From contig NC_089722.1 of the NCBI RefSeq assembly GCF_035083965.1, forward strand, positions 22,685,142-22,749,141: a stretch of DNA of 64,000 bases, read 5' to 3'. Below are positions 1-64,000 of the stretch, in pieces. How positions within the stretch are numbered: position 1 is the first letter of the stretch; every line of letters begins with the position of its first letter. The stretch comes from Branchiostoma lanceolatum. Its lineage: Eukaryota > Chordata > Leptocardii > Amphioxiformes > Branchiostomatidae. Under the pieces are notes generated by a model, which saw nothing but the letters and a program-made list of their open reading frames with translations, made no database searches and had not been told where the DNA came from. A program made the translations under genes and the position numbers.

Positions 1-40
1 AATTTCAAACAGGCAAAAAATTATATGTGCGTGGATGTTG

Positions 41-390
41 AGTCATGTGGTGCAACGGCAGAGCATTCAACTCAGAACCAAGAGGTCCCGAGTTTGAATC
101 CTGTCATGTCACCGATCTTGTGCCCTTGGGAAAGGCACTTAACACGACTTTCCTCACTCCACCCAGGTGTTAATGGGTACCTGACTTCAGTTTGGGAAAG
201 TCGCATTGAGGTCACCTGGTGGTGCCGAATGGCAGCCGCCCAGACCCTTGCGACAGTTCCACAAAATTCAGGTGTGGATAAGATATTATAAGTGTTGTGT
301 AGTGTGTGAAACCTGTAATACCCTGCATCAAATCAGTGCTAGAAAGGCTGCCATTGCGGGTAATTTCTGACCAGTAAAAAATATCATTAG
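41..390 (+). repeat. tRNA-derived SINE, family A, near full length
   Basis: Head has a box A-like TGTGGTGCAACGGCAGAGC and box B-like GGTCCCGAGTTTGAATCC. A conserved body (TTGTGCCCTTGGGAAAGGCAC) and a tail (GGCTGCCATTGCGGGTAATTTCTGACCA) follow. Partial copies recur at 17683, 55117 and 55719. Not a functional tRNA: no full cloverleaf and embedded in repeat. Confidence 0.85.
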
Positions 391-446
391 AATGTTGCCT
401 GTATGTTCTCAACCTGAACCTGACCTTTCCTGATCTACATGGACAG

Positions 447-3400
447 ATGCTAGACGATGAGCAGCTGGATCTCCTGACGTCATCAGCAGGTGCCGGCAAT
501 CCTGTCTGGCTGGCCATGGCGTGTGAGGAACTACGGGTGTTCGGAGACTACAGCAGGGTAAGATCTCCATTCTATCCCTCACCTGACCTCTTCTAGTCCC
601 TTCACCTCCAGGTCGTTGGGTGCCAATGGTACTCTCCAAGCAGAGGAGGGGTTTCGGCTGGTTTTTGACATATTTTTAGGCGTTTTTGTCAGGCTTTTTT
701 TGTCATCTTTTTGTGTAGAAAGCCGGACAAAAACGCCTAAAAACATGTCAAAAACCAGCCAAAATCCCTCCTCTGCTTGTAGAGTAGGCCAATGGGGGGA
801 CAAGGTAAACATGAAGATAGAGAGCTGTCACGAGACTAGTCTGTCTCTCGCAGCTGTCAGCCTTTTGACAAGGATGTAAAATCTGAGCAGTGAGACTCTT
901 TAAAGATGTCTTAAGAAAGCACTGCATTGTGTTGCTCTATATCTTAATATTCAGGAATTGGTAGTTCAGCTCTTAGCTGCAAGGTATTGCCTGTTATTAA
1001 TAAACCATTCATTCATATATTCATTCAAGTTTGAAAATCTATTCAACTTTTTTAAACTTGAATGAAAACTTTGACTTGAAAGTGTAAGTAAAAAGAATGA
1101 AAACTTTGAATGAAAACTTTGACTTAAAAGTCCCAGTAAAAAGATACAGGTTCTTAAAGATGGCGGCTATAGCAATACTCTTTGAACTTGATATGTAGCG
1201 TTACATTTTCTTTTTTCTTTGACATACATTTACCTTAAAGATCAACTTCAATCCCAAAGTAACTAATACACTAATACAGAAAATATCTAGTAGTCATATA
1301 TCAATATTACAATGTCCTGAGGCACTGGCATCCTATGCATACTGTAATGTAAAAACTTGATATGTACATACTGTACTACCACCAACCTTAGCTTAGCTTA
1401 TAGAACTCCCTGCAATTTCTACGAACCATGATTTTATGCAAATGTAATTAAGACTTTAACTTTGTCTGATCGTTACGGTTGACAGAGAAGATTGACTCTC
1501 TCCCTGCCTCCCTGGAAGGCCTCATGAACATGCTAATTTCCCGCATCATCAAAGAGGATGAGACTGGGTACATTACACAGGTACGTTATCACTTTATTTT
1601 CTATGTTTATTAATGTACCTACAGAGATATGATCATCTATATCCGTCACAGATGTTGATATGTAGTTAAGAGGATTGAAAGTTGACTGTACTGCCGACTG
1701 TTCATTTAGTGATTTGAATATAGTGCAGCAATTTGTAGAAGTGAAACTATTTAGTTAGTTGTAGAAGTTGCCTATTCATTGTTGTGTGGAATGGCTTAAC
1801 TATGTACTAGGCACAAGTATAGTTCATTGCTTCAAAATCTCAAAGTTCACCGTGAGTGCAGGTGATTCTTTTATCATAATAGCAAGATAGTATGTAACTT
1901 GCTTTGCTGAGAACATGGAAGAAAACGAAACTGAATGTTTTAGTCGAAGATTCAAGGATAAGCAATGTCTGATTTCTAGGTCTATTCTTGCGATAGGGAA
2001 AGCACTGCCCACCAATAGTACTCCAAAAGTTCTTTTGAAAAGTACATGATAATGACTTTTTAGCCACTCTTGGAATCCACTTACCATATATCTAATTTGA
2101 GACAGGCATTTATCTCAGATTAATCTACTTAATTGTACAAATAAAAGACCAAAATGAATTAAGCATTCCAGGTCACAAAAAATGTCTCCCAGCGACTACC
2201 AAATAAATACATTGTACAATCTGTGTACATTAGCATCATCTAATCCTTTATCAAATCATAAATGTATAAATATGAAGCATTCCAAAATATAAAGCATTCC
2301 ACGTCACCAAAAAACAGGTCTCTCAGCAACTACCAATCTGGTTCACCGTCTGTGTCCGTCAGCAATTCGTCTAATCCTTAATCAAATCATGTTTTCAGAT
2401 GTTGTGCCTGATTGAGTGCTCCCAGCATGGTCTACAGGAGTCAGAGTTACAGATGTTGCTAGGCGACCCTGAGACAGCCACGCCCCTGCCAGCCTTGCTG
2501 TGGGGCCAGGTGCTGAGGACCCTGAAGCCCTTCCTGAGAAACACTGCAGGACATCAGAACCTTTCACTACTGGGGTTCTTCCACGAGTCCGTCAGCAAGG
2601 TAAAAATGATTAAGTCTCTTACCTTCGTTAGCCCTTGGCATTAACTGATTTGAAAGGGTCTGCATTGGGGGCTCCTCCAACGCTTTACAACGAATCCAGA
2701 AGAACCCACTACGTATCACACTAAAATCAAGGAAGGCATTTGTGCAAAATAAGGTCCCCTGGCTTCGAATTATGTGAATAAGAATTACGAATTGTAGGAT
2801 ATCGAAGAGGGCTACCTACACCTTACGGAAAAGAGCACGCAGACCCTCTTTTTTAAGAGTTGAGCATTAGAAATAGGCTACAAGAACCCTAATTCACTCT
2901 TGGGGCTCTTCTATGATTTAGTCAGCAAAGTAGAATTATCAAGCATCTTAGCTTCATTAGCCCTGGCTAAACTTTAGCATTAACGAACTAAAGTGTCGAA
3001 CACTGCAAAAAACACAGCAAGCTGCAAGAACGTTTCTCTCTTGGAGGTCTTCTATGATTTAGTCAGCAAGGTAATACAATCCATCATCGTAACATTGTTA
3101 GCCCTGGGCAACTTTAATATCTACTAAAGCGACTTAAACAAGGAACACAGCAGGCTACCAGACTACGTACTGGGGTTCCTACATGATTCTGTTAGCAAGG
3201 AAATGACAATCAAGCATCTTAACCAGCTTGGCCTTTTAGAATGGCAGACCCTTAACATTTACGTCATCACAAGTATTGGACACCGCAGGCTTTTACAATG
3301 AACACAGCAAGCTATCAGGAACAATCAGTGACAATCAAGCATCTTAACATGCTTGGCCTTTTAGAATGGCAGACGCTTAACATTAATGTCATCACAAGTG

Positions 3401-4550
3401 TTGGACACCACAGGCTTTTACAATGAACACAGCAAGCTATCAGGAACTGTTATTATCTGCAAAGTTTAGACAATCAAGTGTATTTAGCAACCCTGCCCCT
3501 AGCAACCATACCCCTGGGCAGTGCTAGCAGTTCTAAATGTCACTGTATTGCAAACTCAGTCTGAAATATTTTCCTAGAAATGCAGCAAGCTAGCTGATAA
3601 TTCTACACTACTATGTTGTACCTTTGAAGATGACTTGCCATTGGACAATCAAGCAATTGAAATAATGTAAGATTGGAAGTTGAAATTTCTAGAGTGTGAA
3701 ACTCTTCTATGATTACAGTGACTATGATGCAAGTTAGGTCATAGTCTTACAAAGCTTACTGCAAGGACTCACAAATTCAGTACCAAGGACAGAACAAAAT
3801 GGAAAGTTCCTGTCATTTTTCCCAGACAATAATCTTGTTTTAGGATTGTTTTAAAAGATGATAACAAACTAAAATTGACTATACACTATATGAAAATACC
3901 GTTTTATTTGAAAGATCATCCCAGAAGTTAAATCTAGGGGCTCTTTTTCTTTTCTAAGATGAACAGACATACTAGCATTGAATCTTAAATCCTGATCTTT
4001 ACCCTGACTATGAAAAATATTATGAAACTCTTGTTCTATGATTACAATGACCAAGTAGTGAGCCACAGTGAGGCAGTGACTAAAAGTTACTTCATTGCTG
4101 TTAAATCTTTTGAGGGATTTAGGAACAAATTTCAGATTAATATGAAGAGTTGAGACCTCGCTTGCTATATAATGTCCCAACACCCTTCTAGCCAATGCCC
4201 TTATGTTCTGACACCTCTACGTTCTGAACATAGGGGGGTCTAAAACTTTTGTTTTAGCAGAGGAGATTGTTTGCAATATGTAAGTTGAACATATTATTCT
4301 TGCCACCTGCTAGGTTGTACAGAAGAGTCTACTCGGCACTCCAGCAGTTCAACAAAGCTACCACAAACGCCTGGCAGACTACTACCAGGGTCAGTGTGCA
4401 AACCAGCAGCTGGTGGTCACAAATCTGCCCTACCATCTGAAGAAGGCAGGGCTGGAGGACAGACTTGCAGACTTCTCAAAGAATGATCCAAGGTCATCAC
4501 AGAAGAACACAGCTGACCACTTGAAGGCAACCATGAAGGAATCATCATAA
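447..4550 (+). CDS. C-terminal part of a STAND/NACHT-type protein (NPHP3/TTC41-like), 5' end outside window
   Basis: Four exons on the plus strand join in phase 0: 447-557, 1488-1580, 2399-2599 and 4314-4550 (stop TAA 4548-4550). Each internal boundary has GT/AG signals. The joined peptide carries ELRVFGDYSR, SLPASLEGLM and LLGFFHESVSK, then a YHKRLADYY segment. This pattern (known from NPHP3, TTC41 and related NACHT-TPR proteins) follows the NTPase core: a winged-helix-like region, then the start of a helical repeat region. The expected long TPR tail is absent; the last exon stops after a Ser/Lys-rich end, so this is a short isoform or a truncated paralogue. Exon 4 could start at 4323 instead, but 4314 gives a better acceptor and an added VVQ that fits the family. 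The NTPase domain itself would lie before position 1. Family call is by recognition only. Confidence 0.7.
630..787. mobile_element. Hairpin MITE (about 158 bp) with 8-bp TSD GCCAATGG
   Basis: The arms TACTCTCCAAGCAGAGGAGGG...GGCGTTTTTGTC and their complement fold into an almost complete hairpin. GCCAATGG flanks both ends (622-629 and 788-795). An 8-bp TSD suggests a hAT-type source. It sits in the intron after exon 447-557. Confidence 0.85.
2161..2392 (+). repeat. Diverged tandem duplication just before exon 3 of the STAND-type gene
   Basis: AAGCATTCCAGGTCAC..CTCCCAGCGACTACCAA..ATCTAATCCTTTATCAAATCAT is repeated as AAGCATTCCACGTCACC..TCTCAGCAACTACCAA..GTCTAATCCTTAATCAAATCATG. Confidence 0.75.
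3200..3445 (+). repeat. Tandem duplication of about 120 bp in intron 3 of the STAND-type gene
   Basis: GACAATCAAGCATCTTAAC(C/A).GCTTGGCCTTTTAGAATGG to CAATGAACACAGCAAGCTATCAGGAAC occurs twice in tandem with few changes. Older relatives of the unit lie at 2890-3150. Confidence 0.85.
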
Positions 4551-6574
4551 CGCCATTATGACAGTTGAAAAACTATTTTTATACACATGGCTTTAAGTTA
4601 ATGTGGAAATCCATAATTGTTGGAAATATTATGATTAACTTTACTCAGGTTTTAGTCAGGTACATCATAGAACCACAAGAAAAGGAAGTAAGTTCAATAG
4701 CCTTTTGGAGGCTGTAGGGGCAGTGGGTTGTTTTCCACTATGTCTGGTGCATGCTATTGGAAGGTGGAACACTTTCCACCCCACCACAATAGCCTTGAAT
4801 TATAAGTTTCCATTTGCCAGGTACTTGAAACTTTGTGAAACTGTTGTCATAAAGCTAGTCTAGACTTGCACTTTAATCTAACTCCTCAGCAAACACCCGA
4901 ATGCTGATGTCATTGTTGCCAATCATAACCTCTGTCTCCTAAGAAATTAGAGTGACCAAAAGAGCATGGAAGGTTTGCATCCTGAAACAAATCTAAGTAT
5001 GTAAATTATTTCATATTTTCTAAAGAATAAATTGTATATAGATAAGATGCCTCATAAGCATGTAAATGGTTATTATGTATTTTTATATGATGTACAGATT
5101 TTTTTATGTGCAGATGGCCATAGTCTTAAAACGGGAGGTTGTTGTGTGTTAAGTGTACGTTCAATTCGTATCACAGCGACTTGGACTATCAAAAATATAT
5201 TCTTGATGCACCTCACATACTTAAGTTATTAGGAGCAATTCAGCTTCAGCTGCATGGATCAAAAGCGGCTCTTATTAATCATTGTCAGTTCTACAGTAAT
5301 GTTGTCACGTTCACGCACTGTCGATCTACAACGATGACTTCACAATTAGGGGTCTCTGTTGATTATCAGTACTAATCAAGGGTTAATGACCCGCCCCGAG
5401 GTGTATATGGTGTCATAACGCCTGGCCATGTGCTATAACCACCGAATAAAACCACAGAGTGAGCGGGTTCATTAACGTTATTATCATATAACGTTAGCCT
5501 ATCCAACCTGACCCATATAAGAGTAGACAATTCCTGTATGACGCATATACTCTTATACTATCAAGAATGCATTTCAGAATTTACATTTGTCCTATTTGAA
5601 CAGAACATGATAGATTTCATTTTGAAAACCAACATTTCCACAGATGATATTTAATAACATTACAATATTGGTATGTCAAATCTTTTTCAAATCTATTATC
5701 TATTATCATTAGTCCTCCCTGCTGGGTGTCCTTCTGACAATGCTGTGGGCGGCTTCACTTACAGTACAGTTCCACCCGTTTAGATTTGACTTGTAATGAA
5801 ATGGTTTATTCTATTTTGTCATATGCTTACAAAAGATCTGATTTATTCTATTAATATAGTAAGACATTTTTGGGAACAAATAAACATTATACGATTGTTA
5901 ACAAAAATATAACCTCCCCCTCTACGATAACATACTTCGCATTATCGTTAAGCATTCGCTGTTATATAAACTGTTCGTGTTTAACATTGGTACAAACATC
6001 TAACTATTCAATAATAACAAAGAGGCCTACACCCTTGCTGACTTCAAAACAAGCAGAAACGGAAAACACGTATGTAATGTACAACAAAGGTGGACACATC
6101 TATGTCACTTGAATAGTTGGCTACCTTGAACATACTTGTAAATCTACTTAGTTCCATGCAATTATTTACAGCAGTAGTAACTTCAGCCTGTGATTTGAAC
6201 AATATGAATATGGGCAACGAGACAAAGAGTTCCAGGTATATATTCATTAATTCAGATTTACCACATTTGTTAAAGGATTGACAGAACAGGTGACTATCAC
6301 CTTTTCAAGATGTCAACCCGGACCAGACTGTAAAGGTTTGATCCACTCACTTCCCGGTGGAAGGACCCTTACTCTTTTTTCAATGATAAGTGTCACGAGT
6401 ACCGTATCAGAAAGGTGACAGTTAAACAGAAAAATCATATATATTTGTTGAATCAGTTCATAAAACGAGAAAAGTTACAGTTCCAAAACCAGTTGACGGA
6501 TGATTGCATGGTTTGATGAGGCCACTAGACCTTCTTGACCTCCGAGTCGGCAAGTTCTTCCACTATTTCGGCTA
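4551..6574. other. Intergenic 3'-to-3' spacer between two convergent genes
   Basis: No credible coding exon on either strand. The stretch holds the presumed 3' UTR of the plus-strand gene (to about 5040), an imperfect inverted pair of 'ataagagta'-like arms at about 5516-5558, and AT-rich DNA. The presumed 3' UTR of the minus-strand PKD1L gene enters from 6574 downward; 'tttatt' (AATAAA on the minus strand) occurs near 5808 and 5840. Confidence 0.5.
5026..5031 (+). terminator. Candidate polyadenylation signal AATAAA for the upstream STAND-type gene
   Basis: A canonical AATAAA lies about 480 bp after the stop codon at 4548-4550, a plausible 3' UTR length. Another AATAAA-like site occurs near 5445. 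Seen in sequence; use is inferred. Confidence 0.4.
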
Positions 6575-7958
6575 CTAAATCTTACCAGCAAGTTCTTCAA
6601 ACACATTTGAAAACTTTCTGCGATTGTCTAGATCGGGTGTTCTAGTCTGGGGTGTTTTTGTGCTGTTTCTCTTCCCGACGTTTGACAAAGTACGATTTGC
6701 TTTCCCAACAGCCTCTGAAGTGGTTTCTCTGATGAAACCAACCATCCGTAAATCATCTGTGTTCGGATCCTGACTTTCCTCTGCGTACACATCCATTATG
6801 ATGGTCATGAACATGCTCAGTAATATGAACTGCATCATGACCTGGTAGGAAAAGAACATCAAGGGACCGAGGACCCAATGTCCGTCAACGAGAGCGTCAA
6901 AATCAAAACTACCCAACATCATGGTGCACAGGCTCTGTAGGCTGGTCGGTATGTTCTTGTAATCCTGCAGCTTGGTGCCGAACATAAGATTCCCCATCTG
7001 GGTGAAGGCCATGAGAACGATGCCAGCCATAAAGGTGAACTGAAGAATGGGTCTGGAGGACTTTCGGACGGTCATGGTGAGGGCGTAAACGTGTGAGTTG
7101 AACCGCAGGAGCCGAATGAACTTCAACGTACCACAACAGATGAGCAAAGCGAGCAGGTACATGTAAACTTCAAACCAGCTGACCGCGCTTTTGTAGAGAC
7201 TGAAAACGGAGCTTGAAGATGTCCGTTGTTCAGCGGCTTCATCGATGATGGTTTGAGCTTTGAAATAGACGCCAAGGGTTGCTATGCCAACGATAATTAC
7301 AAGATTTTCCATCCAGCTCCAGAAATCTTTCAGGTACTCCATCGGACGGGACAAGAGCCTTTTGACTGAAACGACATTAACGTCAATATTTATGGTCTAT
7401 ATATCAGGATAGTTTGAGAAGATGTCCGTGTTTACAGACATTAGTTGAAGTGTTTTTATCCATACCATTTTAGGCATTGTTACTGTTAGCGATCTCGAGT
7501 CTGAAAAGAGTCCAGCGTGCTGCAAAGTTAATAATTCGTATCAACTTGTCTGTAGCAATGCTAACCTATATGTTTTTCAAAATAGGATATATGACAAATA
7601 CCAGCAATGTTTCTCTTACCTTCTTTGATAGCAAAGAAAAGAATGAAGACTGCCAGCACTGCCCGCAACACCAAGAGCAAGATGGCGTCATGTTGGATCA
7701 GCCTCAAGGTTACCACCTTGGCCCCCCTGTAGGCGGCTCCCAGCTTAGTAAACTCCACCGCTAGAGTCACCGATGAGAACAGGTTCACATGTGGGTTGTA
7801 CAGAATCAGCTCCACGAAGACGGCGCGGGTTCGCTCGTCCAGCCATCTGCGCTGCTGTAAGAACGTTGCCGACCGCAGACCCGATGCGCGAGTCTTTCCC
7901 AACGGAGCGAGGTAACCGCCTGTGTGATATGTGCCGTGTAGTCCGAAATACGGGAAGC
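6575..7958 (-). CDS. PKD1L exons 35-36: polycystin cation channel domain and C-terminus
   Basis: Exon 35 (7620-7958) has YHTGGYLAPL, WLDERTRAVFVELILYNPHVNLF and a helix LLLVLRAVLAVFILFFA. Exon 36 (6575-7365) has FWSWMENLVIIVGIATLGV, a CGTLKFIRLLRFN S4-S5-like segment, FMAGIVLMAFTQMGNLMFG, a pore-like stretch SLQSLCTMMLGSFDFDALVD and QFILLSMFMTIIMDVYAE. This is Pfam PKD_channel content. The tail after the last helix is short (about 60 residues, RNSTKTPQTRTP) and I see no coiled coil. Stop at 6575-6577. Confidence 0.95.
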
Positions 7959-10900
7959 CTGGATATAAGAAAAAGGTAGCTAAAATGAGCTAGCATATCG
8001 GTATACTGAAACATCAACAGACAACTGTCAGTTCCTTATGACCGAAGTCTATTACCCGTGCCGATGGATATGTAAATTGTTAAATCTTCACGGTGGTTTA
8101 ATGTTCGCGGTTTTTGCGGTAACTCCTTCACCGCGAATTTAAAAACCAAGGCGAAAGTGCTTGCTTTGTTCTCCTTACTTTCTATTTCAACCGCATACTA
8201 AAAACCATTGCAAACTCTCAATTGTTCTCCTTACCGCGAAATTGAATCCATGTACAGTATAAAACTGTCAGAGGTATTTCAAAGGAGCAAGAATTAAATA
8301 CAAACATTTAAGAAACGGCACTGATAATGATCTGGACTTACTGTCAATCAGAGAGGCAAAGTTGTACTTCCAAGGCGTTTCCATTTCTTCCGGTGTCAGT
8401 AGACTGCTTGTACAGTCCGCTCCTGTGACCGGTGTACTCACAGTACTAGTAGGTGTGGGTGATGTCAGCGTACATGTTACCGTACCTGTACTGTTGACGG
8501 TCTCATTTAGAGGAATCAATTCCTGGAGTATAGAACAAATTGAGTAACGTCACAAAAACATGATGGAAGATAAAACGCAAACCAAGGTGCAGCGTGCGCA
8601 TTAAAGTTTTGCCACTGAACCAGTTTGAAAGTATGAGATGTAACATTACGTTACGTGTGACGTGTAGTCCGAAATACGGGGTACGTTACGTGGTAAAAAT
8701 TAAACAAAATACTTTGATTGATGATTAGAAAAACAACTGTTCTTAGATTAACTGACCGGGCAAGTAACAATACATTGCACGAAAACGTTTAGTTTTAGTA
8801 CAAAATCCTATTGAATCATACATGACAGTTTTAACCGCAGTTTGTCCTTTAGCAACGTCTTTTGTAATCAATAATGATGCGATTCTGTTTACCTGGGTAT
8901 AATCGTCAACATCTTCCGTTGATTTAGAGAAACCCACAGTGCACAGTGGTCTTAGATGTCGCATTCTCTTTGGTACGTCACAAAGTTTTCCTGAACAAAA
9001 TACCAGAGAAAATGTTAGTCATAGTTTTATATATCTATTAGATTGGACATATTGCCAGCCAGTAACAAAACCTGAATATGGATTCATTCACCCCAATGTA
9101 GATTTTACCAAAAAACAGTTTGCCGTCTTACCCTGTTTCAGTCGCACTTGTCTCAACTGTACCGCGTCCAAAGGATGAGTTAACATGTCCTGAAGAACCG
9201 TGTCTGCTGACGTGGCTTGTCCGTTGTACCATTCTGCTGAGCGTGTTGTCGGGATCAGATCATCTTCCACCCAACTCCAGAATGATTCGATGTCTTTGAC
9301 CTTGAGCAGAACAGGATGATATTGTCGAAGAATGCCAACGTCAATTTTAAAGTCAGAGAAGATGTGAAAGATCAACAATGGAGAATCTATAATTCGGTAT
9401 ACCATACTCTGTGTATTTAGTCATTTGTTCAACCTTCCTCCCCACTTCTAAAGAAGTCATAATGAGGGAAGCTATTTTTTTTGGCCAAGCTCTTTTTCAT
9501 TCGCACGCTCGCATCGGTTTTCAGGTTCCCAGAAGATGTCATCCATAGAATAAAATCAACATGGCCTTATCAGCTATCATCTGATCGGCAGACATATACA
9601 GTCTCTTAGGCTGTGCCGTTACTGACTTAGAGACGTCACCAATTTTTCGTGCTAGCTACTTACATCAGAGAAGTCTCCCTCCACGATCTGTCCTTTCACG
9701 TTCTGTGTCATGTAGAAGGCCAGCGGGCTCCGCTCTTGGTACGCCGTGAGCATGATCACCGTCACCAACAGGCCGAACACGATCACCTCCAGCACAGCGG
9801 CACGACGTTTGCGTTTCTCTGCGCTCCGGGCTCTTGCTTCGGCCAAAACGTCTTCATTTGGCGGTGATGTGGACCTTTCTTCAGCTGGAAACTGATATCA
9901 TAACGGGTTAGTACCTAACAGTACTTGTAGTTCAGATCCAAAACAGATCATTGCCTCAGTATGATGGTTGAATATCTTCATAAGTTCAGCAACAAGCAAA
10001 CGTTTCACATGTGGACTGAACCGTTAACCTATTGGTACATGATCTACCTTTGAGTTGGTGTCTTGCTCAGCTGCACGGTTGGTGGTAAAATATCGCATCC
10101 AGCCGGTGGCACTGGTTCCTAGCGTATTCTGTGCAGGTACGTCATCCTGTGGGATAGCTCTGTTAGTAAACATCCCAACAAATCAAAACGATTAACGTCT
10201 ATCGTTGTAATAAGCTGGGCGCTCTTCGGGGCAGAAGGGGCTTTCCGCCGCCCAGGTAGTCTTTGGCACCCGGTTGTAGTATAAAACTTATACCGAGTGA
10301 ACCTCCTACTGCGTAAAGCAAACCCTGGGTGCATACGATCACTTCCCATTTGGCCAAATTGTCAGGTCGCACTACTAGTGGAGTCTGATAGAAACTACCA
10401 TTAAACAGCTCATTACCTTGGATATTTGAATTTTTTTTCACAACCAAAAATTTCACCTGCTGACGTTTCGATGTCTATCAGACACCCTCTTCAGAGCTTC
10501 TGACTGGAGTACAGCTTCTCACCGCTATAAGTAGCCGATGAAGGTGGCGCTTTGCGGGTGAGATTCCTGGTTGTGAAAAAAAAGTCCAAATATCCTATGT
10601 TCTACCAACCTGATGAAATTATGTTTAGAGGTCATTACCTTGTTGTATATTATATACTCCTCGTTGTCTCTTGTGGGTTTGGGAGGTGGATCTTCATCCT
10701 CCACAGGTTTCTATGTTAGAAAAGAAATCTTTATATAATACACAAGTCATAGTTTATAAAACTTTATTTTATACACATGGGTCACGCTCGAAAGTGCAAA
10801 TCAGCCCGTAAACTCACCGGCGGGGCCCCCTTGGTTTCCAGTTGTGACCGAAGCATTAGTTGGGATATGTCTTCGCAGTGGTGTACGCATATCTGAGAGG

Positions 10901-13900
10901 TGTTTTAGCATAATTTCAGATAACAGTGTGCGCCTTGATGTGTGTTGTGAAAGTTTGTATTGATTTTTGAATATTGTACCCCGGGCTAACCCTTTGTAAT
11001 ACCCTTCGACTAGCTGGTTTTCTTTACAGCCAAATAAATAGATCTAACTGTACCTTGGTGAATAACGCAAACAGCACCGCCACCAGAACCAGCTTGACAG
11101 GCTGCACTAGAAACAGGTCACTGACGAATGACGTCACAAAGGTGAAAACCCAGGCCTCCGCCTTAGCTCTCCCGAAACTCAGCGTGTACAGAACCGTGAA
11201 GAAGGCCGTCACGAAACTCGCGGACCACACGAGCAGCCATCCTGGGGGTGCACACCATTGGTTGATTAGATATTAGTCCTTTGAACTATGCTGAACTTAA
11301 TTTTATGCGAGCATATTTCAGTTGATATATGTTTCTTGTTTCCTTTTTATAGTTTTTGAAAGTTGACAAAGTGATAAACACAGATCACTGAATTTGTACC
11401 GTTGTAAGAATCATTATATACAACTAGTTGGAATTGGAGTAAATATAAACTTTACAATAAGATTGTTTAAGGCTCCCATGTAAATTATTCCTACATCAGT
11501 TTTCACTAGTGACATACTTTGAATACTGTACCAGCCATATTCCAGAAGATGGTAGTTAATATTTTACAGTCTACAGCTCACCTACAAGACCACCCCACCA
11601 GGGCAAATACGACTTTTGTCCAAGGCCAGTGTTATCTTTATCTACGTCACGCGTCGTAAAACTTTCTTCAATATCAATATCCTGTAGGACTTTGAGCTTG
11701 TGGTCTTTTGGGTTGTCATCGGGGACGGGTCGATCTCGTGGACACCAATATGACGGCGTGTCTGGATTGTTGGAGGTAAAAGCTTGCTTCGTCTTCTTCT
11801 CGTCAGGTCCCCGGTGTAATAATCTCAAAACGCGTCTGCCTGGCTCCGAGTTCAACTTGTTGCCGCTTCTCTTTTTTGGTGTCGGTGATCCAGAATTTCG
11901 GAAGAGAAAGACGATGAGAAGGTTGACTGGTAGGATGATGAGTGCGCTCTGTATGCCGATAATTAGCTGAAAGAGGACAATGTGAGGCATTGAATACTTA
12001 GAAACTTTACAAAAGACATTCATACACCAAAGTCGTGAAACCTAAACCGTGGGCGGTGCCGATTTCCAGACATCTTTCCCCAACCCTTGACGTCACGTTA
12101 CCGGGGAAACTACGCGTTTCAAAGGTCAGCGAGTCGTCCGTAAAAGTGGGGAAGACCGAAGTTATGGTAACAACATTCGCATGATAAGTGCCGCAACTTT
12201 TTATCAAGTTTTAGTTGGTATCTACATCTGCCTGATAATGATTCGTGGTTGTGCTTTCAAAATGTCGCGCCTACCGCTACTTATACAATTTCTATGATAT
12301 AGATTCTTGATTGCAAATTCTAACGTTTAATCAAACGCCATATTCTTTATGATGTTAATGGTTTGAAGCTGTGAACAATCTAGGGTTAAATGAAGCATAA
12401 ACATCTAAGTTGAAATCTGCATTCTTTCTCGTCACCTGTGGAAGTGAAATCGGAGGTTTGATCTTCACACCAGCTATCCTGAGCGGTTCGGGAGGATCGA
12501 AGTCGTCCCCGCGGCCGAAGAACATGATGTTGGTGATCATGGTGCTGTAGAGCAGCGCCAGGCAGCAGGACAGGCGCTGGACACGGGTGAAGGGGCTCCG
12601 GGCTGGACGTCCTTTCACGGAGAACCAAATGTGGCCATCATTCATGTCCCTGTATGGTGAAAACGATGAATATATGACTAAATTGGGAAGAATAGAATTT
12701 AATATGATCCGTTGAAGGACCATAAACTCCTTGCTTGCGATTTAGTTTGAGACATTGGCTTGCAGTTATATGTACAGTCCACAGAGCCCCAGTCCATACT
12801 GTTTTCTTAGACACCCGATCCTGACATGCTTTGTCGATAAGAGTCGTTAAGCAGTAGTGTTGCTTAGCTGACAGAGTCGACTAAGCGGACTGGACTCGTG
12901 GCCCAGACCAGGTGCTTAGCGAGTTTCTCGTCGACAAGTCAAAGCAGACCAGGCCCAGACAGTGGCTATAGCGCCGCGAAGCCTCACGGGAACGGTATCG
13001 AGAGCCAAGATGGCGGCCCCCCTGAGCCGCAGTGATCCTACTACAGTGATCCAGTCCTAGACCTCGACAATTCGAAAACCTGTGAAATTGGTTACTCGAT
13101 GGACATCCTGATTGTTGAATTGCAGTTCCTTTCACCTCATGAGTGACAATTTAGAGCACTCACATAGTCCCTACCGGGCTAACCACGCCAGCTATTGGAA
13201 GAATTTAGTAGAGTTTCATCGGAGGGATTCGCAGGCAAATGTGATCTTCACCGTGGACTGACTCTACTGGCTTATTATTCCTTTTTCTGCCGAATTCTAC
13301 GACCCAAACGCCCGTAGGAGGGTGAAGGCTAGCACTTACCCCAGGAAAACGACTACGTTAACGTTGTAAAGTCTGCAGGTAACGTCAGTTGTGTATACTA
13401 TTGACGTTGTTGAGATAAATCAAATTATTATTGATGATTCTACTGTCAATACTGTCTTGATCACAGGAAGCGATTAAAATGTGGTTCATTGTCACCGAAC
13501 GATTTTTTGTTGTTTTTAAGTGTATTTGAAGTATGCTACAAAAGGAAATGCCTGAGTTTTTGTTGTGTGTACATGTTAGCTAAGCTATGGGACTGGTGTG
13601 CTGAAGTACCGTTACTGTCTGTAACGTGTTATATATGCGATTTTTCACCGTTTACCCTTCTTACAGTTACAGTCAAGCTGGGACAGTTATTACTACCCTC
13701 CTGTGCAGGCCTCCTATAACGCGCGACATATATACTGTATTGCGCGGTTGTTACGACTCCCACCGTTGAGTCTTTCCGCGCCAGGCTGGAGGCCTGCCCG
13801 CCTTAGCCCGGGACCTCCTCCCCCCCTACCTTGCCCCTTGCGGGGTTATCTGGGGGCCCAATAAGTTGAAGTATTGGGGGGGGGGGGGCTATTATGCCGG

Positions 13901-16900
13901 CAAGGGAGTTGTGCAGCCGAGGGAGTTGTATAGCCGAGGGGTCCGCGCGTTATGGACCCCTCGGCTATACAACATGACATGTTTACCCTGCACAACTCCC
14001 TTGCCGGCATAATAGCCCGCCCCCCCCCCCCAATACAGTATATATGTCGCGCGTTATAGGAGGCCTGCACAGGAGGCTAAGTTATTACCCCCATTCAGAT
14101 ACTACCACCAGGTGACATTAATCTTAGACCACTTTGTAAAACTTGTGTAACCACCCAGGCCTTTAGGAATGCACACTGCAAGGCAATTTTTGTACCCATT
14201 TTTTGCCCTATAAAATTCTTCTGTCATATCCATTTGCACCAAATTGACCATGATGCAATTACTAACATGCTGAGCTACATTCTCATGTATTTCTCATGGT
14301 CTCGAGTTAACAGAAAAAGCTGGTCTATGTACCTGGCCTATCTGTTTACCCTGAATTCTCTACCCTTTTTGGGCCTTATAGCTTTAGGGCATGCATGGGG
14401 GTTTGGTATCTAATGGAATTTTGTTGAGGAAAAACTGGGTCAATGTCATAATCCCAGCTGTGGGTGTGCTGGATCCTACTGTTGGGGGATAGGGGCAGCT
14501 ATGAGCAACTCCACCAACACTGGAAGAAAACCTTGGTTATATATACAAATTCTAAGAATACAATAGAATATACAAAATAATAAATATTAGGATTGTTAGA
14601 CTAGATTGAAGGAGTGGGGTATAAGAGTTAACAAATAAAACTGGTAGGATGGGCCAGAGGCAATGATAGGGCCTTTACTTGCAGAACAGCAGCCCCTAAA
14701 GATACATGATAAAACTAAGCTTTAAGTTTAAAGTTAAAGAAGCGAGCACCATACATCCGCATGGATATATTGAAACTTCTTTGATTATCCTCTGCTAGTT
14801 GGTTAGTATCCACTACAGAAACTCCAGGAGTGTCAGACATTATCTGTTGTGAATCTAGCTGTTGTTACAAACAAAGCTCGGTTCTAGGGGTGGATACCGG
14901 TTTGGCTTAATAAGGTCCAAGTCCAAGTTTAGGTCCAGAGATTTAGGTTCAGGTCCGGACCTGAACTTGGACCTGATCCTGTCCAGTTGATGTTTTGTTT
15001 TATTAGACCAATATGAAGCTTAGAGAATTAATACTGACACGCACAACTATAATTGAAAGTTTCTTGGTGAGAAGACTTTCAACAGAAACCAGTGTTTGTT
15101 GCACTTGTTTTAAATGCCTTTTTTTCAGAGGGGAGACTCAAAACACTTTTTAACAAAATAGAAAAATATATTTGTACTTTGTTAAGTTTTTTTACTCAGG
15201 TTTTTGGCTTTCAGGTTTTTTGGACTCGGTTGTTGGATGTTATAAAGGTCCGAATCAGGTCCAGCAAACTGGTATCCACCCCTTCTCGGTTCTATATATC
15301 ATTGTCTGGCTCATCCAACCAGTTTTCTTTGTTTACTTGTAACGTTCCGCATTGATTTAGTTAAGTGTTTGTAATACATTTTACTGTACACTAGTACATG
15401 TACAGGAAATAGTTTCCCAATCTTGGTGAAATGGCTTGTAGCTACAACAGCCTCCCATCCCCAACAACAGGTGTACATGTTGTCTTCCATTCAGTCCATC
15501 CAAATCTGGAATTGCATTGACCCAGTTTTTCCTCAAGGAAATATCATTAAGGCCAAACCGCCATGCATGCCCTTAGACAGGCCAGGTAAACCGTTTTTGT
15601 AAACCGTCTTACAACCATCCATCAAGCATTTACAGATAAATCAGAATACTACAGTACTGCACTTAGTGTGCAGATCATGTCTAAGACAGACATCACATAT
15701 TCATGGGACTAGAAATAAAGTAGAATACTGTATCACGTTCAGTACGAAGGGCTTAGATGGGCAAAACTTTTTGTGGTGGTTTAAGTTCACCGTATGCGTG
15801 AAAACCGCAAACAAAAAACTACCGCACACATTTCTGCATTTACAGTAATTATCAGGTTTCCTGTGACAGCTGACATGCCAAATTTCAGACAAATCCATCT
15901 GAAGGATCCTTATTTATCGGTGCGAAGGCACAGACCCTAATGTAAAGAAGTTTAAGTATGAAAGTCTTATCTTAACTTTAACAAAGAAGGCTATTGTAGC
16001 ATTTTGGCATAAAGTATGGAAATAGATAAAACTTGAATGATTTAAATGTTATTGAAGTTCCAAATGCCGTTGAATGCCGAATGAAATTACCCTCTTACCA
16101 CTCCAGAATTATAGTATTTTCTCATCAACTATGCAAATTAGAACCATTTGCATAACTGATATTCCTCTCTTTCTCAATTACATATGTCACATGTCGAAAG
16201 TCCTATCATGAAATACAATGGATTTATATACTGTCCTCCTAATTCGCTTGCCTTGTATTCAATTGTCAATCATTATTCCAGCTTGGGTTATTTGGGCTTT
16301 ACTCTTTCAAAGTCTTAAACAAACTTGACCCCTGCTTCAGTATACACAAGCACACAAACGGCACTTAAAACACAACCTTCTTGGCACAGGTAATAACAAT
16401 CTCTTTAAAACCTGTTGTCATTTATATACATGTAGTTGAATGTTTATCATACTGGTAACTCTATATACATGTATAGCTAGACTGTAATCAAGTGTTAAGT
16501 ATAGCAAGCCGGACCCGGCATCTGCTTGGAGATGAATAGATTGTAGGGTGTCAGCTGCACACAGGGACCCAGCTAACATCTGCCGCCTAGTATGACATCT
16601 GCTTGGAGAGCGCTGGTCAGGCTAGCAGCACAAATGCTTATAATAACAGCTGTTGACTGTTCCATAGCTTCAAGATGGGGGTGTCTCTTTTTGATAATAA
16701 AAAGTTTAATAAGTTAATTGCAAGTTCTTGCCCATAGGCTAATTGCAAGCTTGTTCGTTTGAACATGTAACATGAAAGGAGGGACAAACAATATATAACA
16801 ATACAGCATGTGACTTTTCTAGTCTAAATAATAACTCTAAATTCTATCTTATTTGTGTTTGACTTGTTTTTCCAAGACAGTGGAAGACGAATGATCCCAC

Positions 16901-19900
16901 TTTTACTAAAATGTGTGGGTTTTTTTATGTTAAGAGGAGAGTAGTTTTCTTTTTGTCTGTTAACATGGAGAAATTTGGATGGAATTTGGTGGCCTCTTGA
17001 AACAGCGCCTTTCTTTCTTGATCGTAGAAGGGGAAACTTGAAATAAAATGTGTTTCGTCTTCCACCGTGCTTGACATGCAGTATTTACAAATTCTTTCGC
17101 ACACAGGTAGCTTTTTTTACCGCCCCCACTCTATTTCGAGGGGGTGGGCACTAATTCTAATTTTGCTAATTGCTGAGCATAAATCAAAATCCTCTAGTAC
17201 TAGGGTGGAAAATAGATAACATGCCTCATCTCACGCATACCAGCAGATGGCATGCCAAACTACATATGACTACTAATGCATCAAAGGGAAAGCTGTGAAT
17301 GTACGGACAACCCTTTACCACAATACTCCTTCAAGAGGTGACCCTCCTTGGAGGTCACTAGAAGACCAACCTTTATATTTCACTCATCATCCGTACATCT
17401 TGCCAAAAATATATTGATGGTATCTGCTACTACACACAAGTTCAAATCATAGCAGGGCACAGGAACCCAAAATGGTGTGTCCTGACCCACCTCCTTGAAT
17501 AAAGTGGACTGATATGCCACTATCCTAGTGATGCTGTTGCCTCTGCATAGAGGTACCAGTTGCATGTCATTCAGGCTCTATACGAGGGCACAGGAGACAA
17601 AAAAAAATCAAGACCATAGCGCGTCTAGGTCAAAAGATCCAGTAAATGGAAGTTCTGCTGCTGTACCAAGGTCACATATCAAGGGGTCGTGTGGTGCAAC
17701 AGCAGAGCGTTCGACTCAGAACCAAGAGGTCCCGAGTTCGAATCCTGTCATGTCACTGATCTTGTGCCCTTGGGAAAGGCACTTTTCACGACTTTGGTAT
17801 TCATTGATATATAGTCTATTGAAAAATAACACCAATTTCCCAAGTTTAGAGCTTCTTTAGATCTTTCCAGTGACGGTAACTTAAGCCTACTGCTTTTATA
17901 TGCCACATAAAAGGTATCAAAGGTGGACAGATTTAATTTAAATCAAAGGCTAACACTTGAAAAAGCACACACTCATAATGTCACATAAAACAGTTTATTT
18001 TCATCATAGCCCAATGTCATGGTACAGTGTGATCGATCCTATTGGATAAGAACTTCAAGAAGCATGGTGTTACATTGGTGAACCAATTTTGTTTGTTGCT
18101 TGTCTGATTTTTCAGAAATATAATTGGAGTGACAGAATTGAAAAAGAATTTTGGCAAAAAGTCTGAAGTAAAGACACAGGCTTATATAACAAAGAAGAAC
18201 AAGCAAGTTTTCAGCAAATGTGTGTCAATCATTCCTTTAATTTGATCTAGTACTACAATATTTCAGTGTTAACTGAGGACTTTGTCAATATCATTCTTGT
18301 CCCATTTCTTAAGTAAACAGAAGAAAAAATACAGTATAAGTATTTGTGAAGTGACAGAAAAATTACATTAGAGTGTTGTAGATCCAATACAACTAAACAT
18401 GCTTGTTATGATGGGGCCTGTTTTAAATCATTGTTGTGAAAAAATCTTGCTTGCCCGATAGGGCAAGTTGGGGAGGACATCCACAGCACTATCACTTGCC
18501 CCGGGCAATTATACTTGTCCAGCCCTGTGGGCACCATTAGGCTTGATGCCCTTTTCCAGGCTATTTACTGTAGCCCGTCCAAGGTCTTCCACGAGTCGTT
18601 TACGTGTCTCCCACGTGCTCCTGTCAAATCCGGACCACTTAACGAGGAATTCTACCCCTTTGTAGCGTAACTTCCTCTTCTCAAGGAAGCATTCGACATT
18701 GTAGATCTCGTCTTCGCTTTCCATGGAAAGATCCTCCAGGCGCTCTGAAGCTGTAGATAGACACAAAGAAAACAACTGCAATAAGATAGGTGTTTGTTAC
18801 AGTATGTCATAATATATATGTTGTGTAGCCATTGCGGCAGATCATAGCAGTATAAACTGTAATAAGTGTGAAGATTAGTTTTTAAGTTCACTTCTTAATT
18901 AAGACAAATTTCATCCTAAAAAAACTTGTCTACACCACTTAAAAACAAATGTAATAACAAAAGATAGTGACACAATGTTCCACCTATAACTTCCTGTCTT
19001 CAAGGTGACAATATCTTCATTATTTATTTTCCACTTTATATAACAAAGATAGAACATACAGGGTGATATCAACTATTCACCTGTCGGTGTTCTTTTTGCT
19101 TTTGAAGAAATAGCCTCCTCGGCGGGGGCAGGGGCTACAACTGAAGGGGCGCCAGTCATCTGGGATGGGAGAGGGGGTTGTTCGTCCTGGGTGGTGACAT
19201 CCATGTCGGTTTCAGCAGGAGGGGTAGAGACTGTATGTGACGGGCCATCACCGGCAGTCTCCTTTGACAAAACTGGAAGCAAAGATTAACAGGAGCATTC
19301 TTTTGACATCTCATTGACTTTAATTCACAAACCAAGCCAACAGTATCAAATGCCACATCACTAAAAAACATGAGCCCCAGGCAATTTTTTTTTACTTTTA
19401 ATGTCTTTCTTTTCAAAGTTTGGAACTTGAAACAGGACCCTGCCCCGATCATATTGCTGCAGAATTACAAATATTGAAAGAAGGCGTAACGTCACATAGT
19501 GTAATTACAGATCTGGAGACATATTTAGCAAGCTCCCACTCACCTTTGACCAGTATTTTGTCCTTACAAGCAAGGAGCTGCTTAAGTTGGTCCATTTTCA
19601 ACTTGCCAGGCTTCTTCAGTATGAAGCCCTCTGGAAGTCCTTCTACTTTGACGAGCCCTTTTTCATAGTCGCCATATCTGAACCTGGTTCCTTTTCCTGA
19701 TGACATCTCTGTAAATACACATGTCAAGATGATAAACTTCAAACAAATCCTTTGCTTATTGATTCGTTTTATATCGTTCCTCTATAGCAGATTTTATTCT
19801 CTGGACCACACAAGTAAACCTATTTATACTGATCACTCATCCTTATTCTGCACACAAATGGGAGTACACAGAACAACGTCTATACACCTATAGGCATTAA

Positions 19901-22900
19901 AACATAAAAACAATTGAAACAAATATCCAACATAGTCCTTCAAATGGGACATTAAGCTGGAGGTCCCGTGTTTGAGGATTGCTAATTAGGTTAAAAGACT
20001 TTACCACACTTGTCAAAAAGTGTAGGGGTCTGCCCCGGTGTGGTTAACCAAATTTATGGGGACACTTTGGCATATCTCTCCCTTGAAAGCGATATCAGGC
20101 ACAATACACAGGACTCATAGGACTTGACTTACCACTTAGTTCCAACACTTTGTGAAAGTAAATTGGAGGAGTGCACCTAAATTTTTGCTGTATTTAATCA
20201 CATATGCAAGAAAGGTTTTGTACAGGAATACTGACCCTCAAATTAAATCAATGTGCACATGTAGGTAATCCATAGTCTTCAACCTGTAACCAGTGCCAAA
20301 GGGCTAGTAATTGGACTTTGAGTATGGGCAGAAGTAAGGAATACAGGTACTGTACTTACGCCACTTTTGGTTTAGAAGCTCGATGGCCTTCTCCACCAAC
20401 ATCTTTTGGTCCATTTGGTTGCCATCTGAAATTGACAGCACAGATTTTCACTCAAAAAGACATGTACTTTTTTAAGTATAACAACTTACTGTATTACCCT
20501 TAGATCTGTACTAGAGGAACATTAGTCTGTATAATACAAACTCCTGCTGCCCGTGGGTGGTTTTATGGCCCCTCCCTATGGGCTGACCCATGTGGGTGCT
20601 GGATGGCTGCTACAGGCGTGATTAAATCAGGCTAGATGAGCCTCAGAAAACACTTATTTATTTCACTTGGAAGGAGCTCTTACAGAATGTGTACACTATA
20701 TACTAAGTAATGTTATGTATTCAGAGTGGCACTTGCAATGAAACTTTGTTTGTCAACACAAGTCTGATAACAAATCTAAGATGATTTAGCGTAACTCATC
20801 TATTCCTTCATCATACTTACTCTTACTCTTTGACACAGAGCTTGAAAAGTTCCATTCCAGGTCTTCATTTTCTTGAAGGAAAGCCCTGCCAGCTGGAGTC
20901 CCGCTCTGGTAGCTTTTTTTCGATTGGTGGTGGTAACCAAGAAGCAACAAATCACAGCCAGCTTCATTGAGTGATGTCATCTGTGCAGAAAGAAAATGAT
21001 ACTTTGAAAAAAAACACATCAAAATTTTTACCTGTTGGACAATACATAAATGATTTTACTAAAAGTAACTTGGATTTCAAGAGAGACATGTACAACTGAA
21101 CAGGGCAGCATTCACAGTTTACCCTTCAATATTTACTTGATTAAACCTTACCTTGTTAAAATGCTTATAGTCCTTTTAGTTACATTACTCACAACTTGCA
21201 CATTTACAAATGAAGGCTTTGTTTTCAGTGAATAACAATGGACACTGCTACAGTATGTTATCCTAGTATGAGAGATGTTAAAGAAACTCAACTGTGCCAC
21301 GCATCTGCTTGTATAAAGCAGTGACCCCCCTTTGTCTCTCTTCATCAGAAGGAGGGTCACGGGGCTCCAACTCCTCAATCTTAGCCTTTCTGTTGAAGTC
21401 ACTTTTCTCGTCGCTGCTCAGATTTGTCCAGGCGCTTCCCGCATCTCCTGTGACAAACTGACCTGTTTTCCCTTTGGGAAAAATGCATCTACTGTTATGG
21501 AGAAGAATATCTTTACCTACATAATAGTTCATATTTACACTATAATTTGCAACATACAAATCAACCTTTCTTTCAAACCCTATAGAATGTGTTTTTCCTA
21601 GCTGCACCACTCAACATTTGATCTTGTCTAAAATAATCCCATTATCTGACTGGTGTAGCATAATCAGATATTACTCAAACCTGATGATTATTGCCAAGTG
21701 TACTTCAAAGTTGTCAGACTCAAAACAAACTCTTACATTTGCACTTTTATCACACAGAACGATGCCACAAATATTGCTAGAAATGGAAGTAACATCTTGC
21801 TTCCAAGACCTATTGATAATAATACATTTTTTTCTTTTAATACAATTTTTTTAATATCCAACAACCACAGCAAAGTCTTCATTATTAATAACATGTCATA
21901 CAGGACCACATCCAAGTAACTCTGTCGCTGTATCTTGCTACATAATCCTTGTGCCTTGCCCCATTCAGAACAAAGGATAACTTTGTGAGGGAAAGTGAAG
22001 AAAAAAAGAAATTTATGCACTAGTTTAGTGTTGATCTGACATGAGAAGGGCTGACCCTGATCCAACGTTTCAATGTGCCAGTCCACGTGTGAATAAAGTA
22101 AACTAAAGTTAGGTACCTTTGAAGAAATCCCTTCTGAAGACGTCGTATCCACTTGTTGCCTTCTTTTTGGGCAAGAAAGCATTCCTCCTCCTATATGGTT
22201 GCGCAGGCTTCGATGACCTCACAGCTTTCTGCCTCCTGTTCCTAATCCAACGCTGCACAAAACAGAACTATATTGTTTTAATTCCCTTCAAGGAACTACA
22301 TGTTGTATATTGTTTCTCTTTGATTTGTCTTATCTTCTTCCTTTGTCTCCATCAGAATTCTACAAATGGATTCATCTTGGTCATTTTGGTATGAAACCAG
22401 TATCTCAGCACACAAAACATGTATCAATAGACTTGTTTTTGGAAGCTCATGCTTTAAGAATTTAGACTTTGCTCCTATCAAATGTTTAGTAACTTACAGT
22501 AGTTATCAGGTTGTTACAAATTCTATTAAATATCCATACATTTTGAGATTGATACGTAAATATTGTTTCATTACTTTTTCCATACAAACCATGTTCAACT
22601 TCAAGTCAGACTTTTTTCTATCATGTGACGTTACCTCAATAATTCCCTCCCCTAGGTTGGTCTTCGAGACAGCTTCTTCTATCAACACCTTGGCCGGTGG
22701 GTCCGTCTTATTTGTCATCCCTCTCCTCCATAAGTCCTCCAGTATTGCCTTGAACGGGGTCAAGTCTGTCCTCACACTGTAAAAATAAGTACAGTAAAAA
22801 GAAATGTAAACTTACCATGATTATTTTGTAATAAAGTCAAGGCCACACCATTTTCATTTTGAATTTGATTTTGAATAAAGGCATCTAGGCCATTTTGCTT

Positions 22901-25900
22901 TACTGGAAAATTGCCGAATAGCCTTGTTTTCTTGGATGCCTTTCTTCAATAATTTGAGTCTTGAAAAACGGTTTTTTAATGAGATCACCGTATGCCAAAG
23001 GCACCGACATCGATTCTTCGCAAGCATAACAATAGCAACAAACAAAAGAGTGTGAATGTCCAACGATATAGAGCGTCCCCACTCAAAGAAAATTATGCCA
23101 ACTTCTCTTATTTTTTCCCGATTTCTCGGTATTTAGTACGTCTTTTTTTTTAAAGAGGACGGCCTCTGCCTGACTTCAGGCCGTCCAAAGCGACATAAGG
23201 CTTGACGGGAAGACGCCCCTCTCACGAACTTCAATCAAAACAGAACGAAAAGAACTCAGCTGAAAAAATTACGCATGGGCCTGAGTCAATCGAGATGTTT
23301 CCCTGTCACGGTGTCCCTGTTGAGGTCATCTGGTGTCCATCTGTGACACGCTTTACCACCCACATACGGGCTTCGAAGAAAATGGGTTCAAAACATATGA
23401 TTTCAAAACATATGATTCGCACCACAATCAGGCCTGACCACACTCAAAAGATCTCAAAATAACAAGCAAGCCATGCTGCTACACCTGCCTGGAGATTTAG
23501 TGGTAACGTTACAGTTTCATATCCCATGTCAGAAAACCCACTGGGCCAATTTGACTGGGCCTTGCGGCGTCCCATCCCATCGGAAGTGTAGTACTAAAAC
23601 GTAAATTATCTCCAAGCAGATCTACACGGGGCGCGAAAATCCAGCTTCTCTGGCTAACGTTACTAACGTTAGTAAATTATTCAGCTTCTCTGGCTTCAGC
23701 TTCTCTGGCTGACTGGAGCTTCTCTGGCTAGCATATACGATTTTCGCGCCCCGTGTAGTTCTGCTTTGAGATAATTTCCCCCAAACGTTCGTGACAAAAC
23801 AAGCACGACAGTCATAACGTAACGGACATAACGTTGGCAGTTGACGGTGCTTACCGGCTCTTCTTCTTGGCTTTCGGAGGAGGCCCGTCCATCGTATTCT
23901 CAGCCGAATCCATCCACGAGGTTGCAAATTACTGGTCACTGTACCGTACTACGTTACTCGTATTCTACGTGCGGCAATATATATCAGTTTCAAGAGTAGA
24001 TAAAGACAAATCGAAATGCCGAGATGAAAGTGCGGTGACACTCCCTCAGTAACTTGGACTGCACTGACGCTCACCATGGGGTAATTCACACCCGTTCTGT
24101 GATCAGCCAATCAGAGAACTAGACTCACCGTGCTTGTCTAGCTTTGGCGGGAAAAGGGAAAACTTGCAACAGTTCCGCGTCTGGACAAGTTCTCAGGACA
24201 CAATCGCGATACACTTGAGAAAATTAATGACTGCACTTGTAATACATGTAGTACTAATGACACAAAGTGCAGTAAATCGATGTTTGATAGAACAAATAAA
24301 ACAGCATCGGTCCAAGGGCCGCGGTGGTCTGGTCTGACCAAGGCCTGGGTCTGATATTCCCAACAGTTGCAACAATCATGAGGGCATGCGGGGGGGGGGG
24401 TACTTGCGTGGGCGGGGGTTGGTCCCCGCAAGGAAGTTTTACATAAAACCTCCTTGGTCCCCGACAACGCACTACGCGAAATTCGGGGGGCAAATTATGT
24501 TAGCCCCCACCACCTTCGATTCTGTTCTTACTTAAATTAGGCAAATCTCATCCGAGGAAACTTTCTCTAAAAAGTAAACACCTGCTTGTCGAATTTTTCT
24601 ATTTCTTAAAATTTAGAGGTTCTACTCTTGCACTGTATTACAAATATAGTGACCATCTTGTATGACCCACCAACAAAGTACATGCCTCTAGAAGTATTTT
24701 GTAAATCGGTTACCGAAGTGTGCACTCAACTGACCATTGCAAACACATAATGTAACGTTAACATACAGTATAACGTTACAAAGAGTTTGTTAAAGTGTTG
24801 ACAACGTGTTAACAAGATACCCGTTTATGCACAATGGCAGTTTCTGTTAGAGTAGAGAAGCAACATCAAACTGATCAGACTTCATTGACTCCGCGCATGA
24901 GAAGTATACTGACCCAATAGTTTACCTATAAGAGCACACAGTTTAACTTTCAGAGCTGCACAGGGCTCGAAATGCTGGGTGCATGTGCACTTTTGTACAC
25001 CTAATTTTGGAGCTGTCCACCTAATTTGACTGTGGATGCACCGATTCACACAGATATTTTTGTAGGATATTGGGCAAAGGTATTGTACACTAGTTAACAG
25101 AAAATGTTTTAAATCTAATTTAAGTCCTTACGTGTTAAAAGATTAGCCTAGACATGCCGATCACAAAGATGTGTTTTTCCTGGTCCAAAAATTGAATTGA
25201 ACAAGATTTGGCAGGTTTTAGCTACTTTATACTATTTTGATATACTACGTATATCTTCTTGGTACTTGTGTGTAGGTACCTTTCAGTTTCACATACATGC
25301 CACGGTGTACATGCACAGTATAAAGGAGATATCTCTAAACAATGTCCCATATTCTTCAGACCAACTTTTTTGGATGCGAAATGGTCCCGAGACATCAGAT
25401 ATATATTTTTTTTGTTGTAAAAGCACAATTTCCTGATTTGATGCCAAATCAGCATTTTTGACAGGAAAATGTGGTTATCGCGAAACAATGTCCGATATTC
25501 TTCAGACCAACTTTTTTGGATGCAAAATGGTCCCAAGACATCAGATATATACTTTTTTTGTCATAAAAGCACAATTTCCTGATTTGATGCCAAATCAGCA
25601 TTTTTGACAGGAAAATGTGGTTATCGCGAAACAATGTCCGATATTCTTCAGACCAACTTTTTTGGATGCGAAATGGTCCCAAGACATCAGATATATATTT
25701 TTTTTGTCGTAAAAGCACAATTTCCTGATTTGATGCCAAATCAGCATTTTTGACAGGAAAAGGTGGTTATCGCGAAACAATGTCCAATATTCTTCAGACC
25801 AACTTTTTTGGATGCGAAATGGTCCCAAGACATCAGATATATACTTTTTTTGTCGTAAAAGCACAATTTCCTGATTTGATGCCAAATCAGCATTTTTGAC

Positions 25901-28900
25901 AGGAAAAGGTGGTTATCGCGAAACAATGTCCAATATTCTTCAGACCAACTTTTTTGGATGCGAAATGGTCCCAAGACATCAGATATATACTTTTTTTGTC
26001 GTAAAAGCACAATTTCCTGATTTGATGCCAAATCAGCATTTTTGACAGGAAAAGGTGGTTATCGCGAAACAATGTCCGATATTCTTCAGACCAACTTTTT
26101 TGGATGCGAAATGGTCCCAAGACATCAGATATATACTTTTTTTGTCGTAAAAGCACAATTTCCTGATTTGATGCCAAATCAGCATTTTTGACAGGAAAAG
26201 GTGGTTATCGCGAAACAATGTCCGATATTCTTCAGACCAACTTTTTTGGATGCGAAATGGTCCCAAGACATCAGATATATATTTTTTTTGTCGTAAAAGC
26301 ACAATTTCCTGATTTGATGCCAAATCAGCATTTTTGACAGGAAAAGGTGGTTATCGCGAAACAATGTCCAATATTCTTCAGACCAACTTTTTTGGATGCG
26401 AAATGGTCCCAAGACATCAGATATATACTTTTTTTGTCGTAAAAGCACAATTTCCTGATTTGATCCTTAATCAGCATTTTTGGCAGGACAAGGTGGTTAT
26501 CGCTAAATCAGCTTTTGGCACGTTGTTTGTAGATATATCCCATCAAACCCAGTTTCAAGGCTATTGGACAAATGGAATATCAAAATACGATTTTTTAAAA
26601 CATTCTTGTAGATCATGTGACGAATGAAAGATTTTACTCTCGACAGAAGACAACAATAACACACTGAATTTAGGTCAATTTCTGCAGTTCTGCTTTTTAT
26701 CGCTAGGCAAAATGACAATCGATCAATGACCTATATCTTCCAGCCAAAAAGTGGGACAGCAAAATCGCTAACACAACGAATAGATGAGCATATCGGCCTA
26801 CTTTTGTAAAAGTTTCATCTAAAACTATCACTTCTTTCTTGTTTTATGAAGGAAAGCGCTTTCGGTGATTTGCAGTTCCCTGCGGAAGGCAGCTTTTGGA
26901 ACGCAACCTCGCTTTGCGCGATACTGGAAAATGTTGGATTTCATATCTTACCTAGAATACAACGGATTTCTTCCAAAGTTGGCTGAAATATTCATGAAAG
27001 CTTACTAAGTCATTGTATGAATTCCCAAGCGATGAGTACAATTGGTTATGGAGTTACTAACAGTTGAATCTCAGACAATAAATAATGGGTTTCTGACACA
27101 ATTTCTCAACAAAAGTCTACCTTTCTCCTCAAACATTGAGTACAAACACTCAGAAAAGTAGTGGTAATACCACTGAAATGTTCTTGATAGAGTTGTATGG
27201 ATGATATGTATTTTTCACGATGTAGATCCCTAACATTACATAATTTTTGTAATGTCGGACTTTTCATGTTTGAACCTTTGGCAATGCTCAAAAATGACGA
27301 TCGATTAATGATCTGTATCTTCAAGCAGAAAGGTGGAACAACCAAGCTACTAACAGCACAAATAGATGAGTATATACACCTACTTTCTTGAAAGTTTTAT
27401 TAAAAAATATCACCTCCTTCTTGCTTTATGACGGAAAGCTCACTTCCGTCAATTGCGGTTAAAATCGCTAGAATAGACCGTGTGGAAGATAGCGGAATGC
27501 GGCCTCGCTTTGAGCGAGATTCGCACGGACTTGACATCTCGCCCACAGTACAACAGGATTAAGTTCAAATTTGACTGACATATTTTTCAAAACTTACTTA
27601 GTTGAAAAGTCCTTGATAGATTTATATAAAACGTAATGGTCAAAGCCATGGCCATCTACATTGTTTTGGTATGGATGGTCCTTGGCACCCTTGGTTAGGG
27701 TTAGGGCTAGGGTTAGGGTGATATCTATCTCCCAGAAGCCTAAACTTGGTATCATCTAAAACACCTCTTAGACCGTATTTCTTGGCAGGAACCCGATTCT
27801 ACATATCGTCTTGCGTTCGGACGTTAAACGTGTTTAAATCTTTCCCCATTGTTTAAGCATGGGCGCATGGCCTGTGTTACTGGCGGGATCAGCTAAGTTT
27901 CAAAGCTTTGTATTCATCAATAATGATGTACAAAAATCGTAAAAAAATCATATCTTAGTACAGCACTTGTCCAATTTCCTGTTCAGTACGTTTGGTTAAA
28001 AATATTTACAAAAAGCCAAAAATTATCTTACCCTAGCGGTAGGTGACAGAACTGCAGAATTGAGAAAATCGCCGATAGTATACCATACCAATAGGGGAAA
28101 CACTGGTAACTTCACAAACTCAAGTTTGAAACTTTGTTTGTATACGCATCAATAATGATCGACAAAAGTCGTATGTTGATTTAGCACTTGACTGGTTGCG
28201 TGGTCAGGGTGTTTGATTTAAAATATTTACCCCAAAAAATCATTTAATCCTAGTGGCAGGGGACAGAACTGAAGAAGGTGCAGATCATAACACCAAAATC
28301 TCATTAAGAAATCAGCGGTGGGAAATTTGATGCAAAAGAAAGAAATCAGTTTTTTTGGGAGACCATTAGTCCTGTGAATGACAGTATTTCATCCAATCTA
28401 GATCATGTATGCACACATTGGTAACTTTCGGTCAGCACCTAATACCTGGCAATCTATTCTCTCATGTTGGGGCCTCTAGAATTTCTTTCATTAAAAGCCT
28501 GCATATCTGCAAGCTGTATCTCCTAATAGACGCAAGAACACGATTTGTTATGCCACTCTGACGACATCTAACTTTTGGTATACTAGTATTCGCTTTTTTT
28601 TCTGTGTCAGCGGAAATATACATTTCAGTCTCCAACCCTTGTGCAGTTACACGAGCCCTTATGGTTGTATGATGTGCATAAGAATGCTAATGATGTAATG
28701 GATATGGATGATCTTAGCCTTGTGCAGAGTATTTTACTGTATGGTCGTTTTGATACAATATGCTATACACAAAAGACAATGGAAACAAATGGTGAAAAGC
28801 AAATGGACGATAAGGTGGCCTTCTTTATGAATCAACAACTTGCTCATTTATTGTCATAGCCTGTATACATCTTGGCAGGCAAGACCAAAGATATCCAATA

Positions 28901-31900
28901 TACATGTACTTCACTTTGCCCCACATCAGCTACTGAGTGCCATATGTTATGGACCGATGTTGAGGTCATTGGACACAGATACAGGGAGCCAAAACAGAGA
29001 TTGTGGAGCTACATGGTTTATTCCTACTCTCCAAGCAGAGGTTGAATGGGCAGATCGTCACCGTTTTATCATATGCCATCATTTTTTGTCGCTAGCCCAT
29101 TCTGAATGCATGTGTCTTAGTGGGTTCATAACATACTGCATATCGGGTTTCAGATACAAGAATTATTCATTTTTAGGCAATGTTAATGTTTGCAATATTC
29201 CATGTTTCATGCTGAACTACAACTTTAACAATAGTCAAAAGAAATAGTTTAAATGTCATAATAATGAACACTGCCGCACTTATGTGTATGGAACAATGGA
29301 ACACATGCTGAAAACTGGTGAGAGGATCTAGGAGAGTAAGACACACTGCAGTAATATTTCCTTCCTTCGTGTTGCCCGATCTAGCAAATAACAAAAAATA
29401 CTAAAAAGTACTAATTTTCTCGTCATCCACCAGCATAAATGCTGGCTACTTGGTAAATGTAGCAACCAACATATGAACTGTTTTAGCATAGCTGATATGA
29501 TTGATCTACACAGTCACTGTAATTTTATAACATCACTCATGCGAAGGTCTGAACTGATGTAACTTAGTTTTGGACACAAACTATAGCTATATTCATGCAA
29601 TGTACTTCTTTACCATGGAAACATTCCAATATTTCCGGGTCACACATCATTGCCATTCGACTTGCCTCATGCTGTAGTGATTGCATTTTTGCTCATGGCC
29701 CAGGATAGAAAAGAGAAAAAGATAAGGCTTCGCATATGGGTATTGGAAAGTCATTTCAAGAATATACAATTAAGAAGTGCAACACTCTCCTTCACTTACT
29801 GTTAGTTCATTGACTTCAAACAGCAGAAGCGTAACTTATGTTCACCTCGGACAACTGCAGTCTGTTGTACACATAATCACATCACCATGTCTATCTTGTT
29901 TTCCCCCATCACTTTTTTTGGTTTTTGTTGTACCACCACCATCATCAGCACTTTCCTAGGGTGCAATGCCCGGCAAGTGGTTTGTCAGGCTACTGATATA
30001 TATATATATACATGTTATGTACATGTAAGCTACAAGAATATATTCTTAATGACATACATCGTAAAAATGTCGTCACACCGATTTTAACTAAGACACTTTA
30101 AGCACTCACATCATCTCTTAACAGGTTGTCTGTTGTACATGATTATCTTCAGTGTCATTTCTGTTAACATGAACTTACTCATCATCCTCTCCCTCAGATT
30201 CATCATCATCCTCTTCTTCATCATATTCGCTATCTAATGAATATTCAAGGTCACTACTCAAGTTAGCACTGTCCCCTGTAGGGACTTCTGGGAGAATTTC
30301 TAGTTTAGTCCCAAACATAGTGTGGGCAAAGTGTAGCTGACTTTGCAAAGCATCACGTTTTTTGTGGAGCATAGCAACAGCACCTATGTCTCCATCATTC
30401 TTGTACATCTTTATTGATTCTGATATGGTTTCATATTCTGCTAAACCACTCTCAATGAAATTAATCATATCCTTGGATGTCATCCTGAGTTCTTCCTCTG
30501 CACACTTCTTCAGGCACAGCGCATCAATGGCCTGTCTCTGGACTGATTTAGGGACAAGCCCATCCTCCTGACAGAAAAACCAAATAGAATAGTTTGAATG
30601 GCCATACTATCTAGCACCTTATTCAGAGAGAATGAAAAATAGGTGATATGAAATAAATACAAGGTGATAAAACTGTTTCTTTCTCCAAAATTATAATCTT
30701 CCAGCACAAACCTACTGCTAACATACCATAGTATTAAAAGATAATGTCAATGGCACTAAAGGTTGACTCTCTAACTTTGCTTTTTTCTTTCTTTCTGCAT
30801 AATCATATCATCTGGCAGAGACAAAAATCCAACATAATTGATGTCTGCTGCGTGGATGCGACTCCAGACTGAACATCTTCTTTACATTATGATTTTAACT
30901 CACCAACAAATCTAACTGTGTGTAGCATTGCCAGGTAGGCTGGCAAGCTTCTTGGAAGTCGATTGTTCGAGGGAACGATGTGTCCAGTGGCAGTCTGGCA
31001 ATCTTGTTGTAGTTTGCAATCGTCTTTTTGAGTTTTTTGTTGATACTCTTCAGCAGCCTTCCCAGCTTCTTTGCTATGGCCTGGCCATCTGAAGAAAATA
31101 TAAATTGACAGCAATGCAAAGTCAAATATATCTAAGTTTTAAGCACATGTGAGGACACAGTGACAGATACATCAAAATGGACAATGACAGAGTAACTTTG
31201 ATTATCATGATTTAGAACAATTGGAAATATTGAAGGTTAATCCCCTCATGTTCAAGTAAAACAGACCTGGGTACTTCTTCTTCAATGATAGAAGGAAAGT
31301 CCTCTCTGATGCTTCCCTCCAAAGTTTCTCCAACAGAGAACGCCTTTCCTCACTGTCAACAAGGAGCAGGGTAGTTTTGTAGTCATCATGGTCTTCCTTC
31401 CATCGGCTGATCTTGTGTTTCCTTTCAGTTAGCACCAGCTTTTGCTCCATTCTGCAGAAAACATGATTGTCACTGGGTTCTATGAACAGCTCTGAAATTA
31501 CTTTTTTGAGGTACTTCATCTTAGCAACATGATGTTTTAATACATCTAAAATTGAATGATTTCCTTGTGTTTGGTGATCTTGTTCTAATGTCTTTAAACT
31601 TGACAATACAAAACTGACTTTGTATTGAGACTTTTTGAAAATACCATAACCTTTCTAAATCACATTAAAGCTAAGAGATGGCATGGTTACACTCCCAAAC
31701 TTGGGACAAGCCGGGCAGTGTGCTGAAACTGAAATTATGAAATAAGAAGCAAGAAAACACCAAACTGAAAAGGAAATTGTCTGCTCTCTCACTTAACAAG
31801 GATATATATCGAATGAAGAGTCTGAGTGTTTGGCAGATTCTGATTTCAACTCTTGGACAACATCCAGATGGGTAGCTAGACCCGCCAAAAAGAAAAAGGT

Positions 31901-34900
31901 CGCCAACACTCAGACAACAATGACAACAACATAAAAAGAAGACAACAACTTTAACTTCTATGATATTATGCGCACATAACTTGGTGCGAAACGTTTAACG
32001 AGTTAACGACCAGGACCACTACACATGTGCTTTGACTTCTATGATACAGCAGTAGCTAGAACTGCTATGGTGCTAGAACAGCTAAGGTGCAACTATGCGT
32101 GCAGAACTTTGTGGTATCCAATTACTTGGGATCTATTGCGCTTGCGCGCGATGATCCCATTACAATTGAAGAAAACATTTACTAATACAACAATTGCTAA
32201 CACTATAGTAATATGCCTTTGCTACATCACTATACCACACTTACAACATGTGTAATTTTGGCAGCAGTCATATGGATTAATTTTGTTTAAAAGAAAAAAA
32301 AGCAATATATAATAAGCTTCAGTCACTGCGCATTTATTTTTGTGCATCACTTACTCTTTGTACTGAGCCATCAATGCTGAGCGAAGAATTCCATCAGTGC
32401 ACGACTGCATCTCGTCCCTGTCAAACAAGACAAATAAACATTATCATACTACATGTAATATACGTAATTTACCCTGACCTGTTAGACTAAGTAAAATCTG
32501 AGCAATTTACCCTTCTAATACAATTGTAGCAAGCAAAAATGTCGTTAAGAAACAATCAGTAACAACAACAGTATGTTCAACAACATCTGGACACATTGCC
32601 CAACCAGGTTCATCTGTTACCTAATGGAGAAGAAGACAGACAGGTCCAGTGCGTACGTCTTCTTCCATTGACTCAAACTTGCTGAAATGACAGAATGAAA
32701 CAACTTTTGTCAGTTTGACCAATAGTGTAACATACTTATTCTGTTTTTCTTTACTACAAACAACCAATCACAACAAATACATAATACAATACTCACATCT
32801 CTGTCTTCCTCGCTTCCACTGTTTGATGAGGTCTATCTCATTCTTCCTCCAGGTCTCGACATCATCTTCAGACACTGCAACTATTGAATTATCATATAGT
32901 ATTACCTCAGTTAAGTAAATGCTTTCACATCAATGTTGCTTTGATAACTATGTCCTTTCATCATTATTGATTTGCACACAATAACAACCTCTGAAAAATT
33001 ATTTCTTTGGTTTCCTGAGTATTTGTTTTTCGTGCCTTGGAGAGAGTAGCAGGGATAGCTATAAAAATCTGAAAGCATAAATGATGTCAACTGGAATTTC
33101 TTCCTATTCTAAGGCTCATGTTAGCTGACCATATTCAAACCCTTTAAAATACATTTTTTTGGATATATAAAAGACAAAATAACAAGTTTGCTTCTTTTAA
33201 TTCCAAGGCATAAGGCAGAGGGTGAGGTAAGCAATTGAAAGACTGGGAACACATGAACATCTTACCTGGTGCCTGTTCCATGATGTTTTTGAGCTCGTCC
33301 GAGGCCAACTTGTAGGTCTTCTCAGCCTTGTCATAGTTCTGAACAAGGCTGACATCTGAAGTGCAAGCAGCATGACAATTTTTTATGTCTTAACAAGATG
33401 TTCATAGATGTTTGTTTGTGCTCAAGGTAAGTAGTAAGCTACTAGGATCTAAGGAAATTTAGCTAAATACATCATAAGGGAAGAGCAAGGACAAAATGTG
33501 TTCATCTAACACATAAGCCTCCTGCTGGTAATGTTAAGATTGAACGATAAATTTTATGCAGTGTGAGAGTAGGCATTGTGAACTGGAGGTTACTTTCTAT
33601 GTATAACAAATTCCAATAAAAACTTACGCATATCTGCAACCTTCCTCCTGCCATAATGCAGTAATGCATCGGTCAGAAGGTCAGTCCGGTGGGTTGGTGT
33701 CATCTCCTTGGTGATGGAATTAAAGCCTCGAAGATACGACCACAGTCTCTCGACACATTCCCCGTCCGTCAGCCCAAATCCCTCCTTCCTTCGAGGACTG
33801 TACAGTATCTGCCATTGAAATTGTAAAAGACAGGCATTAACTAACTGTTCTTTTACATGTTGGTGATGAGTCTAGGTAATAAGCACTATATTGTGTCTGT
33901 TTTGACAATACAGCTCAGAAGAAAGTCTGCAATTAATATGCACCCACTGATGAAAAATTTGAGAAGCAACTAGCAATCTCTCGATAAAATATTACTTGAT
34001 GGCAAGTATAACTTAAGGCAGTGAGAGGGGACACTGATTTAGGTATAAATCATGTCAATGTCCAAGTTCCATAAAATTTGTTATGCCCACAAACAAATGA
34101 TCAATAAATTTACCAGTACCTGACAGGAAGACTTGTGGCCGTAACAGTGGAAGATTGGAATAGCCAATTCAATTGCCTCCAGCAGGTCCCACCTTTCTGC
34201 ATGCTAAATCAGGCAAGTCAAAATAATATGCATAATGTTTTACACTACATTACAAACAATACAAATTCACATCTACACTATAATTCTCCAACAAAGCTGA
34301 AGACCACCAGGCTATGAAGTGATGAGATATTTCCATCTTAATATCCCAATCTTGATCCTTAGACCACAGTGGTTCAGTCTCTGACTGACTTGTTCTCACA
34401 TACTTCAACATGGAAATGAAACAAGAGAACAAATTGAAAACAGAGTGTTGGGAGAAATCTTATATCTGAGTATATACTTTCCACCTGTTGGGGATATTCT
34501 GTATGTAGAGTGTCATTTTCTTTTGTTTCAATATTATCTTCTTTGATTCTGAGTTTTTCAGAAAGCTCAAAATCCAAGAAAAATAACAGTTTTTGATGAT
34601 CTAACCATAAACATATGTGGTCATACTTTGAAAAAAAATCTTTACCAAAATCAAGATTTTTGCTAGGATATTTAACATATCAAGAAAAAAACTCATTCAG
34701 TTTAATCAGATGACTTTGTTTTATGTATGTAGAGTGTGCAACTTTAAAGAAACTTACTTCTAAATGGGCCGTTAAAACGCAGGCAATATCATACATGACA
34801 TGCAACTTCAGATTCCTCCCTGGCTGAACGGCAGAAAGAAGCTCTTCTATCAGGTGGACTGGATATCCAAGCCTACATAAACAGAATCAGGAGTTATACG

Positions 34901-37900
34901 ATTTCACAAATTCCTAAAATATTTCAAGCCTCTGGAATCTGTGGGTTTGTTTTCCAAATTGTAAAATGGATATTTGTGGAAAACTGTCCAACAGCGCTAG
35001 CTGATGTCATGTTAACCAATAGATACATTGAAACCTAGGTTTACTCAAGGTTTACTTTAATGGTCCCACAAATAAAAATATAGATCCATTTTCTTATTGC
35101 TATGCGCATGATGACTGCAATACCCAAGTCTCATGATCATGAATGGTCAGTCAGCTTTAGTATATCACACATGTAAAGTTTCCATCATTAAACATGATGT
35201 ATTTATGCTGAGTATGTACTGATCAAGCGTGTAAGGCCCAAACCTGCACAACTTGTTCTTTACCCTGAAAGCTGCTATTGGGCCCCAAATCTAATAAGCA
35301 TTTCTTTGATAGGTCAAGACCTAAACACATCAATTTCACACAAAAAAAATTGGCACAAAAACTTTGGAAACTTTACTTTGGTTGGTCATATTTCCAATGT
35401 TTCTTTATCCATTTCAATGTATTATATATCAATGGAAAGGTACGTTGTGTAATTTCCTTTCCTATGATACCCAGCTCATTATAATTGTAATCTAATGGAA
35501 CGAGCAACAGGCCTTCCTACAATGTAGGTGAGTAGGTTTTAAAAAAAAAATTCCCTGCTGGCATAGTGCCAAACACTCAGCTCAGCACCAAACCTGTTTG
35601 CAGTGGTGTTGTCCACATCGTGACTGGAACAGTGTGTGTGTATACATTATGTTCATAGCTACAAGAGAGTAGATTTATTCTTCAACTGCTGGTTGGGGGA
35701 ATCAAAGAGTAGAGGCAGCTGAGAACCCTATGTTGACTGTTGCACGAGCCTGATTGCACAGACAGTGTTTGTTGGAGGTAGCGTCATGTTGTGGGGCAGT
35801 ATAACTGTCTGAGGAAAAACCAGGCTGATCATCCCAGACCTCAAGTCTGTTTAGGTGTCAAGACGTAGGAACACTATTCTCCATCCAGTCTTAGATCCTT
35901 ACCCCTGCAATTTCAGTGCCATTCTGCAAGATGACAGTGCCCATCCACACAGCCAATGAGGGTCATTTCAGACCACCTCCAGGATGCAGGAATACAGAGA
36001 ATATAATGACCTTCGAACAGCCCTGACCTCAATATGATTGACCACCTCTCAGGCTCTGGCTCTGTGATCATCTTGGGTGAGCTGTGCATGCAAGAGTGAC
36101 CAACAGAACAACACTGGTCGACCTTCGTCGGCTCCTTTTGGAAGAATGGCCAAGGAACTGTTTACAAAACTGGTGATAAGCATGAGGAGGATGTGCCGGG
36201 CTGTGGTGACAGCGCATGGCTTGTGTACTCACTACTGTAATTGCATTTAAGTTCGCGTGGTTTTAATTTCGCGGTAGGGAGAAAATGGAGTATTCGCGGT
36301 GGTTTTAAGTTCGCATTTGAGATAATAGTAGACAAGGGGGTAGGAGGGCAAAAAATTTTCCCGGTGGTTTTAAGTTTGCGGCGAAGAGCTTACCGGGAAA
36401 ATCGTGAACATTAAACCATCGCGAACATTTCTGCTTTTACAGTATTAGGCCACCTTCATCACAACTGTGGTTCCTACAAGCAATTTTTTCTATGAATGGA
36501 GAGTAAGCTTGGCATTCATATCAACATGTTTGGTTGATTGAAGTTTCATATTACCCTGGCACAAGACACTACCAACAGAAGAAAAAATACAGAATTGAGC
36601 GTTTGACTTTATTAGACCTGGTGCTCAATCCATCAATTTACAATCATAATAAGTTAGGTATCCTAGGAAAGAAAATCACAAAAGCTTTCCAATGATATAT
36701 TATACATTGAAATTGATAAAGAAATAACGGAAATATGATCCACCAAAGTTAAGTTTCCAAACTTTTTGTGCAAAGTTTAAAAGCCCTTAATAATGCACAT
36801 TTAGGTAATCAACAGTTATTCACTTTGGTCCTATCAATTTCCACATTGGTAGATAATTTAAGAGGAAAAGGAAAAGTTTGTATGCAAACCACATTCATGT
36901 TCTGTCATCTTTTTGATATGTACCAGTGACTGTATATACAGTTCCAATGAGTTGCTTGGATCACAATTCTACTATGTCCAGCTCAAAGATATCAAATTAT
37001 TCAAGAATCAAACAGAAATGAAGTTCAAACCTTTCTCCATGATGCATGTCAAGGAATTTGACCGGCATGCTGTGACGACATACAGCCCCGAACACACCTG
37101 TCACATCAAGCTTCTCTTGCCTGGACCGAGATCGCACAGAACTTCCAGCTTGGAAGTTGTTGCAGTCCTGAATAAAGGACAGCATAAACACAATTTATAT
37201 GAGTCATACTGTAATACAAAACATGAAGGGATCATCCTAGCTATTCAGTCATCGCAAGGAAATGTTCAGCTATTGGTCCTTCATAGTGTTTGAGTAGAGC
37301 AAGAGCTCTAGTTCATTAAAGGGCAATATTGCTGGCGATGATCACTACAATGACAGAAGAACAAGAGTAGCAGTATACTCTGAAGTGAGAATGTACCAAA
37401 TTAATGTGTAATGGACTAATAATGCTGTCTTTAATGTGGTCACCTGAGTAATGGCAATGTGTTTGGCCAGTTATTGTGAAATGTTCCCCTGTTTTGAGGT
37501 TTCGAGTTATGCAATACAAAATAACATGGTAGTTAAAAAATGTGACTGCATTTCAAAGTACTAAACTGGGTTACCTCATCAGGCTTGCTGTCTTGAGAGT
37601 AGTCAGACATAAACTTGGTCACTTGATCATCAGGCAAGAAGTAAGTGCTTTGATGAAGAGGGCCTGCCGAACTTGTACCTGATGATTTTTTCCTCACAAG
37701 CCCAAAGTTAGCATCTAGGGAAACTATCATCTCTCCATCACCCTACAGTGAAAATATAAATTCCAGAAAAGGTGATAAGTGTACCTTACTTGACTTATAA
37801 GTATAACAATGGATGAGAAAGAAGTGAATTGCAGTATTGCACCTACATATGATCTAGAACTGAATTTTCATTCTTGAGCAAACCTTAGATGCTAGGTCAC

Positions 37901-40900
37901 TTCGAGATACTATTGGGGGCATATGTGTATCTGTGCTGGTACAATGTGGCATTCAATACAGATGTATTACCTGCACCACACAAATTTTACCCCTACCTGA
38001 ACCATTACTCATTTTCAGAAATTGTTTGATTAGAAAGAGAAAGACGCTTACAAAAAATTGAATTATTTATGTAACATTTGACAGGAGGTAATGATCAGTT
38101 CAGTGAAAGGTATCAACAAAAGTACAAGATAGGTGCAGGTAGACATCATAAATCCCCATAGAAATATTTCCAAGACCGGTACATTAGAAGTAAAAAAGAA
38201 AGTCTTGCCATGTTTGTCTATTCTACCTTCAAAGCAAAAAAACAGAACTGAAGCAGGTCATTTGATGGTCATTTGACCCCCAAAATGGAAGCATTTCATA
38301 TAAATGGCAAGAAGAGAAGGGGAATTGGTAGTAAAAAGCAATACATTTCTCGTATACATATAACACAAAGACTTCAGTGAAATACATTTCAAAGATGATG
38401 GATTTCAATCCATATAGACAAGGTATTACAAGAATGTTACAAGCAGCAAACATTTAAAGCAAAATTTTTGAAATGTCAGTGAGTGAAATAGATAAGTGTC
38501 ATACCTTTGAGCATGCAGGACAAACAGTTCCATCACCAAGGTGTGAACATAGATGAAGCAGCGTTCTCCTCTTGTACAAATGGTGGTGGAACTCAGCTAC
38601 CGACTGGCCGATCAATGCCCTGTAGAGGATATCAACCTGAATGCAAGACAAAGGACAGTAAAAAAAAAATACATAAGCTTGTAACAGTAAAATACAAGAG
38701 TACAGAACACCCACTTGCTTAGAGTAACTACATATAAGTTTAGTTGGTGGCAACCTATTTTCACAGCTACATGTAGGTGAGTTTACAAGCTACACTTTAG
38801 AAAAAGCTGGCGTTTTGACCAGGTAAGAATAGAAAAAGACACTCTTCGGGAGTGGTCTCGGCTGCGGCATACATTTTGGCAAGTTTAATTTGGTTCACTT
38901 AGAGCAAATTGCAAAATTCATTGTATTGTGATGTGATGTTGTTCCCGCTTTCTTGGCGACTACATATTCATAACAAATGTAAGGAAAAAAAAGCACCATA
39001 TGCAAGCATGAATGTGCTGCAGGTCTCTGCAGATTTTGCGGCAGGTTTGTAACATTCATCACAACTTCCATTACAACATCCATGGTCCATCTACCTAATT
39101 TTCCTTCTCGTTTCAACAATTGTTTCAGGGCAGGTGCTGAAACCCACAATTATCTTACCTCATATTTGCAAAGACCACTCATCCACCTGACGGCATTGCA
39201 GAAGCCTTTGACAGACACTTGGCACTCTAGTGTTAGCGCTGTCAACCACTCGAGCAATTCTGTGGAGAATGCTGTTTGGGGCCGATCTGCAGTGGCTGCC
39301 CAAAGACCAAAGCGTAGCAGGGTGCATGCATCAGCTTCATGCTCGCAGACAAATATCCGCCAATAACAGACACGACCTGAAAACAGATCATATTCTCATG
39401 CTGTAAATCTAGTTTTCTTCTACAAAGTGAAATAAATCCTGCACTCACAGTCAAAAGTTAGGTGTGCAGCTCCAATTTTGGGTGCACAAAGGTGCACATG
39501 AACTCAGTATTTCAAGCCAAGATTGCATAAGGTTATGTAGCAAATAGCTCCAAATGATGTGGGTATCTATCGTGCTGGTATGAAATTTGCCCTGTTGTCA
39601 TGGCATATTGCACCCATGATAAGTAAGAAGATTAAAGTTAAGAAGTAGTCACCTGCACTGTTGAAAACTTTGAAGATCTTTAACGTTCTGCTGGGACAGT
39701 CCTGGTGGTCATGTCTTTCAAGAATAGTGCTCTCAAGGTTGCCCAGTCGAAATGGTTCGTAATGATCCTCCTGTGAAAATGAAGATTACTGTGTTAGATA
39801 TATGATATTGGTGTAAAGTTTGAAATAGCCTTCTCTACATGGATAGAATCCCATGAAAATTGAGCCAACATTCTTCTGTCGGACATTGCATATAATAGTA
39901 TATGTTGGATACTGTTACCATCAGTTATGGGAGATAAGGTCAATAAGTTAGCAGATCAAAATAATAAAATAAATCATGGCTCGAAATACTTCAACGTATA
40001 TACCCAACGTTTGGAACAAATGCATGTGAAGTGTTTGTTTCTTGGTTCACACAAAATGTAGGTAGGCATCATAAATACATGTACCTACACAAAACAATGA
40101 CTTAACCTGCACTAACCTGTATTGGTAGATAGTATTTTAAAAAAATTATAAGCTACTGGAAGTGAAGAAATGATATGTGCAACAGCAAGATGAAAACAGG
40201 TACCTCATCATTCAGCTACTACATGTACAATGTCTTTAGAGGTCAGTATGTGATTTTACATATTTTGACACATCTGAATCAAGTTGACTGCTTAAAAAAG
40301 GAAACCCATTTAAGTAATAACTGGCAACATGTTATTAGAAGTTTTAGGCCCACTTTACACCAAGCTTTTCGTGACAGCAGCTATACAAATGTAGTTCCTG
40401 CTGTCAAGACACCGCTGTCGCAATGTCTTTAGACGTATCGCTCGAAAATCTGTCAGGACACCCACGGTGACCTTTGACATAATGCGCAGAATCAAAACGT
40501 TTCAGATGTTTTTCTTTCGCCCAGCTAGAATCCACCCTGCTTTACTTCTCTGCTGCCATTGCTATGGCACAGGGTAGCAACAATAACCACCAGGGGATAT
40601 GGCGTTATGTAAGGGTACTGGCGACCTTTTGGTAGAAATTTGCCAGGGTGACTGTGTGAGTCCTACAAGCAGTTCAGAATGACTAGAGGCACATTTCAAT
40701 TAGCCTGCGCTATATGCTGATCACCTAAACCCTGACCTCCCCCTGTCGCGAGCCTGGCGAGTTCTCTTCAAACACACTTTGAACTTGTCGGGGATCCCGC
40801 TGAGTTGTCGGGCAACCAATATAGAGTTGTCAGAAGAAAATTTGAAGTCAGCGGGATAACCACAGTGGGAATTCTCTGTCGTGAAAAACTCAATATAAAG

Positions 40901-43900
40901 TGGGCCTAAGTAACAGTACATACATGCCATTGTTCTGGGTAGTGAGCTGGTGACAGGTGGTGCTGTACTATTACACAACAATCTGTGCAATATGTTATGG
41001 TAGGCCCACAGTCATTGCACTTAATGGGACAGCAGTCTTCCACCCCACAAAAGCTACAAATGTAGCAAGGGGCTTCCAGTTTGGTCGCAGTTTCCAAGAG
41101 CTGATCCCTGATTGCTGCCCACTTGGCCAGCTCCTTTTCTTTGGATGCTTGGTATCTGGAGGGGCCTGGTGGATCATCACTAGCAGATGTGCAGGGGGGG
41201 TCTGGATTCAGAGGATAATCTGGAGGAGGTAAAGGCGCAGATGTTCCTGGTGTCCCTGCTAGGTTGTCGCTAGCAGTGTTGTTTCCAGGGCCTGGCATCT
41301 CAATGTACCCATCAACATAAGACCCATCAAGGTGCTGTATTCTGCGCCGGATTCTGGGTCTCTTTTGCCTGCTACAGAATATACCCCCAGACTCTTTTCT
41401 CTTCGCCATGATGTCTGTCAAATAAAAAGTTCCAAGAATTAATGCATAACATCAAAAGATGACGTGTCGTGTCCGCGTGGTGTAGAGGTCTGCGCACTCT
41501 GCCTCTCACCACATCTGGTTCAAATTCATTGGAGCCAGCGGCCCGAGTTCGCGCCCGGGCCTGGACATGACTGGAAAAGATGCGCATCGTCCTATCGGAG
41601 GGGGACGTAAAGACAGCGGCCCCGTGTATGAGGGAGCTTTAGGGCGTCAAACCTCTGCATGTAAAAGAACCCAACACACTTATCGAGAAGAGTAGGGGTG
41701 ACCCGGTGTGCTTGGCCAAAAACGTGAGCCGTGGTGAAGCCGCATTTCACTACCACTAGCTACTTGAAAAAGCATTATGCTTCACCTCAATTGAGGATGC
41801 ATGCTTAACCCCCTTCAAGTGTAAGACTCTGCTAATTAAGAGTCAGAGGCACTGATTTGGAAATACAGAAAAGTCATAATCAAACAGCAAGCAGTAATTG
41901 AATAAAGGTGATGCTAGAATGTTTAAATTACATGCAGGCATGCACTAAACATATTTACTATTCTACTACCGTTTTAATTTTATTTTGATGTTACAGATTT
42001 ACTAACAGCAACAAGGAGCAACAAGCTTAATTACAGGATGCTGTAAATCCTAGCCATGGCGACTACAGAAGGGCGTTTTTGCTTATTGTTATATATAACG
42101 ATGGTTAACGTAGCCCTTTCAAAAGGGCACAAACGCCGGCCTACTACATGTAGTATGTAAATCCTTAGAATCATTTGAGAACGAGGCCCTACAGACAACT
42201 TTAATAGTTTCACACTGTCCTAGCTTTACTAGAATATCTTTTCCAGACCCATGACCATTTGCGTTAAACCTCATTGCTTTAATCAGATTATGATTATGTT
42301 ATACATTTATAAATACACACTTCGAGGTGAATATTCAAGGTGAATAAAAAATCAGGTGCAGAAATAACGTTACCCCCCCTCCCCCATACAGAGCAAATTC
42401 ATAATTTGCTACCTTGGCTCTTCTGGTCGTGAAACTGAATTGAAGTTACCTCTTGTGATGTATTAAAACAAAGGATATGAAAAATGTCAAAATATTTTCA
42501 AAACATCACATAAAACGTATTTACCTTAGACATTGGGCAGCAAATGTTGCTGGCTTGGTTCGGAATTATTTTCACCACGCCATATCGCGGCGGCGTGCTG
42601 GGCGGCTTGGTGACCCCGTTCCCGTGAGGCTTCGCGGCGCTATAGCCACTGTCTGGGCCTGGTCTGCTTTGACTTGTCGACGAGAAACTCGCTAAGCACC
42701 TGGTCTGGGCCACGAGTCCAGTCCGCTTAGTCGACTCTGTCAGCTAAGCAACACTACTGCTTAACGACTCTTATCGACAAAGCATGTCAGGATCGGGTGT
42801 CTTAGATTACAAGTAGACACCGAAATTACAAGTAATATTTCTAGACACACAACTACTTAAGAAACTTAAAGAAAGCCAGTTACCTTGAACTCTTCGCAAT
42901 GAACAAGTTGCGGAATCTTGTCATATCCTCCTCCACTGATGTAGGAATAGCGCGCTCGATCTTTCCGTCATCTTCGTCAACAGCGAACCACCTACACGAA
43001 GAATAGAATAATGAAAAATAAAATTTAAGTTATCTTTCACGCAGTATTTTGTTACGACCGTTTTGAGCCATATTCTAGAAGGTAGTGTCTATAGCATGTT
43101 TAAAAGGTCCATGCCCAAACATGAGATTGTTCTGAACGTTTTGCAAGTTACGGAAAATATGTACGAAGATCTAATAAAGAGAGGGGAAAATCAGATTGGC
43201 CCAAACTCGTACAGACACATGTACTATATATACTCCGGTTGAGATATCAATGGCCCTACGCTATACTCTAAACCTAAAAATAGTCAGAAAGTAATCAGTT
43301 TTGAAATATGCTCACCGGACAAGCATACTGTACAAGAAAATACATCATTAAAGCTATCGTTAAGATATGTAATGATATCCTCTAACTTGGCAAACCATAC
43401 GGCATTTGATCACGTTGTGTTTTTAATCCACAGTTGAAATTTCATTACAAATTATTACCTGTTACATAGGAAAAAGTCCGGGGCGTTTGTTCCTCTGTTG
43501 ACTACAACAATCTGACTGAGGTACCTGGAACAGGAGATCAACAAATCAGCAGTTAAAGGGCTAAAGCAGTCATAATGGTTTTTCAAGTAGCTAGCTAGTG
43601 GTAGTGCAATGAGGCTTCGCTACGGCTCACGATTGTAAGCCAAGGTCTCCCCCACTCTTCTCAATAAGTGTGTTGGGTTCTTTTACGTGCAGAGGTTTGA
43701 CGCTTGAGGCTTTGAAGCTGCCTCATACATGGGGCCGTCGGCTTTACGTCACCATGCGAAATAGTATAATTTAAGAATAAAACACTTGTGTACAGAGAAC
43801 TTTGTTATCCACTAACGCCATTCATCTATTGCATTTCTGTTGTTACTGTAATCTCACCATGACGGACTAAACCCCGCATTGTTGTGCCACACCCTCATGT

Positions 43901-46081
43901 GGGTGAGGACCCCTAGCGGCTCTTCTGTTGACACCAGGAAAGAGTCCACACTGCCCTGTTCATACAGACATCGGTTGTCGTCCCTCAGCGTGAAGGGAGG
44001 GCTCTCGTACTGGCTGCCGTATAGCACCAACGTAATCTGGGATGAAATGCAGGTCAAAGTTAATGTTGTAGTTTATATCACCGTGACAGAACTGCAATAC
44101 AGTTGCTATCATCAACCTTAATCATTGATGTCTTACATTCTATATAGTTCAACCGATGAAGGAACTGGCCATCGTTAATATACAAATTTCTTTTGCGGAC
44201 CTCATCAGTAGTCTGTTCAACACAAACTCTCATTGTCCAGGGTCATTGACCTTTCCTAAAGAGTTGGTGATATTTGACCTCTAAGGCAGGATATTGCTTT
44301 AAAAAGTACCAAAAGGAGCTCATGATTCTTTATCACTATAGAAACCAGTCATTACAGGTTCTTACACCATGGTAACAGACCGTTTTCAGTCTGACATAAT
44401 GTGGTTCATGTTAGCATACAATTATGTGCCATAAACAGGATTACGATGGACCCAAGGCACGCTGGCGGCGTCGCTGCGTCCTAAACTGGATTTGTGTTAC
44501 CCTTAACAAGTGTGATTTAGTCGTGATTTAGCCAGACTACCTCCGCGGTTGTTCCCGCGTTGCCCCGGAATCCGGTGTATACTGTGATGACGTACTGACA
44601 TTCCTTGCGAGGGTTCAGCTTGTGTCCAGGCAGTATTCCTATTCCAGCCTGCAATTGATACAGGAAATTGAGAAAACGCAGCTGTACATCGCTGTTACTA
44701 TTACAGGTATTGATAATCCTAATATTATCAAAATATTTTGCTACGTTTAATATAAGATTTTGTTTATGAATGCAAGACACATGAGTCTTTCAACACTTAA
44801 TCAAGTATAATGCTATGATCTGTATCACATTCAAAACAGCCACATGGATGGCACATTTCCCTGCTTCTATTATGGTTTGATAAATCCGATGACAAAATTG
44901 TATTAATGATGATGATGATTTTATTCAGTAAGAAACTCGCGGGTTATGTTGCAACATAATCCGAATTCCGTTCTTAGTACAAATGTTTCAACATGGCGAG
45001 GAATGCGTATATTTTCTGACTCTCTGTTCGCTTTTTGTTTCAAATATGTGAACATGTTCTGACTATCTTGTCCTTAATGCTCCTAAAACATTTGCTACGC
45101 ATTTCCTGTGTTCCTTTGTGCTAAGGGTGAATTTTCTGTTGGTATTTAGCTTGCCATAAACGCAGTTATTTCAAAGCATTTGTCCTTAATTACTGTATTG
45201 AAAAACATTAAATGGGGAATGGTAATGCATAAACAAATGTTACCTAATACAACTATGATTTACACATCAGAATATAATTCGTCTGACCTTAGCGATATCT
45301 TTCCTGTCTACTTTCCTGGCCCAGACGATTCCCATCAAGTAAGAAGCGAACACAGTAAGAACCAGGATGAGACCTGCCGGGTTCTCCAAGATGTTTGCTG
45401 AGAGAGCGTCTTGGATGTTGAGCTGATTCGGCGCCACGAATCCAGCAAATTTGGTCAGGTGATCACACTGGCAGTGGATGTGGGTTATGTTGGACATCAG
45501 GCCGACCTGAGACAAACAGTACGAATTTACCAAAAAGTCATTAAATATTATGCACATTTTTCATCATAACGACCTGTTTTTGAGAAAATGGTCTACGGTA
45601 CAAATTTACAATAGATTCATTAAATTTCATGCACATTCATCTACATATACAACGTTTATAAGCACCATAACGGCCTTTTTGTAAGAGATATGGCCGTCGG
45701 TACAAGGTTTTCAAAAGATTAAATAAATCTTATGCACATTCATTTACACATATAACGTTTATAGACATCATAACGACCTGTTTGTGAGTGATATGGTAAA
45801 CGGTACAAACCAATTTAACCAAAACTGTGTATAACTTACTCTACAGCCGTCTCTCTGCCACAGGTGGGTTCCGTTCTCCTCAAAGTAGACACAGGATGTC
45901 TCGAAGGCGTAGAGAGTGAAGTTGACGGTTTCTCCGCTGACACGGTCAGACTCAGAGCCGAACCGAACTCCTGTAATTGTAGATACATTTGTAATATTTC
46001 TGTCAGATGAGGTCTGCGAGCGGAAATGTCTATGATGATATGATGACAATTCCCAGCAATATTTTAGATCACTTACTGTTA

Positions 46082-46125
<44 letters not shown>

Positions 46126-49100
46126 GTTGCCTAATGCTAAAAGGGCAACGGATGTGATATATATATATTATGCTGTTAATGTATGAACATAAATAAACTA
46201 TATATCTAATGGATTCTTCATTATCATCATCCGTATAAAACATTTGTATATCATGCGATGATCAGAGATATAACGATAGTCTCCATCGGTTGTTCTACCT
46301 GATGCAAAAATGAAACATTTTGTACATTTTTGTATTAAGAGATTTTCAAGCCAACGTTTCAATTACGCAATGGTCATAATTCCTTTCGTATTAAGCATAT
46401 GCCAGAACAAAAAGTGATACCGATAAAATAGTCAGTCTTGTTGTACAGGTCCACATCTTCGTCTGTGATGGCAATCTCATCTTCCGGCAGGAACCACTGG
46501 TAAGCGCTGGACCTCAAGGATGTTTCGTTTACCCATGGGACGGAGAAGAGCTCATCGTCCGGAACTGGTAGGGTGGTTGTCCAGGTATAGTTGTCGGGTG
46601 TTGGAGACTCGTGTTTTCTCAACCACAGGGTGACGTCATGAGGAAAGAGGGTGCTGTTGAATTCCAAGCTGAAGCTCATTGATGACATATTGTTCCGAGC
46701 ATGAACATGGAAAATCTGAAAGGAATAGAATCAGCTTCTTTATCTGTCCGCACATGTTTTAAGACGACGGAAGAGAGTCTATTCATGTAGATAGAATATA
46801 GCATAGCTTTACCAAGAAGAAGATTGCATAATTGCCATTGTGACATTTAAATATCAGACCTACCGATATGTCACCGAGTAGGGAAGATGTAGTAAAAGTG
46901 TCCATCCAGTCATCCAGGCTTCTGTTTTCCCTTCTCGTCAGGATGTCTATTGGTTCACTCAGGGCAGACACAGGAACGGTAGAGTTGCCACATTTGACCG
47001 CGAGTCCTGTCACATCTGACTCGATAATCCGCGAATTGTTTGAATATTCGAACGGATTGAAATTAGATTCCAGGAACTGCAAAGAAAAGTAGCATTGTAT
47101 GATGATAGATAGATTGATGATTAAATGTACATAATCATTCTATCTAAATCATGATGTATCTAAATATGGTGTTATGTTTGTATATACTAAATATGATACT
47201 AAATTTATAACCTACCATTGTGGCTAATTGTGATGACTGTTTGATTAACAGTATAGTTTGAATAAAAAAACGTGTCTTAGTATTTTCCCACATCTTACAA
47301 CAACAACAACAACAAAATCTACAAGATACATGTATAAATGACTTCATATGATTTCTTCTATCTAAAACTGTGTAATTTGAGGATTACTACTAAAAGAGCT
47401 GTCTGTGAAATCGCTGAAATACGCAGGGATGTTCAAACAAATCCCCCTCACACTTGTGCGTACATTCAAGTCCACATGAGTTGCGTGTGAACAGATTTGG
47501 TTGAGGTGAGATTTGAGGCCGAAAAGCTCATCTAGAAAACAACTTCTTCACCGCAAACTTTACCTAACACATCAATATACGCACAAGTGTGAGGGGGCTT
47601 TTTTTGTGACAGGAGGGAGTAGCAGATTGTACCTGAACCCCAACCGTCCCCCCTCCCGGACAGTCATCTCCAACCAGTGCCGAAATGGACGGCAGGCGGA
47701 CAAAAGAGTCGCTCACACCCGCCACCGTGTACAGCCTCTCGGAGGGGTCAGCGGGATCTTCTCGTTCAATTCTCACGTGAATCTGTGTGAGGATAAATAA
47801 TTGCCTCAATCATCCGCAGGCTATGATTCTTTTAAAACACTCCTATTCCACTAGGGCGGCGAGTTCACTGCGACCGCGCTGCGACCGAGAGCTCAAAACT
47901 CTCTTAAAAACGAATCTTTTTACGCTTTGTTTGTTTTGTTATCTTTTCAATCATCGTTTTACATTTTGCAAGAAATTCCTATTATGAATTTACACAAATC
48001 AAATCTAGTTTACAGCGAGGTCGCTGCGCAATAAGGTTGACAAGACATACAAAATACAGTGATATTGTCTGCATTTTTACTCCCAAAATTTCAATGACAT
48101 AAAAGTAGACTTTCGCAAAGAATAAGTCAAACAAATAATGAGACGGGACACCATTTTAACAGAATCGTACCTTGGATGTATAAATATCTGCAAACAGATC
48201 ATCGTCATCGTAAGCTGGCATCATATTGAGTAAGTAGATGTCGTCAAGCACATCCAAGGCTTGGAAGGTCTTTGTCGTGGCCTCTTTGTTCTGTAAAGTC
48301 AAAACACACAAGACTTACAAGCGTTACCTATTAAGTAGAATATCACTAGAAAGGTAACATTTGCAAGCAAAGACATGATGTTTACCTTTACATGCTCTAG
48401 CCTAACAACGTTATACCGGGTATACCCTTTCGCAAATATTTATGTGCTATTTATTTGCTTTGTCTTATTTTTTTGCCTACCTTTGCCAACATGTCGGAGA
48501 ATCCCACACCACTGTTTTGCTCCGCCATGGCCTTCATCTCAGAAGCTTTGAACACATGGACTGCGCCTGGAAAGTGGAAAGTTTTGGTAGGACACATTGA
48601 AAACACATCGAGCCTTTCAGCTTTGCAAAGCATGAGTGGCCCTTTGGGACATATGCGAAAAGCTAGCCTTTACCAGGCTTTACGTGTCGCTGAAAAGAGT
48701 AGAAATTGGAAAATACTGTCTTATACATTATCTTGTAAACAGGAAAAACACCAGTTTCCATGAAAATACGACAAAGTGTTATTCAACATCTGAAAAGACT
48801 TGTCATTGATGTGAACAGCTGCTAACGATACATACCTGTAAATATGAATGCCGTCGCGATGTTCACCTCTCTCTCCGTCAAGGTGTTATTTCCTGACAGA
48901 TCTCTTAACGTCTCAAATAGATGCTGCATACACGTGGAACTATCGACCTGCATCGAAAATAGACTTAACTTGAAACTCTATATCGATATAAACATCTCAT
49001 TACATCAGGGCTCTCATGTCAGATTTTGGTCAAATTATGTGAAATTATAAATATTAGTACAGTTAAACTTCCAGACCAGATTCCTAATCTACTGACTGGT

Positions 49101-52100
49101 CTTAAACAATAATATGGAAATCTAAGTGTTTTTGAATACAAATACTTACTTGTGCATTCCCAGACACATACTCGGGAAACGCAGTCACTAGCAGGATAGT
49201 GGTTGCCAACCCCACAGTCCCGTCATAGTCCTGTAGCTCTACGTTTGCCATGTTCTCAGCCACTATGTCTGTAACCTAAAGAATAAAGCAACAATTGGTA
49301 ACGATCAGCAACAAGAACATTGCATTATGTTATATTACATTATATCATATATCATATATCATATTCTTGAACCTTGAACCTTGATCATGAACGAGGACAT
49401 CTGTGATGTCATCTCGGGAGACAATGAGTCATTCTGCACCACTCAGTCCAGTCTTCCATTAACGATCTCAGCTCTGTTGTTGAAATGTCACTGAGCCCAG
49501 CATCCCTTTTTAGGTTGTATCATATATATCATATATCATATATCATGTATCATGTATCATGTATCATGTATCATGTATCATGTATCATGTATCATGTATC
49601 ATTATCATGTATCATATATCATATATCATATATCATATATCATATATCATATATCATATATCATATACCATATACCATATATCATATATCATACATCATA
49701 CATGATATATCATATATCATATATCATATATCATATATCATATATCATATATCATATATCATATATCATATATCATATATCATATATCATATATCATATA
49801 TCATATATCATATATCATATATCATATATCATATATCATATATCATATATCATATATCATATATCATATATCATATATCATATATCATATTATATCATAT
49901 TACATCATATCATTGTAGTGTTGGGAAGACCCTCTAACTCTTGAAAACCGACTAAGGCCATAGGGTGTAGCGCAATATCTGTAAGCGTTCTTTCTTTAAA
50001 TCAAAAAAAAAAACTGAAGAAAAATTGTCGATGTACCATGCACAAGAATGTCAAGAAAGATCATCATTATCAATACTAAGTTCTGGCTTACTGGGTTCTA
50101 CTTCTTCTTTCGAGACAGTGGAAGACGAATGATCCCACTTTATCTGTAATGTGTGTGTTTTGTGATGGTAGAAAGAGAGTAGTTTTCTTTGCATCTGTAA
50201 ACGTGGAGAAAATAGGATGGAATGTACCTCAGTGATGTCCTCCCCTTTGTTGGCCAGGGACGCTGCAACGGCAGCAACTGTCACTGAGCTCATGAACGCT
50301 TCGGCCGAATACCCCAGTGACAGGAGGCTGTAGAACGGCTCGATTTGACTGTCGGACATCGCATCCGCGAGTGAAATTAATTGAGCTATGTCAGGGGCTG
50401 TGATCTAAAAGTGGTTGACATAAACACAAAATATCAAGTCCAGTTTATTGACCCTTATTTTTTGGGAGAATAGGAAGAAGAGGAAACGGAGCAAAAACAA
50501 CATGCTTTCTTTCCGTGAAGAAAATGTAATGTGAACGGATGGTCATAGGTATGTAAATTGAGCATTAATCTGGATTTTAGTTTACATACAAGTTTACTAA
50601 GTTAACATATTAAGCTTGGTTATAGAGAATTGACCAATAATTCCTGGATTGTATTAGAATGTTGGTACAATTAAGCTGTTGATTAAGTTTATCAGGGTTG
50701 GCGGCGTTTTGCTACAGTCGGTTGGGTAACTGAAAAATTTAAAGTTAAGTTGAATTTCATATTTTTTCACCGTTCACTTATTTGCTTAACGGGAGTCGCC
50801 CAAACATAGGACGTTTTTTTACGCGCTCGAACTCACGGCGCTCCATTGCTGGTTGTCAGAGAATGGTCATGTTTTAATGAATGAATTTTGAACACATTCA
50901 TCTAAAGAACATACATGGACAAGAAATGTATTCATATTGTTCATGGGCCCTTCACGCTCCGAGTTACAAGCGGCAAACGCTGTGAGACGTTTTCACGAAT
51001 GTACCTTCTGATTTAGTGCTACGCCAGATAGTGTGCCTAACTTAGTACGCTTTGGTAATTTTGCTCTCTTCGGAAGTTGGTGATGAAGTTAGGGAAATGT
51101 AAATAAGGCTTGAAGTCTGCTATATTCTAGCTTTCTTTTGACCGGAAAATTTTGACTGTGTGCACTTCTAACGTCATGTGAGAAGGGCTATATCTAGCGC
51201 ATCCCAGCTCATATTCCCACGGGAAATAGGCTACTACGCGGCCCGACGTACGTATTGAATGCGGCCCGACTTACGAAATCATTACGAAAAAACGACACCG
51301 CTTACATCAACAATACTCCGTCTACTTATTGGGAAACATCTTCGCCATCTCTGTATTCAGTTTCCTTTTCATAGACGGTACCAATCACATGTTAGAGCGT
51401 AACAAAACTGTGCGTTGAAACGTTCCGCCACCATCGCGGTCCAAAAAAATGGCGGGAAAACAACGTCGTCAGACGACAGCAATGTTTACGTTGTTTTTCT
51501 TTGGTCGGTTTTCTTCTCAACAAACACTTAAAGACCCAAATTTTTAGTGTTTTATGAAATTATTTTTCTTATGTGTATGATAGCTGTGTGACTTATGTAT
51601 CTGCTTGGCACAGGTCGTATATTTAGGTGCCGGGCCGTCTAGCTACGCAGTGACCCTCTACTCAGCGTTGCCATCATTATTGTCAAAATACTACATTTCG
51701 ACAAAACAAGAAATGAATATGTAACGTTGGGTAACCTAAATTCGGGATTTTTCCGATAATGGTTGACTGAAATCAATCTAGCAGAACAATAAACCATCCT
51801 TTTTTTCTATTATTCTGTCAGTATCATGTACTATCTTTGCACTAATCATATATATGGTAGATTTTGTCTCTAGTCGTGCTGACACCATAATATTTCAACT
51901 TCAAACTACCGTCCGCCGCACGCACAATGACGGTGCTGTCGGACAGGGGGGCACATTAATTCGGGAGAGAAGATTCGTCTTGAATATCTTACCGCTAATC
52001 ACATTTTATACAGCAGCTATTCGTTCCATCCTTGGCTTGAGGAGAGTGCTATGGATATAGACGTGTCCAAGTAAAAAAAATACACGAAAAAACGGCCGCA

Positions 52101-55100
52101 CCGCACACATCAGGCCTTTGCTAACATCCCGTTTGTTGAGTCGGTAGAACGTCACTCAAAGTCGATCCCCACCGTCATTGCAACGTGTACATTATTCATG
52201 GCAAGTTAGCTGGATGCCGTAGTAATGGTTATACTACTATGTCCATGTGTTCCTTGTTGTGTTAGGAGCAAACTTTGAGGAAAATATCGTCTTCAGTCCA
52301 CTATCACACGCAACATTTAGACAAAAAAGTGTTCCTCACAAACCTCTTGTCGTCTGCTTGACAACATGATTCTGGGTAACAATATGGCGGCGGGAAAATA
52401 CACGTGCCGTAGGTTGTAGCAACAAAGAGGAGTTTTGATGATTGATCACACTTAGAATCCAGTTGCAGGTTAGCAAAAGAGATTGTAATAAGTTGTCTTG
52501 TAAATAATTGTGTTTAGCAGGCAGGAGATGTGACATTTGTCTTATAACCCAGCGAACAACCGTGCAGTGTGAGTCTCCCACGAAGCCCCCAGACTCTGTA
52601 AATAAGGGACGGAGAGTTTTTGACGTCGCCAACTTCTAATGCATGGTTATCGAAGCTTTTCAGACAGTGTTCTGAATGCGTTAGTCTGTCAAGTTTGCAT
52701 TTCTAGCGGTATTACTGATGTTGCATCTAGCACATATCCCTAAATACCCCGTTTTCGAAAAATCCCGAATTTAAGTACCCCACGAATTTAGGTTACCCAA
52801 CGTGACACATATGTTTTGAATGCAAATAAAAATTATGTGCATGGACTTGGTTTATTTATCTTCCTTATGAGCATAGTCAGTGGACACAAACACGGCGTAC
52901 TTATGCATAACAAGATCACTAAAAAATCCGTCCTAAGTTAGGGCGCGTCCTAAGGTAGGGCAACCCCCGTTATGTTTGCTAACTGAAATAAGAATTTTGT
53001 TCCTCTCTGCCATTTCTAAGATCATTTAGTGTATAACGTGTATACGCCATTAATTGATTTTTGTTACTATTTGTTACCAATTACCATCATTATAATTCTC
53101 TGATTAGTTATCATATTGTCATCATTTGTTATCATTTACTATGATCATTATTATCTTATGACTTGTTAGATTTATGTTATAATTTGTAAACATAGATGGG
53201 AGAAGACCTGGAACAAGCCGTCATGGCTTTTTTCTTCCTCTAACACGTGTCTGTTAATGTTCGTAAACTGATTTTAACATGTGCAAATGAATGAAATACA
53301 AAATCAACATCAGAAACACAACATTTTTTCTGAACCAGGCATTAGCAACTCACCAAAATCGGGTCCATTATAACCGTGGTGCTGCGTCCGTCAGCGCTTG
53401 ATGCTACCAGCTCTATTATTATGTTACCAGGAGCGATGTCCAACATGGGTGTGTAGAAGACCTGATTAAAAGACATAAGTGCATCTAGGAATTGCTTGAT
53501 ATTACTTAGACCTAGACCTAGACCTAGACCTAGACCTAGACCTAGACCTAGACCTAGACCTAGACCTAGACCTAGACCTAGACCTAGACCTAGACCTAGA
53601 CCTAGACCTAGACCTATACTTAGACCTAAACCTAGACCAAGACCTAGACCTAGACCTAGACCTAGACCTAGACCTAGACCTAGACCTAGACCTAGACCTA
53701 GATCTAGACCTAGACCTAGACCTAGACCTAGACCTAGACCTAGACCTAGACCTAGACCTAGACCTATACTTAGACCTAAACCTAGACCAAGACCTAGACC
53801 TAGACCTAGACCTAGACCTAGACCTAGACCTAGATCTAGACCTAGACCTAGACCTAGACCTAGACCTAGACCTAGACCTAGAGGTTCCAACGTCGTACGA
53901 GGCATGGGGCTGTTAGAGCAGCACATCACGTTGTCCTTTACCTGCCTTGTCAACGGAAAAATTATAAAATAACGCGGTGAAAAATAATACAACAAACTTA
54001 CCCAGCCAGAATACGCGTTTACAACGATGTCCACGGGCGTAGCTGGGCCTTCCCCGGGGAAATTGACTGTTGACATTTCAACTCCCTCCGCTTCGATCTT
54101 ATACTTAATATCTATTCTGAGTGGGCCAAGCTCGTCATAAAACTCTGCAAAATGAAACATAATGTAATTATGTCAATGGATGATACATTATTCTTAGACT
54201 AGATTCAACCATAGTTCATGCAACAGGTCCAAGACAAAAGATACAAAAACTAGAAATTCTGCTGCAGTATCAACAAAAGCCGCTAGGATGCCCATAATTG
54301 ACCTTCAGCTCAGCCTTTCCAAAATCTACCCACTTATCATCACAATCCATCTTAACTTATGATGACTAAAGATTTTCGAAAAGACACACACAAACACGAC
54401 AATACCTCCATTTTCACGGAGGTAAAAATATATATTTTTTCTGTCAACAACAAAGAAAGGATACCTTCACAGACGATGCAGAACTTGTCCACTAAGGATA
54501 CTCCCTGTGCCGGAATGATGGAGCACAGGTCCGTTGGTATTTCTCCGGAGCTGTCCTGGAGAAGCCTCTCTGGTACCGGGTTCCTGATCACGAGGAACCG
54601 GTACTCGGCAATCCTCGGAAAGGCTGGGTCGATGTAGGTGGTAGTCCTGATCGTGTAGTTTCCGGGGACCTGCAATGTCAGACAAAGAAAGTCTCAAAAG
54701 AATGCTTTATAATTTTTTTTACAACAAACCTTGGGAAGATACCCGCTTCCAGCCATGTAAATAGTACGAAATGCAACTTTTTGTATAACGTACCAATCGT
54801 GATTTTAGCCTCTTAAAAGACGACTGCGGGGTAGCAAGAATCATCAGTTTATATCATTGCGATGCACATTTAGAATAATCAGCAACGATGGAATGCTTTG
54901 ATACGTACTGTAAAAACGTTGGGACGAATTTTCAGGTTACTGCTATCAAGGAGTAATATATCGTTAGTCCAGTCAAGGCCAGGAAAGTCTACTGGGGCTT
55001 CCTCTAGAGTCCATGTGTAAGGACCTGAAGTGTCTATGGTTGATGGCATGGTGAGGTGAAACATCTCGTGAGCCAGTAAGTTTGGGTTACAGTTTGCGGA

Positions 55101-58100
55101 ACAGCTGCAGAAACGAAATAAATGATAACGGTTTATTGGTCAGAAATTACACGTGCAATGGCAGCCAGTGCTGAATTGCTGCATGGTTTAGAATCACATA
55201 ATACACAACAGATACATATTTGCTCCGCACTTGTGCTTTGTGGAACTGTCGCGAGGGTCTGGGCGGCTGCCATTCGGCGCCAGCAGGTGACCTTAAGCTT
55301 CCAAAACCGAAGTCAGGTGTAGTGAGGAAACTCGTGTAAAGTGCCTTTCCCAATGGCGCAACATCGGGGCAAATCAGTGGTTTCAAACCCGGGATCTCTC
55401 GCGCCACCCAATGCATATGTTGGTGAAACGAAATGTACGTACGTTATTCTGTACTCTCCGTAGCCAGATACATCGACGGTGTGTATGTTGATGTAGGTAT
55501 AACCAGGTTGATGTCCCTCAGCGGAGATGACCAGGCTGACTTTGACAATGGAGTTCAGCGGGACGGGTTTGGTGAAGAGGTAAAAATGCAAGAAACCACC
55601 GTCTGGATCCGAATCTGCCTCTTGGTCTCCGAGAAGAGCTTCGCAAGCCGATAGGTTGCCGCTGGTAACTGAGAAACAGTCTGTTAGATATTGAATCTGA
55701 GGTTCATAGCTATCTGTGGCACTGGCTGCCATTGCACGGGTAATTTCTGAACAATAAACCATTATCATGTTAAGATTTTATGGATTTTACATGAGAGTTC
55801 TACGGATATTCTATACACAAAATCTATCCTTCTGGTGTTGATGCGGATTCTCATCTTTAGTAGTTCATAGCAGGTACACACGTGAATGCAATTGTTCGCC
55901 CTTTTATGCTTAGGTCACAATTGCGCCGGTGCCCGTCGGGGATGTAACCCCGGCCCGGCTCTGACGTCCGGAGGGCACCGACTGTCGTGGTCACAATTAA
56001 AGTTTCCTTCACGCTGCCCTGCAGGGGTCCCGGGGTGCTCCGGCAGGCACTCGTGGCATTTTTGTAAAATTTTGTCACCTTCATTGGTCGGTCTCCGGTA
56101 GGAACCCGTCAGTTGCTCTGACGGTGTCTTGTAGTGACCCCTGCGGGGTTCGACAAGGTACCGCGTGCTTTTCACATCAATGTGGGGCAGTTGTGGGGAC
56201 CCTGCCGAATGCCCCGCGAACGACGGTCGGGCATCAGGCAGGCTCCTCGTGGGCACTCTCGGGGGTACATAAAACTGCACTGGAGCTCAAAAAGAAACAC
56301 AATATACGAAGTTTACGCCTTAGTTCTGCTCACCTGATCTGTAACGTCACACACTTGACCCGGTCTTAAGAAGTACACACACTTTGATCTATGCACTTGG
56401 TTTGTTTCAAAACATAAGAATAGTTAATTCTATACTCTTTGGCGATGACACCAACCACGTCCTTGCACCAACATATCCATTTCCCACAAAAACTTTGATT
56501 CTCTTATACAACTGGCCAAAGACATTATATAATGTCCTTGAACTGGCCAAGGAGCTAACCAAGATATGTGGAAAGTACATGGTTTGAAGCAAATAAGTTC
56601 CAAACAAAGTCTACAAAGACAGATTGCCTTATTTTCTGAAGTAAAAATCAAAGTTATGATATCATTAAGGCCAAAATGTTCATAATAGACAAAAGAAACA
56701 GACCAACGTTTTGAGGGGTAATAGTAGATGAAAAATTAAACTCGAAAGCCCAATCTCAGCTATAAGTAAAAAAAAAAGCTGAAATAATTGATGTCATTGT
56801 GAAAATCGAATACATCATCCCTCAAAAGATTCTCACAACTATATAATATGCAACAGTCTTATATACCTTACTGTAACATTGTTTGGGGATGTGCCTACCG
56901 TACAATTCTACATCCTCTTATAACTCTCCAAAAGAAATTCACAAGGATAGCAACTGCTTCTGACTTTCGCCGAGACAAAATACTAGATATCCACGATATC
57001 AATAAATATACAAACAATCACATTTTTCTGGCGTTTGAAAGTGCCATTAAAACCCATCATAGCCCACTGTTGAAGTAAGGAAAGGAAAGGAACATGTAGT
57101 AGTCACATGTTCAGTTATTGTCTAACTTTAATCTATACTATTAATCATTTGATTATCATTATCTAAAGTTATCGTATTCTATGTATAATTTTGCTATATT
57201 ATAATTCATAATCAAGTTTGAGAAGTATAGACCAGGAGGGCCCAGTATAAGCAAGGACATTATATATAATGTCATTGGTATAAGCTATATACGCTTTTTC
57301 CTCCTCGTAAACCTGTTTTTATCTATTGTTTATCGTATTATGTATTATAGATTTTCTTGTTCTGCAAATTAATAAACAACAAACAAAAAAAGGCAAACAG
57401 GCAAATAATTACTTGTCCCGATGGACTGCCGGCACCCGTAGGGGTACCTCGCGGTGTTCTCACGTTGAGGTCACGGCGACGTTTTGTCTGCGGGGCCCGG
57501 GTAGAATTTAAGTCAGAACTAAATTTGTGTCGGGTCCCCGCCGGGCCCAAAAATAGCCCGGTAGCCGCAGGGTGCCCCGCGGGGCCACGTAGGGGTCACG
57601 CCAGGAAGTGCCAAAAGAAGGCCCGGGAACTACTCGGCAAGGCCCCTTTTTCCAATTGCGACCTAAGCATTAGGTGGGGCCTTTGCCAGTGGGTCTCCCT
57701 GTGTCTGCCCGTGAACCACCCGGCAGGGCCCCTTTGTCTGCCCGTGAATTAACTGGCGGAGCCCCTTTTTTCCAATTGGGACCTAAGCATTAAACCCCCC
57801 TAAGCCGACCAGAAGAAAATGGTGACCAGGCCAATAGCTACGGGGCCTATTGCTATTGTGATCAAGGCACGATTGGTTCCTAATGTTTCTTCACTGGAAA
57901 GATGTAACCTACCTGGTGGGTTCGGGTAAGAAACTGCTTCACAGGACCAGGCGTAGCTTAACTGGTCGCTGGGGACCTGACAGTCCGGATCATGATACAG
58001 CACGGCGGTGATAAAAAGGTGTATCAACGGCAGGGTCCTTGCGGAGTTGCCGCTTACTTTCGCAACAATGGGAAACGGTACCACCTCCAGCCACGTCTGA

Positions 58101-61100
58101 GCCACGCCGATGCTGGTATGTCCGATCTCGGGTACATCCATGGTCACTGTGACCTGAAAGAATGATCATTAGACCATAGCAAGCAAATTCGATGAATGCC
58201 ATCAGCACCCGTATTGATTTCTTCCTTATTTTGAAATTAGATTCAGATTCAGTTTTATTTCTTATGACTTTGCATATGACATTTCATAGAAATATGCACA
58301 TGAAGTGCGTCATAAATTACAAAGGGCTCATGATTTGTAAAATTCACTATGTAAAGTATTGACTATAACATTATGAATTTGAAATAACTTGCACGAACAG
58401 ATTGAAAATAAGGCACCAAGTTTATTTATACATAAACAATTTCAGCAACTTGACAGTTCGAGCAGTGGAGTTACATTAGTGGCTCGATGTTCATCCGTAG
58501 CACAGCACAGTAAAAACTTGTGGTATCAACAGTCAGTGTGGTAGAGCAGGTTTAATGATCGGGGAAGAAAGGAAATAAAAATGGTCTCCCCCGGAGATAG
58601 TCAACATGACAATAAATAGCCTGGAAACCATACCGTCGGGGGCTCCCCAATATCTCTAAGGCGCTGGGAGTGATGCCCGCCCGCCCAGATATAGCTTAGC
58701 CTGCTCGGGGTGTTGGGTTACGGCCTTGGATTAAATTACTTCGCCCCTCTAGGGCGGCGGCGAAACCGTCGATGACAACTTAAGTAAAAAGGCTACGAAA
58801 TTCTATATGGCAACTAAGTAGAAAGGCTGACAGAAACGGTTTAATCATAAGCAGACTGGGCCTGGTAGAACACTCCTAAGCCGACCCCTAGAGACTGGGA
58901 CCAGGCTAGACAATAAAGTACCAACAATGGGAAACTATATCTTGTGGCAGCCTTGATTGTCCTTGATTGTAGACGTGCCACTTGTGTAGCCAGGAATGTA
59001 GATGTCATCCTGGTAAGTCAGGTGTCAGTTCAGTTGGAGAACGATTTAATTCTTCAGACCGTAATTTCATGTCATTTTTATTCATTTACCCAGGGTCAAA
59101 CATATCGCCACAAGGGCGGTTTTCAGTGTGCCCTGCAGACATATATAATAAAAACATACAAAAGTAACAGAATACAAAAGGTGCAAAACAAATTAGGTAC
59201 AATAATGATAAAAGTGCGATGTAATGTACTTTACAATATTCTTCATGTATTTTACAAACTTAGATGAGCTATCCTGCGTATATCATGTGTTTCCTGCATA
59301 TCAAGCTGTGTTTGTGGCTTTCCTACCTGAGCCAGAAGCAGACCGGCAGGCAAGGTCTTCGCCGGTAGATCGAGTTTCAACTCGTTGGCATAACCATCAG
59401 GGAGAAACTCGTGGAACGAGTCCAAAGGAAGCGTCACTGCGTCGTTTCCCCTTACCGTCCACCGTACCGACACCTTGATGCACAAACATATGCAGGAAAC
59501 AAAATTAACACCTATTTCAAGATATCCTGGTCGCCAAGCTCACCATTGTATTTGGGAGTCTAAGAGGCGTTTAAAGTTGCATTAAACAGTTTTTATTTTC
59601 ACTACATACTAAGAACAGAACTCTAAGCCATTCTCATAGTTCCGAGTGCGCATAAGCAGTCCCGATGCATTGTGGTCTGAGGTCAAAGTCATTCACTTGA
59701 TAACACGTTACGTTTCTTTGTCTAGACCTGTTTGCAAAGTTTTCGACTAGATGCTTGTTTACTTTTAAGGCCTTAACCTTTGACCTGACTGCGGCGCAGG
59801 AACTGGAAGGTAATCTATTGGGAATATGGAGGCCACCTCTTCTGTTAACATCATTTATTATTAATGGCAATACATTAAGAAAATGAAAGGTTTGACCTTT
59901 GTGGCACTGTCATTTATTATTATCAATATTGATGAAAAAATAATTGGTGCGTAGGCAAATAGCTTCATTTACATTTCGTCTACTTTTCACAAATATCCGG
60001 CAAAAAAAAGCTCCTGTAGTTTAGAACTGTGCCTTAAAGGTCTTCAAAAAAGTCTCACCACAGCAGGTTAAAAAAACTGGGAGATTCGGGTTATGCCGCC
60101 CATCCACCCACTAATGGAAACTTCTTTGGTAACGAGAATGAGCAGTGATAAATCATCACCCTAACGAAACATTTGTCATTCTCTCGTTCAGTTAATCCTC
60201 TTTGAAAGACAAAAACGCCCCTGCAGTTCCAAGAAAAGTTGTTAGGATGCCCAAACCTACACCACTTCTTCCTGACATCAAAATGTATCTGCCACCAAAA
60301 AAACACCAAAGCAATAGCATGTCGGTTTGCTGCAGTTCCAAGGCAATCCACCGGGGGCTCAAAGTCAACCTTGACCTTCGTCTTTCCAAGACCTACCTCA
60401 TACCAAATATCGTCACAATACATCGCGAAAACCGCGAACATAAAACCACCGCGAACATTTCTGCATTTACAGTATCTCCCTTTTTCATGGATATAACAAT
60501 ACCTTAATTTTTGATGAAGACAAAAACAACGCTCGTAAGCTGTTAAAAGGGTACGTATCCTTACTTTGTAGGTGTGATTACACCGGATTGACACAAGCGG
60601 AAGGAGGCTGATGTTCCCACATTGGTGCACTCGCAGAGGATTGTCGACACTGTAAATCAAAGCCAAAGTTACAGCTCTCAAATACAAACATTGCAGGTTT
60701 TCTATATACTTAACATTACATGGTTGATTGAATTTCTTAATATCAACATATATCTCTATAGGTTTTGCTTTCTGACCACGGTCAACCCCTGGCTTCGGGT
60801 GAGGGGAAGGTATATCAATTGTACTATGGTCTCATATTTTGTCTTCCAAATGATTTTGTTATATGTCACTGCTTTTTATCATATTTCGGGATGAAAATAT
60901 ATCGTTTTCTATGGTGATTTGTCCCCCAAGCTATCTCCATCAAAGGGTGTCAACCTTGCCCTGTAAAACGAAATAACATTGCAAACAAGTTGGTACCATT
61001 TTCACCGCAAAAAGGTATACTTTTGACTACTGTGCCATGGTATTGTGTAGGCCTTTAATTAAGATTGTTTTTTATTCATTTTTCGTGGTCATGTAAAAAG

Positions 61101-62464
61101 CCATTTTGACACTTTCGAATAGGCCAATGCAGTCTTGGTGGCCCCTTATAGTTGTACACACCCCAATAACCTTGACCTTCGACCACAATGCATCATGACC
61201 TCGCATGCGCACTCGAAACTGTGACACGACTTATGCTAATTTCCGTACCTGCGAATCCCCTCATGGATGTCGACTGTGACGTTGCATGGTTGTGTGACGT
61301 CACCAGGCGGTTCGTCTGTGGCGGAGGTCAGGCTGCAGCCGGTAGCGTGCAGGGTCTCACATTGTACGGCCGCGCCTCGATTTGAATACATAGAAATCAA
61401 TTGGAAATATTTATTAACACAACACAAGTACAGCGACTTTCGTAAGGTCTTCTAACGTTACAACAATACATGCAAACAACAAACAATGGGATACGAAATG
61501 ATCAATCTCTCTCTATATATATATATATAAGTATATGAATACTTCAATATGTCGAATTTAACATATCACACAGGAGGTGTTCCGCATGAATTCTCAGTCT
61601 CTGCGAAAAATCTCGCAAGCCTTTAGGGTAAGAAGTTGCTAAACTACGCGCAAAACTTGTAGAGAGAACTTTTTGGATTTTTTGATTTCGGAACAGTCAA
61701 TTGTTTGATTTCGGAACAGTCAAGTTTTGTATGGGGATGGAGATTGGCAAAGTATGTTGTATTTGTTCTCGCAAATGTTGCCTTTCTTGTCAATATTTAA
61801 AAAAAATGCATCTGTTATTTTGGGACAGTCTATTTCTTTCATGGGGAGGAGTATGGGCGAAACATGCTGTATTTGCTCAGGGGCAAATGACGGCCTTTCT
61901 AGTCAAAGGTATCATTGTCGACATCGATTTTTTTGACACGGAAATGATGCCATATCATAAGAGGGTAAATCGAAACGCATACCTTCATATTGCTGACAGA
62001 TGAACCCCCTAATCCAGCTACAGTCTTTTTCAAACCATTTGGTTCCAAACCCCCCTACATATCCGACACAGCCACCGCGACCGTTAATAGCTGGTGCCGG
62101 TTCACCGGGGTACCAGTCAGAAAAGTCGGATGACGTCAGGGGTTGGCCGTCGTCGAATTCCCACTGACCGTCGTTGTTTGCGTCAGTCAGACCAAGCCAG
62201 AACCCGTACACTCCACCAAGAATAGTGAGAAAATAGTTAATGGCACTATCCTTCGGCATGGCTAAAATCCCACCGTTTGCCTCACACGTCTGTCTAGCCT
62301 CGGCATGCGACTTCGCTACCGGAAAGCTCTTGTAGCAAGCCCCGTTAAAAAGGACGTAGTCTGCTACCGGACAACCGTCTGAAAAAAAAAACGGTAAATT
62401 GCTGAAAATGTATCCCTCCAACACCCCAGGCTGATGTACTCGGCGCACAGTTTTTTTTTTCTGT

Positions 62465-62526
<62 letters not shown>

Positions 62527-62790
62527 ATGTTTACTGTATTTGCCTTTTAAGCCTTTCTAAAGAACAAAAATGCGCGAAAAGACAAAGTGTTGCTCACAAA
62601 ATTTAAAGCACTCCCAAGGACGTCCGTCCCCTGTACAGGAGCAGAGGCTGCACGTTCCATTTGCTGCGGCGACACCGTCCCGACAGGAGCACGACGGGGC
62701 GGCGACATCACGACGACACCGGGACGACTCTACCCGCGGCAGGGACACAACCGCCACCGACAGGACTGCTGTGATTTCACCAGATAACAT
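6575..62790 (-). CDS. Polycystin-1-like receptor-channel (PKD1L family), 36 exons, about 2,306 aa
   Basis: Exons, high to low coordinate: 62598-62790, 61983-62378, 61249-61375, 60565-60649, 59327-59473, 57913-58153, 55443-55668, 54909-55104, 54465-54669, 54002-54144, 53354-53461, 50228-50404, 49150-49275, 48836-48947, 48481-48566, 48171-48290, 47633-47782, 46864-47076, 46421-46715, 45840-45970, 45288-45506, 44541-44648, 43858-44036, 43459-43524, 42884-42991, 12436-12649, 11582-11966, 11054-11241, 10639-10710, 10048-10146, 9664-9891, 9132-9300, 8893-8990, 8342-8522, 7620-7958, 6575-7365. All phases match and the sum (6,921 nt) is divisible by three with no internal stop. Domain order is Cys-rich start, C-type lectin, REJ-like, GPS, TM1, PLAT, membrane helices, polycystin channel. 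PKD1L1/2/3 and PKDREJ are the known relatives; lectin plus REJ plus GPS plus PLAT fits PKD1L2-like best. Intron 25 carries a 30-kb transposon. Confidence 0.85.
8085..8260. repeat. Degenerate copy of the TACTGTAAATGCAG MITE family
   Basis: Contains CGGTGGTTTAATGTTCGCGG and ACCGCGAATTTAAAAACC, the internal signature of this family, between PKD1L exons 34 and 35. Confidence 0.6.
8342..9300 (-). CDS. PKD1L exons 32-34: extracellular polycystin (TOP-type) domain
   Basis: Exons 9132-9300, 8893-8990 and 8342-8522. VKDIESFWSWVEDDLIP and EWYNGQ match the polycystin extracellular domain start; LRPLCTVGFSK follows. Exon 34 has a Ser/Thr/Pro-rich insert (about 35 residues) before the conserved TPWKYNFASLID. 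The insert is longer than in typical family members and could be O-glycosylated. Confidence 0.9.
9664..12649 (-). CDS. PKD1L exons 26-31: central membrane helices and cytoplasmic loop
   Basis: Exons 12436-12649, 11582-11966, 11054-11241, 10639-10710, 10048-10146 and 9664-9891. Landmarks: HIWFSVKGRP..SPFTRVQRLSCCLALL (TM2), LIIGIQSALIILPVNLLIVFLFR (TM3), a long polar loop rich in K, P and D, then FVTAFFTVLYTLSFG and QPVKLVLVAVLFALF (TM4-5), an acidic linker, and VLEVIVFGLLVTVIMLTAYQ (TM6). These are strong polycystin-1-like signatures. The small exon 29 (10639-10710, 24 codons) lies next to a MITE. Confidence 0.92.
10420..10595. mobile_element. MITE of about 176 bp between PKD1L exons 29 and 30
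   Basis: GGATATTTGAATTTTTTTTCACAACCA at the left and TGGTTGTGAAAAAAAAGTCCAAATATCC at the right are inverted ends. The interior includes CTGACGTTTCGATGTCTATCAGACACCC. A TSD was not clear. Confidence 0.7.
10799..10862. repeat. Copy of the GC-rich 'AAGCATTA' repeat in PKD1L intron 28
   Basis: CCCGTAAACTCACCGGCGGGGCC then CCTTGGTTTCCAGTTGTGACC is closely related to 57722-57793. It could mimic an exon (it has a GT donor-like CCG|GTGAG on the minus strand) but is repeat-derived. Confidence 0.65.
12805..12811. repeat. Left copy of 7-bp target site duplication
   Basis: TCTTAGA directly abuts the left TIR. The same heptamer abuts the right TIR at 42800-42806. The heptamer is nearly palindromic (TCTWAGA), which explains why the TIR seems to extend three bases further with one mismatch. 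Confidence 0.85.
12812..12995 (+). repeat. Left terminal inverted repeat of the KDZ element (184 bp)
   Basis: Begins CACCCGATCCTGACATGC and ends CACGGGAACGG. The reverse complement is at 42616-42799 with no mismatch. It contains internal short repeats (GTCGACAAG/GTCGATAAG, TGCTTAGCTGA/TGCTTAGCGA and a GTCGACTAAGC), which are candidate transposase-binding sites. Homology with the right end stops sharply at 12996. Confidence 0.95.
13694..14079. mobile_element. Foldback MITE (386 bp) with 9-bp TSD, nested in the KDZ element
   Basis: Arms of about 46 bp at 13694-13742 and 14031-14079 are inverted copies (CCTCCTGTGCAGGCCTCCTA...). A second inverted pair lies inside it (ATTATGCCGGCAAGGGAGTT near 13892 and its complement near 14000) with G- and C-runs. 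AGTTATTAC flanks both ends (13685-13693 and 14080-14088). A 9-bp duplication with long foldback arms fits Mutator-like non-autonomous elements. No coding content. Confidence 0.85.
14330..15605. repeat. Diverged inverted arms (about 180 bp each) around a nested element
   Basis: 14330-14510 and 15425-15605 are inverted, diverged copies sharing GAGGAAAAACTGGGTCAATG, CATGCATGG and GTTTACC blocks. They likely mark the two ends of an older DNA transposon within the KDZ element, now split by a younger insertion. Confidence 0.6.
14887..15284. mobile_element. MITE of about 398 bp with TIR GGGGTGGATACC
   Basis: GGGGTGGATACCGGTTT at 14887 and AAACTGGTATCCACCCC ending at 15282 are inverted ends. CTCGGTTCTA occurs on both sides (14877-14886 and 15285-15294), the likely target duplication. 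The interior has a palindromic run of GGTCCAAGT/ACTTGGACC units at about 14913-14975. Confidence 0.75.
15715..15852. repeat. MITE family copy ('TACTGTAAATGCAGAAATG...' ends)
   Basis: The 3' end 'CACATTTCTGCATTTACAGTA' and 'GTGGTTTAAGTTCACCG' match copies at 8085-8260, 36236-36450 and 60405-60476. Orientation is deduced from the shared terminal motif. Confidence 0.65.
15860..18480. other. Noncoding repeat-derived stretch left of the cargo gene
   Basis: Two TCTGCTTGGAGA motifs at 16520 and 16591 sit in opposite orientation to the MITE ends elsewhere. A dispersed repeat (GACAGTGGAAGACGAATGATCC) lies at about 16878-16990 and recurs at 50115-50222. A SINE fragment follows at 17683. No supportable exon. 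Confidence 0.45.
17683..17805 (+). repeat. SINE family A, 5' part
   Basis: GTGTGGTGCAACAGCAGAGCG and GGTCCCGAGTTCGAATCC match the copy at 41-390 closely, then CTTGTGCCCTTGGGAAAGGCAC. Truncated in the body. Inside the KDZ element. Confidence 0.8.
18509..18750 (-). CDS. Cargo gene exon 9: C-terminal chromodomain
   Basis: EIYNVECFLEKRKLRYKG is followed by VEFLVKWSGFDRSTWETRKR and LVEDLGRATVNSLEKG. This is the chromodomain consensus: Y-V-E strand, LVKWKG strand, TWEP (here TWET) and the C-terminal helix. Of the aromatic-cage positions, Y (EIYNVE), W (VKWSG) and W (STWET) are present, so binding of a methyl-lysine is possible. Stop TAA at 18509-18511. Confidence 0.88.
18509..23913 (-). CDS. Transposon-borne homeodomain-like / HMG-box-like / chromodomain protein, 9 exons, about 439 aa
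   Basis: Exons: 23855-23913, 22635-22776, 22117-22252, about 21305-21462, 20821-20980, 20360-20425, 19544-19708, 19081-19272, 18509-18750. Start ATG 23911-23913 opens MDSAENTMDGPPPKAKKKSR, a basic nuclear-type leader. Order of regions: homeodomain-like (about 20-80), HMG-box-like (about 100-140), a middle segment, a possible GTF2I-like repeat (about 220-295), a Pro/Thr/Ala/Glu-rich linker, and a chromodomain (about 373-425) ending 14 residues from the stop. Phases agree everywhere except the donor of exon 4, which must be phase 0 but has no strong GT there (a weak GTCACT at about 21333-21338 is the best). It lies wholly inside the KDZ element and on the same strand as the transposase. Likely role is nuclear DNA or chromatin binding; whether it serves the transposon is inferred. 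Function otherwise unknown. Confidence 0.75.
19544..20980 (-). CDS. Cargo gene exons 5-7: middle region with possible GTF2I-like repeat
   Basis: Exon 5 (20821-20980): MTSLNEAGCDLLLLGYHHQS. Exon 6 (20360-20425): MLVEKAIELLNQKW. Exon 7 (19544-19708): LVKVEGLPEGFILKKPGKL then MDQLKQLLACKDKILVKG. The last two resemble the GTF2I repeat layout, a helix LxxxxxELxNxKY followed by VxVEGLPEGIxxRxPS and a final LxxIL helix. The middle of that repeat is shorter here. I treat this as a hypothesis, not a firm domain call. Confidence 0.55.
19955..20060 (+). repeat. Degenerate SINE family B-like fragment
   Basis: GGAGGTCCCGTGTTTGAGGA (box B-like), then CACACTTGTCAAAAAGTGTAGGGG and GGTGTGGTTAACC resemble the family B head and body. 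Weak similarity, in an intron of the cargo gene. Confidence 0.4.
21305..21462 (-). CDS. Cargo gene exon 4: HMG-box-like continuation
   Basis: Reads GQFVTGDAGSAWTNLSSDEK then SDFNRKAKIEELEP. The W..LS..EK..F...A pattern is the HMG-box helix 2 signature. The acceptor is clear (AAAACAG before 21462). The 3' boundary is not: the following exon needs phase 0, and no strong donor in that phase lies before the in-frame stop. The given end is where sequence homology with the next exon seems natural. Confidence 0.6.
22117..22776 (-). CDS. Cargo gene exons 2-3: divergent homeodomain-like region and start of HMG-like box
   Basis: Exon 2 (22635-22776) gives RTDLTPFKAILEDLWRRGM and IEEAVSKTNLGEGIIE; exon 3 (22117-22252) continues RWIRNRRQKAVR. 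The three-helix spacing and the WIxNRRxK recognition-helix motif match the homeodomain superfamily (normal form WFxNRRxK). The intron falls at the turn before the recognition helix. Exon 3 then has a basic stretch (PYRRRNAFLPKKK) and SGYDVFRRDFF, which resembles helix 1 of an HMG box. Confidence 0.75.
23602..23777. mobile_element. MITE in intron 1 of the cargo gene
   Basis: Inverted ends AATTATCTCCAAGCAGATCTAC... and ...GTTCTGCTTTGAGATAATTT enclose an inner inverted pair CACGGGGCGCGAAAATC. The centre repeats CAGCTTCTCTGGCT four times. It shares the TCTCCAAGCAGA end motif with the element at 630-787. Confidence 0.75.
24060..25335. other. Noncoding stretch upstream of the cargo gene start
   Basis: Contains the presumed promoter and 5' UTR of the cargo gene (near 23914-24130), a G-rich run at about 24388-24398 and no supportable exon. 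ORFs seen at 24134-24493 lack family features and splice context. Confidence 0.4.
25340..26507. repeat. Tandem satellite: 146-bp unit, about eight copies
   Basis: CAATGTCC(C/G/A)ATATTCTTCAGACC recurs every 146 bp at about 25340, 25486, 25632, 25778, 25924, 26070, 26216 and 26362. Copies differ by a few bases and the last degrades at about 26465. The unit is open in one minus frame, giving a repeated 48-residue peptide, but that is a by-product of the period. It lies between the cargo gene and the transposase gene. Confidence 0.95.
26705..27640. repeat. Diverged direct repeat, two units of about 340 bp
   Basis: 26705-27040 and 27285-27640 share, in order, AATGACNATCGATNAATGA, AATAGATGAGNATAT, GGAAAGC and CCTCGCTTTG(A/C)GCG. 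The units are old and diverged. No coding content. Confidence 0.6.
27695..27718 (+). repeat. Short interstitial telomere-like repeat
   Basis: Four TTAGGG-type units in a row (one variant CTAGGG). Inside the KDZ element. Confidence 0.8.
27890..28290. repeat. Diverged direct repeat, two units of about 170 bp
   Basis: 27890-28065 and 28118-28290 share CATCAATAATGATNNACAAAA, TTAGNACAGCACTTG-like and GGTGACAGAACTG(C/A)AGAA-like blocks. Together with the neighbouring repeats this makes 25.3-28.3 kb a repeat-dense zone. Confidence 0.55.
28300..30170. other. Unassigned stretch downstream of the transposase gene
   Basis: No recognisable gene. A plus-strand open stretch at about 28628-28859 could be read as an exon, but it matches no family I know and neighbours do not extend it. 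A solo TACTCTCCAAGCAGAGG MITE-end motif lies at about 29025-29041. A (TA)n run lies at about 29996-30010. Confidence 0.35.
30175..33355 (-). CDS. KDZ transposase exons 10-16: helical C-terminal region with acidic tail
   Basis: Seven exons encode charged helical sequence (QNYDKAEKTYKLASDEL, WRKNEIDLIKQWKRG, KLVLTERKHKISRWKEDHDD) typical of the region after the KDZ catalytic Glu. The last exon (30175-30567) ends in SLDSEYDEEEDDDESEGEDD, a strongly acidic tail. Its function is unknown to me. Confidence 0.8.
30175..41409 (-). CDS. KDZ transposase, 16 exons, 897 aa, apparently intact
   Basis: Exons: 40924-41409, 39653-39770, 39159-39376, 38505-38636, 37575-37742, 37031-37167, 34758-34872, 34120-34203, 33628-33808, 33266-33355, 32797-32874, 32621-32681, 32355-32417, 31267-31451, 30904-31088, 30175-30567. 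All phases agree; total 2,694 nt, no internal stop. N-terminus: Arg/Lys-rich (likely nuclear), then a CxC-type cysteine cluster at residues about 115-145 ending HYPEQWH. Core: CEHEADACTLLRFGLWAATADRP is the usual lead-in; candidate DDE residues are D328 (MIVSLDANFGLVRK), D448 (LHVMYDIAC) and E503 (GFGLTDGECVERLW). PIFHCYGHKSSCQ lies just before the last. The C-terminus is helical and very acidic. Start is the first ATG after a good acceptor (TTTGACAG at about 41416). The final TAA overlaps a GTAAGT, so a further exon cannot be excluded. Confidence 0.9.
33628..37742 (-). CDS. KDZ transposase exons 5-9: catalytic core
   Basis: Exon 5 (37575-37742) supplies the first Asp, exon 6 (37031-37167) TGVFGAVCRHSMPVKFLD, exon 7 (34758-34872) YDIAC with the second Asp, exon 8 (34120-34203) PIFHCYGHKSSCQ, exon 9 (33628-33808) the DGE..ERLW motif with the catalytic Glu. 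The intron between exons 6 and 7 (2.1 kb) has received a Tc1/mariner relic and a MITE without harming the exons. The exon 6 donor (GTTTGA) is weaker than the others. Confidence 0.88.
35740..36180 (+). pseudogene. Tc1/mariner-type transposase relic
   Basis: Frameshifted plus-strand sequence still shows GGSVMLWGSI (family: WGxF/GGSVMVWG) and a SPDLNMIDHL block (family: SPDLNPIEHLWD). Stops and frame breaks make it non-functional. It sits in the intron between KDZ transposase exons 6 and 7. Confidence 0.7.
36236..36450. mobile_element. Best-preserved copy of the TACTGTAA...TTACAGTA MITE family
   Basis: Begins ACTGTAATTGCATTTAAGTTCGCG and ends GCGAACATTTCTGCTTTTACAGT, a TIR of about 25 bp with mismatches. 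The interior repeats GGTGGTTTTAAGTTCGC. In the intron between transposase exons 6 and 7. Confidence 0.75.
40344..40910. mobile_element. MITE-like element (about 567 bp) in transposase intron 1
   Basis: Ends TTAGGCCCACTTTACACCAAG and AATATAAAGTGGGCCTAA are inverted, with a second shared block TTTTTCGTGACAG/CTGTCGTGAAAAA. Its right end lies 8 bp from the GTATGT donor of transposase exon 1. Confidence 0.65.
40924..41409 (-). CDS. KDZ transposase exon 1: basic N-terminus and CxC cysteine cluster
   Basis: Encodes 162 residues. An Arg-rich patch (RPRIRRRIQ) is followed by a Pro/Ser/Asp-rich linker. Then come CYICSFCG, CCPIKCNDCG and YCTDCC, closing with HLSPAHYPEQWH. This is the zinc-chelating cluster and following His/Trp motif that precede the catalytic domain in animal KDZ proteins. 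Donor GTATGT at 40918-40923; a MITE ends about 13 bp downstream of it. Confidence 0.88.
41467..41790 (+). repeat. tRNA-derived SINE, family B
   Basis: CGTGGTGTAGAGGTCTGCGC (box A-like) and GGTTCAAATTC (box B-like) head, then a body with GTAAAAGAACCCAACACACTT and GAGAAGAGTAGGGGTGACCC. Reverse-oriented copies occur at 43590-43760 and 63105-63250. It sits directly upstream of the transposase start exon. Confidence 0.8.
42616..42799 (-). repeat. Right terminal inverted repeat of the KDZ element (184 bp)
   Basis: Exact reverse complement of 12812-12995. It lies upstream of the transposase gene, so it may also carry that gene's promoter. A possible donor site at 42524-42525 (GTAAATAC on the minus strand) just inside the TIR would fit a noncoding first exon. 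Confidence 0.95.
42800..42806. repeat. Right copy of 7-bp target site duplication
   Basis: TCTTAGA in the same orientation as the left copy, immediately after the right TIR. Confidence 0.85.
42884..44648 (-). CDS. PKD1L exons 22-25: intracellular PLAT/LH2 domain
   Basis: Exons 44541-44648, 43858-44036, 43459-43524 and 42884-42991. The motifs run in the expected PLAT order: YVITVYTG..GNAGTTAE, ITLVLYG, VSTEEPLGVLTHMRVWHNNAG, SWYLSQIVVVN, FFLCNRWFAVDEDDGKIERAIP. This is the beta-sandwich that links TM1 and TM2 and binds lipid or protein partners in polycystin-1 family members. A reversed SINE sits in the intron at 43590-43760. Exon 25 is followed by the transposon-bearing intron. Confidence 0.93.
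43590..43760 (-). repeat. SINE family B, reversed partial copy
   Basis: CTCTTCTCAATAAGTGTGTT then GGGTTCTTTTACGTGCAGAGG is the complement of the family B body. In the intron between PLAT exons 23 and 24. Confidence 0.8.
45288..45506 (-). CDS. PKD1L exon 21: GPS autoproteolysis site and first transmembrane helix
   Basis: The exon contains HCQCDHLTKFAGFV, matching the GPS consensus CxCxHLT with predicted cleavage between L and T. Together with the preceding W...GC in exon 20 it provides the two conserved cysteine pairs. The helix AGLILVLTVFASYLMGIVWA follows and is the first membrane segment of polycystin-1-like proteins. Donor is GTCAGA, slightly unusual. Residues about 1160-1232 of the model. 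Confidence 0.92.
45530..45812. repeat. Tandem repeat of about 110 bp, roughly 2.5 copies, in PKD1L intron 20
   Basis: CATNATAACGACCTGTTTNTGAG.NATATGGTNNACGGTACAA recurs three times with ATGCACATTCAT.TACA.ATA between. Confidence 0.75.
45840..50404 (-). CDS. PKD1L exons 12-20: GAIN-like stalk before the GPS
   Basis: Exons 50228-50404, 49150-49275, 48836-48947, 48481-48566, 48171-48290, 47633-47782, 46864-47076, 46421-46715 and 45840-45970 keep frame. Exon 12 needs the acceptor at 50405 (TTTTAG then ATCACAGCC); the more obvious acceptor 7 bp downstream would break the frame with exon 11. The region is helical first (AEAFMSSVTVAAVAASLA) then beta-rich with N-glycosylation sequons (NNTL, NSTL, NETS, NKTD). 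It ends in LWQRDGCR, the usual run-in to a GPS. Fold assignment to GAIN is inferred from position in the family. Confidence 0.75.
46085..46124. repeat. (GA)n microsatellite
   Basis: About 20 GA units in PKD1L intron 19. Confidence 0.95.
49519..49905. repeat. 7-bp satellite (ATATCAT)n with a (GTATCAT)n block
   Basis: About 55 units of ATATCAT or GTATCAT, the G variant clustered at 49545-49610. All three plus frames stay open and encode YIIYHIS-like repeats, an effect of the 7-bp period. In PKD1L intron 12. Confidence 0.95.
50115..50222 (+). repeat. Dispersed repeat fragment abutting the PKD1L exon 12 donor
   Basis: GACAGTGGAAGACGAATGATCCC..GAGAGTAGTTTTCTTT..GGATGGAAT matches 16878-16990 and stops at the first bases of the exon 12 donor (GTACAT at 50222-50227 on the minus strand). 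Confidence 0.65.
50787..52972. mobile_element. Non-autonomous DNA transposon, about 2.2 kb, in PKD1L intron 11
   Basis: Left TAACGGGAGTCGCCCAAACATAGGACG and the right end ...CGTCCTAAGGTAGGGCAACCCCCGTTA are imperfect inverted ends. Flanks TATTTGCT (50779-50786) and TGTTTGCT (52973-52980) match at 7 of 8 positions, consistent with an 8-bp TSD. No transposase is visible inside. A second element is nested within it. Confidence 0.65.
51725..52803. mobile_element. Nested TIR element with ends CGTTGGGTAACCTAAATTCG
   Basis: The 20-bp end at about 51725 recurs inverted at about 52784-52803, and a GGGATTTTTC motif follows on both sides. The interior is about 1 kb without convincing coding sequence. 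Confidence 0.6.
53354..55668 (-). CDS. PKD1L exons 7-11: REJ-type (receptor for egg jelly) region
   Basis: Exons 55443-55668, 54909-55104, 54465-54669, 54002-54144 and 53354-53461. Readable blocks: SGNLSACEALLGDQ, YTYINIHTVDVSGYGEY, CSANCNPNLL, YTWTLEEAPVDFPGLDW, VPGNYTIRTTTY, FCIVCEEFYDELG, IVVNAYSGWVFYTP. The YTW, CxxxC and FxIxCxE patterns recur in REJ modules of PKD1, PKDREJ and sea urchin suREJ proteins. Phases agree across all five. The intron between exons 10 and 11 is filled by a 6-bp satellite. Two SINE copies flank exon 7. Confidence 0.8.
53506..53882. repeat. 6-bp satellite (CTAGAC)n with a higher-order unit
   Basis: About 63 units of the hexamer in the intron between PKD1L exons 10 and 11. 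The variant block ACTTAGACCTAAACCTAGACCA recurs twice, about 145 bp apart, showing a higher-order duplication. It reads as (Arg-Pro)n on plus and (Gly-Leu)n on minus. Confidence 0.95.
55117..55425 (-). repeat. SINE family A, reversed copy between PKD1L exons 7 and 8
   Basis: Read on the minus strand it has a degenerate tRNA-like head, the CCCATTGGGAAAGGCAC body and the GCTGCCATTGCACGTGTAATTTCTGACC tail. It begins 12 bp from the exon 8 acceptor and ends about 18 bp from the exon 7 donor, so it fills the whole intron. Confidence 0.8.
55719..55772 (+). repeat. SINE family A tail fragment upstream of PKD1L exon 7
   Basis: GGCACTGGCTGCCATTGCACGG then TAATTTCTGAACAATAAACC matches the tail of the family and is an inverted copy of 55120-55172. 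Confidence 0.75.
55910..56275. repeat. GC-rich dispersed repeat block
   Basis: Dense GGGGTCCC/CCGGGG-like short repeats and imperfect palindromes, compositionally unlike the AT-rich intron around it. Resembles the block at 57415-57795 in style and content (GGTCACGGCG, GCAGGGTGCCCCG). Confidence 0.55.
56420..57080 (+). pseudogene. Non-LTR retrotransposon reverse transcriptase relic (CR1/Jockey/L2-like C-terminal part)
   Basis: Fragments: LFGDDTNH (degenerate YADD-type region), a GVIVDEKLN-like segment, then YIPYCNIVWGCAYRTILHPL followed by LQKKFTRIATAS. That order (F.DD, GV..D..L.., Y..VWG......L..LQKR..R) is the C-terminal half of CR1/Jockey-type RT proteins. Several stops. Lies in the PKD1L intron between exons 6 and 7. 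Confidence 0.7.
57415..57795. repeat. GC-rich dispersed repeat block with internal 75-bp direct repeat
   Basis: GGGGCC(C/T)...TCCAATTG(C/G)GACCTAAGCATTA occurs twice (about 57640-57677 and 57755-57793), with GTCTGCCCGTGAA units between. A related piece is at 10799-10862 (GGTTTCCAGTTGTGACCGAAGCATTA). Confidence 0.65.
57913..61375 (-). CDS. PKD1L exons 3-6: ectodomain between lectin and REJ region
   Basis: Exons 61249-61375, 60565-60649, 59327-59473 and 57913-58153 join in frame. They encode Cys-containing beta-type sequence (AAVQCETLHATGCSL, VHQCGNISLLP, VSVRWTVRGND, WLEVVPFPIVA, YHDPDCQVPSD, YAWSCEAVSYPNPP). The last exon shows the AWSCE pattern typical of the start of REJ modules in polycystin-1 family proteins. 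I cannot name a domain for the first three exons. The exon 3 acceptor (near 61376) has a weak pyrimidine tract and is the least certain boundary. Confidence 0.7.
60405..60476. repeat. Fragment of the same MITE family
   Basis: CGCGAAAACCGCGAACATAAAACC followed by the terminal ATTTCTGCATTTACAGTA. Lies about 90 bp downstream of the PKD1L exon 4 donor. Confidence 0.65.
61983..62378 (-). CDS. PKD1L exon 2: complete C-type lectin-like domain
   Basis: One exon holds the whole domain. It opens with CPVADYVLFNGACYKSF, has a second Cys in ARQTCEANGG, the WLGLTD motif, a W..D...WYPGEP block, GGCVGY and a closing CSWIRGFICQQ. These are the hallmarks of a long-form C-type lectin fold with its conserved disulphide cysteines. 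The carbohydrate-binding EPN/QPD triplet is replaced by EPA, so classic Ca-dependent sugar binding is uncertain. Polypyrimidine acceptor (T9-rich) at about 62379-62395. Extracellular by position. Confidence 0.92.
62463..62524. repeat. (GT)n microsatellite
   Basis: About 30 GT units between PKD1L exons 1 and 2. Confidence 0.95.
62598..62790 (-). CDS. PKD1L exon 1: start codon, signal-like segment, Cys-rich region
   Basis: ATG at 62790 opens MLSGEITAVLSVAVVSLP, a short hydrophobic stretch that could be a signal peptide but has an acidic residue early, so it is weak. A Cys-rich part follows (CSCRDG, then CSLCSC). The exon ends at a GTGAGC donor with one spare nucleotide, which matches the phase of the lectin exon. 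An upstream noncoding or coding exon beyond 62790 cannot be excluded. Confidence 0.6.
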
Positions 62791-62799
62791 TGGTTAAAA

Positions 62800-64000
62800 T
62801 AAAAGGTGAAGCGGTCGAACTGAGGACGAAGAATGACGCTTTTTCGTTAAAAGCAATTAATGCGAAGCATAGAATGATAAAGTTCCATGTTTATAATTTA
62901 CATACTTCATAAGAATTTTGCTTACCTACGGTATATCTTATATCACTTTCTTTGTTTGGCTTTGCTTTCAGTATTTGTTTGACTGTATCTGTTTGTATTT
63001 TGTTATATTCTTTGTTTCGATGACGACACTAACATAAGCAACGAGCTAGTATGCCATCATCAAGTCCTGTAATTGAATGTCATTTAGTTAAAAAAATAAA
63101 TCTACGCGAAGCAGCTACGCTACGGCTCGCGTATGTTTGGGCAAGCACACCCGGTCACCCCTACTCTTCTATATATGTGTGTTGGGTTCTTTTACGTGCA
63201 GATGTTCGACGCCCGAAAGCTCCCTCATCATACCCTAGGCCGCCGGCTCCCCCCCCCCCCCATTGTTACTTTGTTACTTTACCTGTCTCTGGGTATGTTG
63301 TACCTGTTGCTGCCCCTTGTTTATCTCCCCTACTGCATGTATATTATATATTATGTGAAATATCAGTTCAAAGTCGATAAAGGTTAGACATCCAGGTCAT
63401 AAGATACACCAAATAGCCCTCAAGCAACTGGATATAAAAGTAGTGGATGCTACTACTTGAGAAGTCTGACCGTTTACAAAATCATATATTATACAGTTTC
63501 TTGATTAACAGCTATTTGGTGTATGAGCTCAATACTAATGGATTTCTGTTGATCTGTACATATTATGTGATGTCCCTGCCCAAGTACTGTTTACTATGTT
63601 GGCCTTGGTATTATATATTTACTTATATATGTTTTCAACCTTCTTCATTTATTCGAGTAGATGGTCCCCGCCTTTATTTGGTCTATTCCACCGTATCACG
63701 CAGTACCAGTTTAATATCTCCAAGAAATGTTGCAAGACGTCCAAGAACATTTATGAAATGCATTTCAATTCCTCTTTTAAGAAAGACCGGTGTATTCTTA
63801 CATGTAAAATGTGAAAAACAAAACCACGTTCTTCGTCCTTGTGTTCGGGGTTCTTCGCATGTTGAATATGTACACGATTGAATCTTGTACACACAGATGA
63901 GTTAAACGTCTTTTTCCATGCAATATGTCTATGTGATCGCACAACAATGTATTTCTCTGGTGTATCTATAGTTCGTCATACTACACAAAAGACGTTTGTC
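62800..64000. other. Upstream region of PKD1L; no gene recognised
   Basis: Presumed promoter side of the PKD1L gene, a family B SINE fragment at 63105-63250 and AT-rich DNA. A 144-codon plus-strand ORF at 63447-63881 shows no family features and is not supported as a gene. Confidence 0.4.
63105..63250 (-). repeat. SINE family B, reversed partial copy
   Basis: CCCCTACTCTTCTATATATGTG then TGTTGGGTTCTTTTACGTGCAG, again the complement of the family B body, followed by a C-run. Upstream of the PKD1L start. Confidence 0.75.

What the first reader, a model, noticed from the sequence alone, without database searches (positions are those of the whole stretch)
12812..42799. A 30-kb transposon with perfect 184-bp TIRs and a 7-bp TSD sits in a PKD1L intron
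Three independent signals agree. The ends are identical inverted 184-mers. TCTTAGA directly abuts both ends. Removing the element plus one TSD shrinks the host intron from 30,234 to about 239 bp, like its neighbours. The element carries a full KDZ transposase. Most known cut-and-paste elements are far smaller, so a 30-kb two-gene unit with spliced genes would be a notable 'giant' KDZ transposon.
Basis: partly seen in the sequence, partly recalled or inferred. Interest (0 to 1): 0.97.

Follow-up and report, generated by a model that had tools for sequence, protein, structure and literature searches.

The report
Giant two-gene jumping element in lancelet
A 30,000-letter jumping gene of a known superfamily appears to have landed in an intron of a lancelet channel gene, carrying an apparently intact transposase plus a second gene for a likely chromatin-reading protein, one part of which resembles a vertebrate transcription factor.

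Summary
In this Branchiostoma lanceolatum window, 12812-42799 is a 29,988-bp unit with 184/184-identical inverted ends and a 7-bp direct repeat, TCTTAGA, abutting both. It sits in a PKD1-like intron of 30,234 bp; without it the intron is 239 bp and the flanking exons encode a continuous polycystin segment. Two spliced genes, on the host's strand, are open: a 16-exon, 899-aa KDZ/CxC2 transposase with conserved DDE residues, and a 9-exon, 446-aa protein with homeodomain-like, HMG-like, GTF2I-repeat and HP1-type chromodomain parts. The second gene seems to belong to the unit: another B. lanceolatum KDZ gene, 39-42% identical and in another clade, has an annotated isoform that runs into a homologue of the whole accessory protein (E 2e-24). 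Best reading: a giant, probably autonomous, fairly recent KDZ cut-and-paste transposon. Its size is not new (30-32 kb KDZ elements are reported in algae); the animal host, long perfect ends with a 7-bp duplication, and the GTF2I-chromodomain accessory protein look new. I could not test for other end-to-end copies or an empty allele, because no lancelet genome is held. Class: new variant of a known kind.

The parts
12805..12811 (.). left target-site duplication TCTTAGA
12812..12995 (+). left terminal inverted repeat, 184 bp, begins CACCC
42616..42799 (-). right terminal inverted repeat, identical to the left one over 184 of 184 bases, ends GGGTG
42800..42806 (.). right target-site duplication TCTTAGA
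30175..41409 (-). KDZ transposase gene, 16 exons, 899 aa, CxC2/CxC1 zinc cluster then KDZ domain; all 15 introns GT-AG; no internal stop
   Evidence: Pfam KDZ 2.4e-47 on the 895-aa draft
18509..23913 (-). accessory gene, 9 exons, 446 aa: homeodomain-like, HMG-like, GTF2I repeat, chromodomain; all 8 introns GT-AG; no internal stop
12650..42883 (-). host PKD1-like intron that holds the element (30,234 bp; 239 bp without element and one TSD)
42884..42991 (-). host exon upstream of the intron (its upstream edge is from a rough model)
12436..12649 (-). host exon downstream of the intron (its downstream edge is from a rough model)
13694..14079 (.). 386-bp foldback nested in the element, with its own 9-bp duplication AGTTATTAC at 13685-13693 and 14080-14088
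25330..26507 (.). tandem array inside the element, 146-bp unit, about 8 copies, 97% matches

Best explanation
A giant, probably autonomous cut-and-paste DNA transposon of the KDZ superfamily, 29,988 bp, inserted fairly recently into a PKD1-like intron of a lancelet. Shown here: the boundaries, the identical ends, the 7-bp duplication, the two open spliced genes and the continuous host reading frame without it. Inferred: the KDZ protein, an RNase H-like DDE enzyme, binds the 184-bp ends, cuts them out and joins them to a target with a 7-bp stagger. Inferred with less certainty: the accessory protein is a partner, not cargo; its homeodomain-like, HMG-like and GTF2I parts bind DNA (element ends or target), and its chromodomain, which keeps the aromatic residues of HP1 proteins, reads methylated histone H3, so that it steers the transposase to, or lets it work in, a given chromatin state.
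Against: A single copy was seen at DNA level; no second TIR-bounded copy and no empty allele could be examined. That this KDZ enzyme acts on these ends is inferred. P0068, one residue different from this accessory protein, lies on a 14-kb contig of another assembly and may be an allele of this locus, not a further copy. P0030 is an automatic gene model; it shows adjacency, not TIRs. Foldseek alone gave no PDB match at E 0.001 or better for the transposase. The accessory protein's own Pfam matches are below the curated cut-offs (P0068), and the homeodomain-like match is weak by E-value (2da4, E 0.56). The TIR contains no clearly significant repeated short motif (18 of 200 shuffles were as good).
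Confidence: 0.87

Rival explanations
1. The ends belong to another transposon type (for example a Mutator-like element with long TIRs) that captured, or was hit by, a KDZ gene and its neighbour; the KDZ enzyme does not move this unit.
For: Long TIRs are the mark of most Mutator-like elements (abstract of PMC3310237 in the listing); the KDZ coding region starts about 1.2 kb inside the right TIR and the accessory gene lies far from both ends, so nothing ties the ends to the KDZ enzyme directly. The six frames of the element were not scanned against family libraries (searches failed), so a decayed transposase could have been missed.
Against: The TSD is 7 bp, whereas maize Mu makes 9 bp (abstract of PMC2774946 in the listing); Kyakuja KDZ elements make 7-bp TSDs with CA..TG ends, as here; Cryptococcus KDZ elements have 139-241-bp TIRs; my rough exon predictor showed no third convincing gene inside.
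Confidence: 0.07
2. The unit is an old, immobile remnant whose two genes have been kept as host genes; identical ends are due to gene conversion.
For: Interior CpG is depleted (observed/expected 0.35-0.69, flanks 0.67 and 0.84) while the ends are not (0.97); both genes are open.
Against: A host would have no reason to keep 184-bp ends and the TSD exact; relatives of the accessory gene at another B. lanceolatum locus (P0069, P0071) argue for dispersal.
Confidence: 0.04
3. The unit is a KDZ transposon, but the accessory gene is captured cargo with no part in transposition.
For: Algal giant transposons, KDZ among them, carry assorted accessory genes mostly of unknown function; only Branchiostoma homologues were found (4 of 4 hits, among the 8000 candidates scored).
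Against: The same four-part protein accompanies a KDZ gene of another clade, and its parts are of DNA- or chromatin-binding kinds.
Confidence: 0.3

Closest known systems
Giant KDZ transposons of brown and green algae (Ectocarpus KDZ families, up to 30.3 kb; a 31.7-kb active KDZ element in Chlamydomonas reinhardtii)
   Same: KDZ transposase, about 30 kb; the giant Ectocarpus families often carry extra genes and nested insertions (PMC12477816 passages)
   Different: Host is an animal; accessory genes are described there as mostly of unknown function, and no GTF2I-chromodomain protein is mentioned in the passages seen
Kyakuja elements of mushrooms
   Same: 7-bp TSD and CA..TG termini (PMC12730594 section 3.2.1)
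   Different: The two Laccaria families have no TIRs and carry a TET/JBP dioxygenase; this one has 184-bp TIRs, and no such enzyme showed in the gene models scanned
Zisupton (fish)
   Same: KDZ superfamily, many-exon transposase, inverted repeats; sequences reported from cephalochordates (recalled from the 2012 abstract)
   Different: Zisupton makes 8-bp TSDs; about 11 kb, single gene, with a Ulp1 SUMO protease domain in one isoform (recalled); here 7 bp, 30 kb, two genes, no such domain in the KDZ draft model
Cryptococcus KDZ1-3
   Same: TIRs of 241, 139 and 169 bp and TSDs of 4-8 bp (PMC12810828 passages)
   Different: About 9-11 kb, CxC1 domain, fungus
Vertebrate TFII-I family (GTF2I, GTF2IRD1)
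   Same: The accessory protein has one GTF2I repeat (2dzr E 2e-7 with the single homologue P0070; Foldseek 2dn5 probability 1.00, E 2.1e-4)
   Different: One repeat, not several; followed by a chromodomain; encoded by a transposon

Membership tests
KDZ superfamily | KDZ transposase domain (PF18758) | tested here: met
   161.9 bits against cut-off 26.6, E 2.4e-47 (an 895-aa draft model)
KDZ superfamily | CxC cysteine cluster upstream of the transposase domain | tested here: met
   CxC2 32.8 bits against 27; CxC1 29.3 against 26.9
KDZ superfamily | three conserved acidic residues | tested here: met
   D169 37/37, D289 36/37 with one gap, E344 37/37 (P0001 numbering) in alignment A2, which holds 37 of the 67 hits; that these are the catalytic ones is inferred
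KDZ superfamily | RNase H-like catalytic fold | tested here: inconclusive
KDZ superfamily | inverted ends and a TSD of 4-8 bp | tested here: met
   184-bp TIR, 7-bp TSD, one copy; published values
KDZ superfamily | mobile unit: several copies or empty alleles | not testable with these tools
   no lancelet genome held; only protein-level relatives of the accessory gene at another locus
Kyakuja | 7-bp TSD and CA..TG termini | tested here: met
   TCTTAGA; CACCC..GGGTG
Kyakuja | no TIRs (the two Laccaria families described) | tested here: not met
   184-bp TIRs; so I do not file it as Kyakuja
Zisupton | 8-bp TSD | tested here: not met
   7 bp (published value)
Zisupton | position in a tree with named reference elements | not tested
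   the tree holds no named Kyakuja, Dileera or Zisupton consensus
TFII-I family (accessory protein) | GTF2I repeat | tested here: met
   P0070 to 2dzr E 2e-7; Pfam 23.7, 24.3 and 26.2 bits for P0068, P0069 and P0070, under the cut-off of 27, and 31.5 for P0030; Foldseek 2dn5 probability 1.00
TFII-I family (accessory protein) | several GTF2I repeats in tandem (recalled) | tested here: not met
   one matched stretch in each of P0068, P0069, P0070 and P0030
HP1-type chromodomain | aromatic cage Y, W, F/Y (positions recalled) | tested here: met
   alignment to CBX5 2rvl shows Y, W and F in the same columns as the Y, W and F there; binding itself not tested

The most novel reading that the evidence does not exclude
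The GTF2I repeat of the vertebrate TFII-I transcription factors came from the accessory DNA/chromatin-binding protein of giant KDZ transposons of early chordates: the lancelet elements still carry the ancestral four-part partner protein, which guides the transposase, and vertebrates kept one of its parts as a host regulator. In the KDZ tree the two lancelet lineages that carry the partner lie on either side of the fork (87/85, not strongly supported) that joins fish KDZ proteins to one of them, so the pairing could predate the lancelet-fish split of these elements.
Probability: 0.15. Interest if true: 0.85.

Novelty: new variant of a known kind. Interest (0 to 1): 0.6.

Why it matters
It gives a giant DNA transposon in an animal with exact ends, exact TSD and two open genes, that is, something whose transposase and ends can be tested for movement of large DNA. 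It shows a likely transposon partner protein built from a homeodomain-like, an HMG-like, a GTF2I and a probable methyl-lysine-reading part, which makes the question of how DNA transposons choose or cope with chromatin testable. And it places a GTF2I repeat in a lancelet mobile element, which bears on where the vertebrate TFII-I family came from.

Tried and rejected
Other copies of the TIR: none in the rest of the window, none in viral contigs (exact 25-mer); a KDZ profile in viral contigs gave 68 pattern stretches, none confirmed. Neither is a test of the lancelet genome. Rfam (gathering threshold) and tRNA scans of the window: nothing. A repeated short motif in the TIR (GTCGNNAAG-like, seen by eye): 18 of 200 mononucleotide shuffles had a 7-mer repeated at least as often, so I do not claim transposase sites. 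The near-palindromic target TCTTAGA rests on one site and is not interpreted. Genes on the + strand of the element: the same predictor gave a score of 8.4 against 118.6 for the minus strand and only short implausible models; it was trained on peptides that I had picked by eye, all of them from the minus strand, so it leans to that strand. Distant relatives of the accessory protein outside Branchiostoma: none in a profile search (4 hits, all Branchiostoma, among 8000 candidates scored); that search is limited by shared words and by length (P0030 is too long to be listed), so absence elsewhere is not shown.

Literature. GTF2I repeats in lancelets or invertebrates: 171 papers with three of five terms, 15 listed, none of the 15 holding 'GTF2I'; none; one, unrelated by title; one, on behaviour genetics. 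KDZ or Zisupton in lancelets: 2 papers; 619 papers with three of five terms, 15 listed, none of the 15 holding Zisupton or 'KDZ transpos'. Giant KDZ elements: 10 papers; I looked into 4: PMC12730594, PMC9297572, PMC12810828, PMC8226300; 2 papers; I looked into 1. What I saw: PMC12730594 outline, passages and section 3.2.1; PMC12477816, PMC12810828, PMC9297572, PMC8226300, PMC6431247 and PMC11907188 passages; PMC10145014 outline with abstract; others as listings only. The 2012 Zisupton abstract is recalled; the Chlamydomonas 31.7-kb element is known to me here only through PMC12477816.

Rows dropped: only the 8000 candidates sharing most words were scored in each protein search. Alignment A2 holds 37 of the 67 hits and the tree 30 of 67, chosen by me for length and spread; 21 of the 67 are Branchiostoma (hybrids included) by the source's name.
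Full report
What is there. The window is from the Mediterranean lancelet Branchiostoma lanceolatum, judged by an NCBI protein of that species that maps to it exon by exon (P0001). At 12812-42799 lies a unit of 29,988 bp. Its two ends are inverted copies of each other over 184 of 184 bases and then diverge at once. Directly outside both ends stands TCTTAGA; the match is exactly 7 bp long. By chance, a given 7-mer recurs at a fixed place about once in 4^7 cases.

Where it sits. The host gene runs on the minus strand and is PKD1-like: a polycystin channel domain at 6575-7396 (PF08016, E 1.3e-37), and the two exons around the unit, joined, align without a gap at the junction to polycystin-1 (PDB 6a70, E 5.2e-13). 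The intron is 30,234 bp with the unit and 239 bp without it and one TCTTAGA. Both genes of the unit lie on the host's strand.

Gene 2, the accessory protein. Nine exons from 23913 to 18509, 446 aa, all 8 introns GT-AG, no internal stop. P0068, Hypp9644 of B. lanceolatum on a 14-kb contig, differs from it at one residue (A344T); it may be an allele of this locus in another assembly. The protein has a three-helix homeodomain-like part near residues 26-81 (model; Foldseek 2da4 probability 0.96 but E 0.56; Pfam homeodomain E 0.0098 in P0070, below cut-off), an HMG-like part (E 0.014, below cut-off), a GTF2I repeat (Pfam 265-303; Foldseek 2dn5 probability 1.00; P0070 to GTF2IRD1 2dzr E 2e-7) and a chromodomain (Pfam 383-421, below cut-off in P0068 and above it in P0069 and P0030; CDYL 2.7e-6 and HP1-alpha 1.7e-5 for the piece alone). 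The whole model of this protein is of low confidence (pLDDT 54.8 with four sequences); only the parts named are usable. In the alignment to HP1-alpha the three cage positions read Y, W, F in both (that these are the cage is recalled).

Why the two genes belong together. P0021 and P0030 are two B. lanceolatum products, named isoforms X2 and X1, on a contig of the same length, that share their first 625 residues. P0021 goes on as an ordinary KDZ protein; P0030 instead runs into a C-terminal part that matches the accessory protein from residue 20 to 430, parts in the same order (25% identity over 467 columns, E 2e-24). So in a second place a KDZ gene is followed, on the same strand, by the same kind of accessory gene, as here; P0030 is an automatic model and says nothing about TIRs. 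That KDZ protein is only 39-42% identical to this one and sits in another clade. P0070 shows the accessory protein in a B. floridae x B. belcheri genome (49% over 60% of the query). Further B. lanceolatum relatives are P0069 (82% over 61%) and the fragment P0071 (91% over 16%), both on a 19.9-Mb contig.

The tree (30 of the 67 homologues). This transposase groups with B. belcheri P0003 and B. floridae P0002 (100/100). Its sister is a group of 16 other lancelet and fish KDZ proteins with 87/85, short of the tool's own mark; all 19 together have 100/99. P0021 is among the 16, as are the fish. So an ancient pairing with later loss, or two captures, are both open.

Age. No difference in 184 bp means, with simple Poisson counting, less than about 1.6% divergence between the arms at 95% confidence. 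The species is highly heterozygous, to judge by haplotypes that each hold only about 61% of the k-mers (PMC11907188). The insertion may therefore still be polymorphic. Against simple youth: the interior is CpG-depleted (observed/expected 0.35-0.69; flanks 0.67 and 0.84) while the ends are at 0.97, and a 386-bp foldback with its own 9-bp duplication sits inside. This fits an old element lineage with a recent jump; gene conversion of the ends cannot be excluded.

How it most likely works. Inferred, not shown: the transposase binds the 184-bp ends, cuts, and inserts at a 7-bp stagger; the accessory protein helps by binding DNA and methylated histone H3. I put the transposon reading at 0.87 and an active role of the accessory protein in transposition at about 0.6.

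Known or new. KDZ elements of about 30 kb are already known from algae (PMC12477816); long TIRs with 4-8-bp TSDs are known from Cryptococcus (PMC12810828); 7-bp TSDs with CA..TG ends are known from Kyakuja, which lacks TIRs (PMC12730594); KDZ sequences in lancelets were noted before (PMC9297572 mentions B. floridae hits; the 2012 Zisupton abstract, recalled). In ten literature searches no title, opening of an abstract or passage that I saw describes a giant KDZ element in an animal or this accessory protein; the searches cover open-licence papers only and most listed papers were not opened. Hence: new variant of a known kind.

What remains open. A six-frame family scan of the element did not run either.

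Noticed in passing
window 13694-14079: 386-bp foldback with 94% inverted arms and a perfect 9-bp duplication AGTTATTAC, nested in the element.
   Followed up: partly
window 25330-26507: Tandem array, 146-bp unit, about 8 copies at 97%, inside the element between the two genes.
   Followed up: no
window 35346-36778, 14386-15573, 40344-40909: Pairs of inverted arms without clear duplications, possibly decayed nested elements.
   Followed up: no
window 17686-17795 and 42-151; 41595-41779 and 43571-43759; 41628-41743 and 63111-63228; 16837-16985 and 50076-50223: Short dispersed repeats shared between the element and its flanks at 79-93% identity.
   Followed up: no
window 49524-49890 and 53507-53882: Long simple arrays, ATATATC about 52 copies and TAGACC about 63 copies, the second inside an open frame that reads as a Leu-Gly-rich repeat.
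   Followed up: no
window 61912-62556 (- strand): C-type lectin domain, E 4.2e-14, upstream of the polycystin exons on the same strand; whether it is part of the same gene was not tested.
   Followed up: partly
protein P0071 (Hypp6687, another B. lanceolatum locus): Fragment of the accessory gene joined to a stretch that looks by eye like a tyrosine recombinase; Pfam gives no match.
   Followed up: partly
protein P0029 (B. belcheri): Gene model that joins C2H2 zinc fingers to a KDZ transposase; may be an annotation fusion.
   Followed up: no
window 12812-12995 and 42616-42799: The ends are GC-rich (56%) and not CpG-depleted, unlike the rest of the element.
   Followed up: partly
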